Assembly: GCF_954871325.1 (NCBI RefSeq)
Contig: NC_088779.1
Location: forward strand, 29,310,623-29,374,622
DNA length: 64,000 nucleotides
Source of the DNA: Gordionus sp. m RMFG-2023
Lineage: Eukaryota > Nematomorpha > Gordioida > Chordodea > Parachordodidae
Direction: 5' to 3'
Shown: positions 1 through 64,000 of the stretch, in pieces
Layout of the letters: each line of letters starts with the position of its first letter
Numbering within the stretch: position 1 is the first letter of the stretch
The notes under the pieces: generated by a model
The model's database searches: none
Told to the model about the DNA's origin: nothing
What the model saw: the letters and a program-made list of their open reading frames with translations, nothing else
Program-made: the position numbers and the translations under genes

Positions 1-2150
1 GATAAAATAAACTCATTAATTGTAATGTGAACTTTTTTCCATATATAAATTCTTTGAATTTTGTAACCCCAAATATGATGGCTGGCTATAATTTTTCTCG
101 GCTGCATTTAGAGTTCTTTAGACGAATGTAATTGGTCTCTCCTTATCCCCTTCTATATGTTATATTACTGCGCAAATTCCTATGGCTGACGCATCTGTTG
201 CTAATATAATGGATTATTTTTATAATGTTGTAATATTGGAGTACTATTTACCTATTGCTTATTTTTTTTACGCGTCATCTCCAAATAACTTCATTTTCTA
301 ATAATTTGTTAAACGGTTTTGCTTTAAAATTTGAAATAAATTTGGAATAGTATGATGCTAACCCTAGAAATGATTGTAATATTTCAAGTTTTTCTAGTTC
401 CTTTTTTTACTTCGGTAGTTGTAATCCCGTTTTTTGAAATATTGTATACTAAGTATTCGATATTTTGTTTGAAAAATATACATTATTCCATTTTCTGCTA
501 AACATTTTAGTAACTTTTTAAATTTGTTTCGTGCTTCTCTGTATTTAATTATATTATCAAAATAACAAGCTACTCCGTAAAAATCTTTTAATAAATTCTT
601 GATCGCTCATTGAAATATTGCTGGAGAAGACGATATACCAAAAGGCAGTCTTATATATTTAAATAATCCTCTATGCGAATAGATTACAAGATTTTGATAT
701 TTTTGAGACTCTACTTTAATTTGAAAATAGGCATCCGAGAGATCCAATATTGAAAATTCCTCTCCTTTTCATAAACTGTAATAAATAGGATTCTTAGTAT
801 TGGATATGAATCAATATTAATATTTTGATTTTTAGTTCTTTTAAAATCCCCGCAAATTCTTATGTTTTATCTTTCTTTTGAACAATTACTATGGGTGATG
901 CATAAAGTGATTGATTAATTTTATCTATTACTTCTATTATTAGCAATCTGTCTAGATCTTCTTCAACTTTATCTTTTAAGGCGTATGGCAGGGTCGTGCT
1001 TTAGAGAAAATTGGTTTCTTGCTTTTTATATATATTTGTGCCTTAAAATCTTTCAAGCACTCTGATTCTTTGGTAAATAATTGATCAAATTCATTTTTCT
1101 GTAAGGTCCTTTTCAGGTATTTCAGTCATTTTGGGAAATTTAGTTATCCAGTTTCTTCCAATTAGATTTGTTGCCTATCCATTTGAAATTTTGAGTAGTT
1201 CTAATGTTCGATGTCTAACCTACTAGTGTTATATTGGTTCCCCGCATAGTTTCAAGTTTTAGCATGTAATTTGTTATCCAGGATTAATAATTCTTTCAAT
1301 CTATTTTGTTAATTATGCTTACCCCTCCAGCATCTAATTCCATTCTGATATCACTGTTGTTTATTTTGATATTCACCCAAAATTCTTGATTATATTTGTT
1401 TGTTGTATTATTAATAAAATTTACTATTTCTTTTCTACAGACTAGAGCAATGTGCCCAATTTTGTTGCATTTTTAACAAGTGGCATTCTTGAAAAACAAT
1501 TTTCATTTGATTTTTTGTAACTCGTATTATATTTATTATAAGATTTTGATTATTTATCTTCATCAACTTATATAATTTTATTTATATTATTATTATGTTC
1601 CTAACTGATCGATTTTAGTATCATCATTTTGTATTTTTAATAGCTGTTTCTACTGCAGATATTTATTTCTATATCATCTTCGGATAATAAACTTTGTAAA
1701 ATTTATGATATTTTATTCCCAATATAAATTTAGCTCATTGCAATATTTAAATATTCGCCAAATTCACAAGTCGTTGCTAATTTTCGAAGATTTTGTATAT
1801 AGTCTTTCAATTTTTTTTTCATTTTGTTTATTATATTGATAAAAATTATATTTCTCTACAATTTTAAAAAATTTGATTAAAATATTAAGTATTTCTAATA
1901 CCTCTTTGTTTACATGACTATCAGGTGCACATAAATTTATCAGTATTTTGTGAGTACCACAATCTATTGTTGTTAGTAATAGGAATTTTTTATTATGATG
2001 ATGTTAAACTTGGTTGTGTGTATTTAAATTCTTTAAATATGTCATACCAATCTTTGTAACATAGGTTTGAATCCGTGAGACCTTTTATCGACTATGCCTA
2101 GTGTATTGTTAGTAATAGAATATAAGTCAATTAATAATTCTTGTAATATT
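1..2150 (-). pseudogene. Ty3/gypsy retrotransposon gag-pol relic, cut by window start
   Basis: Read on the minus strand from about 2150 down to 1, the order is gag, zinc knuckle, protease, reverse transcriptase, RNase H start. Gag shows YIQNLRKLATTCEFGEYLNI near 1730-1800. A CX2CX4HX4C nucleocapsid knuckle with a stop in its second position lies at about 1438-1480. The protease motif reads ELDAGG near 1325-1345, in place of the usual DTGAS. Reverse transcriptase shows FSILDLSDAYFQIKVE near 710-760 and RLPFGISSSPAIFQ near 605-650; the RNase H start reads ATDASAIG near 183-206. Stops and frameshifts are present throughout. The domain order and the ILDLSDAY/RLPFG wording are standard for Ty3/gypsy. 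No LTR is visible; the 3' part lies outside the window. Confidence 0.88.
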
Positions 2151-2554
2151 TTTTTTATTTCATATCAAAATAATATGATGCTTTTTTATTATTCAAATTC
2201 TATGATAATATAATGATGAAAATAAACATTTTACAAAAAATACAAAAATGACAGAATAAAAATTATATGAATTTTTATGTTTTTAAGGATATATTTCAAT
2301 TTTATATGAAAAAGAAGATAATGAAAATCAATAATAAAATAATTATGATTCTTTTTGTTTCACAATATATATCATTCGCGTCTTTTTATAAAAAATTAAT
2401 GAATAAAAAAATTAAAAAAATAAAATATTTGCAAAAATTTTCAATTTCTAAGCATAGAAGGTCTTATAGTTTAAAAATTATCCGCAATACGCAACAATAA
2501 ATACATTTATATATAGTGTAAAAATAATTGTCAAAATTAAAATATTATTACATC

Positions 2555-2695
2555 ACGATATTAAGGTGGCATTAAAATTGGAGCATTTAATAAGAATAAA
2601 ATTGACATTATACCCCCTTTAATATTTTGTAAAATTTCATAATCATAAATCATGCCTAAATATAATTTATAAACCTAGGAGCAAATAGATTCATG
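2555..2695 (+). repeat. Diverged direct repeat, first copy (partner 5600-5750)
   Basis: Both copies share AATAAGAATAAAATTGACAT, then a stretch around ATTTTGTAAAATTTC, then AACCTAGGAGC / CACCTAGGAGC. They have the same orientation and lie about 3.05 kb apart. No coding frame or terminal inverted repeat was seen, so the family is not identified. Confidence 0.6.
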
Positions 2696-5599
2696 TTACA
2701 ATTATTATGCTTAAAATATCATATAATAATTAGTATTCATTAGCTAATTGAAGTAATATTGTTTACGTTAAATTATCTTTAACGTATGTTTGTATATTAC
2801 CTCAGAACAGTAAATTAACATATTAATTTTTGTCTTGTTAAATAATTATCTATATAAATGATATTATTTTACAATAATCATTATATATAATTTTTATTTT
2901 ACCAAAATATGTTATTGAAATTTTATGGTTGTTTGGTTTAATAAATATACATCTGATATTCCTAATTCTGAGCTAATTCCATCACTTATATTATAGATTT
3001 AAATAAATTTTTCTTAATGCATTCAGATTAGACAAAGATAAAAAAAGTCTTTATAACTCTTAAACCACTAAAAAAAATCAAAATTAATTTTGCACACATA
3101 CCCATTATCTAAAAATATTAAGCTCTAAAAGATTCAGGCAAAAAATTTGAAAGAATTTTAAGTAAAAACGTTTTTAAAATGACTTGGGTTTTCATAGTCC
3201 TACATGTGCAATAAAAGATTAATATAATGGGTAATATAATTGAAAATTATATATATTGCAAGTGACCAATTATAAGGTTAAATTTTATATAGAAAACATG
3301 TTTCTATACTTATCAAGATATAAAAAAAATTCTATAATGTAATATTAGCAAAAGTTGACAAAGAGGAGATGATGTTTATATTTAAAAAAAAATTCTGACT
3401 ATATTCAAATCTCTCTAAAATTTTCTTCCACACCATAATCATTGTAACAGTGGTAACATTATCTGAATGATAGTTCTAATTATGCATACTGTTTACAGGA
3501 TCCTTGTTAATATATCGTAGAATATTAGTATTTAATTAAACAAAATAAATTAGATAAGAAAAAGATAAAATAAATTTATTGACATGTTTTATATATTTTA
3601 TATAGGGATACCAATACTTTCACAGAAGGGATGTTTAATTTTTATATTTATGTGATTCAAGGAGAATTAATAAATATCAAACTCTTTCAAAAACCAATAA
3701 TAAGAAAATAAAATTGAAATCAAGTTCCAACGGTGTGCTGCTCAGCAATGGAATTCTTTTCTCTCGAAACAATTTGTCGATAACAAAAATATTATTAATA
3801 AGTTTACAATATTTAACGTTTCGGCAAAAAGATGCTCTTGTCATTGAATTTAAAAAAATATTTTGGAGACTATCTTATGCATTTTTTATATAATTATTAA
3901 TAAACGTATATGCGTCAAATTTTATTTTTGCATGCATGGAAAGTTAAAGGAGCGAAAATAGTTTAAGAAATAAGAAACCATGAGAACTCATCCTTTTGGG
4001 ATTAATGTTAATTAAAATTCTTAGCTACCCATAAAGTAATGTGTTTAAATCTAAAAATAATATTTTAAGAATATTTTTTTTTAATAAATCTAAAGTAAAA
4101 TATCCAGCAGTTGAAGGACTAAATTTATAATTGCACTTGAGAAAGCATATAGAAAATTTGGATAAATGGCCACCATCAGGGTTGAATAACCAGTCCCACC
4201 AAAGATCTTCAATGTTCTGTTCTGAGAAAATAATTTAACCATGTGGATTTAGTCAGAAAATAGGAAATTGGAAAGGGCCTAGTAATTATCTCATTTTAAA
4301 AAATATTCTCAAAAATAACAAATTGTAACAATCAGCTTATTTTTCTATATATTTTGACAAGAACTGCCCAAATAAATTAAATATATAAATATATTTTTAA
4401 AATAAAATTTAATTCCTCTTTTATAGATAATAAAATTATAGTCCTGGTGCGACATTTTATAAAATTTAAATGAGTGGGCTTTATAGTTTTGATATTTTTT
4501 TCTGCTTAAGATATTATTTGATTAACAATACAGATATCAAAACACATTTAATTTATAAAACGGTGGTTATAGGTAGTAGATAGCCATAGTATAAGTTATT
4601 AAAATCTTACCAATCCTCATTTTTTGATTAATCCAATAAAAAATATTGTCTTTTCAACATTTCATGATATTTTAGATAGAATTCTTATATTTTAATAATC
4701 ATAAATAAACATTAAAAACTTAAATGCTTTGTTTAATAGATAATAATAGATGTTGTTCAATATTATTCTTTAAAATAATGATTAAGATATTTATATAATA
4801 TAAAAATGGTATATTATGTATTTATAAATATCAAAGAATAATTTACAACAGAGTTTCGAGTTCAAACTAATTTCGAGCATGAACAAATTTAGGTTTAGGT
4901 AAAAATAAGGTTGTATGGTCAGGTTAAGAGATATACCAATAAATACATATATTTTTACTTCAGTTTGACTTGAATTATAAGTATTTTTATCATTCCGTTT
5001 AACTATAACTTCCTAAACACTGCTAAAAAGACTTTATTTTTGAATAATCATATTTTATCGTGGTTAGATTTCCATGTCTGTTTCTAAAGATTGCCATAAA
5101 TTTAAGAAAACAACTTCTTCAAAAATGGTAGGAGTTAACTACATATTTGGAACTCAAACTTATGTTTATTCTAATTATTCAATCATAATTCTAATGTTAT
5201 AGTGCTTTCCTAATCTGCAAATTCATGAAATAATCTCTATTGATCCTTTTTAGATTATACTTAATTATTGTTTTGAATCTAAATTTTTTTGAAAGCAAAT
5301 TATAAACTCTATTAGATATCGCTCAATTCAAATAATCTTTACTATTGAATATTTTTTGTTCCTCTTTCTAATTACTAAAATCAACCTCTTCTCTCTTCTT
5401 TATTAACCACCCTTAAATTTTTATTTTTTAAAAATATTATAATAAGGAAAACCATAGATAATTGGCGCAATGGGTTTGTCAGTTCTGCGGATTTTATATT
5501 AAAGCCAATAATGTTTAGTCAAATTTATTTATATAATAAGATTTTATTTATTGGTTAAAATAATTTATAACTACGTAGTCAGGACATAATTGAATGTAT

Positions 5600-5750
5600 A
5601 ACGACATTATGTGGCAATATAATACGAACATTTAAATAAGAATAAAATTGACATTATATGAAAATTAAAAGCTCCCTGTAGTATTTTGCAAAATTTCTTT
5701 ATCATAAATTATGTTTAAATATAATTTTAAACACCTAGGAGCTAATAAAT
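5600..5750 (+). repeat. Diverged direct repeat, second copy (partner 2555-2695)
   Basis: Second member of the pair described at 2555-2695. It is followed by a short local duplication of an 'aaagagcta(g/a)tcggat' phrase near 5751-5780. Confidence 0.55.
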
Positions 5751-8259
5751 AAAGAGCTAGTCGGATGATAAAGAGCTAATCGGATCAATTAAATTATCCT
5801 AAATAATCATATTATCACAAGTATTCATTAACTAATAGTATAGAATAGATTTAAATTAATTCTAATAATGCATTGGATTAAGGAAAAAATTGCCAAGTTT
5901 TCTGAAATTCAAATGCAGGAGAGATATATAAAAACCAAATTTGCGACTTTATTTGCAATTGTCAATGGTGGCGTGAATGCATCGATAAATTTGTGTAAAA
6001 TATATATATATATATTAAATTAATTTTTCTAAATGCTAATTAATGTTTTTAAGATTCCCTAAAAAAATTATTATTTAAAAAATAAAATATATTTAGTCCC
6101 TATATTTTCTTTCTTTATTTTAAAAAAGGCTAAAAATTCAAATTCAATTTTGTATTTACCTAGTTATCATATAAAAATAATTTAAATCTACATTTGATAG
6201 ACATGAGGATATATGCTTAAATTTAATTCAACGATTGGGAAAGTGTTCTAGTTGCTATAAAAATAGTTGAAATGCCTAATAGCACCAATCCCCATCTTGT
6301 AATGAGGAACAGGGAGAAAATATAAATGTATTTATTTTGTGTATGAAAGTGAAAATTTTAAAGGTACCAAGATTCAGAAGAATGGAAATATATCTGAGCC
6401 CAAAAACAAAAAGAAGAAGTTAGATCTTTTAGTTATACTAAATATTTTTTAGAACCAACTATTCGAAAACAGGTAATATTAAAAAATAGGCCGCCACTCA
6501 AAACTACAATTAATGATTTTTTTAATGTTTTGTAAATACGAATGTGTTTAATAATTAATTAAATATTTGTTACAGATTAGTAAAAAATTGTGCTTACTTA
6601 ATCAATTTACGTATTATATTACTTTTTCTTTTTTATTATTACTTGTATTTACCGAACTTGAGGCTGTAAATTAAATATAGATTTATATATAAATATCGCG
6701 TAAAGATTGAAAAGTTTTAATTTTTTTTATAACATAATAAAAGATATATTATATAATTCATTCAGAATCAATATTCTTTTTAACTACTACCGACAAATAG
6801 AGAGACCATAACAATTCTCAATGCAAGACCACCCCTCTTCATTAATACTAATTCTATGATGTTGGAATAAATTTTCAATTTATAAATAATATATTTTCAA
6901 CAAATTCAATTCTATACATATCATTATTAATAAAAAATATGGATTCCAATTGATTATAGTTTAAAAAACCCAATGGTTTTGGAGCTCTTTGAAGTTTGTC
7001 ACTAACTTCGCTATTGGGGTTTGTTGGACAAAATTTACACTTTTACAAAAAATAAAATTTCAAAAATATAATAATATTCTTAAATTTTTTTATATGGCAC
7101 CTTTATAAAGTATAGTTTTAGATATCTATTCACATATATTTTTATATAGTATCCAAAAAATCACAGAAGCTATAGCCGATTTTAGGAAATCGGTTTGACT
7201 AGACCCAGTCTCCCCTAATTTTATTTAAAAAATGTCTATTTGCCATAAAAAATATGTAAAATGGAGTTTATATAAATTTACTAATAGATTTTAAGTTTTA
7301 GGTGATTTAGAAATATTTTGTGCCAACCTGGTCGGCTTAATTGTTAGGAGCATATTACTATTAAATAAAATTTAAAAATTTATACACAATTTAAATTTTA
7401 ATATATTTTAAAAAATATTTAATTAATTATTTAAATTGATATAATTTGTAATTATTAACACTATCTTAATAACTGTGTATATAATTATTTTGATAATCAA
7501 ATACTTTTTTGGGGGAATGTAATTCTAAAAATCATTTATTACCCTTAAAAATTTAGTAAAATTATTTTTTATTATTTATAATAAAAATAAACTTTATGTT
7601 TAATTTAAACAATAAATGATTCGTCTCAGATTTCTACTTACTCCAAATATAAAGCCCATTTTTTAAAAAGTTTTTAAATAGGGAGTGGAGATGGGATGAT
7701 CATCTTTATGATTCTTCTTTATTTGTAATAAATAGTTGACAATAAAAATATTAACCAGTAATAAAGATCTAAAATAATTAATTATAATTAACAATTGGTA
7801 CCTTGCAAAGAACTTTAAAAAAATATTGACAACAGCTCCAAAAAAATGATATAAAAATACAAACAAAAAAATTATTTATTTTAAGATAGAAATAGGTATT
7901 TGTTTATTTTTTTTGCAGGGGATATTACAAGCTTACAAAAGAAAATGAGTATCAGATGCTTTTATTAATTCAGTATATATTTGGAAGAAATTGAATTGAA
8001 TAATTTTTAAACTAGAAAAGGAATGTCAACTTACTATTTCCAAAACTTTATATTTTATTACATCATCAATGCAATTTCTATGGATTAAAAACAACAATTC
8101 AAGATTTTTTATATACCATTACCTTATATTTAATATTTCTAAATATTAGTGATAAAAGGCTAACGGCTTACAATAATTTATCCAAAGTAGTATTAGGCAA
8201 TCCTAAAGATTTTGCTCATATGTGGCACAAAGGTTCTAGACATCAATTAGCGAAATCTA

Positions 8260-8345
8260 GAGGCTTAGACAGTATTTTTCTGGCTAATTTAGTTGGCCGT
8301 TTTAAAAATTAGCTCAAAAAGAGACGTTTTTAACAACATTACTTT
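8260..8345. mobile_element. Scrap of the TAGTGTTG-type MITE
   Basis: GGCCGTTTTAAAAATTAGCTC followed by GTTTTTAACAACATTA matches, with substitutions, the right terminus of the complete MITE at 13344-13566. The left half is not recognisable. It is probably an old solo end. Confidence 0.45.
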
Positions 8346-9760
8346 ATATAAATTTAACATAATTTTAATTTTAAAATATTTCAAAATTTAATATTTTTTG
8401 CATGTTGCTAAAGGTAGTTTGAGTACTATATAAAAAATAATAATTTGTATAAACTTAGGTATTTTAAAATATTATTTACTTTATTTTAAAGGTGAATATA
8501 CTTTTATATGTTTATTAAAAATATAATACTAAAACTCTATTTCTTAAAACAATTAATAAAATTATATTATTTTAAAATGAAATATCTAAAAAGAAGAGTT
8601 TACCAAAATAAATTTATTTTATTTAGAAAATATTAATATCAAAATAACCTTTCAAATAAGTGATATAATGTTTAAAAAAAATTGAGGAAAAGCTAATTTT
8701 TAATCAGATTTATTAATAAATAATGATGTCTTAGCCAACTTGTTTGTCTTAAAAGAAAGAAGCATATCAATATAATGATGTACATACTATATACATATAA
8801 TTTTATATAAGTTTAAATTTATTTGCGTTCTGAATATTAAAGTTTAAGAAATTGAGAGTTAGTTAGTCATTATAATAAAAATTTAAATTATAATTATACC
8901 TATTTTTAAAAATATGGGAGTATTAAAAAATTAATATGCAGAGGCACTAATTTTACATTAACAACATTAATTTAATTAATTTTTTTTTCAAGTTTCTGTA
9001 TTATTATATTTTCTGTTAACTTACTTTTAAAATTAAACTAAAATTTTTTTTTGCCAATTCAGATTAGAACAGACATTTGGATTACTAACCCGACATCAAT
9101 ATAAACTACATGTGCTATTCAAAAAAAAATTTCACAACTTTTTATCAATTTACCTTTTAGAAATATATCCTATGGCGAAATACCCAATAATGATAAGAAT
9201 TTAGATTTTGTTATAGCATTAAACCTAAAATATAGGAAATAAAATAGAAATCGTATTTATAAATAATAATTATAGTAGCAAATCTTTTAATCAATAAAAT
9301 TCTATATTTTCTTTTACTATTTTCTATTTAGGGCGCCGGATTTACCCATCCAACCCTAACCGTTAATGTTTTAGCACAGATCCAGAAAAATAAATTTTTA
9401 AGGGCCTACCTGGGAATTGTATCCTAAGATCGATCGTATTGACCACTCACATAATAGCCTCTATATATTTCTCCAGCAAAGAGATACCCTTTAATCATTA
9501 TTCTTTTGCTTAGGTAAAGATGACCATACCAAGGATCAAAAATGGAAATTTAATTTAGGCCATACCAATTAATATCTTGATGATGGCATTTGGAGTTTTA
9601 TATAAATTGAGCTAAATATTTTATTAAGACCAATTCATAACACATACTAATCATAAACAAAACAAAAACATAAATTTGTTAGATAATCAAATAATTTTCT
9701 GACTATAAAACTGTTGGATTGAATGATCTAACCCCTTTGAGTTAACCCTTATCTCCTTCT
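8346..9760. other. AT-rich sequence, nothing recognised
   Basis: No family motif, tandem repeat or terminal repeat was seen in either strand. A slightly GC-richer patch lies at 9330-9440 but holds no readable frame that I recognise. Confidence 0.5.
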
Positions 9761-9769
9761 GCAAAATAT

Positions 9770-10213
9770 CACAGGCATATTTTTAGCAATATCTTTATGG
9801 TATCCCAAACTTTCTTCGGTCACATTAGAGCCCTTAAATAATTCGCAAATGCATATATGTTCCATAAATATTACATCTCTGTCGTGTCTCTCGTTTTTCG
9901 TTTAAAGAATTTATCGAGCGTTTAGAGTTTTCCTATAAAACCTTTTTGAGAAACATTATTAATCCAAATTTAACTCTAGCCCCCAACTTCCTGATAAAAT
10001 GGGTGATGTATTCTTATTATCCCTACTTACCTTGTAATTCTCATCTTTTCTCATTTTCTGATCATCAAAATATCTACAAATTTTTTTATTAATCCTTCCT
10101 AAAAAAAATTGTTGGATCAAGGCATTAGTATGTGGTAGAACAATATTTCGTCTGATATTATATATCCCTGACATTAAAATGGATAAAAACCCTTTTTTTA
10201 CACCAGATTTCAA
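9770..10213 (-). pseudogene. Unidentified coding-like stretch, broken
   Basis: The minus strand has an 84-codon frame at 9959-10213 and, in another frame below it (about 9770-9900), a stretch reading DVIFMEHICICELFKGSNV. Amino-acid use is more balanced than in nearby AT-rich frames and contains Gly, Cys, His and Trp, which suggests a decayed coding region. I do not recognise the family. It could be a transposon relic or a host pseudogene; it lies just upstream of copy A of the long repeated unit. Confidence 0.3.
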
Positions 10214-10539
10214 AATACTATTCTATTTTATCCTCAAAGATATTCAACTTTTTCAAAACATTAATAAAATCGATGGATATGAGTAGTTAAAAAAGGTCTC
10301 TTACATAATAAATTAACTAAGAAGTAACATAGATCATATTGCTTTATTTATCCTCTTTCTGAAAATCTATTAGCTAATTTTTTGTCAAAATCTTAGTTAT
10401 TTTTAAAAACATAATGGTAATTAATATAGTTTTTATTTAATCGAAGAAGAAAGATGGATTCAATATATTTCTGTTATTTTGTTTTACATACTTTCGAACT
10501 CATCTTTATCAATTTCTGTATATAATTTTAAAAAAATGG

Positions 10540-12010
10540 CCGTCAGTGCAGCAGAGAGCCTTCCACAGTGCCAAATACCCATCCGATTTACTCGATTTTA
10601 AGCTTAAATAAAGTATGTTTTACCTGGTCTTTATTAGATAGACGATATATGATATAGTATTTTTAAATAATAATGTGTAAGTTAGTACAAGTTGAAGCCT
10701 GTGGATGATATAGTGTTATAATATAGATTTTTATTCGTAATAATATTTGTAATTACAATTTCTTAAATTAATTTTTTATATAGCTTATATTGGTAAATGA
10801 ACTCATAATAAATAAATAAACTTTAAACAAATAAGAAATTAAACTAACATAAGTTCATAGGTCAATTATAAATTATTATATATTAAACATATTAAACACA
10901 TCTTATTTGATAATTAAAACTTTATAACGTAATTTATTTTCCAATTGTATAAAATATTTTTTTTTCAAATTTAAAATTTTTAAAGTTGATATGTTATTTA
11001 ATTCTCATTTAATTATTATACTGATATCTATTCTCGGATTTTCATTCTACTCTATTAAGGGATATTCTTATACTAATAATGAAGGTTTTTCATATTTTTA
11101 ATAATTAATATCCTCTTAGCTACTATATTTTATATCTAGACAATAATTTTTTCTATATCGATGTAATAAAGGTTTTTCTTTATTTTCCCATTTTACTTTT
11201 AAGACAAGGTTTTTATAATATTTATGTGTTTTTTACATATTTAGTTACCTTATTTTATTAGCAATAAATTTTTTTCTATTTCTATTTAATTTTTTTTTTA
11301 CATTAGCTATTATCTTATTACCCTATTATTCTCCCCTTCCTTCAGGGATGGATTATAAAATCGACTTACATGAAAATATACTTTTTTAAAATATTTAATT
11401 AGTTTTGCGTAAGACATGAAAAATATTTAAAAAAGAACAAATATATAATTTAAAAAGAGAAGGTATAAAGAAAAAAATTAAAAAGGAGAGTGTGCCAAGT
11501 GAATAATTCGGGCAAAGAATTTTTAAACATTAAACCATTGGAACAAATAATTGTATTAGGATAATTTTGTTTATTTTATAAAAAAGAGAAATATATATTT
11601 TTATTCCATATGGAATTGTGAACCATTTTAGAAAGATTCAAAGCAGCTTGCCCAGGTGAGCTATATGAAATAGTTATAATGGGACAAAGTGATTAACACC
11701 CATCAGGTAAGAATATTTTTGACATTTTAATGACTTAGTCCTGAAGAGGTTATGTTTATTATAGGGGAAAGAGAGGTCTATACAGGTAAGATCCGCAATG
11801 ATTGCCAATTCACCCATATCATTTATCAATCCTACTTTAGAAAATATAATGATCTTCTTATTTTTTTAAATTATTTTATAATTAAACCATAGTCGTTACT
11901 ATAGGGTGGGAAAATATAAATTTTCTTCCCTATTTGAAATTTGCCTGTTCTCGCTAATATCATATTAAGCTAATAAAAAAAAATTTATTTCTAAATATTT
12001 CATTATAAAA
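10540..12010 (+). repeat. Long repeated unit, copy A, 5' part
   Basis: Matches 31925-33770 in copy B. Shared anchors include TTTTACCTG...TATTAGAT and TTTAAATAATAATGTGTAAG (10618-10690), then a block from 11342 (AAGTGAATAATTCGG) and a block from 11820 (CATAGTCGTTACTATAGGGTGGG). The orientation is the same. The copy is cut at about 12.13 kb by the foldback element and resumes near 17.1 kb. An ATG at about 10538 starts a 21-codon frame in the position of the small frames seen in copy B, but its sequence is only weakly similar. Confidence 0.65.
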
Positions 12011-12139
12011 GATATTCTTTAATATTTTATTACTTTTTATATAATTTCAAATTTAATTTATATATTATAAGACACCTTGTCAATGAATTATAGTACTCTA
12101 CCTCTTAATATTCTTATGGGCATAATTAGTATTACGTAA

Positions 12140-12675
12140 TCGGCTAAATTTAGCCGACTATAAAACGGCTTAGCCGAGGTTTTAGGTGAATAAATCGATT
12201 AAGCTTAATTAGGCTAAGCCTAAAAATCGGCTAAACTTAAATAGGCTAAGCTTAAAAATGGGCTAAGCCTAAAAATTGGCTAAAATAAATTAATCAAAAA
12301 TTCTGCATTGATGGCTAGCATTAATTATTATTTATTTATTATAGTAAAACAATTTATTTTATTTATATTTAATGTAAATATTTTATTATTATCAACAAAT
12401 GATATGATTTAATATTTTTTATTTATATTGTTATATTTTGAAATGAAAATAAATTTATTTATTTGATGTTTTTTAATAAAAAAATATATAATGCAGCTAT
12501 TGTAAAAATGTAATATTCTTTTTAATTTATTAGTGATTTTCACAATCTTCTTTGTAAATACATCTTTTATTGAGGAATTATATTGTAAATTTTATTAGAT
12601 AAAAAAACCATCTTATAGGTGAAATCTTTTATAAAATTTTTTTTATCAATTTCGTAAAATTATCTATTTTTTTTT
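12140..12675 (+). repeat. Left long terminal inverted arm of the foldback element
   Basis: Contains AGGCTAAGCCTAAAAATCGG and variants at 12210-12290, then the sequence around TTCTGCATTGATGGCTAGCA and TTTCACAATCTTCTTTGTAA. These reappear as the reverse complement at 15447-15890. Divergence is low enough to follow the match without a break. Confidence 0.8.
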
Positions 12676-12754
12676 AAAAATAATTTTTTAAAAAATTTAT
12701 ATTAAACTTTTTTGATGTTATTTTATATGATCTTTTTAAGGATAATATTTTGAT

Positions 12755-13310
12755 GTGACAATTGTCATAATCGTTATTTTTAAAGTTTTTTGATTTTTTT
12801 TGACAAAAATAGATTAAAATAAGTATTGATAAATGTTTAAATAAAATTAATGAAGTTGTACCATAGAAAAGTGACAATTGTCATAATCGTTATTTTTAAA
12901 TTTTTTGAATCTTTTTGACGAAAATAGATTAAAATAAGTATTGATAACATGTTTAAATAAAAATTTAGTGAAGATGTACTGAAAAGTGACAATTTTCATA
13001 ATCTTTATTTTCAAAGTTTTTTGAATTTTTTTGACGAAAATATGTTAAAATAGGTATTGAAAAAATGTTTAAATAAAATTTAGTGAAGATGTACCATAGA
13101 TAAGAGACAATTGTCATAATCCTAGTTTTTAAAGTTTTTTGATTTTTTTTGACGCAAATATGTTAAAATAAGTATTGATTATATGTTTAAATAAAATTTA
13201 GTAAAGATGTACCATAGAATAGTGACAATTGTCATAATCGTTTTTTAAAGTTTTTTAAATTTTTTTGATATAAATTAGCTAAAATAAGTATTGATAACAT
13301 ATATAACATA
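12755..13310 (+). repeat. Five tandem repeats of about 115-118 bp in the left arm
   Basis: Units begin GTGACAATTGTCATAATCG or a variant at 12755, 12871, 12986, 13104 and 13222. Each contains the palindrome GACAATTGTC (diverged in the third and fourth units), a 'ttttttga' run, AAAATAAGTATTGAT and AAATAAAATTTAGTGAAGATG. Three further units lie inverted in the right arm. Confidence 0.88.
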
Positions 13311-13343
13311 AAACAACATTAAAAAAATCCAGGACGGGCCGGC

Positions 13344-13566
13344 TAGTGTTGTTAAACGGCTCGTTTTGAGCCGATTTTTTAAAACGGCTAACTCTATTTT
13401 TTAGGCAGAAAAATATTACCTAAGTCTCGAGATTTCGTTAATATATGCCTAGACCGTTGTTCCTTCTACGAGCAAAATCTTCAGGCATGCGTAATATTTT
13501 TCTGGATTAAATATTGAGTTAGCCGTTTTTAAAAATCGGCTCAAAATGAGCCGTTTAACAACACTA
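13344..13566. mobile_element. Complete 223-bp MITE, hAT type, with perfect 8-bp target duplication
   Basis: Ends are TAGTGTTGTTAAACGGCTC and its inverse GAGCCGTTTAACAACACTA. Inner arms carry AACGGCTAACTC and GAGTTAGCCGTT. It is flanked on both sides by GGGCCGGC (13336-13343 and 13567-13574). An 8-bp duplication with TAGTG ends is typical of hAT elements. Relatives lie at 17840, 34666 and 52640 and as scraps at 8260, 36420 and 46530. Confidence 0.9.
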
Positions 13567-13574
13567 GGGCCGGC

Positions 13575-13965
13575 ACTGAATATATAGAGTACGGACTAAA
13601 AATCCTGGCCAAGCCTAATTTTTTTTTGAAAAAATGAGCCGGGACAAAATTTTTATATTTTAAAAATTAGGGTCATGCAAATAACACCTCTACTGCTCTC
13701 TCATAAATTAATTATTAACAAAATCCACATTTAAAAATTCATAAAAAAACACTTAATATGAATAAAAATCACCTATAAAAATATTTAATAAAAAAAATTT
13801 ATTAATATTTACATCAAATTTTATGAAAAAATAGAAAAAAGAATGTCGAGTTAATAAATAATTATTTATCAATCAAATTATCTTTAGCTTAAAAAAAAAT
13901 ATACATTTGTATTTTAATTTCTTAACCTATAAAATTAGTTATAGCACTAATTTGAACCCATTTGC
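13575..13965. other. Central part of the foldback element
   Basis: Unpaired sequence between the two arms. It includes 'actgaatatatagagtacgg' directly after the MITE duplication and AATGAGCCGGGAC near 13630. The GC-rich bases around the MITE suggest that it landed in the end of some other element; this could not be confirmed. Confidence 0.35.
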
Positions 13966-13969
13966 TTCA

Positions 13970-14240
13970 AAAAACTTAAAAATAACGATTATGACAATTA
14001 ACACTTTTCTATGGTACATCTTCACCAAATTTTATTTAAACATGTTATCAATACTTATTTTAATCTATTTTCGTCAAAAAAATTTAAAAAACTTTAAAAA
14101 TAACGATTATGACAATTGTCAATTTTCTATGGTATATCTTCACTAAATTTTATTTAAACATGTTATCAATACTTATTTTAATCTATTTTTGTCAAAAAAA
14201 ATCAAAAAACTTTAAAAATAACGATTATGACAATTTTCAC
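13970..14240 (-). repeat. Three tandem 118-bp repeats in the right arm, inverted
   Basis: CGATTATGACAATT recurs at 13986, 14104 and 14222, 118 bp apart. It is the reverse complement of the left-arm units. The open frames here (13907-14146, 14109-14480) arise from the repeat itself and are not genes. The left arm has five units and the right three, so the arms have changed copy number independently. Confidence 0.85.
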
Positions 14241-14622
14241 TCCTTAAAAAGATCATATATAACATCAAAAAAGTTTAATATAAATATTTTTAAAAAATTA
14301 TTTAAAAAAAACACCTCATTTAATAAAAAAATTAGTGATGTAAACATTTTTAAAAAAATCGAACGCGTTCGCGTTCAACGTTCATTGACAAAAATCGAAC
14401 GCGTTCACGTTCACGTTCAAATTCAAAAAAAGGAACGCGTTCAAGTTCATGAACGCGTTCATACGTTCAAAATTTTATGATAAATTTTTTTTAAAATTTA
14501 ATTTAATATAAATAAATGCCTTATATTTTTCAACACAATATATTAGCCATGATAAAAAATAATAGTTTTATTTTGATAATATAATTATAAATACAATATA
14601 ATAGAGCGATAAAAAAATAAAT

Positions 14623-15011
14623 TTATAAAAAATTTTTCTTATTAATTTTTAATAATAATTGCTTTTCAAAATTTTCATCTGATAGGCATGAACGCTTGTC
14701 AGTTAATACAGCGTTAGCTATACTAAAAACTCGCTCAACAGAGGCAGATGAAGGGATTGCGGTGTTATACTTAATAAACAATTCTTTTAAAAGGGGGAAT
14801 TTATTAAAAACATTTAATGTTTTATCCTTTGTTTCAAAAAATTGAGCTATGTTATCATCCTCCAATCTGCCTTCTTCTTCCTCGTCAAAAAAAAGGATAT
14901 CTCGGAATTGATTTTAAAACAGTGAAATATTTTTGATATTTGGGCCATGGTAATTCTAATTCATCTAAAATTTTGATTTTCAGAATCTGATGATGAAATA
15001 TTTATATCCAT
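14623..15011 (-). pseudogene. hAT transposase C-terminal (dimerisation) fragment
   Basis: The frame 14968-14623 reads LELPWPKYQKYFTVLKSIPR, then an acidic DEEEEG stretch, and then the hAT C-terminal dimerisation domain with FPLLKELF and SSASVERVFS. An upstream Met frame (MDINISSSDSEN, 15011-14972) joins it only through a one-base shift near 14970. The RNase-H-like catalytic core (usually several hundred residues) is missing, so the product cannot transpose by itself. The domain is clear; whether the short product is made is unknown. Confidence 0.85.
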
Positions 15012-15138
15012 GCAAATGCTAATCTATTAAATTAAAATATAAAATATTCAAATTAATAAACTTCAATCTTATCTTCTCTAGCTGTAGCACTATGGTACGT
15101 TAATTGCAATATGAAAAAGGAAAAAGTAAAAACAGCTG

Positions 15139-15265
15139 ATTTAAAAATATAAGACTTTTTTGTTAAAAAATTGGATTAAATATTAATTTTTCAAATAAAT
15201 AAAAATATAAGACTTTTTTGTTAAAAAATGCGGATTAATATTAATTTTTCAAATAAATAAAAATA
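15139..15265 (+). repeat. Tandem duplication, two units of about 63 bp
   Basis: AAATATAAGACTTTTTTGTT followed by ATTAATTTTTCAAATAAATA appears twice in a row inside the 1109-bp hAT element. Confidence 0.85.
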
Positions 15266-15446
15266 AAAAGTGTTTTTAAAATTGAACGAACGTAAAATTG
15301 AACGAACGTAAAATTGAACGCGTTCATCAAAGAAAAGGAACGCGTTCACGTTCAAAGTTCGTCAAAAAAAAAGGAACGCCGTTCATCACCTTTTTTCAAA
15401 AAAACGAACTTCGTTCACGAACGCGTTCATTTACAACACTAAAAAA

Positions 15447-15900
15447 AATAGATAATTTTACAAAATTGATAAAAAAAATTATAAAAGATTTCACCTATAA
15501 GATGGTTTTTTAAATAAAATTTACAATATAATTCCTCAATAGAAGATGTATTTACAAAGAAGATTGTGAAAATCACTAATAAATTATATTAAAAAGAATA
15601 TTACATTTTTACAATAGTTGCATTATATTTTTTTTATTAAAAAACATCAAATAAATAAATTTATTTTCATTTCAAAATATAACAATATAAATAAAAAATA
15701 ATAAATCATATCGTTTATTTGTGATAATAATAAAATATTTACATTAAATATAAATAAAATAAATTGTTTTACTAAAATAAATAAATAATAATTAATGCTA
15801 GGCATCGATGCAGAATTTTTGACTAATTTATTTTAGCCAATTTTTAGGCTTAGCCCATTTTTAGGCTTAGCCTTATTAGGCTTAGGCTTAGGCGTTGTTT
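15447..15900 (-). repeat. Right long terminal inverted arm of the foldback element
   Basis: Reverse complement of 12200-12670. It ends in TTAGGCTTAGCC repeats (15845-15895). The end is fuzzy: beyond 15897 ('gttgtttttagcccacacgc') the match to the left arm is lost. Confidence 0.8.
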
Positions 15901-15969
15901 TTAGCCCACACGCAAAACTAGGCATAATCAATGTGCTAAATAAATGAATAAACTTTTGAACTTTCAGTT

Positions 15970-16880
15970 TTATTTTCTTTAATGAGTAAAGGTAAAACGG
16001 CATTTTATCAATTCAATATTAGAAGAAGCAAAATATTGGTGGAAGTAAGATAGAAAATCATTTTGATATAAGTCAATCTACCATTCAAGATAATCTAAAA
16101 TAGTAAACTCAGGTCTTGTAGGTTACATAAAATTAATACGAATGAGGGTAACTAATTCCATTAGGGTATAGGTTTTTACGATATTTCGTGGAACATACAT
16201 GAATCTTCTTCAAAAGTATATGATATGATGCGATTAGGGCAAATGTGAAGAAGGTTTCTATATTAACTTATTATAGAAGAATACTTTAAAGTATATTTTA
16301 TCTATAAGGTAAAAAAGATAATACTTATAAATTCTGTGTACCAATATTCATGTATAATTAAAATAAACCATTTTTAAAAACATTAGTTACATAAATATTC
16401 TAAATATTATATAATAGAGGGTTAACTAAGAATCTGAGAAAAAACCTTCTATACAAACGATACAAAAAGAAGCTAAGTTTCTATTAATAATAATAGCATG
16501 GAGGTTGCATAAGTATAAAAGATATAGAATAAATTATAGATATATTAAATATTTAATGTCATTATAAAATATTAATATATTTTTAATGAAGCACATATTT
16601 CCAATATAATTGATAGATCTTGAATCAAATAACAAATTTCTGAAAGGAATATATCCTTATCATGCTTTAAAATATATAAAAACTTGGAAAGGATTAATTT
16701 TACCAAGATCCAGATCTTAATTATAATGAAAGTTTTGGTATACAATTAAAAAATAAGATAATAACATACATGAAAGAAAAAAGCAATTGTTAAATCTTTA
16801 ATATAATTCTAGGTTATGAATCGAGTTGCAAAGAAAGTTAGAGCCTTTTTAAAGGTTAATAGTTACCAATTTATTTTTAA
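15970..16880 (+). pseudogene. Tc1/mariner-type transposase relic
   Basis: Three scraps lie in the expected order on the plus strand. Near 16040-16105, KIENHFDISQSTIQDNLK resembles the N-terminal helix-turn-helix. Near 16435-16490, LRKKPSIQTIQKEAKFLL resembles the linker before the catalytic domain. Near 16700-16765, DPDLNYNESFGIQLKNKI matches the shape of the family's SPDLNPIEN..W..LK..I signature. Stops separate the scraps, and the first two catalytic aspartates were not found. Terminal repeats were not identified. The family call rests on the third motif; the element is absent from copy B. Confidence 0.5.
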
Positions 16881-17839
16881 TTTTGAATGTGCTAAGCAAG
16901 ATAATTGGGATGAAGAGAGAATCATGAGGAATATAAAAATATGTTTTAGATTTTAATTTTTACTTCGACAAAATTACTTGGACATTACTACTTGCATGAA
17001 TGTTTGGAAAACGAGAATGTCGGCACAGATAAAATTCTAGGCGAAGAAATTGCCATACTGCCAAGGATATGAAATAATTGTGGTTAATACATATAATTTT
17101 GCAATATTACATTAAAACAATTCAAAATTAAAATATTTTATTTTATATATATATAGGTCAAAATTGCACAAGTAATTTCAATAAAAAAAGGATTTTAATT
17201 TCATAATAATCTATAATAAAAATTAATAATTTCGTTCAGGTATATAAAATTATTTTCATTATTTGGGTAGTGCTTTGGTTGAATAAGTAAATCCCTGCAA
17301 AGTAATTTTTCACATCCCGAGACCGATTTTAAAAGAAATAACGCGGTCTTAACCCTACCCGAACTCGAGGTATAAATTTTTATTATACCCCGGTCTATGT
17401 CAGACCTGATAAAAAAATAGTTTTGAAATTTTAGTTTGATTAATAAGTAAAATTAAATATTATATAAATAATATATTCGCATATTGCTCCTTTTAAAAGT
17501 AAATTTAAACCTTATTAAAGGAAATCTTTTATTTGGTAAATGAAAATTACTCAATTGATTATGTAAACGTGTAAGATTAAAATAACATATAATTCTGATT
17601 ATTTTATTTTCCTAAAATAAAATAATTATTGAGCGAATGAGTCCGGCCATAACCCCAATTAACATCAAGAAAAAAGTCTTCAGTGTCCTGACACCGGATG
17701 GGCTTCAGGCAATAGAATTCTTTTATCCTAGTAACTTACATAATCTATTCATTTTCTAATATCCTTTAAATGAATGCATTTTTTATAATAATTATTTATT
17801 TAAAATAAAATTTTTATCTTATGAAATAACGGTTTGGTT

Positions 17840-18038
17840 TAGTGTTGTTAAACGGCTCTATTTGAGCCCATTTTTAAAAACAGCTAACTCAATATTTCGC
17901 CAGATAAATATTCCCTAAACTTCGATAATTCTCTAATAGATCTGTAAAGCTTTGCCATCTCTGACTAAAATTTTGAGGCTTACTTAATATTTTAATATTG
18001 AGGTAGATTTTAATACTCAAATGGAGCCGTACAAACTA
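17840..18038. mobile_element. MITE, same family as 13344-13566, decayed right end
   Basis: Left end TAGTGTTGTTAAACGGCTC is intact. The right end has decayed to GGAGCCGTACAAACTA. Flanks GTTTGGTT (17832-17839) and GTTTTATT (18039-18046) are a diverged 8-bp duplication. The same insertion sits at 34666 in copy B. Confidence 0.75.
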
Positions 18039-18437
18039 GTTTTATTAAAATATTAAATATAAACTAATTATTTTTTAATCAGGTTAGAATGTAATGTTTA
18101 TTAAGTTGATTAATAATGAGATTTATAATATTCTAATTTTATGTTTTATATCATATTAACATTTAAACCAATTTATAAACATTTAAAAATAATATATATA
18201 AAGCAATTACGACAAGTGATCTAGTACATGAAGTATGCGGTAATTATACAAATTAAATTTATATGAAAAATAACATTGAAATATTTTCCTATAATTAAAT
18301 ATTGATTATAAATGGAATTTTTTTTAAAAATATTTTAACATTTTATTTAAATAGAATAATAAATAAATTGCCCGTTTTGTGTAAAAAAAAATCATGTTGA
18401 AATAGTTTTATAAAATATTTTATTAGAATTTATTCAA

Positions 18438-18530
18438 TGAATATGGATCCGGTACATATAAGATGATTCTTATATTTAAACCGAATATAGGCTATAACGA
18501 AATAAGGGAAAAGTTACTTAAACTGCTATA
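18438..18530 (+). pseudogene. Candidate exon of the repeated gene, copy A
   Basis: Open frame reading EYGSGTYKMILIFKPNI, then GYNEIREKLLKLL, then a stop. The copy-B counterpart at 35287 starts straight after TTTTTAG and reads VEPESGISKIIFIF, then needs one base removed to continue KPNI. The acceptor is not preserved in A. Function unknown. Confidence 0.35.
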
Positions 18531-19899
18531 GGCATAGATTAGCCAAGATCCTTTAAATTTTTATCAATTGGATATTTTCTTATTTTTTAAAAGAAAATCG
18601 ATTATACATTTGTGCCCTGAAAAATTATTCATTATTACTGACATTATTACCCTTAAACCTTTAAAATTATTCATAAAAAATTAAAACTTACACGCCTTAG
18701 GGCATTTAAAAATAAAACTAAGACAAATAATTTATGTAAAGGTTATAAGTGCAATAAAATATTGTTATTAGATTTAATATATAAATAGGCAGGTTTAACA
18801 TTTGTATTTAAAATATCTTAATGGAAACATAAATAAGAGGTTATAGACTCGTCCTATAATATACTGATATGTAAATTATAATTAAACCAGTGCATAATTT
18901 TGTTTTTGAATTATTAAATCAATTAAATCAAGAAATATTCATATTAGTTTTTTATACACATATTTTATATTGTTATTTCATATTAATAATAAATTCTAGA
19001 AATAAGATACTAAAACCAATTAACTTTCACAAATAGGGTAAAGCTTAAAAGAATAAGCCTTGTTTTAATTATATAGATTTTAATATTAAATATGTTCAAT
19101 TAAACCCTTCTTAACCCTCTTTTCTTGACAAAAACGTTTACATGGTCAATTAAGCTACTTCATTCTTGAATATTGAAAAAAGTAAAAATGTTAAAATTTT
19201 TAAAGGTTAATATTTATATAAATTAGAGAATTATTTTATGCTTAAACACTTTATTCTAACCTTACTTCAAATGTATTTTATTTGCCACGAAATATAAAAT
19301 TGTGTCTCTAAAGTATTCCTTTTATATAAAAATTACTTATTTAAATAAAAATTCTTATATTTATTTCTATTGAGAGTATTTAATGCCAGATGCTCCCTAT
19401 ATTTTAAAATTGACACTTTCAATTTTATATACCACGCATTAATATTATTATTAAAAAAAATAAGGATAATCATGTTATCCCTTTATATATTTCCATTTTT
19501 CTATTCCAAAAAATTGACTCAATTTTATATATTCGAATTATTCATATTAAAATAATGAGTTAAAATAGATTTACTCTTAAATATTTTTATCTGATTATAT
19601 ATTTTAGATATGGACCCTGAAGGTCAATTATAAATTTTTTCAAACAATTATATAATAGACATAAAAATAAAAATCAAAACAAATATTTTTATAAATCCGT
19701 TCAAATTATACAAAATTTTATGGAAATCCACTATGTCGGCAAACGTAAAGTCTCTAAAGAAATATTCTTCCAAATATATGAACGAATTTGATCAACCAAA
19801 TATTGCTAACATTATAAACAAAATATGCCCACTAAGCCCCATAATTGGGGCTTTAAATTCACCATTCTAATGTGTTTTTTTTGACTTTATCTATGATTT

Positions 19900-21500
19900 C
19901 AAACGGTATCTAATTCATTTTAAATTTGCTTAAGATACAAATATTTTTAAATAATCTGTTCTTAGATATGAGATCATTTCCAAAATTTTCAAAACGGAGC
20001 ATAAATAAAAAATTTTATTGCCTTGAAGGATAAAAAGAGTGAGAAGATTTAGAAAAAGTTTCAAACCCTGATTAAAAATTAATAAATTTATTTTTATCTT
20101 TAGTTGTTGCCACTATATTTAAATAATTTAATTAAGAAAAATTTAATTGAAATTGAAAATTTTTATTTTAAATATATAGAAGAGTTAGAGAAATATTTAT
20201 AATAATTTTTGAAAAATATGTTTAAAGATGGACTATATCTTTAAAATCTATGTATATTTTTTGTTCATTCCTAATAATTAGGCCAATCCTAGGCATATAA
20301 AAAATTAAATCTATTATTAAAATGTGATTGCATTATTGTATTTAAAATATAATTGTTATAGAAATTTTAATATTTTAAAAACCATTATTAAAATTTTAAA
20401 AATGACTTTGATTAGTTTAATGAATACTTAACTATTAATATTTTTAAAATTATTATTAGGTAATGATAAATTAGAAAATTTTTATAAATTTTAAGTATAA
20501 CCTATAGGACAATATTAATAACTAACTACTTAAAGTATTTCTTAACAGATTTTATCTATAGATTTATAATGTGCCATTTTGTCTAACCTAAATGAAGTCA
20601 TAAATTTTCTATCGTCAAAAAGATGTCAATGTAGTGAAGATGTCTATAGTTTGTCAGTTTATACTAAATCAAACCTTATAATAAATAATCCTTGTTTAAT
20701 ATTATTTCATTTTTTTATTACATAAGAGAGAATTTTTTAATTGAGTCATGCCTTACTTTATATATTATTAATTATAATATACAAGATATTTTTATATTTT
20801 AAATTAAAAAAATCCTTTTTAAAGTTATTTATAATTTGTATTTAAATATAAGGGTTAAAGTAGTGAAATAATTTATTAAAGGGAGCAAAATAGATTCTTG
20901 AAATTGAATTTTATACAAATAATAATTTTTTAAGATAAAATTTGATAGAAATTGGTTCATATAAGAAGTATGTATTAAAGGCACTTCTCCCCTACCTCAA
21001 ATTAATATTTTATAAAAAAAGAATGTAAAAAATAAAATACTTAGAAATAGGCATCTAGATGAGATATATTTTACCGATTTTTTTAACTTATGAAACTTAC
21101 AGATATTAATTATTAATGTCGGTATAAAACTCGAAGATTTCTACGATTAGAGCCTCTACATAATTCTGATCAACATTTATTTTGAACATAATAATAAACG
21201 AAAATATATGATTAATTATAGAAATTGTTATAAAATAAAAATCTAAATAAGTCTAATATAATCTTATCTTATACAAATCTAATATTAGTTATTATTTCAC
21301 CCTATTCTGTTTTCCATATATATTTAATTTCAATAATTTATGTTTTATTTCTATTTTACTTTAGATTTTTGGAGTTAGTCATTAATATATTTTCCAAATA
21401 TCGAAATATAATGTAAAAAGAGATATTAATAATTTATTAGAAATTTAATCTATTTGAATAAATAAACGGATTAAGAAGAACACATTTATAATAATTAATA
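19900..21500 (+). repeat. Long repeated unit, copy A, continuing (matches 40160-40260, 43180-43640, 45380-46030, 46680-47380)
   Basis: Blocks occur in the same order as in B, where later insertions push them apart. The block at 20200-20640 occurs twice in B. It contains TTCTTAACAG directly followed by (G/A)TTTTATCTATAGATT(T/C)ATAA in A and the first B copy (one base different in the second), possibly a terminal exon with a conserved stop. No other feature was recognised. Confidence 0.6.
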
Positions 21501-21526
21501 AAGTTACAATATTTTTTATACTGATG

Positions 21527-21550
21527 ATGACCCTTCTAAACAATTTGAAG
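21527..21550 (+). CDS. Micro-exon 'E0', copy A, 24 nt
   Basis: Reads (D)DPSKQFE(G) in phase 1. Donor is GTGATA. The acceptor position is TG here but AG in copy B (47378-47379). The reading frame is open, and differences from B within the exon are few. Confidence 0.4.
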
Positions 21551-22759
21551 GTGATAAAATTTTCATAGATTATCGAATATATTAATGTTTATTACAATGT
21601 TCATAGTAATATTTTATTTTTGGTATCATAATAATTTATTTTTATCTAAAAATAAGTATATTTCCATAATTTTGTTGACCTAAAATATATTAAAGCAGAT
21701 TATATAGGCTTATTCATATAACACATTTTAATAATGTATTATTTCAATTATTCGCACTGATTACATTTTCTATTAACTATTCATATTTACGAATTATTCA
21801 AATTATTCGAATAATCCCTCATTCATTTAGAATTCGAATTGGTGGCAAATATATAAAACACTTTTATTTTTGTATTCTAGGCTGAGAATTTACTCTAAAT
21901 ACAAATTAGGGGCTATCCTGAATTTACATTTAGAACGAATTAGCAGCAAGATACACAAAAATATGCTGTATTATGGACTATTTTGATATACTGCTTTGCG
22001 AATTTGCGATATTATATAAAAATAAATGTATTGTAAAATAATTTCCACGAATATATATTGTCAGAATTTTTGATTGCACCTATTTTAATTAGAAAAATTA
22101 TGTTATAATTTATTGGATGAGAAAAATTAACCTGCGATCAAATTATTAACGAAATTAAAATGATTTTTATTTAATTTAATATGTCAAGAAAATTTTTTAA
22201 GGAGGAGTTTCACTTACCCTTCATTAAGGACATAAAAATGTTATAACTTAAAAAAATATATTTAACAAGCAGTTTATATACCATTTTCAATAGAATCATT
22301 TGTCACATTAAAAAGTTACCAATGGACAATATAAATATTATGTAACACTTTTGGAATAATTTTATAAAATATTACAATTATTCAAACAATTCTATTCAAA
22401 TATTTAAATTATTTAAATAAATCTTCGATTTTAATTTATTCAAATATTTTGCTCCAACTATTTCAATAACTTGATTCACTTAAAATAACATATTCAAATT
22501 TATTTGCTAAATTTTTAAATAATTCGAATAAAATAAATTGAAAAATTAGTTTTATTCGAATCAAAAAATGTTTATTAATATTTAAACAAAATTAAAAATT
22601 TAATATTCGCATTCTTCTCTATTTGATTCTATTGGAAATTTTTGGAATATATTCGCCCGTATGAGTAAACTTACCTTATAAATTTGGACAATTTTAGCCA
22701 TAAAATCATTTTATTTTGCAATTTATATAAAAAATCTTAAAAATAAATTAGTATTATAG

Positions 22760-22813
22760 TTTTAAAATGTTATGGTAAAATTAGTACACTGCGTTTGCTG
22801 GAATATATTTCTG
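22760..22813 (+). CDS. Micro-exon 'E1', copy A, 54 nt
   Basis: Sits between TATTATAG and GTGAAG. Phase 1 reading: LKCYGKISTLRLLEYIS. Copies B and C keep the LLEYIS end followed by GTAAAA donors, but B is deleted at its start and C has lost one base. Confidence 0.5.
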
Positions 22814-22932
22814 GTGAAGTAGGATGTTTTAAAAGTTTTAACTCTCTTTCAATAAAAGATTATAATTTGAAATTCTTTCACTTTGATAAGACATTCATTA
22901 AAATTTTAATGTTTTTTTAACAAATTATAAAG

Positions 22933-22989
22933 GTTTTTCTGATGAAGATCAAAATACACATGAGGAGACAAGGAATTCTACAACACCTA
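22933..22989 (+). CDS. Micro-exon 'E2', copy A, 57 nt
   Basis: Sits between TATAAAG and GTAAAT. Phase 1 reading: FSDEDQNTHEETRNSTTP. The copies in B and C are 60 nt, so the length difference is exactly one codon. The EDQ and the Thr-rich end are shared. Confidence 0.55.
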
Positions 22990-23313
22990 GTAAATAGATA
23001 TAGAACATGTACCAGATTGAATTTTGTTATATATTATATAATGATAGTGAATCTATTGTTTTTTAACTTCAATTTCCTTTTTCAAATATAAATTTTGACT
23101 AGAAATGTATTACTTATGTTTAAATTTTCTACTCTATAAATTTAAGACAATTTGGATGCTAAATATTGTACCAATTATGTTGTATATATTTGTTTATGGT
23201 ATGTTTATTTATTTAAGAAGAAAAAAGTTAATATACGAAATTACCACATTACAACAATAAATATAATATTAGATATACGGCTATAAAGGAACATATATAA
23301 ATTATATATATAG

Positions 23314-23343
23314 GTTTACCAATAAAAAGGCTAAAATTTTCAG
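23314..23343 (+). CDS. Micro-exon 'E4', copy A, 30 nt
   Basis: Sits between ATATATAG and GTTAAT. Phase 1 reading: LPIKRLKFS. Length is identical in all three copies (IPIKKLGFS in B and C). Confidence 0.55.
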
Positions 23344-23695
23344 GTTAATTTTATTTGACTTTAATTTTATAAAACTAACTCACTATAGATAACTTTTATT
23401 AATGCTAATCTCTAGTAAAAAGTTTAGATTTTCACATGGTCCTCTAAACTTCAAATAAAATTGAAGATTTAAAAATCTGTACATAGATCTTCTCCTGTGG
23501 AATATTTTCAATAAGAATATTTTTATTTCTTGAATGATCAAGTAGTTTGTTACCTTTATCAATCATTATATTTAAAAAAATTATTTAATTCCATATGAGA
23601 ATATCTATAAATAATGTTTATGATTGAAATATCTTTAAAATAAATCCTTCTAATAATAGTATAAATAAATAAATGTAAAATTTTTATTTAAATAG

Positions 23696-23754
23696 TTGTC
23701 AAAAATCAATCAGAAGGAGAGATGAATGCTGAAAATGAAAATATGGTACCATAA
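23696..23754 (+). CDS. Terminal exon, copy A
   Basis: Follows TTTTTATTTAAATAG. It reads VKNQSEGEMNAENENMVP and stops at TAA. Compared with copy B it carries six extra bases (two codons) and ends at the homologous stop. Strongly polar, tail-like sequence. Confidence 0.55.
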
Positions 23755-24479
23755 AACAAAAAACAATTAAAATTACTAAAAATTATTTTCTTTTATATTT
23801 TTATATTAATTAAGTTTGGCATTTGGGAATATATATTATCATTTATTCATTAATTTAACAAACATAGTGCATCATTATATTTAAAGATCTAAATACTTTG
23901 TGATTATTATTAAATTATAAAACTATTATTTTGGTCTTAATCTTATCTTTATATATTTTTTTCCCTAATTGTAAAAGGAAATTAAATAAAATTATTTTGT
24001 GATTAACTTATCAAATAATTATCACATCATAATATGAATTTCGCTTTCTTATTTATACACTGAAAGTAATGTTCCAATTTTAAGAATCGAATATTTAATT
24101 GAATAATATTTATGGCAATTAATAAATCATTCGAATATTTAAATATCATTCTTTATTAAATTCGCTCTTATCATACGAAATTAATTTCAAATAATATTAT
24201 TTTTAATCCAAATAATTACAGTAAAAATTTTAATTTTTATAAATCAAATTTATACAAGAGAACCAAACATACAACTTTTTTTATTAAAAATTTATCTATT
24301 AAATTTTGGCGAAAAAGGATAAAAAAATTTTTATAGCTTTCTTACATGCATGTCATAAGAATATTACTTAATAATAAATTAAATAGGAAAAAGATTTAAG
24401 GATAATTTAATGATATTAAGAAATATTTAAATAAATATATTTATTTTTTCTTCAAATTTCTAAAAAGAATTTTAAAAAA

Positions 24480-24800
24480 AACTCGCTTAACTTGCTATTC
24501 TAACTTGGTAAAATTATGTTTATCATAAAAACAACTTTATATATCTCAGTGACCAAGAATAATGACATTTTTGAGTTTCTGACCTGTCCAAAAAAAAGAA
24601 TATACTTTCGTTCTAATTTTCTTAGCGTTTTGGAAAATTTCATGAAAAATATTCAATTTTATTTCAATTTCATAAATTACATATATTATTCATTATCTTT
24701 ACAATATAAATTATTACATCTAAGTATCCAAAGTCATTCAAAATTATTCATTTATCTTAATATAAAAAAATAAATAATACAAATTTTTTCTGAACATTAC
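24480..24800. repeat. Conserved island shared by all three copies (with 51066-51400, 62205-62400)
   Basis: Matches around AACTTTATATATC and TTTTCTTAGCGTTTTGG. Both strands are open here in places: a minus frame 24643-24500 starts MKFSKTLRKLERK, and copy C has a similar frame, but copy B is frameshifted. A plus frame at 24516-24773 is also open. The strand, if any, that was coding cannot be decided. Confidence 0.45.
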
Positions 24801-25239
24801 TATTTAATTAATTAAGCTTTTTTATATATAGACTGGATTTTGACAAATTTTAAAAAGGCTTAAATCATTCTTAAAGCTTTTACTAAAAACGTTTGAAAAG
24901 ACATAATTTTCTCGCAAATATTAATTTCCAAAATATAATAATTTTTTTAAAAAATATTAATTTCCAAAATATTATAAAATTTTTGAAAAATATGGCCAAT
25001 CATTCTCCCTCTTCTACAAGCCTTCCCATAATTTTATCTAAGAAGTCATAGAGAGTTTGTTGTTCAAGTGGTTTATCGTTTTGGTTGTCAATGTTACATA
25101 AGTCACTAATCGTTGGTTTTTTCGTTGCACGTTTTTGTTTAAATCGTGAACTTGATATCCATTTCGAATGTTGTCCTTACAAATCGTGACTTCATATAGC
25201 TTGTAGTGCTCAGTTGTTATTATTATCATTTTTCAAATA

Positions 25240-25345
25240 TAATATTTTTAGCGTTTTAATTTTTCGCGTTTTAATGACTTTTATTTTTTCGCTTTTTAGT
25301 GTTTAATTAATTTTTGCGTTTTAGTATTTAATTTATTTTCAATCT
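25240..25345. repeat. Imperfect GCGTTTTA-type short repeats
   Basis: GCGTTTTAATTTTT, GCGTTTTAATGACTTTTATT, GCTTTTTAGTG and GCGTTTTAGTATTTAATT follow one another with irregular spacing. The adjacent minus frame 25038-25229 (63 codons) is not recognised. Confidence 0.45.
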
Positions 25346-26057
25346 CCGAGGTTAAAATATGCAAATGAAATATTATTCACATTTCCCTCTCTTTAAATAA
25401 AAAATTTAAATTTCACACCCTAGTTTTAATTCAAAAAGTGTTATTTTTAATAAAAATTCTTCATAAGATAATTTTTAGAAAATGATCTCATCACATCATT
25501 TAAATATTTATCTAAAATGAAGATGTAACATAACCACTTGTCTTCAAAAGCTTTATTTCAAAAACATTTTTATCATATTAAGTATTACTTATAAGGGTTA
25601 TTTAAATCAATCATGTGATTTAAACCTTTTAATTCATATGTTTTAATTACATTTTAATATATTTAAAATTAAAGTTTTATCTTCTTGTTTAGGATATTTA
25701 ATGGTTTATTTTTAATTATATCTAAGAATTCATCTTTAGGTTTATTTAATTTACAACAATTGATCATCATTCAAGAAATCAAAAAAATATCAATATTTCA
25801 CAAAGAAATTAAGTAAATAATTTTTTTTAAGGCTTTTTATGTGTTCAAATATATCCATTATGATTTTACATTTTAGTTATTTTAATGATGTATAACATGC
25901 CTTTATTCCGGCATAAAATCTTAATTTATAATAACTTTTTCTTACGTGGATTAGAATAATAAGTAATCATCATTGGTCTCACAATATAGAATTCATAACC
26001 TAACGTTCAACTTCCATATTGGTTCTTTCTAGGTTGTCACATTAGATTAGGTGTTGG

Positions 26058-26422
26058 TCATCATCTTGTCCACCACCCAAGCCAGGACACCATGAAGAAA
26101 GAAGCTTTTTGCATGAAAGAACGTGCTAAGGTTTGATTCTTGGTCATCTCAATAGATTAGGTAGTCATCTCAGTAGATTAGGCATTGGTCATATCAATAG
26201 ATTAGGTAGTCATCTCAATAGATTAGGCAGTCATATCAATAGGTAGTCATCTCAATAGGTTAAGCAGTCATCTCAATAGATTAGGCATTGATCATGTCAA
26301 TAGATTAGGTAGTCATCTCAATAGATTAGGCAGTCATATCAATAAATTAGGTAGTCATCTCATTAAGCAGTCATCATTCTAGTCCACCACCCAGAGCCAG
26401 GGCACCATGAAAAGAAAGAAGG
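26058..26422 (+). repeat. Minisatellite flanked by direct repeats
   Basis: About 26142-26370 is an irregular array of a 20-24 bp unit (AATAGATTAGGCAGTCATCT and variants with TAGGTAGTCAT or TAGGCATTGGTCAT). It is bracketed by two copies of a 45-50 bp sequence in the same orientation: CATCATCTTGTCCACCACCC and CATCATTCTAGTCCACCACC, each continuing to a CACCATGA(A)...AGAAAGAAG end (26059-26105 and 26372-26420). Confidence 0.88.
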
Positions 26423-26714
26423 AAAGGATAAACGTGCGAGTAAGTAAAAATATCTTTTATTATTATTAACTACTTTTTCTTTTTTACACATAGTATATAT
26501 ATTTGATTAAACAAAAAAAAACAAAAAGTAAGGTTATGAAAAATAAAAAGTAATATAAGTTGAATTTGAATTCATAACAAAAAAAAAATATTATTTGAAT
26601 AAATATAATGAATGTACGTTATATAAATTAAAATATATTACTATTCAATAACCAATATTTTAATTTATTAATTCCTATAATGTAACAACTAATATATATA
26701 AATTAAGTTCAAAA

Positions 26715-26960
26715 GTATAATAACTAAATTGTCTGAAATTTATAGGGTAGATATTGCAACATGATATAAAACTTTCTGATAAAATCTGATAAAAAACAAA
26801 TTAAAGTTAAAAAAATAACAAATTGCTGATAAAACATTGACGCTAAAATATTTATTATTGATTGTACCCCAATCACACTCCCCAATTAGACATATGTCGG
26901 TCAGCATTATAAGAAGTTTCTAATATCCTAAATATTTTTTTAAGAAATATATTTTTCAAT
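26715..26960 (+). repeat. Long repeated unit, copy A, 3' part (matches 52135-52390)
   Basis: Shared anchors: TGTCTGAAATT(T/C)ATAGGGTAG and AGCATTATAAGAAGTTTCTA. This extends copy A beyond the terminal exon, so the duplicated unit is longer than the gene inside it. Confidence 0.7.
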
Positions 26961-27034
26961 ATTTATGTGTATGATGACGGGTGTGATCTAATATACACCA
27001 AGGTACTTATATTATCATTTCATTGGTCAATTTG

Positions 27035-27205
27035 GTAATGACGTTGGCCACGAGGTCGAAGCTGCTTGGAGCTGCAGATGTGCTGGTTGATTGGTGGCGT
27101 TTTGATGATAGCTGGAGAACCTTGTGAAACGAATCCTGTTCCAGATACATCAGGCATAACGGTGTATTTATAAGCGGGTTATCCCTATTCGTTGGTGGTT
27201 TTCAT
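27035..27205 (-). other. GC-richer, coding-like island of unknown origin
   Basis: Clearly richer in G and C than its surroundings. The minus strand has an open stretch including MPDVSGTGFVSQGSPAII and TPPINQHICSSKQLRP. Not recognised. Possible sources are a recent insertion or a host exon; it has no counterpart at the matching place in copy B (after 52390). Confidence 0.3.
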
Positions 27206-29440
27206 GCAAATCATGGACCTTAATAAAAAATTTTAATTTAAAATCAGCCCACCCCCCTCCTTCCCATATTAAATAATTAAATATATCTTTAGTTTATGTA
27301 TGCAGACTTTCTCATCCAATACCTTTTAATCAGCCTAAATACGTTTAAATAATAGTCATAGATTAATATGCATACAAATACGTGTGGCTTGCCCACTTAA
27401 GTGTAGATGCCTCCTTATAGAGATTGCAAATTTATTTGCATCCAGTTTGATATAAATAAGAATATCTAGCTTAGTTTTATTGCATAGATCAAGGAGCATA
27501 AGCTTATATCACGTATCATATAAAATTCATTAAGTGAGATGTCATTTAAAGACCTAGAAAAGTTAAATTAATATAATTCTCAATTTTAGATATTTAAAAA
27601 CCATCCACACTATTTGATGTGTAGATAAATGATATATAAATTGTATTAAGGAATCCGCAAATCTCCACCTTAGATTAAATTATAAACTCTAAGTAAGAAA
27701 TAGAAATAATTGCCAATAGAAAATCTTAAATAAATTAGAGATTAAGTAAAATTAATTTATGCACTCATTTCTTCCTATTCTGAAAACACAAAACTCTTCA
27801 AATATAAACTCATTATAAATTTTTAAATAAAATAGACTTTTTATATATTTAAGAAAAACCTAATTATTAGTTTTAGAAAACTATCTTACATACCGTGAAC
27901 CAGCAAATTATTTATAAAAGTTGGTTCAAAACAGTAGATCATTTTTCAAATATTGAATGTTAACTCAGAAAACATATTAATTCCCCCAAATCTGAATTTG
28001 ACATTATGTCAATCCAGCTAATATTATGAAACAGAAATTAACAACCGAGTAACAACAGTTGAAATCTAATAAATCGTTTAGTGTAGATGTAATATTTCCT
28101 AAATTTATTTATGAGATATTATTTTTATATAAATGGCTGCTAAACTTTTTAGCAAAACATTCATAACAGATTTCTTTAGTCAAATAACGCTCTTTCATGG
28201 AGGTTTCCTTATAGATAGGTCAACATGCATAATAGGAGTCAGATCTTACAAAAAGAGTTATTTAACCACCTCACACTTTCCTTAGGATTTATTGTCAAAT
28301 AGAAAGCTTTACTCAGTTGTAAGAAATAAAAAATTTACCATTAATCAATTGAAACTACGTCTAGTCTAACATGGTATTATTGCGGCAATTTTATTTATTA
28401 TTTTAAATAAATTTATTTTTATTATAAAAAATTAATAAAAACTATTTTGTTCTAGACTATATATATTATATATATATATACACGTATATATGTTCACATT
28501 GAATTTCTCATGAAAAACAATAATTTCATAATTAATACGCATTTTTTTTTACTTATCAGAATATATCAATGAATATCCCTTAGTATATCGCACTTTATTT
28601 ACAACATGTGAATAGAGTTTTTCAGACATATAAGTGGGGCTGGATTGATCAACTTCTTATTTGACAAAAATAAAGTGGCAACGGTTTTTACTACAAATGA
28701 TGAAGTGCTTTTTCTGAATATCTAGGTAAATTATGTAGGAATTTATTAATTACAAATAAAAATATCGGCCAATAAGCTTTCTTAGATCTAATCCTTTTTC
28801 AATAATTTTTGTCATTGGAGTCGTTTTAAATCACCTAATTTTTCTCTAAATTATAAAACAGCTTACTCTTAGTCTCAAAATTTTGTCAAGCGATAGCTAA
28901 GTTAAAAAAATAATAAGATTATTATTAAATTTAAAAAAAAGGAAAATTTAACATTAAAATTTGTTAATTTTAAATGTTAAAAGTCTATTATTATATCTCC
29001 TTAATAATAATACTTCATTTGTGTTTAATAAAATATAAAAATTTTTTATATCAAATATTGGGAGAAAAATCTTATGCCGAAAAATATTTAATTTATACTT
29101 TTATTGCTATTAAAATTATATTAAAGTATGAATTGCGCTATGGCTTATATACTATTTTAGATATTTGTTTAGATAATATTCATTTGATAAATATAATTTT
29201 ATGATGCCTCCTTCTTACCAGGTATCAGATGTGAATATGATGTTGGTAGAGCGAAATTATTCTCATTTATTATAATTACTCTGAAATTATCAAAACATGG
29301 GTTAATGAGTAGCTGAAATATCTCTCGATCTAACTTGGTACTAACTAGGACATGTCCAAAATCAGGCACTAAGCCCTTATCCTATTTAAGATAGAATAAA
29401 GAATTATTTCTGCTAAGATTATCTTGCACCGAAGGTATTC
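27206..29440. other. AT-rich sequence, nothing recognised
   Basis: No motif, terminal repeat or gene family was seen. A TA-rich run lies near 28457-28481. The plus frame at 28974-29204 (76 codons) is low-complexity and unsupported. Confidence 0.5.
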
Positions 29441-29509
29441 GAGGATTATTCAGGTTTTTACTATCTAATCGTTTCTCTATAATCGGTTCTTTTAATCATC
29501 AATAACCAT

Positions 29510-30230
29510 TATTATAAAATTGATATTTTGCGCAGTAGTTATAACCCGTTAAAATTTTTTGAGTACAAGCTGAGTTCTTAAAAAATATTTGGTTTATGCT
29601 TAGTATCAAGCAAAACGGTTTCTGATTAAATCACACCGAAAATGATACAAATCTCAAAAATGAATCCCATCTATAAACATTTACTCAAATTACAAGTTCC
29701 CACTTCTGAGAATAATTTATAATATATCTTTATAAGTAAACTTCACTTGTTTACATAAATTTTTAACCTTTTTAAAATATTGAATTTTTGAAATTTTATT
29801 ATCAAAAACAGGTTCAATTTTAATATAATTAAAAACATTCAATTTTAAATTAAAAAATTAATTTAATTATCTAAATCGTAGATGTTATGATTAATTAAAT
29901 AGTAGAGATAACCCATCATAAAAAAAAGTTTTGTTATTATATCTTGTATTTTATAATTATTATTATTCTACTTTAAAATGACCTAAAATAAAGTTTGCAA
30001 CGGGGAGAGTTTATAACCTCCCATATGATCCTGAAAAGAAAACAAGGCTTTGAGAAAAAATGATCAATCAAAATACAGGTGATAAACTGCTGGGAGATAA
30101 AATTTTCTGAAAAATAATCTCGAGAAATAAAATTATACCTAAAAAAAATATGTAGAAATTTAAGTCTTAGGAAAATAAATATCTATATATTTAAAAATAT
30201 ACCAAGGGTAATATGTATATGTTACTATTC
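29510..30230 (+). repeat. Long repeated unit, copy B, 5' part (matches 57360-57960)
   Basis: Shared anchors: TTG(C/CTC)AGTAGTTA..CCCGTT, CACTTGTTTACATAAATTTT / ACTTGTTTACACAAATTTTC, and TAGATGTTATGATTAA. The orientation is the same in copy C. Confidence 0.7.
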
Positions 30231-30264
30231 CTCTTTATGTGTTTATATTTTTGGACCTCAGCAC

Positions 30265-30337
30265 GCCGCTTAGGCCTAAAGCGGCCCATCACGCATTTTA
30301 GAATAATTTTATGACCTGGTCTGTAACTGACCAGGTC
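30265..30337. repeat. Two perfect short hairpins
   Basis: 30265-30285: GCCGCTT, AGGCCTA, AAGCGGC. 30313-30337: GACCTGGTC, 7-base loop, GACCAGGTC. Both are much richer in GC than the surroundings. They may be ends of unidentified mobile elements. Confidence 0.65.
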
Positions 30338-31048
30338 CATAATTTTTTTTTTCTAAAGGCTTCCTAGTCCGGCAAATAATAATTTTATTTTTGTGGAAGA
30401 AAAATAATAAATTTAAATAATTCAATCTTAAGTAAAATTAAAATATTGTGGGTTGGCTCAGAAATATATTGACTAATCTTTCATAGAAATTAAATTTCTT
30501 TATTTAGTTATTGTTAATACATCATGAACTAAGCATTTATCATTTTAATTTATCATGAATTTATATAGAAATATATAAAAGAAATATCTTTATCAAATCT
30601 AAATCACAGGCTATTTTTTTCAAAAATAAATATTACACTCATATTAATAAAGTAAATATGCTATAAACAAACAACCATATTCCAAAATCTTCAATATTCA
30701 TTTAAAATATTAATAAAATATAAAATTTCTTTGAATTATATATTTGATGGTAAGTATAATATTAAGGAGCTTAAACAGTCAGAAAAATCGTGTAATTTCC
30801 TAATAGATTTTTGTCAATATTTAAGAGTTATGTAATTAAGTTGAATGAAATATCAATTTATTTCAAGCTAAAGTTTAAAATTTTTGCTCGAGTAGTATTA
30901 AAAGGGAGTAATATTGTTCATTTCCTTTTATCCACAAATTCCAAAATCATTCTTTGTATTTTTAAAAGTCTGGATAGATTCAGTTATTTTAATAAATCAA
31001 TCGATCTCGCTGGAATGACTTAACGATAAAATATTTTAATGTAAAAAA

Positions 31049-31141
31049 ATGGCGTCTGAAATTCTGCAACGGAGAGGCTACAAGCAAGCAGCCATAGGTG
31101 CCTACATAATTTTGAGCACCAACTTAATAGCAATGCAATAA
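31049..31141 (+). CDS. Small conserved reading frame, first copy (30 codons)
   Basis: Starts in AAAAAAATGG context. Begins MASEILQRRGYKQAA and ends LIAMQ at TAA. In the second copy (31935-32042) the first 15 codons differ only at three synonymous third or first positions (TCT/TCG, CTG/TTG, CAA/CAG), a later insertion is 15 bases long (five codons), and the stop is at the same place. This favours protein coding, though the sample is tiny. It could be the first exon of the repeated gene or a separate small protein. Confidence 0.4.
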   Translation: MASEILQRRGYKQAAIGAYIILSTNLIAMQ

Positions 31142-31934
31142 GTTTTACCTGATTCGTATTAGATATATGCTATATCATACAGATTTTAACCAATATATTT
31201 TTAAATAATAATATATAAATTTATACAAGTTTAAGCCTATGGCTTGATATAGTGCTAAATTATAGATTATGGAATTTTCATTTGTAATAATAAAGAGAAT
31301 ATTCTTATTAAAACATGTTCGCAAGTTATTTCTAAAACTTTGGCAATATATTATATTAATTATTGATTGTTTTCTGGTGGGGTCATCCTTCGTGAAAATA
31401 TTTGTAGATAACCTTAAATAAATTTATATTATAGTTTATACTAATAAATGAAAAAATGAACTTTAAACAAATAAGAATTCAAACAAACATAAGTTCAAAG
31501 GTGAACTAAATTATAATTTAACAAACATATTAAATCCATCTTATTTAATACTTAAAACTATATAAAATAATTTATTTTCAAATTGTATAAAATATTTTTA
31601 TTCCAAATTTAAAATTTATTTATTTGATTGGTCAGTATAATGTTAAGGAGTTTAAGCAGTCAGAGAAATAGTGTAATTTCCCAATTGATATTTGCCAATA
31701 TTTAAGAGTTTGGTATTTTTGTTGAAATATCATATGTTCAATCATTTTTTATAACAATTTATTTCAAGGTAAAGTTAAATTTTTTGCTAAAGTAGAATTA
31801 AAATGGCGTAATATTATTCATCTTAAATTTGACCCCTTTTATCCACAAATTCTAAATTCTTTGAATTTTTAAAAGTCTGGATAGAATCAGTTATTTTAAT
31901 AAATCAATCGATCTCGCTGGTATGACTTAAAAAA

Positions 31935-32042
31935 ATGGCGTCGGAAATTTTGCAGCGGAGAGGCTACAAGCAAGCAGCCCTAGTACCAAGTACACATCCT
32001 ATTTACCCAATTATCAGCACCAGCTTAATATCAATGCAATAA
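31935..32042 (+). CDS. Small conserved reading frame, second copy (35 codons)
   Basis: Begins MASEILQRRGYKQAA and ends SLISMQ at TAA. Five codons longer than the first copy, in frame. Copy A (10538) has only a weakly similar frame, and copy C keeps just the end of the sequence without the ATG. Confidence 0.4.
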   Translation: MASEILQRRGYKQAALVPSTHPIYPIISTSLISMQ

Positions 32043-32879
32043 GTTTTACCTGATTCGTATTAAATGTATGCTATATCCTACAGATTTTGACCAATTTTTA
32101 AACAATAATATATAAGTTAGTACAAGTTTAAACCTATGGCTGATATAGTGCTAAATTATAGATTATGGAATTTTCATTTATAATATAAATAATAATCAGA
32201 ATATTCTTATTAAAACATGTTCGCCAGATATTTCTAAAACTTTGGATATTATATTATTTATTGTTTGTTTTCTGGTATGGTCATCCTTCGTGAAAATATT
32301 TGTAAATAACCATAAATAAATTTATATTATAGCTTATACTAATAAATGAAAAAATGAACTTTAAACAAATAAGAATTCAAATAAACTTAGGTTTAAAGGT
32401 GAACTAAATTATTATTTAACAAACATATTATACCCATCTTATTTAATACTTAAAACTATATAAAATAATTTATTTTCCAATTGTATAAAATTTATTTTTT
32501 TCAAATTTAAAATTTCCAAAGTTGATATGTTAAATTACCATTTAATTATTATGCTAATATCTATTCTTGGATCTTCATTCTACACTATTAATGGAATTAG
32601 ATTTAAAGATAATAGTATATTAATACTAATTAATTTCCCGTTATTAGCTACAATATTTTATATTTAGGCAAAATTTTTTTTATATCTACAACAGTTTTTT
32701 AAATGAACCTTTACTACAACTATTTTCCCATTTTACTTTTTAGTCTGGTTTTTTTTTAAATATTCATGTTTTTTACATATTAAGTAAATTTTTATATTTA
32801 GCTAAAAATTTTATTCTCTTTCTATTTAATTTATTTTTTGCGTTAGCTATTTTCTTATTTCCCCATTACTTTTTCCCCT

Positions 32880-33770
32880 TAATATGATAGGCGTGGACTA
32901 TAAAATCGGTTTACATTAAAATTTACTTTTTAAAAATTTAATTAGTTCTACATTAGTAGATACGAAAAATATTTAAGATAACGAATATATAAAAAAATTT
33001 TAAAAAAATGGTATAAAAATAATTAAAAATGAAAATGCTAAGTGAATAATTCGGACCAAGGATTTTTTAAATTATTAGAACTGATTAATGTGATAGGAAA
33101 GTTTTATTTAGTTTATAAAAACGAGAGATATATGTTTTTTTCTTTATGGAATTATAATCATTAAAAGATTCAAATGGCTTATCCAAATGAGCAGGAATAT
33201 GTAGCTATGATGGGATAAAGCAATTATCATCCATCGGATAAGAATATTTTAGGCATTTTAATGTCTAAACTCTGAAAAGAGGGTGATGTAAATCCCAGAC
33301 CAAGGGTTTGACAGATAAAGGGAACTATAGTTTTGCTGTAATGGCATTTTTTTTTACATATACTGAACGTTGGTTTAAGAGTGCAAGAGAGATTTATCTT
33401 TTCTTTCTTTAAGAAATGTAGCAATAATTTATTTTAGATATAAATTTGCAAAGGAGCTGGCATCCAAAACAGTCTGAGAAAAAAATATTAAATTTTTATT
33501 AATGTAAAAAATTGATTTTGGAATTTAATTTTTATTAATAGGTGTTTATAAAAAATTGTCACCTTGGTATCGGCCAAAAACACTCTGATTACCATATGTC
33601 AATTTATCAATTCTACTTTACAAAATATAATCGTCTTCTTTTTTTTTTATGTAAGATTATATTATAATTAAATCGTAGGTATTACCATAGGGTGGGGAAA
33701 TAGAAAGTTTCCTACATTCAATCCGAAATTTACCTGTTTTTGTAAAAATATCATATTAATCTTGAAATAT
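32880..33770 (+). repeat. Long repeated unit, copy B (matches 11340-12010)
   Basis: Continuous diverged match. The minus frame 33227-33424 (65 codons, MLHFLKKEKINLSC start) falls in a part missing from copy A (about 33290-33590) and is not recognised; it may be an insertion. Confidence 0.6.
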
Positions 33771-34665
33771 TCATTTCAAAATATTCCGTTTTAGAAATTA
33801 TATCGGCAGAAAGATTCTCATATTCAATCGTTTTGATTAAATTATATATTGTCATTTTTAGATTTCGATAATTTTTCTTTTATTGTTAATGATTATATTT
33901 TTGAAGTTAAAAATATAAATAAATTTAAAATCAATAATAGTAAGCTGATATGAAATAAATATGGTTATTACATATATTTGCAATAACATCAAAACATTTC
34001 AAAATCAAAATATTTATTAATTATATATATAGGGTATCTTTGCGCAGGTAATTTTAATAAAAAAAAATATTAATTGCATCATTATCTATAGTAAAAAATA
34101 ATAATTTTGGTATATAAAATATATATTCAGTATATGGGTATTATTTTAGCTACCCGAAGCATTCTGACTACCCGAACCTCAGAAGAAAATTTTTATTACT
34201 AACCAAACCCGACCCGATTAAAATGATTTTAGAATTTGAGTTTTAATAATATAAAATTTAAGGAAAAATTAAAAATTATAATAAGTATTCACATATTGTC
34301 ACCTTTTAATAGTTTACCTAACCTCTATAAAAGGAAATAGTTTATTTGGGAAATGAAAATTACGTAAATGATTGTGACAATGTGCAAGATTAAAAATAAA
34401 ATGTTATTCTTTCACTGAAATAAAATGCTTATAGAGCTTATTTCTAATATTTTTATTTTGGGGCGAGCAATCTCTTAGAGATCGACCATGCCCTGAGATA
34501 AAAGTCTCAATGTCAGAGCCTCACTATGTAACACTAAAGAAAACGTTTATACCCTAGAAATTTTCAAAATCTCTTCATCATTATAATATCTTTCAAATAT
34601 TGAATTTTTTATAATATTTATTTATTTTGAAAAAAAAATTGTTTCTTTGAAATAACGGTTTGATT

Positions 34666-34881
34666 TAGTGTTGTAAAACGGTTCCATTTAAGCCAATTTT
34701 TAAAAACGGCTAACTCAATATTTTTGCCAGGAAAATATTGCCTAAACTTCGAAAATTTGTTAATAGATGTACAAACATTTGGGCTATTCTATGACTAAAA
34801 TCTTTAGACTTGCGTAATATTTTAATAATGAGTTAACCCTTTTTTAAAAATCGGCTCAAATCGAACCGTTTAACCACACTA
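34666..34881. mobile_element. Complete MITE of the TAGTGTTG family (216 bp)
   Basis: Ends TAGTGTTGTAAAACGGTTC and GAACCGTTTAACCACACTA. Flanks are GTTTGATT (34658-34665) and GTTTTATT (34882-34889), 7 of 8 matching. This is the same insertion as 17840-18038 in copy A. Confidence 0.85.
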
Positions 34882-35286
34882 GTTTTATTAAAATTTTAGA
34901 TATGAACTAATTATTTTTATAATAATGTCAGAAAGTAACGTTTATTAGGTTTAGGATGATAAGATTTTATATTTTATTAATTATAGAAATTAATAAATTA
35001 TTCCATTTTAAAAAAAATATATAAAAAGCAACTGAGATCTATAGTGACTCCGGCGAAGATTGCAGTACTTATACAAATAAATTTATATGAAAAAAAATAA
35101 AATTGAAATGGTTTCCTATAATTATGATTAATAAATAATATTAATTATAAATGGAAATAATATCTTATTTTTTTAAATATTTTTTTATATAATAACATTT
35201 TATTAAAATAGTATAATTAATAAATTGCATTTCTTTAAAAGAATTAGGTTGAAATAGTTTTATAAAATATTTTTTCATATTTTTAG

Positions 35287-35352
35287 TTGAACCTGAATCT
35301 GGTATATCTAAAATAATTTTTATATTTTAAACCGAATATACGCCCTAACGAT
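35287..35352 (+). pseudogene. Candidate exon of the repeated gene, copy B
   Basis: Preceded by the pyrimidine-rich acceptor TTTTTTCATATTTTTAG. In phase 1 it reads VEPESGISKIIFIF and then hits TAA because of one extra T compared with copy A; after that base it continues KPNIRPND. GTAATG at 35353 is a possible donor. Confidence 0.4.
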
Positions 35353-36419
35353 GTAATGGAATAGTTCTATAAACGGTCATAGGCTCCTAGATCAGCCAGG
35401 CTTTTTTAAATTTTATATTTTAGAACAATTTTTCCTTTAAAAAAAACAGTTTTTATTACATTCTATTAAAAAATCGCTTTATACATTTGTTGTGTAAAAT
35501 AAATATGCATTCAAATAACCTACTATATATATAATTATTTAGCCCTTAAAATTATTTACAAAAAAAATAGAACTTACAAGTCTTAAAGAATTTATTAACA
35601 AAACTAAGAAAAATAATTTCTGGCCAGGTTATAAGCTGTAATAAAAAAATTATTATTTAATTTTGTATAGAAATAGGCATGTTTAACACTTGTAGCTAAT
35701 ATATCTATTTAGAAAAATAAATAAGAGGTAAATAGTGGTGTCCTATAATATAATAAAATATAAATATTAATTAAACTATTATTAAATCAAGAAATATTAA
35801 TTTTACTTTCTCATACACATATTTTATATTGTTATTTCATGTTAATAATAAATTCTTAAAATAAGATACTAAATCAAATTATTAACTTCCAAGAAAATTG
35901 GGTCTAGCCTAAAACTATAAGCCTTGTTTTAATTTTATAAATTTTGATATTAAATATATTTATCCTTTTCTTGACAAAAACGTGTTCTTGGCCAGTTATC
36001 TTTCTTGCTTAAATATTGAAAAAGTAAAAATGTTAAAAGTTTTAAAGGTAAATATTTACTTACACTTGAGCATTAAAGATATCTATTTTAAGTTTAAACC
36101 CTTTATTACATAACTACTAATCAGTCACAGAGTGTATTTTTTAACCTTTCTTAAATTTATTTTATTTGGCACTAAAATTACATTTGTGTCTATATAGCAT
36201 TCGTTCATATAAAAAACATTTATTATTATATTTATTTCAATTCTTGAGAGTATTATATTCGAATTTCAATAAATAACTAATGTCTTAAAATATGATTTAC
36301 TCTAATAATTTTTATCTCATTATATATTTTAGGGGGTGGCGGCTATAATAGTTAGTTATAAATTTTTTCATACAATTATATAATAGACGAGGAAAATAAA
36401 AATCAGAGGATAAAATAAT

Positions 36420-39400
36420 GAGTTAGTCGATTTTAAAAATTGGCTAAAATCAATATATTTAACAATTTTATATTTGTTAAAGAGAAACATGTTCTTTCAA
36501 TGTAGATGTAAAAGGACAAAGTTGTCAAAATGTATAATTTTTTTATGTATGAAAAATATCATATACGTTTAAAATCATACAAAGCATCTATAGCATTTTT
36601 AGAAACATTATCAATAATATTTAACTTTTTTACCATAGTTTGCAATCATTCAGTAATGCATCATGGTATACTTTAACATACCCAGAATAAAAAATGATTG
36701 CCAATTATTTTCTTACAAGTATTTTAAATAGATTTGGAAGGATTCTGAGCTTATAATATTTGCCTATTTTCAAGGGGGTTTTATATTTAATGTAACTTGC
36801 ATTCATTTGAATTATAAGAAAGAAAAGAATTTATCAACGGAGGAAGAGAGTCACCATATTTTATCAAAAAAATTTTATTACTATGTAATTTTTAACATAT
36901 TAGTAAATAATATGGTTTAAATATAAAAATAATTATTAAAATACTTATATTAACAATCTCAGTGCAGCAGATTTGGCGTGAGCACAATATTTTATTTACA
37001 TGTTCTTCACTGCATGCGAAATAATTATTTTTCCCATTTCTTAAAAAAATATTGTCTATATTTTGTTTTAATTAATTCATAATAGAAACTTTTTAAATTA
37101 TTTATTAAAGATTTGATCTGTTTAATAATTTTATTGTATTTTTTTCAGAAAATGCAGGTGAGTCAACAATACATTTAAAAAATATATTGCTATTAATATG
37201 AGTATTGGTAGTTGAACAAGTTTATTAAAAATTTTATTCGGATACAGATATATGCTTTTTAAAATATTATGTTTAAGATAAGATATTCGATGCTTAGAAA
37301 AAATTTTCATATGACATAAGACACAAAATATTTGTACCTTTCTTAAAGAAAGTATCTAAAATGTAGGATAATTTTTTTTAAATTAAAATAATCATAATAA
37401 TTTTGTATCAAACTTAATTTTTTAAAAAAATTTAATTATAATATAAATTTATAAAAAATATATAAATAAATTGTAGAAAATGACAAATACAAAATATGAT
37501 AGATATAAAGATAATTTTAAAAAAATTGTATATTATAATGAAAATAATAGCAGAATAAAAAATTAGTTAGTAATTATAAATAAATTCAACAATCACCAAT
37601 TGAATAATTTACAATATTAATTTCAATATATTTTTTAGAAATAATTTAAGTTTGTTCATTAATAAGTGAAGGCAGTTATTTTCTTTCATCATGAATCCAA
37701 TGATTTTTAAAGTAGGTATGGAGTGACAAAAATGCCGTATTCAAGTTTTTATCAAATTCATATATATTTTTGAAACGTTTATTTAAAAAATTTTCTACTG
37801 CAATAGATAATGGTTTGCAAAAAATATAATTTTTCATATAGATTTTAATTTATTTTAACAATTTTTAAATTGAAGATGATACTCCATAAATGCAGTTAAT
37901 TTTTCTTTGAATTTGTCAATCTATATAGCCAATGGGAATTTTTTTTCTCTTTAGCTTCACCTTTTTTGGTGGTAAGCTCCTTCAACATCCCTCTCCTATT
38001 TATGTTATTCATACAATCTCTTTTCTAATTTATATTCATTTTATATTGGTTCTAACTTTATGGCCACATTGAAGTTTTGGCCTTCCTTTTTTACGTTTGC
38101 CCTCACTTCCAAACTATCAACCTTATTTCCTATGTAGTTTATAGGCCTTCTCATTGTGTGCCCATACCACCTAAGCCTGTTTACCATTAACTTAGTCTTA
38201 ATGGGTACTACCTTTAAACTACTTATTATTCTTGTACTACGCACTTTATCCTCTCTCGTTACTCCAGCAATCATCCTCAGCATTCTCATCTCCATAGTTT
38301 GTAGACTTCTCTCGTCTGATTAATTGGTTTGCCATGTTTCCGAACTATAAAGAATAGTTGGTTATACTATGGAACTGTAAATTTTTCCTTTTAATTTGTG
38401 TGGAATTCTTTTGTCAAATAGCACTCCAGAGAAAGATCTCCACTTTAACCACCCTTGATTAATTCTACTCTTTATATCATTTTCTATTGTGCCGTTTATT
38501 TGTATAGTGGAGTCCAAATATTCGCAGCTTTCAATTGCCGATATCTGCTATTCATTTATATTAATACTCTCTGTTTCATCTCCTCCTATCAGCATATACT
38601 CCGTCTTTTCTCTATTTACTTTTAGTCTGTGCTTTTCTAGGTAGGATATTTATCCAATCAACTAGTCTTATTTTATTTCATTCCTGGATTCGGCAAGTAT
38701 CACAATATCATATTCTACGGGACTGTTTGAGGTATAGACTGTGATAATACATCTATTACTGTAATAAAGAGAAGCGAGCTGAGAGCCGACCCTTGATGAA
38801 CTCCTTCGGCTATTGTGAAGCCTGCTGAAGTACTTGTTGTACTACGGACCATTGTTGTATGGCACATATACATGTATTATTCTTATATATTTTTCTAAAA
38901 TCTTTTTGTGACGTAGCGCCAGATAGTTTTCTTGGGGATTTATCGAAGGCCTTTTCTAGATCGAGAAAGACTATGTGTAGCTTTTTGTTCTTTTCCCTGT
39001 ATTTTTAACTCAATTGCCTAATTGTTAGGATAGCATCAGTTGTTGATCTTCCAGTCATAAAGCCAAACTGAGTCTCTTCTATTTCGATTATGTCTCTTAA
39101 TCTTTTTCTATTATTTTTTCGTATAATTTTATACAGTGTGACTTATGCCCCTGTAATTTTGACAATTGTTTGGACCCCTTTTATTTTTGAAGATAGGAAC
39201 TAGATAGCTCTGCCTCCATTTTTGAGGAACCTCTTCATTTCCAAGTATTTTATTGTATATATTTGTGATAAAATGTATTCCATCATCTCCTAGTGCTTTA
39301 AGGCTTTCTTTTGGAATATCATCTGGACTCCAAGCTTTGTTGTTTTTCATATGCTTAAGGCATATGTTTATCTCTTGTTCTGTTATTGGGTGTATAAGGT

Positions 39401-39960
39401 TTTGACATGGGGAGTGTTCATCTAGATGTAGTATGTGGGGATTAAAGTTGAGAAGCTCCTAAAAGTATTCTTTCCATCTATTCATTCCTTTTCCTTTATT
39501 ATCAATTATCCATCTTTATTTTTGATTACTTTCGGAGCTCCATTTATATCCCTAGAATTCTTTTCTCGCTGTTTGGCTACTGTATATTTTATTTTGCCCT
39601 TCCTTGGTATGTAGTTCTTCAAACATGTCATTGTATGCCATAGATTTGTTTCTAGCCACCGCCTTTGTAGCTATTCTCTTGGTTTTTGCATCTTGTCTTG
39701 CTATCTGGGTTTTTGGATTTGTACCATATTTTATAAAGATCTTTTTTCTCATGTATAGTGGCTTGTACTTCTTCATTCCACCATAATAGTTCTTTGTATG
39801 ATTTATTGCCTTCACTTGTTAAGCCTAATGTCGATTTAGCAGTGTATATTAATCTGGATGAAAGGTCTGATTATATGTTATTCATTATTCTTCTAAATTT
39901 TGCATTTCAATATCTCTAGATTTAGATATTCTGATCTTTCACATAAATATTTAATTTAAT
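36420..39960 (-). pseudogene. hAT-type transposon relic, first copy, split by an RTE LINE
   Basis: 37640-37945 and 39905-39960 match 44700-45040, the second copy. The minus strand carries frameshifted versions of the SIAVENCLNKRFKNF region seen there. 36840-37640 matches 43690-44400 outside the coding part. The SSAPSER region of the second copy is missing here. It is absent from copy A between 19.7 and 19.9 kb. A scrap of the TAGTGTTG MITE end (GAGTTAGTCGATTTTAAAAA) lies at 36420. Confidence 0.5.
37945..39905 (-). pseudogene. RTE-type LINE, 5'-truncated (reverse transcriptase part)
   Basis: On the minus strand from 39815 down: a basic stretch TNPKTQIARQDAKTKRIATK that precedes the polymerase; NKAWSPDDIPKESLKALGDD (39345-39280) and VPIFKNKRGP...NCQNYRGI at the reverse transcriptase start; FGFMTGRSTTDAI (39085-39040); the first catalytic motif HIVFLDLEKAFD (38980-38940); and a C-terminal part MRMLRMIAGVTREDKVRSTR with NRLRWYGHTMRRP (38295-38140). 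The YADD region is broken (VYADRRR). The endonuclease is missing. The flanks rejoin the hAT relic 'atagccaatggga...tttcaatat', which defines the insertion edges. Not functional. Confidence 0.9.
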
Positions 39961-40139
39961 TTACTTTAAAGTTTAATATACTAATAAAGCTATAAATACT
40001 ATAACATTTCGTACAGCATTGTTATATAAGTTTTAATTTATTATAAAATAAAATTATTTTAAAATTTTCATACATTTAAATTAGTTAATAAATATTTTTC
40101 ATTTGAAATTTTAAAATTATATCGATTTAAAATTTTCAT

Positions 40140-40270
40140 GCCATTCTGCAATATTTAGAATATAAAGTTGATTAAGACACAGATATTTTTAAATAATTTG
40201 TTTTTTAGATATAAGATCTTTTCTCAAAATTTTAAAAAGATAAAAAATATTATGAATCTTAAATAAAAAT
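40140..40270 (+). repeat. Long repeated unit, copy B fragment (matches 19915-20010)
   Basis: Shared anchors GAT(A/AC)CA.ATATTTTTAAATAAT and AGATCTTTTCTCAAAATTTT. The block lies between the first hAT relic and the LINE at 41.4 kb. Confidence 0.5.
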
Positions 40271-40831
40271 ATTCGCCATTCCAGTCCTAAGAATAGTAAT
40301 AAAAAGTTAAATTAAATATATTATATATTAATTAATATTTATATAATTGAACAGATAATTTTACAAAACATGAAATATCAAAATTTCATGTTATAATTTG
40401 TGTAAATAAAGTTGAAATACTCCAGTGATAGGGCAAATAAATTTTTTTATTGATTTGTTGGATAAATGGCATGATATGATTAAAGAAAGTTTCAAATTGA
40501 TATTATATTTTTATCGTAGTTTCCACTATATTTTCATAATTTAATTAAGAAATATAGTTTAATCCATACCGAATATAATAAAAAGAGGCTCAAAATTAGG
40601 AAAATTTAACAAAATTAGAATACGTTAAAAATCCAAATAATTTTAATGAAAGTTTCAGTAAAACTTGCAACATAATATCCAAAAAAAATACGCACAAAAA
40701 TTAATCTCTTCACAAACAAAACTTGCTCCATTTAATGTCGAGACTAAATACTTTTATAATCACAAACCAAGATATTGGCCAAACTATGAGATATTTAATA
40801 AATTTCAGCAGAAGGCTTAGATATCTATAGA

Positions 40832-41423
40832 CAGCGTCTACATGACAAGATTTTTACTGGATGCTAACCCCCTTCAAAAACCTTAACCTACCCCCCTAAA
40901 AATTATCGCCGCCTTCGGCGGCGGTGTCTTTATATTATTATTTTCACCTTTTTAATTTATTGATACTCTTTTCAGAGAATTAATAAAGGATAACTTAAAT
41001 TAATCTATCCTTACTACCAACTATTGATATTTTGTGAATATAAAGAATTTATTTTTTAGAAAATAAATTCAATTAAACCCTCCATTATTTACAAGGAATT
41101 AATTATTATGGCATTATTAGCTTGCTGAGCTTTCTGAAATATCTAAACCTTTTAAATCACATTACAAAGGATAGCAGAAAGTTTTATTTGGAAAACAATG
41201 TGTATGATTGTTTGTAAAATTTAGATTTGGTCAATGAATTGTATTATAATAATACTATAATAAAAGTATTAATTCTTTACAGAAATAAATTTTGTCCTAT
41301 TTGATCTCAAAATTTAATAGATAAACCCCCAAAAAATTTTTCATACCCCCATTAAAGCAGCCTACCCCTACCCTTTCAAAAAAATAGGATGCAAATTGTT
41401 CCTACCCTTCCCACTAGACGCTG
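40832..41423. mobile_element. 592-bp hAT-type non-autonomous element with 8-bp target duplication
   Basis: Ends are CAGCGTCTA and TAGACGCTG. Flanks are the palindrome TCTATAGA on both sides (40824-40831 and 41424-41431), which fits the 8-bp duplications of hAT. The subterminal parts carry many CCCTACC / ACCCCC words. It contains a perfect hairpin CGCCGCC-TTC-GGCGGCG at 40907-40923. No transposase. It is inserted in or just before the LINE relic. Confidence 0.85.
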
Positions 41424-41431
41424 TCTATAGA

Positions 41432-42860
41432 CCATCTTATTTCCAGACATTTCTAAAATCTCATAATTCCAACCTTCCTTATCAATATAACTACTAAAGA
41501 TATTCCCACATTAGCTCATCAAATTATATTTGGTGATAACTTGGTCGCTTTCAAAAAACCTAAGGAGGCATCCGACCAATCTCAAACGGTTCACTTATCA
41601 GAGTCTGATAGCTATACAAAAAAAAATAAAATCCGATACTCGATCCCTGCTTGGCAAACTATAAATGAGATATAGATATAGCCTCTCACTGCCTATGAAT
41701 CTACCTACAACATCCACAGATAAACTTTGTTTTATACAAAAATGATTTTAAGAATGCATTCAATACAATTTCATAACTTCTCCCAATACTCGCGCATCAT
41801 ATACATCTGCTATAACAATAGCACTCCCCTTATTTTTAATGGTAACATTTTCGAAGAGGGAAAAACAGGGCGATTCCCTCGGACCTATTCTTTTCAGCTT
41901 AGTTATCCACAATATGATGAAAGATCTTGAATTTGATTTTGACTTCGACCTGATGGCACTTGGCGGTAATTAACATCAGATAAGTAAATTAGCTACCTCG
42001 AAACAGAATGCACTAAAATCGGTTTACAGTTAAACAAGACTAAAACAGAAATATGCTCCCTCAATCCCGAGATACCATTTGATTTATTTAAAGATTACAC
42101 TATTATCGAAAAAGATGATATACAACTCTTAGGCTCCCCATTACTAAATAATAATTTCGGAAAAAATTATACATAAAACTTTTTCTGAAATGCAAAACCT
42201 GAAAAAGTTCATCAACCACATTTATCGCACAAACTTTTTTACTTAATAAAAATGTGTTTATATCTACCTAAAATCTCGCATCTTTTTCACTCATCCACAT
42301 CATTCATGGCCTCAAAATTCAATCAACACAATATTTGCCTAAAAACCTTTATAGAAAGTCCTCAGCCTTTCATTATAAGACTTTAATTGGCACCTTGCTC
42401 AATATTACCAGCTAAACTAGATGGTATCGTCTTGATTCCCTTAGAACTATTATCCCTATCTTTATTTATCTCAAATAGTCTATCCTTCAAATCAGCGATC
42501 TCATCATTCATAACTCTCAATGATAATCTTCTAACAGCAGAAATCAAACGATGGCTTACCCCAGACGTTTTAACATTTCCAACCGAATTTCCAACAATCT
42601 ATTATAACCCCTAATAAAGAAACTACAAAATAGCCTTAACCCTACCGATATTAACGACATACAACTATAACAATCCAACGATATATGGCGGGCATTAATG
42701 GCTTGAAGCACTTCCAAGCCATACCTTAGGTAATCTCTTAACCTGACTAACTGAGAGTTACTATAGGATTTAGACCTGGGTGCTGGCTTACACAGCCACA
42801 CACATGCCACACAACTTACATCAAATTAATGCCCGACACTGTTTTTTTAAATTTTATCGC
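41432..42860 (+). pseudogene. Non-LTR-type reverse transcriptase relic, family X, first fragment
   Basis: Plus-strand scraps in order: FGDNLVAFKKPK (41530-41565); IRYSIPAWQTINEI; KNDFKNAFNTIS (first catalytic region, 41738-41775); YNNSTPLIFNGNIF; GDSLGPILFSLVIHNMMKDL (from 41872); a DDGT-type second catalytic motif (near 41950); KIGLQLNKTKTEI; IQLLGSPL (42120); then WLEALPSHTLGNLLT (about 42695-42740) and a His-rich GLHSHTHATQ tail. The order matches long reverse transcriptase proteins of animals with QGDPLGPLLF and LDDGTLGG motifs. The LINE clade is not assigned. Several frameshifts. Confidence 0.75.
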
Positions 42861-43179
42861 GAAAAATTTTTAATATAACAAACGAAAATTGCGAAACCAT
42901 ATTTCTTGAACAAAACTAACTAGAAATTTTTAAACACAATTATATTTGTTTTTTAGGTACATATTCATTATTTAATTAAGCTCTTTTTAGAGCCTTCGAT
43001 ACTTATAACTTATAAATATATTTATTTTTATTTAGTAATTTTATATATTTTTATATACTGCTTTAGTATTTTAGTTTATCATTTTAGAGTATTTAAGGTT
43101 ATAATACAAGTTTTAAACATAATAATAGATTTTAAATTATATAGAAGAATAGATAAATATTTATAAATTTCTGTATTTT

Positions 43180-43640
43180 AATTTGTTATAAAATTATTAT
43201 ATATTATAAAATATTTTCAAATAGGGTCATTTATAAGTTTATTTAGCTTGGTTATGAGGACACTTTGTTTTTAAAAAGAATTTTTTGTATTTTCTTATAA
43301 ATGTTACCAACTCAAGGTATTTAGAATATTAAAATTTGACAGGTTTATTATATTTAAAATATAAAGAAATTTTAATATTTCAAAACACCAGCTAATTAAC
43401 ACTTTTAAAATGACTTTGATTTTTTTAATAAATATACGTAATCAATAATATTTTAAAAATTAGCATTAGATATTGAAATTAGAAAGTTTTACGTAAATTT
43501 TAAGTGTCACCTATAAAACAATATAAATAACTAATTACATAAGGTACTCTCTTAACAGGTTTTATCTATAGATTCATAATGTGGCATTTTTTCTAATCTA
43601 TGTGATGTCATTAATATCTCAATCATCATATGGATGACGA
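43180..43640 (+). repeat. Block 'g', first copy in B (also 45380-45760 and 20200-20640)
   Basis: Shared CTTAACAGGTT(T/C)TATCTATAG and AAATTAGAAAGTTTTA. In B this block flanks the second hAT relic on both sides; in A it occurs once. Confidence 0.7.
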
Positions 43641-43689
43641 AATAATATTGAGATGTTTTGTAAGCTGTATTTCGTTGCTTGAAAAATAT

Positions 43690-45300
43690 TCAACTAAGAA
43701 ACATGACATGATATTTTATCAAGGTATTTCTATATATAATGTTTTAATCCCATATTGTAAAAAATTATTATTTAAATATTAAATTAATTATTAAAATACT
43801 TTTATTAGGAGACAAATTTCGGAATTTTTTTAGTAAGGACCATATTTAATTTTATCTACATTTTCTTACTCTGCCGCGAAATATTTATATTGTCATAATT
43901 TTGTTCTAGTTAATTTATGATAGAATCTTTTAAAATTATTTATATAGATATTGATATGATCTCTTTAATAATTTTATTGTATTTTTTTTCAGGCGCTCTT
44001 AGTGAGTCAATAATACATTAAAAATATATTGCTATTAATTACGTAGCAAATTTACAATAAATTGTATCTGGATACAGATGTAGATGCTTTTAAAAATGTT
44101 ATTTAAGAGATAAGATAACAGATGCTTACGAACAGTTTTATTATGACATAAGATACTTGTATCTATTTTTTATAAAATATCTAAGATACAAGCTAAATCA
44201 AAATGTTTCAAGTTTTATTTATAATAAAATATTTTAACTATGAATTTATAAAAAATATAAAAATAAATTGTAGAAAATGTTTTGTAAAATAATATGATGC
44301 GATATAAAGATATATTTTAAAAATTATATTTTAATATGAAAACAATATCAGAATAGTAAATTATTTATTAAATATCTAGTGATCAACATCATAAATCAGC
44401 ATTATTTTTTAATATTATTAATTTTTTTAAAAATTTGTCCATTCGCCTTTATGATTTGATCTATTGACCATAAGAGTTGAATAATCGTTCAGAAGGAGCA
44501 GAAGATTGTAATATTGTGTAAATAATAAATATTTCTTATTTAATATAACTATTTAACATATTTATAATGCTCCTGGCATCTTTCATATAATTTAACATTT
44601 CTCCTTCAATATCATTTATTGAATTATGAATTGGGTGTAGCACTTTTTTAAAAGAAGTAATAATCATCTTTACCAATTGAAGAATTTGCTGACATATTAA
44701 TTTTTATAAAATTTTTAGAAATAATTAATGTTTATTATAACCTTAAGGTATTAATTTTTTTTCATCGTCAATCCGCTGATTTTTGTAGTTGGGATGAGAA
44801 ACAGCTGCCATAAATACAGTATTTAAGTATTATAAAATTTTTAAATCTTTTATTTAAACAATTTTCTACTGCAATGGATAATAGTTTCAAATTGCAGATC
44901 ATAACGACATTTAATATTGACGATGATACTCCATAATAGCCGTTGATTTCATATTGAATTATGTCATATAGCCAATGGGAAAACATTATATGACAATTTC
45001 AATATATCTAGGTTTGGAAATTCTAATTTTCACATAATTTAGGTAATTACTTTTAAATTATATTCAAGAAGGGTTATCAAACATGCTTTTTCATCGCCTA
45101 TGGCAGGTATAACTAGTTGTTTTCTTAAAACTGGCTTAATCATCTTTTTTAGGTCTATTTCCATCATTCCATAAATACATTTGGCAAGTGCTGGATGATG
45201 AATTCTATAAATGTAGAATGATATCTTTCTAAATTTTTTGTCCCAGGTTTTCACTTGATTTTAAATTATATTTTCGAACACCTTGGTTCATTATTTAAAA
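43690..45300 (-). pseudogene. hAT-type transposase relic, second copy
   Basis: From high to low coordinates on the minus strand: a 71-codon frame 45254-45039 (unrecognised, ends LITLLEYNLKVIT); a 72-codon frame 44986-44768 with GYYGVSSSILN and SIAVENCLNKRFKNF; then near 44510-44475 SSAPSERLFN, the typical start of the hAT C-terminal dimerisation domain, followed after stops by ILKNNADL. The SSAPSERLF motif is the basis of the family call. The 3' non-coding part (43690-44400) is shared with the first copy. Confidence 0.65.
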
Positions 45301-45379
45301 CTTTTTATTTAAATAATGGATGAAAAGAGATTCAAATAAAATATGGTAGTTATTTTGCTAAATGACGACCAACGTCAAA

Positions 45380-45760
45380 TAGAATATATTCTCTTAAAAT
45401 ATCTTAGAAGAGTTTGAGACATATTTATAAGTTAATTGATTATAAAATTAATATATATTTTTAATTATTTTTTTATAGTGCCATTCATCAGTTCATGAAG
45501 AAATTTTTTATATTTTGAAACACCTGCTAATTTAAATTTTTAAAAATGACTTTGTTTAATTAATATTTAAATAAAATATATTAAAATTATTGTTTTGTAT
45601 TGATAAATTAGAAAGTTTTATATAGATTTTAAGCATAACCTAGAAGAATGTATAAATAACTAACTAAACGAAGTACTTTCTTAACAGGTTCTATCTATAG
45701 ATTCATAATGTGACATGTTCATTAATTATATGAGGTCTAAATATCTACATCGCCATATAG
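45380..45760 (+). repeat. Block 'g', second copy in B
   Basis: See 43180-43640. It continues into a block matching 20640-20900 of copy A (45800-46030), including a pyrimidine-rich TTTCATTACATTATAG. Confidence 0.7.
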
Positions 45761-46139
45761 ATCACAAAATATTGTTATTGTGTCGCTCAGGTGCAAGTTT
45801 CCCAATATCAAGCAAATCAAACATTTGTAATAAATTATCTTTGTTTAATATTATTTCATTATTTTCATTACATTATAGAGACTTTTTTCAGTGAGTCATG
45901 CAGTTCTCTAATATATTACAATATACTAATAAATTAAGCAAAACCCTCTTTTAAAGTTATTAAAAATTTGTATAGAAGGGTTAATTCATTGAAATATTTT
46001 ATTAAAAGTAACAAAATTGATTCTTTTACATTTGTTAACTATATTTAAATTTAAATTTTATCAAAACGGTAAAAAAATAAACAATAATATAAACAATTCA
46101 ATTTATATACAAAAACGAAATTGAAACTTTAATTGCCTT

Positions 46140-46315
46140 TTAAAAACACAACACCCTTTTTCCCTTTAACTTTGACTACTCTCCGGGAGTTTTCTTTTGC
46201 GAGAAGGATATCCCCTATTGATCTCATGTCAGATAAAGGTTTGGCGATTGCGAATGTTGTGGCTCTAGTTACTAAAAGGGGTTCCTTCTACTCCACTTCC
46301 TTTTAAGTAGTTTTT
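46140..46315 (-). other. GC-richer coding-like island, unidentified
   Basis: The minus strand is open for about 50 codons, including PLLVTRATTFAIAKPLSD and IGDILLAKENSRRVVKVKG, ending in TAA near 46135. Balanced residue use contrasts with the neighbouring AT-rich frames. The family is not recognised. No matching stretch was seen in copy A. Confidence 0.35.
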
Positions 46316-46519
46316 AATTAATTCCTGTAATTTTATTATTAAATTTTATGTTTTTTGATATCTCAAATTTTAATAATTTTTATTTATTGTCAAATTTTAC
46401 ATTTACATAAATTTTGCACTATCCAGAATATTATTAAAAATTTAAATGATTGTACTATTACCTATAATTTCTACTTTTGTGATTATAAGTTTTTTTTTAT
46501 TTAGATATTTTTAAGAACA

Positions 46520-46565
46520 TATACCAAATCATCGGGTTTAAATTAGCCGTTAAACAACATTACTC
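46520..46565. mobile_element. Solo end of the TAGTGTTG MITE
   Basis: AAATTAGCCGTTAAACAACATTA resembles the right end of 13344-13566. Only about 30 bp are recognisable. Confidence 0.35.
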
Positions 46566-47379
46566 TTCATGTAGAAAATTTTAAAAGGAATTATTGCCAT
46601 AACGATATTTATGTGATAGATTAATTCTAACTAATTAAAAATATCAGTAAAATTTTTAAAATATAATCATTTAATTCCACCTATAAAATAATTAATTATG
46701 AAAATTATTATAAATTGAAAACCTAAATAATAATAACATAATCTTATATATAGGCAAATCTAATTTAAAATTGTTAAGATATTAGGATTGATTTTTTATT
46801 TCTTTTTCACTGTCGATTAACTTAATATTTACCTTACGGACTGATTTTATCATTTCTTTTATTTTACATATTAACATAATATTAACCTAATAGTTTCTTA
46901 ATACTTTGATTTAAAATGATTGTTATTTTATATTAACCGATTATGTAAATTATTAAATTCTATTGGTAACATATATATAGATGTAAAATGTATTAGATTT
47001 AGTAGTTTTAAATTTTTAAATAAATTAAATTAAAATTAAATGTTAAAAAACTTTTTCAATTTTGTTGTACTCCCTGCCTACCTTAACAAAAATAATAAAT
47101 ATTTTAAAGAATATTTTTCTTATTTTGCTTTCATAAATGTGAAAAATATATAAAAAATTTAAACCATATATACTTAATTTCATTAAATTATCTTTTATTT
47201 CTATTTTATTTTAGTTGTTTATGGTTAGTCCTTAATATATTTCACAAATATCGAAATATAATGTAAATTTTTTTAAAATAATTTATCAACTGGGAATTTA
47301 ATCTATTTAAATGAAAGAAAGGATTAAAAAGAACACAAATATAATAATTACTAAAGTTATAATAATTTTTACATAATAG

Positions 47380-47403
47380 ATGCCCCTTCTAAGCAATTTG
47401 ACG
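47380..47403 (+). CDS. Micro-exon 'E0', copy B, 24 nt
   Basis: Lies between CATAATAG and GTGATT. Reads (D)APSKQFD(G). Acceptor and donor are both intact here, which guided the A reading. Confidence 0.45.
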
Positions 47404-48320
47404 GTGATTAAATTTTTATAGTTTATCAAATATACTTATCTATTTTTTTAAAATGTATTATTACAATTTTTATAGGCACATTTAATTTTTGGGTAGTTTA
47501 AATAAGAATCCTATTTTAAATTAAATATAGAAAAATAAATAGACTGCAATCTTGTTGTATAATTTTGATTTGACCAGAAATATATTCCAGCAGGTGTCGT
47601 TGACTTATTCAACGAACATAAATTGATGATGGATTACCATTTATCGCAATGTTAACTAAATTTTATATTAACTATTCATATTTCATTTAAATTATTTGAA
47701 TAATTTATCATACGGATTGGTGGCAAAACAAAATACTTTGTATTTTTATATTCTCCGCCTCCAATTTACTCTATTTGAAGAGCTACCCTAAATTTACATT
47801 TTGCAAGAATAAGCTGCAAAATACACAAAATATATTATATTTTAAGTATATTCGAAATCATGCTATTTTATAAAAAAAATGTATTGTAAAATATTTTATA
47901 CGAATATATCTTGTCAGATTTTTGATTGCACCTATTTTAATTAGAAAAATTATATTCTAATTTATTAGATGAGAAAAAATAACATGTAAATAATATTAAT
48001 GAAATTGAAATAATTATTAATTTGATTCAATATTCCAAGCCAATTTACTAAGGTAAAGAGTTTAACTTACCGTGTTGTTCAAGGACATGATAAATTCGAA
48101 TGTATAAACGTTTTTCTAACGAAAAGAAAACATTTAACAAGCAATTTATGTAACATTTTCAATAGTATTGAGTGTTTGCTAGAATATATTTCTGGTAAAA
48201 TAAGAGTTTTTAAAGTTATAATTCTCCTTCGATAAAAGATTATAATTAGAGTTTGCGAATCACTTTGATATGATATATACGTTCATAATATTTGAATGTT
48301 ATTCTTAACAAATTATAAAG

Positions 48321-48380
48321 ATTTTTTTAATGAAGATCAAGAAACACTTTTGGTGAAAAATAGGACTTCTACAACACCAG
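48321..48380 (+). CDS. Micro-exon 'E2', copy B, 60 nt
   Basis: Lies between AATTATAAAG and GTAAAATAAA. Reads FFNEDQETLLVKNRTSTTP in phase 1 with no stop. Confidence 0.55.
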
Positions 48381-48735
48381 GTAAAATAAATTTAATTTTG
48401 ATAAAACATGTGACTCTACCAGTTTAAGGTTATTTTGTTATATATATATAATGTTAAGTTATTCTATCTGTTTTTTTAATCAATGTATTATTTTTTCAAC
48501 TATAAATATTGAGATAGGTTAATTTTATAAGTTTCATTTTACTAGAAATGTATTACTGAATGTTACTCTATAAAAAGACATTTTTTTATTATGTTTTTAT
48601 ATGATATGTTTATTTAAATAGAAAAAAGTAAATATACCAATTTTCCACCATATCAACAAGAAATATATTAACTTTATAATATAAATCGAAATACATTTCT
48701 GCTGGTATAATACATAATTCATTTAATATATACAG

Positions 48736-48765
48736 GCATCCCAATAAAAAAGCTAGGATTTTCAG
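48736..48765 (+). CDS. Micro-exon 'E4', copy B, 30 nt
   Basis: Lies between ATATATACAG and GTAAAT. Reads IPIKKLGFS in phase 1. Both splice sites match copy C exactly. Confidence 0.58.
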
Positions 48766-49128
48766 GTAAATATTTTATTTGACTTTTATTTATTAAAACT
48801 AATTCGCTTATACATAACTTTTATTATTTCTAAATCTCTAAAAAGTCTTGATTTCATATGCGATAGTCAAATTTATATAGAAGATCTTAAAATAAACTGA
48901 ACAAAGATCTTCTCTGGTGGAATATTTTTAATTAAAATATTTTTAATTTCTTAGATGAACAAGTTGTTTGTTACCTTTATCAATCATTTTATTAAAAAAA
49001 TAATTATTGAAGTAAAATTCCATAGGAGAAATTTTACAAAATAATGTCTATTAGCGAAATATCTTTTACATAATTTTAACACTCTAATAATAGTAAAAAT
49101 AAATATTTTATAATTTTTATTTAACTAG

Positions 49129-49181
49129 TTGTCAAAAATCAACCAGAAGGACAGAAGAATGGTAACAATATGGCACCATAA
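49129..49181 (+). CDS. Terminal exon, copy B
   Basis: Follows the pyrimidine-rich acceptor TTTTTATTTAACTAG. Reads VKNQPEGQKNGNNMAP then TAA. The stop is at the place homologous to copy A. Confidence 0.58.
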
Positions 49182-49879
49182 AACAAAAAAGAATTAAAAT
49201 TTCTAAAAATTATTTACTCTTACATTATAATATTAATTAGGTGAATAAATATTATCAATTATTCAATAATTTAACAAACGTGATTATATTTATAGATCAA
49301 AATACTTTGTGATTATAACATTATTATATTATAAAACTTATTATGTTCGGTTTCATTTTATTTTTTTCCTCAAATGGTAACAAAGAATTTTAAATAAAAT
49401 TATTTTGTGGAATAACTTATCAATTATCACATACTGATATATATTTCTCATTTTTATTAATACTGTTAGTAATATTCCAATTTTACTAATCGAATATTTA
49501 AGTGAATAATATTTAGGTATAGCAATAGTATTAATAAATCATTCATATACTTAAATATCAATCATTTTTAGATATGTTCTTATCATACGAATATTATTTT
49601 TATTCCAATTTATTATCATAATAGAGTATTATTTAATTTTTCAAATTTATAGAAGAGACCTAAACACACCATTATTTTAAAATTTAGAAATCTATCTATA
49701 AAAAAGATAAATTTTTTTGGTGAAAAAAGGATAAAAGAAAAGTTTTAAAGCTTTCTTACATGTCATGAGAATTATTTAAAAGAATATTATTTAAAAATAA
49801 ATTAAACAGAAATAAAATATACGAAAAATGCAATGATATTATGAAATATATATATTTATTATTTTTTTCCGGTCATGGG

Positions 49880-51060
49880 TTACTTTATTTGAATATTTAC
49901 TGATATGATATGTTGTCAAAATGTAGTAGGAAATAATTAACTTTTTTAAAAGGTAAAATAAATAAAGGTGAAAAATGTAGAAATATAATTTACGGGAAAG
50001 GATAGGTATGGAAGGTTATTGAATGGAAGAGATGAAGCTTAGATAGTTAGAGCGAATAATGGTGGTAGCAATGGCGCAAGAAGAAGGATTCATTAGGCTG
50101 ATCGGTTTTTTCGCAGATCCGTTTGCCTATTTGAAAAAACGTTGAGTTTGCTACCTAAGGTGGTGAGAATGGAGCAGGCGATTGGTAAGATTAAAAAAGA
50201 AGGGTCTAAGAAACTGCACTTTATGGTTTTCCGAGATTCTGCGAAGGCGAGGGCATCTAAATTATGGTTATTAGATAGTGCATTTGGGTCATTGCAGGTG
50301 AAATCCCAAACCAGAAGCTGACCCCTATCAAGGATATTTCATCAGGATGTTTTTCATCGGTTCTAAAAATTTCGGTTGGTTCAAGTCTAGATGATACCTC
50401 CTGATTTGAGGGCGCGTAATATAATGTCGTTGCATTTGTTGTGCCGTTAAAAACGGCCACGACAAAAGCGACAATGGTAGCAGTGTCGACCCTTGCTGTC
50501 GACACCGGTTTCGCAATGTTTACGTACGGAAGAACAATTTCGCAATTAAGCCGTAGTCCATTAGAAAATCTTAGCTCATCAGCGGAGAGCAACAAATCGA
50601 GGTTTTTGGAGGGTATGGTTTCCAGAAACTTCTAACCATTCTTTTGGTTCAATTGGTGAAAAACTGTGAGATTGTCATCGTGAGGGCTCGATTTTAGGTA
50701 AGCGACGGACCCTTCATTGAGTAGAATATCCCAGTCTCTCTGTGAACATGGGGAGGGTCGTGGATAATTTGGGATAACGGAATTGTCCCAAATGGTCTGG
50801 GCTTCAGCTAATAAGTGGTCAGGAAAATTAGAAAGCTGGCTAATATGTGAGTCAGGTGAAAGACGAGTAGCGATGAAACCACTGATGGAAAGAGTTAGAG
50901 GTGAACGTAAGCCGATACCCCCGAGCTTGCATGGAAGTGATGCTTAGGGTATAGAGAATTTTAGGAATGTAGTAAAAGTTTTTGAGTAGAAAAAAAGTTT
51001 GATGAGGAGGGAGAAATTTAGAGATGTTTTTGAAATGAAGCAAGCTGTAAAATTTATTAA
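49880..51060 (-). pseudogene. Family X reverse transcriptase relic, second fragment (C-terminal part and 3' end)
   Basis: Minus-strand scraps from 51050 down: LASFQKHL and a broken GGLGI-like region near 50910; FPDHLLAEAQTIWDNSVIP (about 50830-50775); RDWDILLNEGSVAYL; an LSADELRFSNGLRLN region (50590-50550); then in another frame VDSKGRHCYHCRFCRGRF (50495-50440) followed by RHNKCNDIILRALKSGGII; and EPTEIFRTDEKHPDEIS. The Cys/His-rich segment and the RHN..NDII..AL stretch are the C-terminal hallmark of the family seen at 41.4 and 60.1 kb. It is inserted between blocks that adjoin directly in copy A (24420-24480). Confidence 0.7.
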
Positions 51061-51065
51061 AATAA

Positions 51066-51400
51066 TATAAGCAAACTTACTTAACTGGCTATTCTAATTT
51101 GGTTAAATTACGTTTATCATAAAAACACTTTATATAACCTAAGGACCCTGAAAGATTACATATTGTGTTCTTGTTCCGGAAAAAAGTATATCCTTTTCTG
51201 TTCTATTTTTCTAAGCTTTTCAGAAAGTTTCATTAAAATTATTAAATTTTATTTCTATTTTATTGATTTTATAATTTATTTTATATGTTTTTGGTTACAT
51301 ATAAATTTGATTGTCAAAAAACATGTCTCAACAGAACATAAATCTTATTTTAAACATTTATTATTATGTATTATGATATTAATTTTATAACACAATTAAT
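51066..51400 (+). repeat. Conserved island, copy B
   Basis: Matches 24480-24800 and 62205-62400. The plus frame 51163-51390 is open, but its copy A counterpart differs in most residues, so coding is not supported. Confidence 0.45.
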
Positions 51401-51409
51401 ATTATTATA

Positions 51410-52640
51410 TTTTTTTCTTACTTGTATGTAGAGCTTAAACTAATATTTTATTTATAATTTACCTTTCCTTTTAAGATTTATCTTATTCATTTATAAATTT
51501 ATCCATTTTTTTTGTTCCAATATTTGTATTATTTTTCTCATTCAAAGTTGGACAAGCAAAATTCAATTCACTTCTTATTTTTTTATAAAAAAATAGTTTT
51601 AAAATTATAAACCACGAAAAATACTAAGGAGCCAAAAGGTTTTTGAAAAATTTTCTAACAGGAACTGGTCTAAAGCGGCCTTGAATCGATATCGCGAAAT
51701 TATTCTTTCTACTTCCCCCAGGGTTGTTTATCAGATTATTTCGTAATTCTCATATGCATAAGATCTTCTATTATTTTATAATGTTAGTTTTAAATGAGCT
51801 AAAATAAAAGACTAAACTATTTGTAGAATTATTCTTTTTTATTATTATTATTAATTAAAATTAACTTTAATAATAAAGAATTAGAATAAATAACATTAAA
51901 AAAAACTAATTAAAAAATTCTCGAATATTTATAATGGATTGGTTCTCGTTTTTTGTAAATACATTTTATAATGGTTATATCCCAGTTCCGAAAATTGTAA
52001 CGGTTCGTTCCAGTTTTGCAGGTTCTCTTAGGTTGAAAACCTTTATAAGATAATAATAAATATGAAATAATATTAGATAAAAAAAATAGGCAAACGTTAA
52101 TAATTATCTTTTTTTAATATAAGTTAAATGGCATGGCTTTTGTCTGAAATTCATAGGGTAGGTATTCCAAACATGATAGAAAACATTTCCGATGAAATCA
52201 GATCTTTAAATTTAAAAAAAAACGCTCAAAAAATAATTTAAAGTTGGAAAAATAACACATTGCTGGGAAAATATTAACGAACATGTATACACCACTCTTC
52301 ATCACACTCCTAATTAGACATCCGTGTAAGCATTATAAGAAGTTTCTAATGTCTTAAATAATATGGGAATCAATTTTTTAAAATTTATGCAGATGTTGCA
52401 TTTATAATAATGAAATAAAATTTAATTAAATTAAGATTCAAAAAAAAGTTTCGGCCTCATCTCCCTCCCCTAAGATTTTTAAGTAAAGTTTCTTATTGAT
52501 AATTATCTATGTTATTGAAAATATAAAATTTTAGAATTAGACCTCATCCAAAGGCCGAGATACTCTAGAAGTTGTTTAGCTACAATATTAATCCAAAATA
52601 TGCATATATTAAATTAACGAAAGAAATAATAAGATATGAC
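51410..52640 (+). repeat. Mostly AT-rich sequence with the 3' end of copy B
   Basis: 52135-52390 matches 26715-26960. 51660-52050 has a weak resemblance to the 29.9-30.0 kb stretch and a GC-richer patch (CTAAAGCGGCCTTGAATCG), not identified. Confidence 0.5.
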
Positions 52641-52780
52641 CTTATTCACATCGCTTATAAATGTCTAAACCTTTGTGCAACCCATGTAAAAAATTTAGAC
52701 ATACGTAATATTTTTCTGAATAAGGTATTGAGTTGACCGTTGTTAAAAATCGGCTCTAATAGGGCCGCTTAACAACACTA
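52640..52780. mobile_element. Right half of a TAGTGTTG MITE
   Basis: Ends in GGGCCGCTTAACAACACTA and carries TATTGAGTTGACCGTTGTT and the inner ACGTAATATTTTTCTG of the complete copies. The left end is not found upstream. Confidence 0.7.
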
Positions 52781-55155
52781 TAAAATGGAATTATGTAAAA
52801 GGAAATTGACACCTTTGTTTCATTTTAATAAGATTATGAAAAATTTTTATAACAAAATTGGGATGGTGACTTTACAGGTTTAAATTTATGATTATGTAGG
52901 TTGGCAAAATTGGGAGAATATTTTTTCTTACCGCAAACATTTTATCCTCAATACTTGTAAATTATTGAAATCGTCAAATTTGATAGAATTATTTATTGTT
53001 CCTTATCTACGGCCAGTTGCATAATGTATTTTAAGAAATCATACAAACTCTCAAATAATGATTAATTTAAAAATAACTCAAATTGTATTAAAGTACTACA
53101 GGTTTCATCAGGTGGCCCTAGCCTTGCTCAATATAACATCGAAAATAAAATTTTGTCCTTTCTCCCTAAAAAAACTAAAGAATAAAGGAGCAAAATGTCT
53201 GGCAGTTTAAATTGGAAAGAACGTCTAAAATCATAATATATTTAAATCTTTATAAAAAAATTATATAATAATGTTTAATCATGATTTATTTATTGTAAAG
53301 TACTTTATATTACGGAAAAATGTAGATAAAAATATTTACCAATCAAAATAATGATAAAATGTATTTTAGAAAAATATTGCCTTCAGGAACTAGATAAATT
53401 TAAAAATATTTAATTATATATTCTGTCTAAGGAGTAAGAATTTCTTAGGTTCAATTTTTTTGGCGAACTAAATTTTTTTAAAAGCAAAAATGATAGACGG
53501 AAACTATTTTTTGATGAAAGTGGCATTTAGGGAGAATATGAAGATGCTGAGTATTTTTATTTTTTTAATCCCTACTACTGTAAGGAGGTTACTGTTTATA
53601 TTAGGTTGGAATAATGATATGCATATGCAATCCATAATTGGAGATTTTTCCTTAGCCCAAAGGATAGTAATTGAACCATAATAGGTTAATAAATTATCGG
53701 ATTCTAGAATATTAGGAATACGAGTCTTTATTGATCTAATAATTGCGATGATGACAACCTTGTATTATATTTAATTCATTTGATTAATAGGTTTAATAGT
53801 TGGCAGCTAGTCTTTAGCCTATGGTCACTATTGGTTGTTCGTTGGTTAGAGATGCCTAGGTTCTCTTGGCTTTCAAGTCATTGATGATCGCCAATCTTAT
53901 CATCATTTTGAAAGAGATGAAATGGAAGATAAATTAAATTAATTTTTATATTAAGAGTGAAAATATGTTTTAATGTTATCTTACCACATTGCAAGGGCTA
54001 GTTCTAATAAATTACTGTTTAGGAGGAATAAAGCTTGATATTAATGATTTGTTTCTTAAGTAGGAAGACAGGAAAAAAATAGGAGAGGCTAAGAGGTGAC
54101 AATCTATATCCCCCTTCCATTTTACAGGTAATTGAGCTAATTTTGAGTTAGAAGTGGATCAATTAAAGTTTAAAAATTATTTTTGCAGCATAATAGGAAA
54201 TTGATTTAATATAAATCACTTTTTATTTAATTTACAAAATATTTCTTAATCATTTTTAGATCATGTTTAAATTACCAGTATTAATGTTTTATTTTTATTT
54301 AATGCATAAGATTATAATTAAAAAAAAGATTAGTGAAATAAATAAAAATTAATTTTATAATAATTTTAAACTGTTATTCACAATAATATAAAATTTATCA
54401 TTTTATGATAAATAATTATTTTGTGCATTATTAATTTATTGATATATAGTGTTGTTCGAATACCTAACATTAACCGAACCTAAAATTATGATTCTTTTTG
54501 GAAAAAAATTGGCTAAGCTAAAATAGGTTTAGCCTATGTTAGAGTTTTATGCATGGTATAAAAGGTTACCAATCCCCAAATTGGTCTTTTAATAAAATAT
54601 ATTTTTAGCTTAAGCAATGTGAATTTCAAATAGGAGTCGAATAAATTGGTCACCTTTTAAAATGTATATCTTTTATACTATGCCTAAAATCTCTAATTGT
54701 AAAATCATTATAATAATAATGTTAATTATGGTTGATTAGCTATAGCCAAATATTAGTTAAAAACCTAATTAGATTTAGGAGAGATTTATCAATAGATTTA
54801 GGCTTTATCCTATTTATTATGGAACTAGATATTGTCCATTAAATCTCTTTCAGTTTTGATATTATGAGATGAACATTAAATTTGGCTCCTACAATTTGAA
54901 TTGTTTTTATTCAGCCAATTTTTATGGCTTAAATTAGTAATTTAAATGTTATATAGCATAAATTGTTGTGTAAGAGAGAATGGGTATCCATTATATTATT
55001 AATAGTGAAAATTTTATTTATAAAAACATTTTTGATATAATTGAATAATAATTTTTTTAAAAATATTTCAGGGGACGTGAAGATTGTTGATGAATGGAAT
55101 GTATGTAAAATCTTTGGGTTAAATAAAAAAAATTAAGTAAATAAAAAGCCTAATG
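52781..55155. other. AT-rich sequence, nothing firmly recognised
   Basis: The plus frame 53490-53681 (63 codons) contains Trp, Asn and Met in a fairly balanced mix but matches no family I know. GGCTAAGCTAAAATAGGTTT near 54511 resembles the subterminal repeats of the 12.1-kb foldback element and may be a scrap of its family. Confidence 0.45.
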
Positions 55156-55160
55156 AACAT

Positions 55161-55226
55161 CGCTGGGGTGGCCTAGTGGGTTATGGTGTAAGCTTGAAAA
55201 CAGAAAGCCCAGGTTCGATCCTGGTA
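55161..55226 (+). ncRNA. tRNA-derived sequence (SINE head or relic), not a working tRNA
   Basis: Box A TGGCCTAGTGG (55169-55179) and box B GGTTCGATCC (55212-55221) of the RNA polymerase III promoter are both present at normal spacing. The T arm can pair CCAGG with CCTGG, but the loop is one base short. No acceptor stem or clear anticodon arm closes, so a functional tRNA is unlikely. It is followed by AAAAAAAAGTAAAAA and, 180 bp on, by RTE coding sequence in the same orientation. Confidence 0.65.
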
Positions 55227-55399
55227 AAAAAAAGTAAAAATTTTCCGATTTTTCTTCTATGAATGATGTGTAAAGACATAGAGTGGAATGAATTTCGGAG
55301 TTTAGAGATGACACTACGGTCACCGATAGGCTTGGACAGCCGGGTGCTAAGGGTATTTGTCCAATAAACAAAAATAAAAGACACAAATGAAAATACGAA

Positions 55400-56540
55400 T
55401 ATAAAAGCTAAGGTGTTCCCTCCAAGCGAGGCGCAGAGTGTAGACCTCCATTCTGCGAAAAGTAAAATAAAGGTCAAAGCAAAGAAGACAAGGTTAGCAA
55501 GTTTGAATATTGGTACACTTAAAGGTAAGACGATAGAATTGGCATCAATGTTGAACAAGAAAAAAGTTTACATAGCGTGCATACAAATTACTTTAATGAT
55601 TGGAGATGGGTAAAAATTTTACTATAATGGAATTGTTAGCAATAGGAACGATGTCGGCATTATCCTCAATCAAGATCTAACCTTCTCAATAGTAGAAGTC
55701 ACAGGATCTCTGATAGACCAATGAAGATAAAACTCTGCATTAGTCAATTAATACTACACATCCTTTCAGTATGTTCCACAAACGGGTTGCAAAGAAGAAG
55801 AGAAAGATGACTTTAGAGCTATCCTTGATGAAGCTGTAAAGGAAATCCCTAAGGATGACCTAGTCATAATAGGTGATGACTTAAATGCTCATGTGGGAAA
55901 AGTAAGAGATAGCTACAAAAGGCATCATGGTAATTTTGGATACTGGATACGGAGAAAGAAATGATGAAGGAGAGCATATACTAAAATTTGCGCAAGTTTT
56001 CGACTTTGCCTTAACACACCTACTATAGAAAAAAAGACAGTCATTTAATATCATATGAAAGTGGTACAAAAACACAGATAGATTACATGCTAATTTCCAG
56101 AAGATTAAAAGATGTAATTGACTGCAAAATCATATCAGGAGAAGATATTTCCACGCAACACAAGCTACTAGTCATGGATTTACACATCTTCAATAAATCC
56201 ACTCAAAATAAGATAAAACTTAAAAGATGCATCAAATGGGGTAAATTAAAAACAATGACAGATGCCTTTGCAATCAATGCAAACAATGAAACAATAGATT
56301 CCTCAAAAGTCAGTGAAAAAATGTTTACAGACCTTTCATCCAGATTAATAGAAACTACCAAATCGACACAGGGCGTGACAAGGGGAGGCTTCAAATCCTA
56401 CAAAGAACTATGGTGGTAGAATGAAGATGTGGAAACCACTATAAAGGAGAAAAAAGGTCTATAAATGTACAAATCCAAAAACCAAAATGACAAGACAAAT
56501 TATAAAAAATCCAAGAGAATAGCTACAAAATGATGGTTTT
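55400..56540 (+). pseudogene. RTE-type LINE, endonuclease part, 3'-truncated
   Basis: Scraps of the apurinic-type endonuclease in order on the plus strand: KKTRLASLNIGTLKGKTIEL (from 55477), IACIQIT, an RNDVGIIL stretch, CKEEEKDDFRAILDEAVKEI (55789-55850), DDLVIIGDDLNAHVGK (55855-55900), NFGYGERNDEGEHI, then TQIDYMLISRRLKDV (56072-56116) and the acidic/basic linker after it. GDDLNAH replaces the catalytic GDFNAH-type motif. The end (NPKTKMTRQIIKNP, near 56480-56520) is the same point at which the truncated RTE at 39.8 kb begins, so the two fragments are complementary members of one family. At least two stops and several frameshifts. Confidence 0.9.
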
Positions 56541-56739
56541 AAAATCATTTCACTTAAAAAAAATATGCTAAAAAAACTTGCGTTACGATTTCCGATTTGT
56601 GATCTGCAAGTAATAATATATAAGAATACTCATTTATTTTTATTTAAAAAATTATCTAGGTATTGGCGTCTCTTTTAGATCTAATATTTGCAAAATTGTG
56701 TGAAAGTAATATAATAGAGCATAATTGCACAACTTCAGA

Positions 56740-57080
56740 ATTTATAACAAAACATCTTACCTATAGAGAATGAAGATATTCAGGTAGTAAATATAGATAT
56801 TGAGGATCAAGAGTAATTATTAAATTAAAGTTATTTGACAAAATTGGCAAATAAACATTCAACACAAACCAATTATGATTCCAAGGGTGACTTAGAACAA
56901 GAATGTCACCTTCTTGTAAAACGACATTCACAAGATATATATATTCTAAATTTTTAGAAAAGAGAAGTGAACTTCCCAATTTTTTCACGCTCGCCAAAAA
57001 AATTCTTTGTATTAGCACGACTAGCACTCCTAGTAAAAGAGTTTTCTCTACCGCTGGATCGACGTTGATTTTAAAGAGAT
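56740..57080 (-). pseudogene. Unidentified minus-strand coding-like stretch
   Basis: 88-codon frame 57027-56761 with SVKKLGSSLLFSKN and VLSHPWNHNWFVLNVYLP, preceded by VDPAVEKTLLLG in the same frame. Balanced residue content, but no family recognised. It is probably another transposon scrap. Confidence 0.3.
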
Positions 57081-57239
57081 AATCCCCGAAAATTTAAATA
57101 AAAAAATTTTTATACATGATATTTATAAAATACGAAATCTGAATTTATAATGAGTTTTCTATTATAAAAAGATTAAAAAATATGCCGAGATATCTATAGA
57201 ATAATGTATATTTATTTTATTTTTTTTTAAAAAAAGAAA

Positions 57240-58480
57240 AAGATTAGGCAATTAAACAGCTAAAAATTAGCGCGCCGACGGCTTTAGAATAGATTTTTAA
57301 AAATTGAACCGGCCGCCTATAGTTTCATTGGCGCACATGTCTATAAATAACTATTATTAATAAATATAAATTTTGCTCAGTAGTTAGCCCGTTTTACTTT
57401 TTTGAGTGCCGAATGATTTCTTAAAAATTATTTGTTTTAGGCTAAGTTTCAAAGTAAACAATGAATCCTATCTAGAAACATTTAATATTTTCCCAAATGC
57501 CAACTTCCCGAATTTCTGGGCATTTTTTTAGAATATATTTTTAAAAGTACAATTTACTTGTTTACACAAATTTTCAACTTTTTTAAAATATTCGTGGAAT
57601 ACTAAAATTTTACTATTTAAAACACAAGTTCATTTTAACATAATTAAAAACTTTTAATTTTAAATTAAAAAATTAATTTAATTATAAGAACCGTAGATGT
57701 TATGATAAAATAGATAGTAGAGATAACCCAAAAACATGTTTTGTTATTAAACCTTGTACTTTATAATTATTTTTAAACCTTGTACTTTAAAATTATTATT
57801 ATTAAAGCTTTACTTTATAATTATTATCATTAAACCTTGTACTTTAAATTTATTATCATTAAACCTTGTACTTTAAAATAAAATATATTAATTAATTATG
57901 TTTATCTGAACCTAAAAAATTTTTCAGAGCTAGAGAGGGTTTATAACCTTATATAAATCTTAAAAAATGGCTATGTTCTGACCTACCAATATCTGGATTT
58001 ACCCGACCCTCAAATTTTATCTTCATAATCTTCCTTATCCTGCAAGTAATAATTTTAATTTGTGAAAGAAAAATAAAATAAAATTGTTCAGTGTTTAATA
58101 AAATAAAAAAATACTGCGTCGGCTTGTAAATATATTATTGCCCAATCTTTTGCAGATGATAAATTTTTTATTTCATTACCACACATCCTATTTAATCAAT
58201 TTTGTACACCAAATTAATAGCAATGCAATTAGTTTTACCTGGCCCTTATTAGATATGAGATATATGATATAGATTTTATACAATATATTTTTAAATAATA
58301 ATGTGTAAGTTAGTATTAGTTGAAGCCTTTGTCTGATATAGTCCTAAATTATAGTATTATGGAATTTTTCCTTAATATTAACTAATCGGAATATTCCTAT
58401 AACAACATGTTCGTAAGATATTTCTAAAACCGCTAATTATATTACTTATTGATATTTTTGTGGTGGGGTTATCCTTCGCA
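57240..58480 (+). repeat. Long repeated unit, copy C, 5' part
   Basis: 57360-57960 matches 29510-30060. 58200-58480 matches the 3' part of each 880-bp duplication unit (31140-31400). The intervening ATG small frame is missing. After 58480 the copy jumps to sequence matching 21780 of copy A, so about 10 kb of the unit was lost. Confidence 0.65.
57735..57885 (+). repeat. Tandem repeat, about five units of 26-30 bp
   Basis: TTAAACCTTGTACTTTA recurs, each time followed by (A)AATTATTATCAT or similar. Copy B has only one related unit (29935-29965), so the array grew in copy C. Confidence 0.85.
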
Positions 58481-58639
58481 ATTTTTTATTAACTATTCTT
58501 ATTTGATTCCAATTATTCGAATAATCCCTCATAGTTATTGATAATTGGTGGCGAATTATTCAAAATACTATTTTTATTATATTCCTCGCCCAGAATTACT
58601 CTAATTGAGAATTGGGGTCCTTAACTTTAACTTTGACTC

Positions 58640-58900
58640 ATAACACTAACCTCTAAGCCTGAAACCTATATTTATTTCTTTAAATTATACTTTTAAAATT
58701 TTTGTATATTAGCAATTCTAATATAGGCTTTTCTCATTTATTAAATTATCATATAAGTTTAAGAAATAAAACTTTTCTTAACCCTAACCCTTATTTTGCC
58801 TGTTTATTAATTAATCTTGTGGCTATACGTATAATAAATTTGAGAAAAGAAATAAATGTTAAGTTAACCTACTAGCTCTAACCCTAACCATGACCCTAAT
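58640..58900. other. Patches of CCCTAA-like words
   Basis: CTTAACCCTAACCCTTA (58779-58797) and CTCTAACCCTAACCATGACC (58874-58894) contain two or so telomere-like units each. They are too short and irregular to be an interstitial telomere. Confidence 0.3.
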
Positions 58901-59296
58901 ATGAAAAATTTAAAATTGATATTCCTGACTATTTTATTTAATATAATTATTTGGAATAAAAAAAATATCCTTTTCTGATACGGCATAATTTATTGATCCT
59001 GCCTATATATAATTTATATAAATTTAGCCATAAAATCCTTTTATATTGTAATTTATATAAAAATATCTTTAAAAAACATTACTATAAATTAAACTTAATT
59101 TGAAAAAATGTTTAAACCAAAATATTTATGGTGAAAGTAGTATTCTGTGTTGCTGGAATACATTTCTGGTAAAATAAGATGTTTTTAAAGTTTGAACTCT
59201 CCAAAAATAAAAGATTATAGAGATTGTGAATCATTTGATACGGTAAATACGTTTCATATTATTTAAATTTTAATGTTTTCTTAACCAATAATAAAG

Positions 59297-59356
59297 ATTT
59301 ATCTGGTGAAGATCAAGAAACACTCTTCGAGGGTTAAAGGATTTCTACAAAACCGA
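59297..59356 (+). pseudogene. Micro-exon 'E2', copy C, 60 nt with one stop
   Basis: Lies between AATAATAAAG and GTAAAATATA. Phase 1 reading: LSGEDQETLFEG, stop, RISTKP. Length and splice sites are conserved despite the stop. Confidence 0.5.
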
Positions 59357-59760
59357 GTAAAATATATACAATTTATATATAGAACATGGAACTCTACCAG
59401 TTTAAGGTAAGGTTTTTTTGTTATAATTAATATAATGCAATCTTATCTGTTTTTTCCGCTCATTATATTACTTTTTCAATTATAAATTTAGAATGTATTT
59501 TATGCATCTAATTTTACTAGAAATGTATTACTGAATGTTTAAGATATATACTCAATAAATTTAACACAATTTCGATGTTATAATTTATGCTATTTACATA
59601 TAATTTTATATTTTGAGTTTGTTTATTTAAGAAGAAAATGGTTAATACATCAATTTATCACCATATCCACAAGAAATAGATTTACTTTTATATAAATATT
59701 ATAAATTACTGTTCTGGGTTATATACAATCATACATAATTAATTTAATATATATATACAG

Positions 59761-59790
59761 GAATCCCAATAAAAAAGCTCGGATTTTCAG
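59761..59790 (+). pseudogene. Micro-exon 'E4', copy C, 30 nt
   Basis: Lies between ATATATACAG and GTAAAT. Reads IPIKKLGFS. Identical to copy B at all but two bases. Confidence 0.55.
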
Positions 59791-60117
59791 GTAAATATTT
59801 TATTTGAGTTTGATTTATTAAAACTTAGTCACTATAGGTAACTTTTTGTTATTGCTAATCAATAATTCTTGATTTTTACATGTTCTAGAAACTTGAAGAT
59901 TTTAAAAATAAACTGAATAAAGATTTACTCCTATGGAATATTTTCAAAAAATTTTTTTTTTTATTTCCTGGATGAACAAGTAGTGTGTTACCTTTAAGAA
60001 TTATTTTATTAAAATATAAATACTGATATAGAATTCCATATGAGTAAATCTCTGGAATTATGCCTATAAGCGTAATATCTTTAAAATAATTTTAACATCC
60101 TAATAATAGTATATCAT

Positions 60118-60890
60118 TAAAGAAAGTGAAATTAATCTTCTTGGTTCACATAAGCAGTTTTTCCACATGTGAGGTATTCATGGAAAAAATTTTCAAAGGT
60201 TTATGAGGGCTTGAAAATATTTTAATAGAAATACCTTACACCAAAGTTTTTTTCTTTTAAAAAAATATTGGTTTTTTTACTAAAGATTGTGCATAATTTT
60301 AGATCTTATTCCTTTTTTTAAATAATGAATTTATTAATCATGTTCATAAATTTTATAGAAGTATATTAGAAAATTAAAAGATTAAATTGGAAGATTTTAA
60401 CTGGGTTTCCCACAATTACCCTCGAAAATGGGTGGTTTAGATTTATATCCATTAAATATTATATCTCTTACTTCATTTGTAGCATCGCGTTTGATTAACA
60501 ACGCCAAGATATCTTCATTCATCAATCCTAAAGACCTTTAGAATTCGGCCTTGACAGCTAGAACATCTATAGCTTTACCTAAAGCTGTTTTATTTTCAAA
60601 ATTTTAACACATCAATTAATTACCTTTAATAAAAAATTTTTTTTAAATACTCTCATCAAATCCCCCTTTGGAGTATATTCAACTATTACAAAATGTTGTC
60701 TATAGTAATGCTTATGAATAGTTGAAAGCATTACCAAGTCAAAACCTAGCCTCTTATCAGATGAACAATTAAGAGTTGCCATAGGCTATCGTGGATGAAA
60801 CATAGTTCAACCACATACATGCATTAAATGTAAAACATTAGTTAATTAAATAAATTTTTCAAATTTTTAACTACTTGTAAAATTCCTTAA
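60118..60890 (+). pseudogene. Family X reverse transcriptase relic, third fragment
   Basis: Plus-strand scraps: LLGSHKQFFH (60150), SFFLLKKILVF (60250), MGGLDLYPLNIISLTSFVAS (60429-60490), QLLQNVVYSNAYE, LKALPSQNLASYQMNN (60722-60770) and VAIGYRG with QPHTCIKCKTL (60777-60840). This is the same C-terminal order as the fragments at 41.4 and 50 kb. The flanks (60083-60117 and 60886-60922) are diverged copies of the same roughly 35-bp sequence, TTTAAAATAATTTTAACATC versus CTTAAAAATAATCTTAACAT, as expected for a long target duplication. Confidence 0.75.
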
Positions 60891-60954
60891 AAATAATCTT
60901 AACATTCTAATTTTAGTATTATATAAAAGTAATTAATTATTTTTATTTAACTAG

Positions 60955-61006
60955 TTGTTAAAAATCAACCAACGGATAGAAGAATGCTGAAAATATGGCA
61001 CCATAA
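60955..61006 (+). pseudogene. Terminal exon, copy C, frameshifted
   Basis: Follows TTTTTATTTAACTAG, identical to copy B. It begins VKNQP, then a one-base deletion shifts the frame; the homologous ATGGCACCATAA is still present. Confidence 0.5.
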
Positions 61007-62350
61007 GACAAAAAATAATTAATGTTATTAAAAATTATTTATTATTATATTTTTATATTAATTTGATATTTGGAAATTTATTATACTATTCAATTCAGAG
61101 TGAAATCACTATATTTATAGATCAAAATACTTTGTGATTATAGCATTATTTAATTTTAAAACTTATTATGTTCGGTCTGATCTTATCTTTATTTTATTTT
61201 CCCATATTGTTACAATAGATTTTAAATAAAATTATTTTATGAATAACATATCAAATAAATATGACATCATAATATGAATTTCGTGTTCTTAATAAAATTC
61301 AAATGCTTCAATTTTACAAATCAGTAGTAAGAGATTTAATAAATCATTCATATGCCTAAATATCATTCTTTATTATATTTGTTAGTATCATACGAATATC
61401 AATTTTCTGGAATATTATTTTTAATTTAATTTTTTTACCAATATAGAGTTAATTTTATTTTTTATAAATCAAATTTATACAAGAGACCCAAATATAATTA
61501 TCTATCCAAAAAATAAATTTTTTTTGTGGAAAATGTATATAAGAAAAGTAATTCTTACATATCACGAGAATTATATAGAAAAATATTAATTAAAAATAAA
61601 TTAAACAGGAATATAATTAAGGGAACATATTAGGATAATATTAAATATGCGTTTTTTAATATTTAAAATCCCAAAATAATTAAATTTTTAGGGTTTTAGT
61701 TTTAATGCTATTATTTACATTTAAAAATAATTACTCTATATTTGGTGTAAAGCCATACTTAGATTTTTTACAAACACTAAAAAATATAATTTCGATCTGT
61801 AAAAAAAATTTGAAAGAATTAAAAGAGTAATTTTTATTATAAAGTCATTTCCGTTTTTCTATTTTCGGTATTTGGTAGTAGATCTATATTTAATATAATA
61901 AATTTTATATCATATTAAAGGCCTATTCTAGGGCTATTTTATTAAAATATAAATTATGTCTTTAGCTTAATTACCTTTTGAGATATTTAAAATTAAATAT
62001 TTTGGAATTTCCGCAATTTTAAAGATAGCCATATCTCACGAAGTAAACTGAGTTGAGAATTTACATTTTATATTTTTACTTGTTAGTGCATATACTATCA
62101 TCATTTAAATTTAAAAAAAAATCGAATAGCGTAGGGTTGAATCTTCAGGTTATTTGATATGGATTACAACATATATTTATTACTTCTTCGAATTGATTAA
62201 AAGTATAAAATAAGCACACTAACTTAACTGGCTAGTCTAATTATTAAAAACAACTTTATATATCCTAGGGACCTCGTACGAAGATATTTTTGCATTCCTG
62301 TTCATGCAAAAAGAGCATATCCCTTTCTCTTCCTTTCTAAGCGTTTCGGA
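61007..62350 (+). repeat. Copy C tail and AT-rich spacer
   Basis: 61007-61620 matches 23755-24470 and 49182-49850. 62205-62350 is the conserved island of copies A and B. Between them no feature is recognised. Confidence 0.6.
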
Positions 62351-62364
62351 AACTTTAATGAAAT

Positions 62365-62410
62365 ATATCTGATATATATATTATATATATATATAATATA
62401 TTTTATATAT
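62365..62410. repeat. AT dinucleotide-rich run
   Basis: ATATATATTATATATATATA and similar, about 45 bp. It marks the right edge of the recognisable copy C. Confidence 0.8.
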
Positions 62411-62479
62411 ATTTAAATTATTATTATTAAATGATTGATATATGTCAGTTATTATAAATATATATTTTAGTTAGAAATA

Positions 62480-63053
62480 ATATTGATTTTGTTGATATTG
62501 ATTTTTTATATCGGCGCGGAAGGTTTTGGGGAATAACAAAGGAAAAACGAATGTTTTTGTATTGATGGAATTATTATTATAAAAATTATGATTTTGATAT
62601 ATTAAAAAGATATATAATATTTTATGAAAAGATAATAAAGAAATACTTAGAAATTAATAAAAAAAAATACTAAATAGAATATATTTAAATTGAGAGATTA
62701 AATATATATCAAGAAATATTAAGAGATTTAATATATATATTAAGAAATCTAAAATATAGAGTTATTTTAGAGTTAATAGAATAAAAATAGATAGAGTTAT
62801 TTTATTGGTACCGATTGACCAGGATACGTTAACTCTTATTAGGGTGATTTTGTTAAGAGAATTTCAGAATTTATTAAAAGAAGAAAAATTCTAGGACCGG
62901 GTTCCTCAAAATTATAGTGGATTCTGGATATTTAAAAGTAAGAAAAATTTTTTTTTATTTGATTTTTAAATTACACAACGCAATAGTAGGATTTTTGGAT
63001 TAAAATTAGAAAAATATAGATAAAATTTTAAATTTTGGATAATTAATGAAATT
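62480..63053 (+). other. Leader of the retroelement at the window end (possible LTR not proven)
   Basis: Contains near-repeats GAGATTAAATATATATCAAG and GAGATTTAATATATATATTA (62692-62745), a repeated AGAGTTATTTTA(G/T) phrase (62758-62805), and a GC-richer patch TTGGTACCGATTGACCAGG (62803-62821). Several TGG triplets could start a primer-binding site, but none is convincing. The 3' LTR needed for comparison is outside the window. Confidence 0.35.
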
Positions 63054-63692
63054 ATGGCTTTTTCTTTTGTTACTGTTCATAGTAAGCATGATTTTGATAA
63101 AATGCAGAGTTATAAGGATCATTTTAATAAAATATTTAATTCAAAGTTTAATAAAGTGGATGTAACTAATAATATCATTACTGCAATAATTTTTTTTGTG
63201 TTTTATGTAACTTTGATTATAATGAAACATGCAATTAAGAAAATAAAAAGAAGATCTATTAAAAATAAAGAAAATGATATAAAAAATACTAATGCTGAAA
63301 ATTTAATTTCTAAAATTTTGGTGAAATCTCCAGATGTTTCTGAGGATATCCAAAATAGCTTACATTTAATTTTGTTAGAATTAAAAAAAATAAATGATAA
63401 AAAGAATATTATGCCGGAAGAAAAATCCGAGGAAATATTAGATACTGGTGAAGTATTTAATTTGCCTCAGAATAATAATATATCAGAGGATATCAATAAA
63501 AAATTAAATTCAATAGTGATTGAATTTAAAAAAAAAATTTCAGAGGTTTTAATTGAGAAACCTGTTGAAATTGTAAAAAATTATAATAAAGATAATACTT
63601 TGAGACAAAGTACTGAGGAATCTATAATTTTAAGTGAAATTAGAGAAATGAAAGAAAATATGAAAAATTTGTCCAAAGATGTGTCAACTTAA
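63054..63692 (+). CDS. Gag-like protein with an N-terminal membrane segment (212 aa)
   Basis: Intact frame, unlike the other transposon frames in the window. Residues 41-58 (IITAIIFFVFYVTLIIMK) are a strong membrane segment followed by a basic IKKIKRR stretch. The remaining 150 residues are Lys/Glu/Asn-rich and mostly helical in character, with two diverged internal repeats: SEDIQNSLHLILLELKK (about 95-112) and SEDINKKLNSIVIEFKK (about 143-160). No capsid major-homology motif was seen. Its stop overlaps the next frame, which has nucleocapsid-type zinc knuckles, so it probably holds the Gag position. A single-pass protein orientation with a cytosolic helical tail is inferred. The start chosen is the first ATG of the frame; a different-frame ATG lies 8 bp upstream. 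Confidence 0.6.
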   Translation: MAFSFVTVHSKHDFDKMQSYKDHFNKIFNSKFNKVDVTNNIITAIIFFVFYVTLIIMKHAIKKIKRRSIKNKENDIKNTNAENLISKILVKSPDVSEDIQNSLHLILLELKKINDKKNIMPEEKSEEILDTGEVFNLPQNNNISEDINKKLNSIVIEFKKKISEVLIEKPVEIVKNYNKDNTLRQSTEESIILSEIREMKENMKNLSKDVST

Positions 63693-64000
63693 AATTAAAA
63701 ATAATAATATAATTGAAAGTTGTGAACTCTGTGGAAGAAGAGGACATATCGGTAAAAATTGTTATTCAAGAGACCGAAAAATAAATGAGAATGGTAATGC
63801 AAAACCAAGTGAAAAAAATGACATAGTGTGTCATAGATGTGGTTTTGTAGGACATATAAAAAGAAATTGCATGGTGAAAGAAGCCAATTTTAAAAGTGGG
63901 TTTCCGCAAAGAACATCGGTAGTGTTACAACCGGTGGTTAGAAATATACAAAATCCGTCGATTAAAAATGTGGATAAAATTGAAAATTATAATACAGATC
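63664..64000 (+). CDS. Zinc-knuckle protein, start of a gag/pol-type frame (runs off the window)
   Basis: The frame is open from 63664 to the window end, +1 relative to the previous gene. The first ATG is 63679, so the coding parts overlap by 14 bp (29 bp of open frame). It contains two CX2CX4HX4C knuckles: CELCGRRGHIGKNC (63721-63762) and CHRCGFVGHIKRNC (63829-63870), joined by a 22-residue linker, then PQRTSVVLQPVVRNIQNP. Such knuckles bind RNA in retrotransposon nucleocapsids. Translation could use a +1 frameshift or reinitiation at the overlapping ATG. The protease and polymerase expected further on are not in the window. Confidence 0.75.

Follow-up and report, generated by a model that had tools for sequence, protein, structure and literature searches.

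Do the short blocks that recur between AG and GT in this stretch of Gordionus DNA belong to genes, and if so, what kind of protein would they encode? The window, the whole stretch of 64,000 nucleotides analyzed here, had been described in a sequence-only reading as carrying three copies (A, B, and C) of an unrecognized gene built from tiny phase-1 exons. Comparison with further copies supports a family of genes with tiny symmetric exons and extends it by a signal-peptide exon, to 7-9 exons and to six uninterrupted models. On these features, it is probable that the tandem family encodes small, rapidly changing secreted Gordionus proteins, which would most likely act at the interface with the host.

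Three copies proved to be too few: 14 were compared in the 3′ part, and 14 DNA matches extend into the first exon, in addition to two more diverged first exons in the copies n1 and n2. All 14 matches lie at a single locus (C5:29.02-29.55 Mb; 0.53 Mb), as do all 10 protein matches of the first exon; two extra DNA matches, of which the weak one is on C2 and the other at the locus, span the upstream flank only. A COX1 copy on the contig that carries this locus identifies the worm as Gordionus, and the window gave no matches to Rfam or in a tRNA search. Relative to the coordinates proposed, the genes also extend further 5′, by 10.5 kb in A and 14.9 kb in B. Full models were obtained for A, B, and four copies outside the window (c3, c7, D, and E), and in all six the frame is uninterrupted (100-111 aa) and ends at the same terminal TAA, with a gene span of 8-27 kb. 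In each, the exon for the signal peptide spans 88-97 nt and the last exon 50-59 nt, and the internal exons between them measure 12-60 nt. Every intron is in phase 1: the internal exons (5-7 identified per gene) start at codon position 2, end at position 1, and are multiples of three. Exons of 6-36 nt account for 96 of 306 coding nucleotides in A, 135 of 336 in B, 132 of 336 in c3, 105 of 303 in c7, and 129 of 327 in both D and E. The features within the window are collected in Table 1.

Table 1. Exons, relics, and conserved flank of copies A, B, and C, in positions of the window
Copy	Feature	Positions	Strand	Basis or remark
A	conserved upstream flank, 5′ of exon 1	10891..10990	+	100-nt flank comparison
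A	exon 1, start codon and signal peptide MLFNSHLIIILISILGFSFYSIKG..., followed by GT donor	10991..11084	+	
A	eQC, 15-nt microexon with invariant Cys codon	17157..17171	+	
A	eC, 36-nt microexon, Cys codon at end, hypervariable body	18204..18239	+	
A	eMD, 15-nt microexon	19608..19622	+	
A	eAPS relic, acceptor AG lost	21524..21550	+	copy comparison
A	eFS, 57 nt, FSDEDQNTHEETRNSTTP	22933..22989	+	
A	ePIK, 30 nt, LPIKRLKFS	23314..23343	+	
A	last exon with TAA, VKNQSEGEMNAENENMVP	23696..23754	+	
B	exon 1, signal peptide	32527..32614	+	
B	eQC, 15-nt microexon	34033..34047	+	
B	eC, 36-nt microexon	35029..35064	+	
B	eMD, 18-nt microexon	36333..36350	+	
B	e12, 12-nt microexon, weakest exon	45879..45890	+	also in c3, n1, n2; c4 by eye
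B	eAPS, 24-nt microexon	47380..47403	+	
B	eFS, 60 nt	48321..48380	+	
B	ePIK, 30 nt	48736..48765	+	
B	last exon with TAA	49129..49181	+	
C	eFS relic, 60 nt, in-frame stop	59297..59356	+	
C	ePIK block, 30 nt	59761..59790	+	
C	last-exon relic, frame shifted by 1-nt deletion	60955..61007	+	

The sequence-only reading had itself raised the case that the conserved blocks are non-coding parts of a transposon family with no intact member. Transposons do occur in and around the copies, including a hAT element within the first intron of A, but the first-exon matches that reach the exon are restricted to the one locus, where gene units of the above length form a local array with uninterrupted members, and a transposon family is thus a most improbable source of the blocks.

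Base-by-base alignment of the copies, which had been proposed together with the blocks, recovered the 57/60/60-nt and 30-nt blocks of A, B, and C at their expected places, and both are bounded by phase 1 at either side, as had been read. By contrast, a further block of 54 nt could not be retained, since a 3.6-kb alignment of A and B contains no 54-nt phase-1 block common to the two. The 24-nt block (eAPS) is intact in B, lacks its AG in A, and is absent from C. The last block is preceded by AG in all three copies, whereas a 1-nt deletion puts its homologous TAA out of frame in C. Copy C, which also has an in-frame stop in the 60-nt block, is broken, and A and B are the only uninterrupted copies among the three. 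Outside the window, c4 and c5 are incomplete (no first exon was found in either; eMD of c4 measures 16 nt and ePIK of c5 26 nt), c6 lacks both ePIK and the last exon, and n1 and n2 possess the first and last exons, their middle exons not being identified. Whole exons have been lost between copies, judging by comparison. Some additional candidates were not adopted: at 16708-16737 (PDLNYNESF) the frame is kept in just three of five copies, at 16901-16942 the length is constant and several frames are open, the 54 nt at 20640-20693 form an open block in no copies besides A, n1, and n2, and an exon near 18427 draws its support from B and c4 only, by eye.

The copies also share their introns at approximately 67-82% identity, and conservation by itself is therefore no proof of coding. 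This similarity, the broken state of C, and the incompleteness of several copies would all suit decaying or non-coding segmental duplicates, in which blocks left open by chance would mimic exons; moreover, a reading-frame scan alone yields similar group numbers of short open blocks in control phases in the 5′ half. Since the internal exons were chosen for their fitting phase, interval tests free of any frame filter provide the fairer evidence. In the 3′ part, AG...GT intervals of 12-150 nt with conservation across 8 or more of the 14 copies number 43, of which 37 vary in length, and four of the latter keep every length difference in threes. Two of these four are the 57-nt eFS block, which measures 54, 57, or 60 nt across the copies, and its inner acceptor; both hold in 14 of 14 copies and are open in 13 of 14, the exception being C. 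The other two contain the 24/27-nt block and flank, and their common frame is open in at most 42% of copies. It is eFS that stands out among the 37 intervals, and the regularity that the sequence-only reading had considered unlikely by chance is borne out. In the 5′ part, the unfiltered test gave 71 length-varying conserved intervals, of which four keep to threes in all copies scored, and only eQC (7 copies) and eC (5 copies) among these stay open in one common frame. Such frame-preserving length variation in both tests, together with the signal-peptide exon and the six uninterrupted models, argues against non-coding duplicates and makes this explanation unlikely.

The exons differ in the way they vary. 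eQC measures 12, 15, or 18 nt across eight copies and contains TGC (Cys) in all of them, and eC measures 36, 42, or 45 nt across eight copies (with the c3 and c6 acceptors assigned by eye) and ends with a Cys codon in seven. The identity of eC is 0.58, as against an intron-window mean of 0.78, and none of 461 neighbouring windows is as low; that of eQC is unremarkable (208 of 537 windows are equally low). The pN/pS ratio reaches 1.22 in eC and 2.29 in eQC, compared with 0.38-0.75 in e1, eAPS, eFS, and ePIK and 0.67, on few sites, in eMD. The pS of eC (0.43) exceeds intron divergence as well, so that some of the variation in this exon may stem from misalignment, gene conversion, or mutation. 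eMD is 15 or 18 nt in five of six aligned copies, c4 being the sixth; eAPS retains both AG and GT, at a length of 24 or 27 nt, in 11 of 14; and 11 of 12 copies have an ePIK of 30 nt bounded by conserved AG and GT.

Exon 1 (A, 94 nt; B, 88; c3, 97; c6, 49; c7, 88; D, 91; E, 88) keeps its frame across all seven copies and encodes, as judged by eye, a conserved hydrophobic leader in which a small residue (G or A) precedes the presumed signal-peptide cleavage site. The 100 nt upstream of exon 1 show 88% identity among seven copies, the highest of 16 flanks measured. TATA-like words occur 37-71 nt before the ATG in 7/7 copies, in a genome that is very A+T-rich, and this flank may possibly comprise a promoter and 5′ leader.

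A feasible model is that a precursor of approximately 100-111 residues loses an N-terminal signal peptide, which would leave roughly 75-90 residues as the mature chain. Its first part would be encoded by eQC and eC, the identified exons after the signal peptide, so that two conserved cysteines would flank a hypervariable segment, and eAPS, eFS, ePIK, and the last exon would supply a more conserved tail. We infer from the exon structure that the genes are spliced, perhaps alternatively; because every internal exon is symmetric, exon loss, lengthening, or presumably skipping would spare the frame. The hypervariable segment may be closed by a disulphide and exposed outside the cell, and the most likely site for so rapidly changing a segment would be the parasite-host interface, Nematomorpha being described as parasites of arthropods. 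A secreted but reproductive (seminal or egg-string), antimicrobial, or structural role is somewhat unlikely. In its favour, reproductive and immune genes, too, typically form tandem arrays that encode fast-evolving small secreted proteins, and adult hairworms are free-living; the data here suit such a role and one at the host interface alike. Nothing direct speaks against it; the layout, however, fits two effector-type families, the schistosome micro-exon genes (MEGs) and the bicycle genes of aphids. The locus offers located, testable candidates for secreted proteins from a phylum well known for manipulating how its hosts behave, encoded by microexon genes that standard annotation easily overlooks.

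Like the Gordionus genes, aphid bicycle genes have small internal exons beginning at codon position 2, a signal peptide, and fast evolution. The sequence-only reading had assigned them another phase, which is a slip of naming: the exons that Stern and Han call "phase 2" start at codon position 2 and correspond to intron phase 1 (PMC9168663). The published gene-structure classifier for bicycle genes (cut-off P 0.72; PMC9168663) accepts all six models (A, 0.961; B, 0.993; c3, 0.987; c7, 0.968; D, 0.970; E, 0.974). Equal phase, small exons, and these values might be taken to indicate homology with a bicycle gene or MEG, by descent or transfer. However, the D protein shares short words with five of 5.8 billion proteins, none at an E-value of up to 10, and shows no relation to MEG-family sequences within the same limit; Pfam contains no family for D or E, and the PDB returned for the E protein one chain at chance level (E-value 0.58). 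No C-Y-C pair was seen by eye in the models, which have two lone cysteines, and bicycle proteins are described as having a saposin-like fold (PMC13041983). Descent of bicycle genes is traced within aphids, phylloxerans, and scale insects, whereas the worm here is, by COX1, a nematomorph, with proteins of about 100 aa and 7-9 exons as compared with approximately 17 on average (minimum 5) in bicycle genes (PMC9168663). Homology, very improbable given a different phylum and no sequence similarity, was given up in favour of convergence of layout. The Gordionus family suggests that genes of phase-1 microexons can evolve by convergence, so that the classifier alone, which has been used to claim distant bicycle homologues, may accept unrelated genes of another phylum.

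Schistosome MEGs resemble the Gordionus genes in having a signal peptide, symmetric exons of very small size between long introns, and a mature part that evolves fast, and in occurring in a parasite (PMC5825161, PMC4350168, PMC10526429). They are flatworm genes, characterized by protein variants from alternative splicing, and symmetric exons of 6-36 nt are reported to make up approximately 80% of their coding region (PMC5825161), whereas the share of such exons is 31-40% in the six Gordionus models and could be raised by further exons. The candidate effectors of the grape phylloxera are likewise tandemly duplicated, fast-evolving genes with signal peptides (Rispe et al., 2020; PMC7376646), but belong to an insect, and most genes of the largest cluster are reported to be intronless (PMC7376646). 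Microexon genes of such a kind in Nematomorpha were not among the matches listed in the open-access literature. It is conceivable, if doubtful, that hairworms evolved a microexon-built secreted arsenal against, or for steering, their arthropod hosts, as a third independent origin after MEGs and bicycle genes; the phase-1 microexon layout would then itself be adaptive, as a means of diversifying proteins quickly where they meet the host. A microexon layout of this effector type is known in parasites and in formers of plant galls, and in Gordionus it seemingly evolved independently.

The candidate family comprises small secreted-protein genes built of tiny symmetric exons with all introns in phase 1, in the order e1 (the first exon, encoding a putative signal peptide), eQC, eC, eMD, e12, eAPS, eFS, ePIK and the last exon. 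In six copies (A and B in the window; c3, c7, D and E outside it), the joined exons span 303-336 nt with 100-111 codons ahead of the stop, contain no internal stops, meet in phase 1 at every junction and end in TAA. These open models support the exon set but are not proof alone, because the exons had been picked for phase fit.

Positions (in the window) and lengths of exons and other elements
Feature	Position	Length	Remarks
e1, copy A	10991-11084		start codon, hydrophobic leader
e1, copy B	32527-32614		start codon, hydrophobic leader
eQC		12, 15 or 18 nt	Cys codon in 8/8 copies
eC		36, 42 or 45 nt	terminal Cys codon in 7/8 copies; acceptors of c3 and c6 set by eye
eMD		15 or 18 nt	5/6 aligned copies; less sure
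e12		12 nt	less sure
eAPS		24 or 27 nt	AG and GT in 11/14 copies, lengths in threes in 11/11
eFS		54, 57 or 60 nt	
ePIK		30 nt in 11/12 copies	open frame in 12/12
hAT-type transposon, copy A first intron	12231-15885		holds arrays of 115-118-nt repeats, with similar ones downstream of c7
hAT inverted arms	12231-12394 / 15722-15885		95% complementary
hAT dimerisation ORF	14623-14913 (-)		
Tandem duplication upstream of copy B e1	31348-31628 / 32246-32526		91% identical; first unit ends short of e1
Short palindromic repeats, MITE-like	8162-8341, 13343-13567, 17840-17993, 34666-34882, 52688-52780		motif around GCCGTTT...AACAACACTA; both strands, within as well as between genes
Tandem repeat	26143-26365		units of ~21 nt, GTCATCTCAATAGATTAGGCA-like
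Open frame	63024-63692	222 aa	one hydrophobic stretch, charged tail; no Pfam match

The fair tests of frame preservation are those of unfiltered AG...GT intervals. The 3' comparison covered 14 copies (n1, n2, c3-c7, A, B, C, D, E, F and G, with F and G compared in this part only; further places near C5:29.404-29.414 Mb lie outside the set) and took every interval, 12-150 nt long, that at least eight of them conserve. This gave 43 intervals; 37 vary in length, and in four of these all differences are in threes. One pair, formed by eFS and an acceptor within it, is open in 13 of 14 copies; the other pair holds eAPS with flank, and a common frame is open there in at most 42% of copies. The 5' part yielded 80 intervals conserved in at least five copies, 71 of them varying in length. 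In four, lengths differ by threes across every copy scored; of these, only eQC (seven copies) and eC (five copies) have one open frame in common throughout. The e1 interval scored 4 of 5 copies because c3 is longer by one base from the upstream AG to the ATG. A reading-frame scan of the 5' part without the length test failed to tell true from control phases. Indels fall in threes in 134 of 134 cases in exons versus 329 of 1613 in flanks, the exon count being partly circular because its sets hold frame-fitting copies only.

The sequence-only reading had proposed a 24-nt block, a separate 54-nt block and a last block ending in a homologous TAA in copies A, B and C. The first survives as eAPS in most copies, although A has lost its acceptor AG and C, like c5, is without the block; the 54-nt block was searched for and not found; and the last block is present, although a 1-nt deletion shifts its frame in copy C, which also has a stop within eFS. 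By our reading, small deletions in the last exon of c5, F and G lead into another frame past the homologous TAA, and these copies have in common a longer, different C-terminal tail that is still open. The frame is kept in copy A without eAPS and e12, in c7, where eMD and e12 were not found, and in D and E, where e12 was not found. Since the lost eAPS splice site is directly visible in A, loss of whole exons is one way in which these genes do change.

Similarity between units extends far upstream of the 3' blocks, and e1 is present in A, B, c3, c6, c7, D and E and at an orphan place (C5:29.2168 Mb). It was not found in the sequence compared for c4, c5 and C. In n1 and n2 both gene ends are present, e1 being more diverged, and the middle exons were not identified.

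Sliding-window comparison with introns separates the exons. No intron window (0/461) is as poorly conserved as eC, and few are as poorly conserved as eMD (6/508) or e12 (27/587); eQC (208/537) and e1 (101/377) are unremarkable, and eAPS, eFS and ePIK lie somewhat above introns (59/517, 49/445 and 61/426 windows as conserved). In subsets of frame-fitting copies, pN/pS is 0.58 for e1, 2.29 for eQC, 1.22 for eC, 0.67 for eMD and 4.10 for e12, the last resting on 11 silent sites in all. It is 0.68 for eAPS (9/11 copies; n2 and c6 missed), 0.75 for eFS (12/14; C excluded because of its stop, n2 not caught by the search pattern) and 0.38 for ePIK (7/12; n1, n2, c5, C and G out). Diversifying selection on eC is suggested rather than demonstrated, because its pS is high as well.

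Matches to the family cluster at one locus of the genome compared (287 Mb, 267 contigs), in which the window is C5:29310623-29374622. The 3' part of copy A has at least 58 matching places, from the scoring of 40 of 251 candidates; every match with E <1e-20 lies on C5 (NC_088779.1) at 29.09-29.53 Mb, and those beyond are short repeats. All 15 matches of the whole D protein and all 10 of its leader peptide fall at the locus. Of 16 DNA matches to e1 with its upstream flank, those that extend into the exon number 14 and lie without exception at C5:29.02-29.55 Mb; the other two cover flank only, one being a truncated second copy at the locus, within unit B, and the other a weak match on C2. Nuclear contigs C1-C5 carry many COX1 copies derived from mitochondria, some long and nearly without stops except TGA. 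The C5 copy (table 5) is 100% identical to Gordionus alpestris over 447 residues, 91% to a Gordius and 85% to two other hairworms, with the next match at 72% (best 120 of 8000 scored). The sequence probably comes from the ERGA pilot assembly of G. montsenyensis (PMC11408602).

Given the leader, the products would be secreted, and the two Cys flanking the hypervariable segment may form one disulphide loop; with symmetric exons, pieces could be gained, lost or skipped from copy to copy without harm. The favoured guess is a role at the host interface, since this is a parasite of arthropods and effectors are the family's nearest analogues; a reproductive or antimicrobial use is a less probable alternative.

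Among 5.8 billion proteins, five have short words in common with the D protein, none of them scoring E up to 10; Pfam holds no family for the D or E protein, and the E protein met one PDB chain, at chance level. The layout resembles that of schistosome micro-exon genes (MEGs). According to the available portion of PMC5825161, however, exons of 6-36 nt make up about 80% of MEG coding sequence, versus 31-40% in the hairworm models, which on this share fail MEG membership. The layout is also like that of the aphid bicycle genes, as far as the available text of PMC9168663 describes them, and with the classifier coefficients published there the six models score P 0.961-0.993 (cut-off 0.72). Since Gordionus belongs to a different phylum, Nematomorpha, and sequence similarity was not found, this likeness is read as convergence, and such a pass outside the bicycle lineage calls for caution in claiming homology from structure alone.
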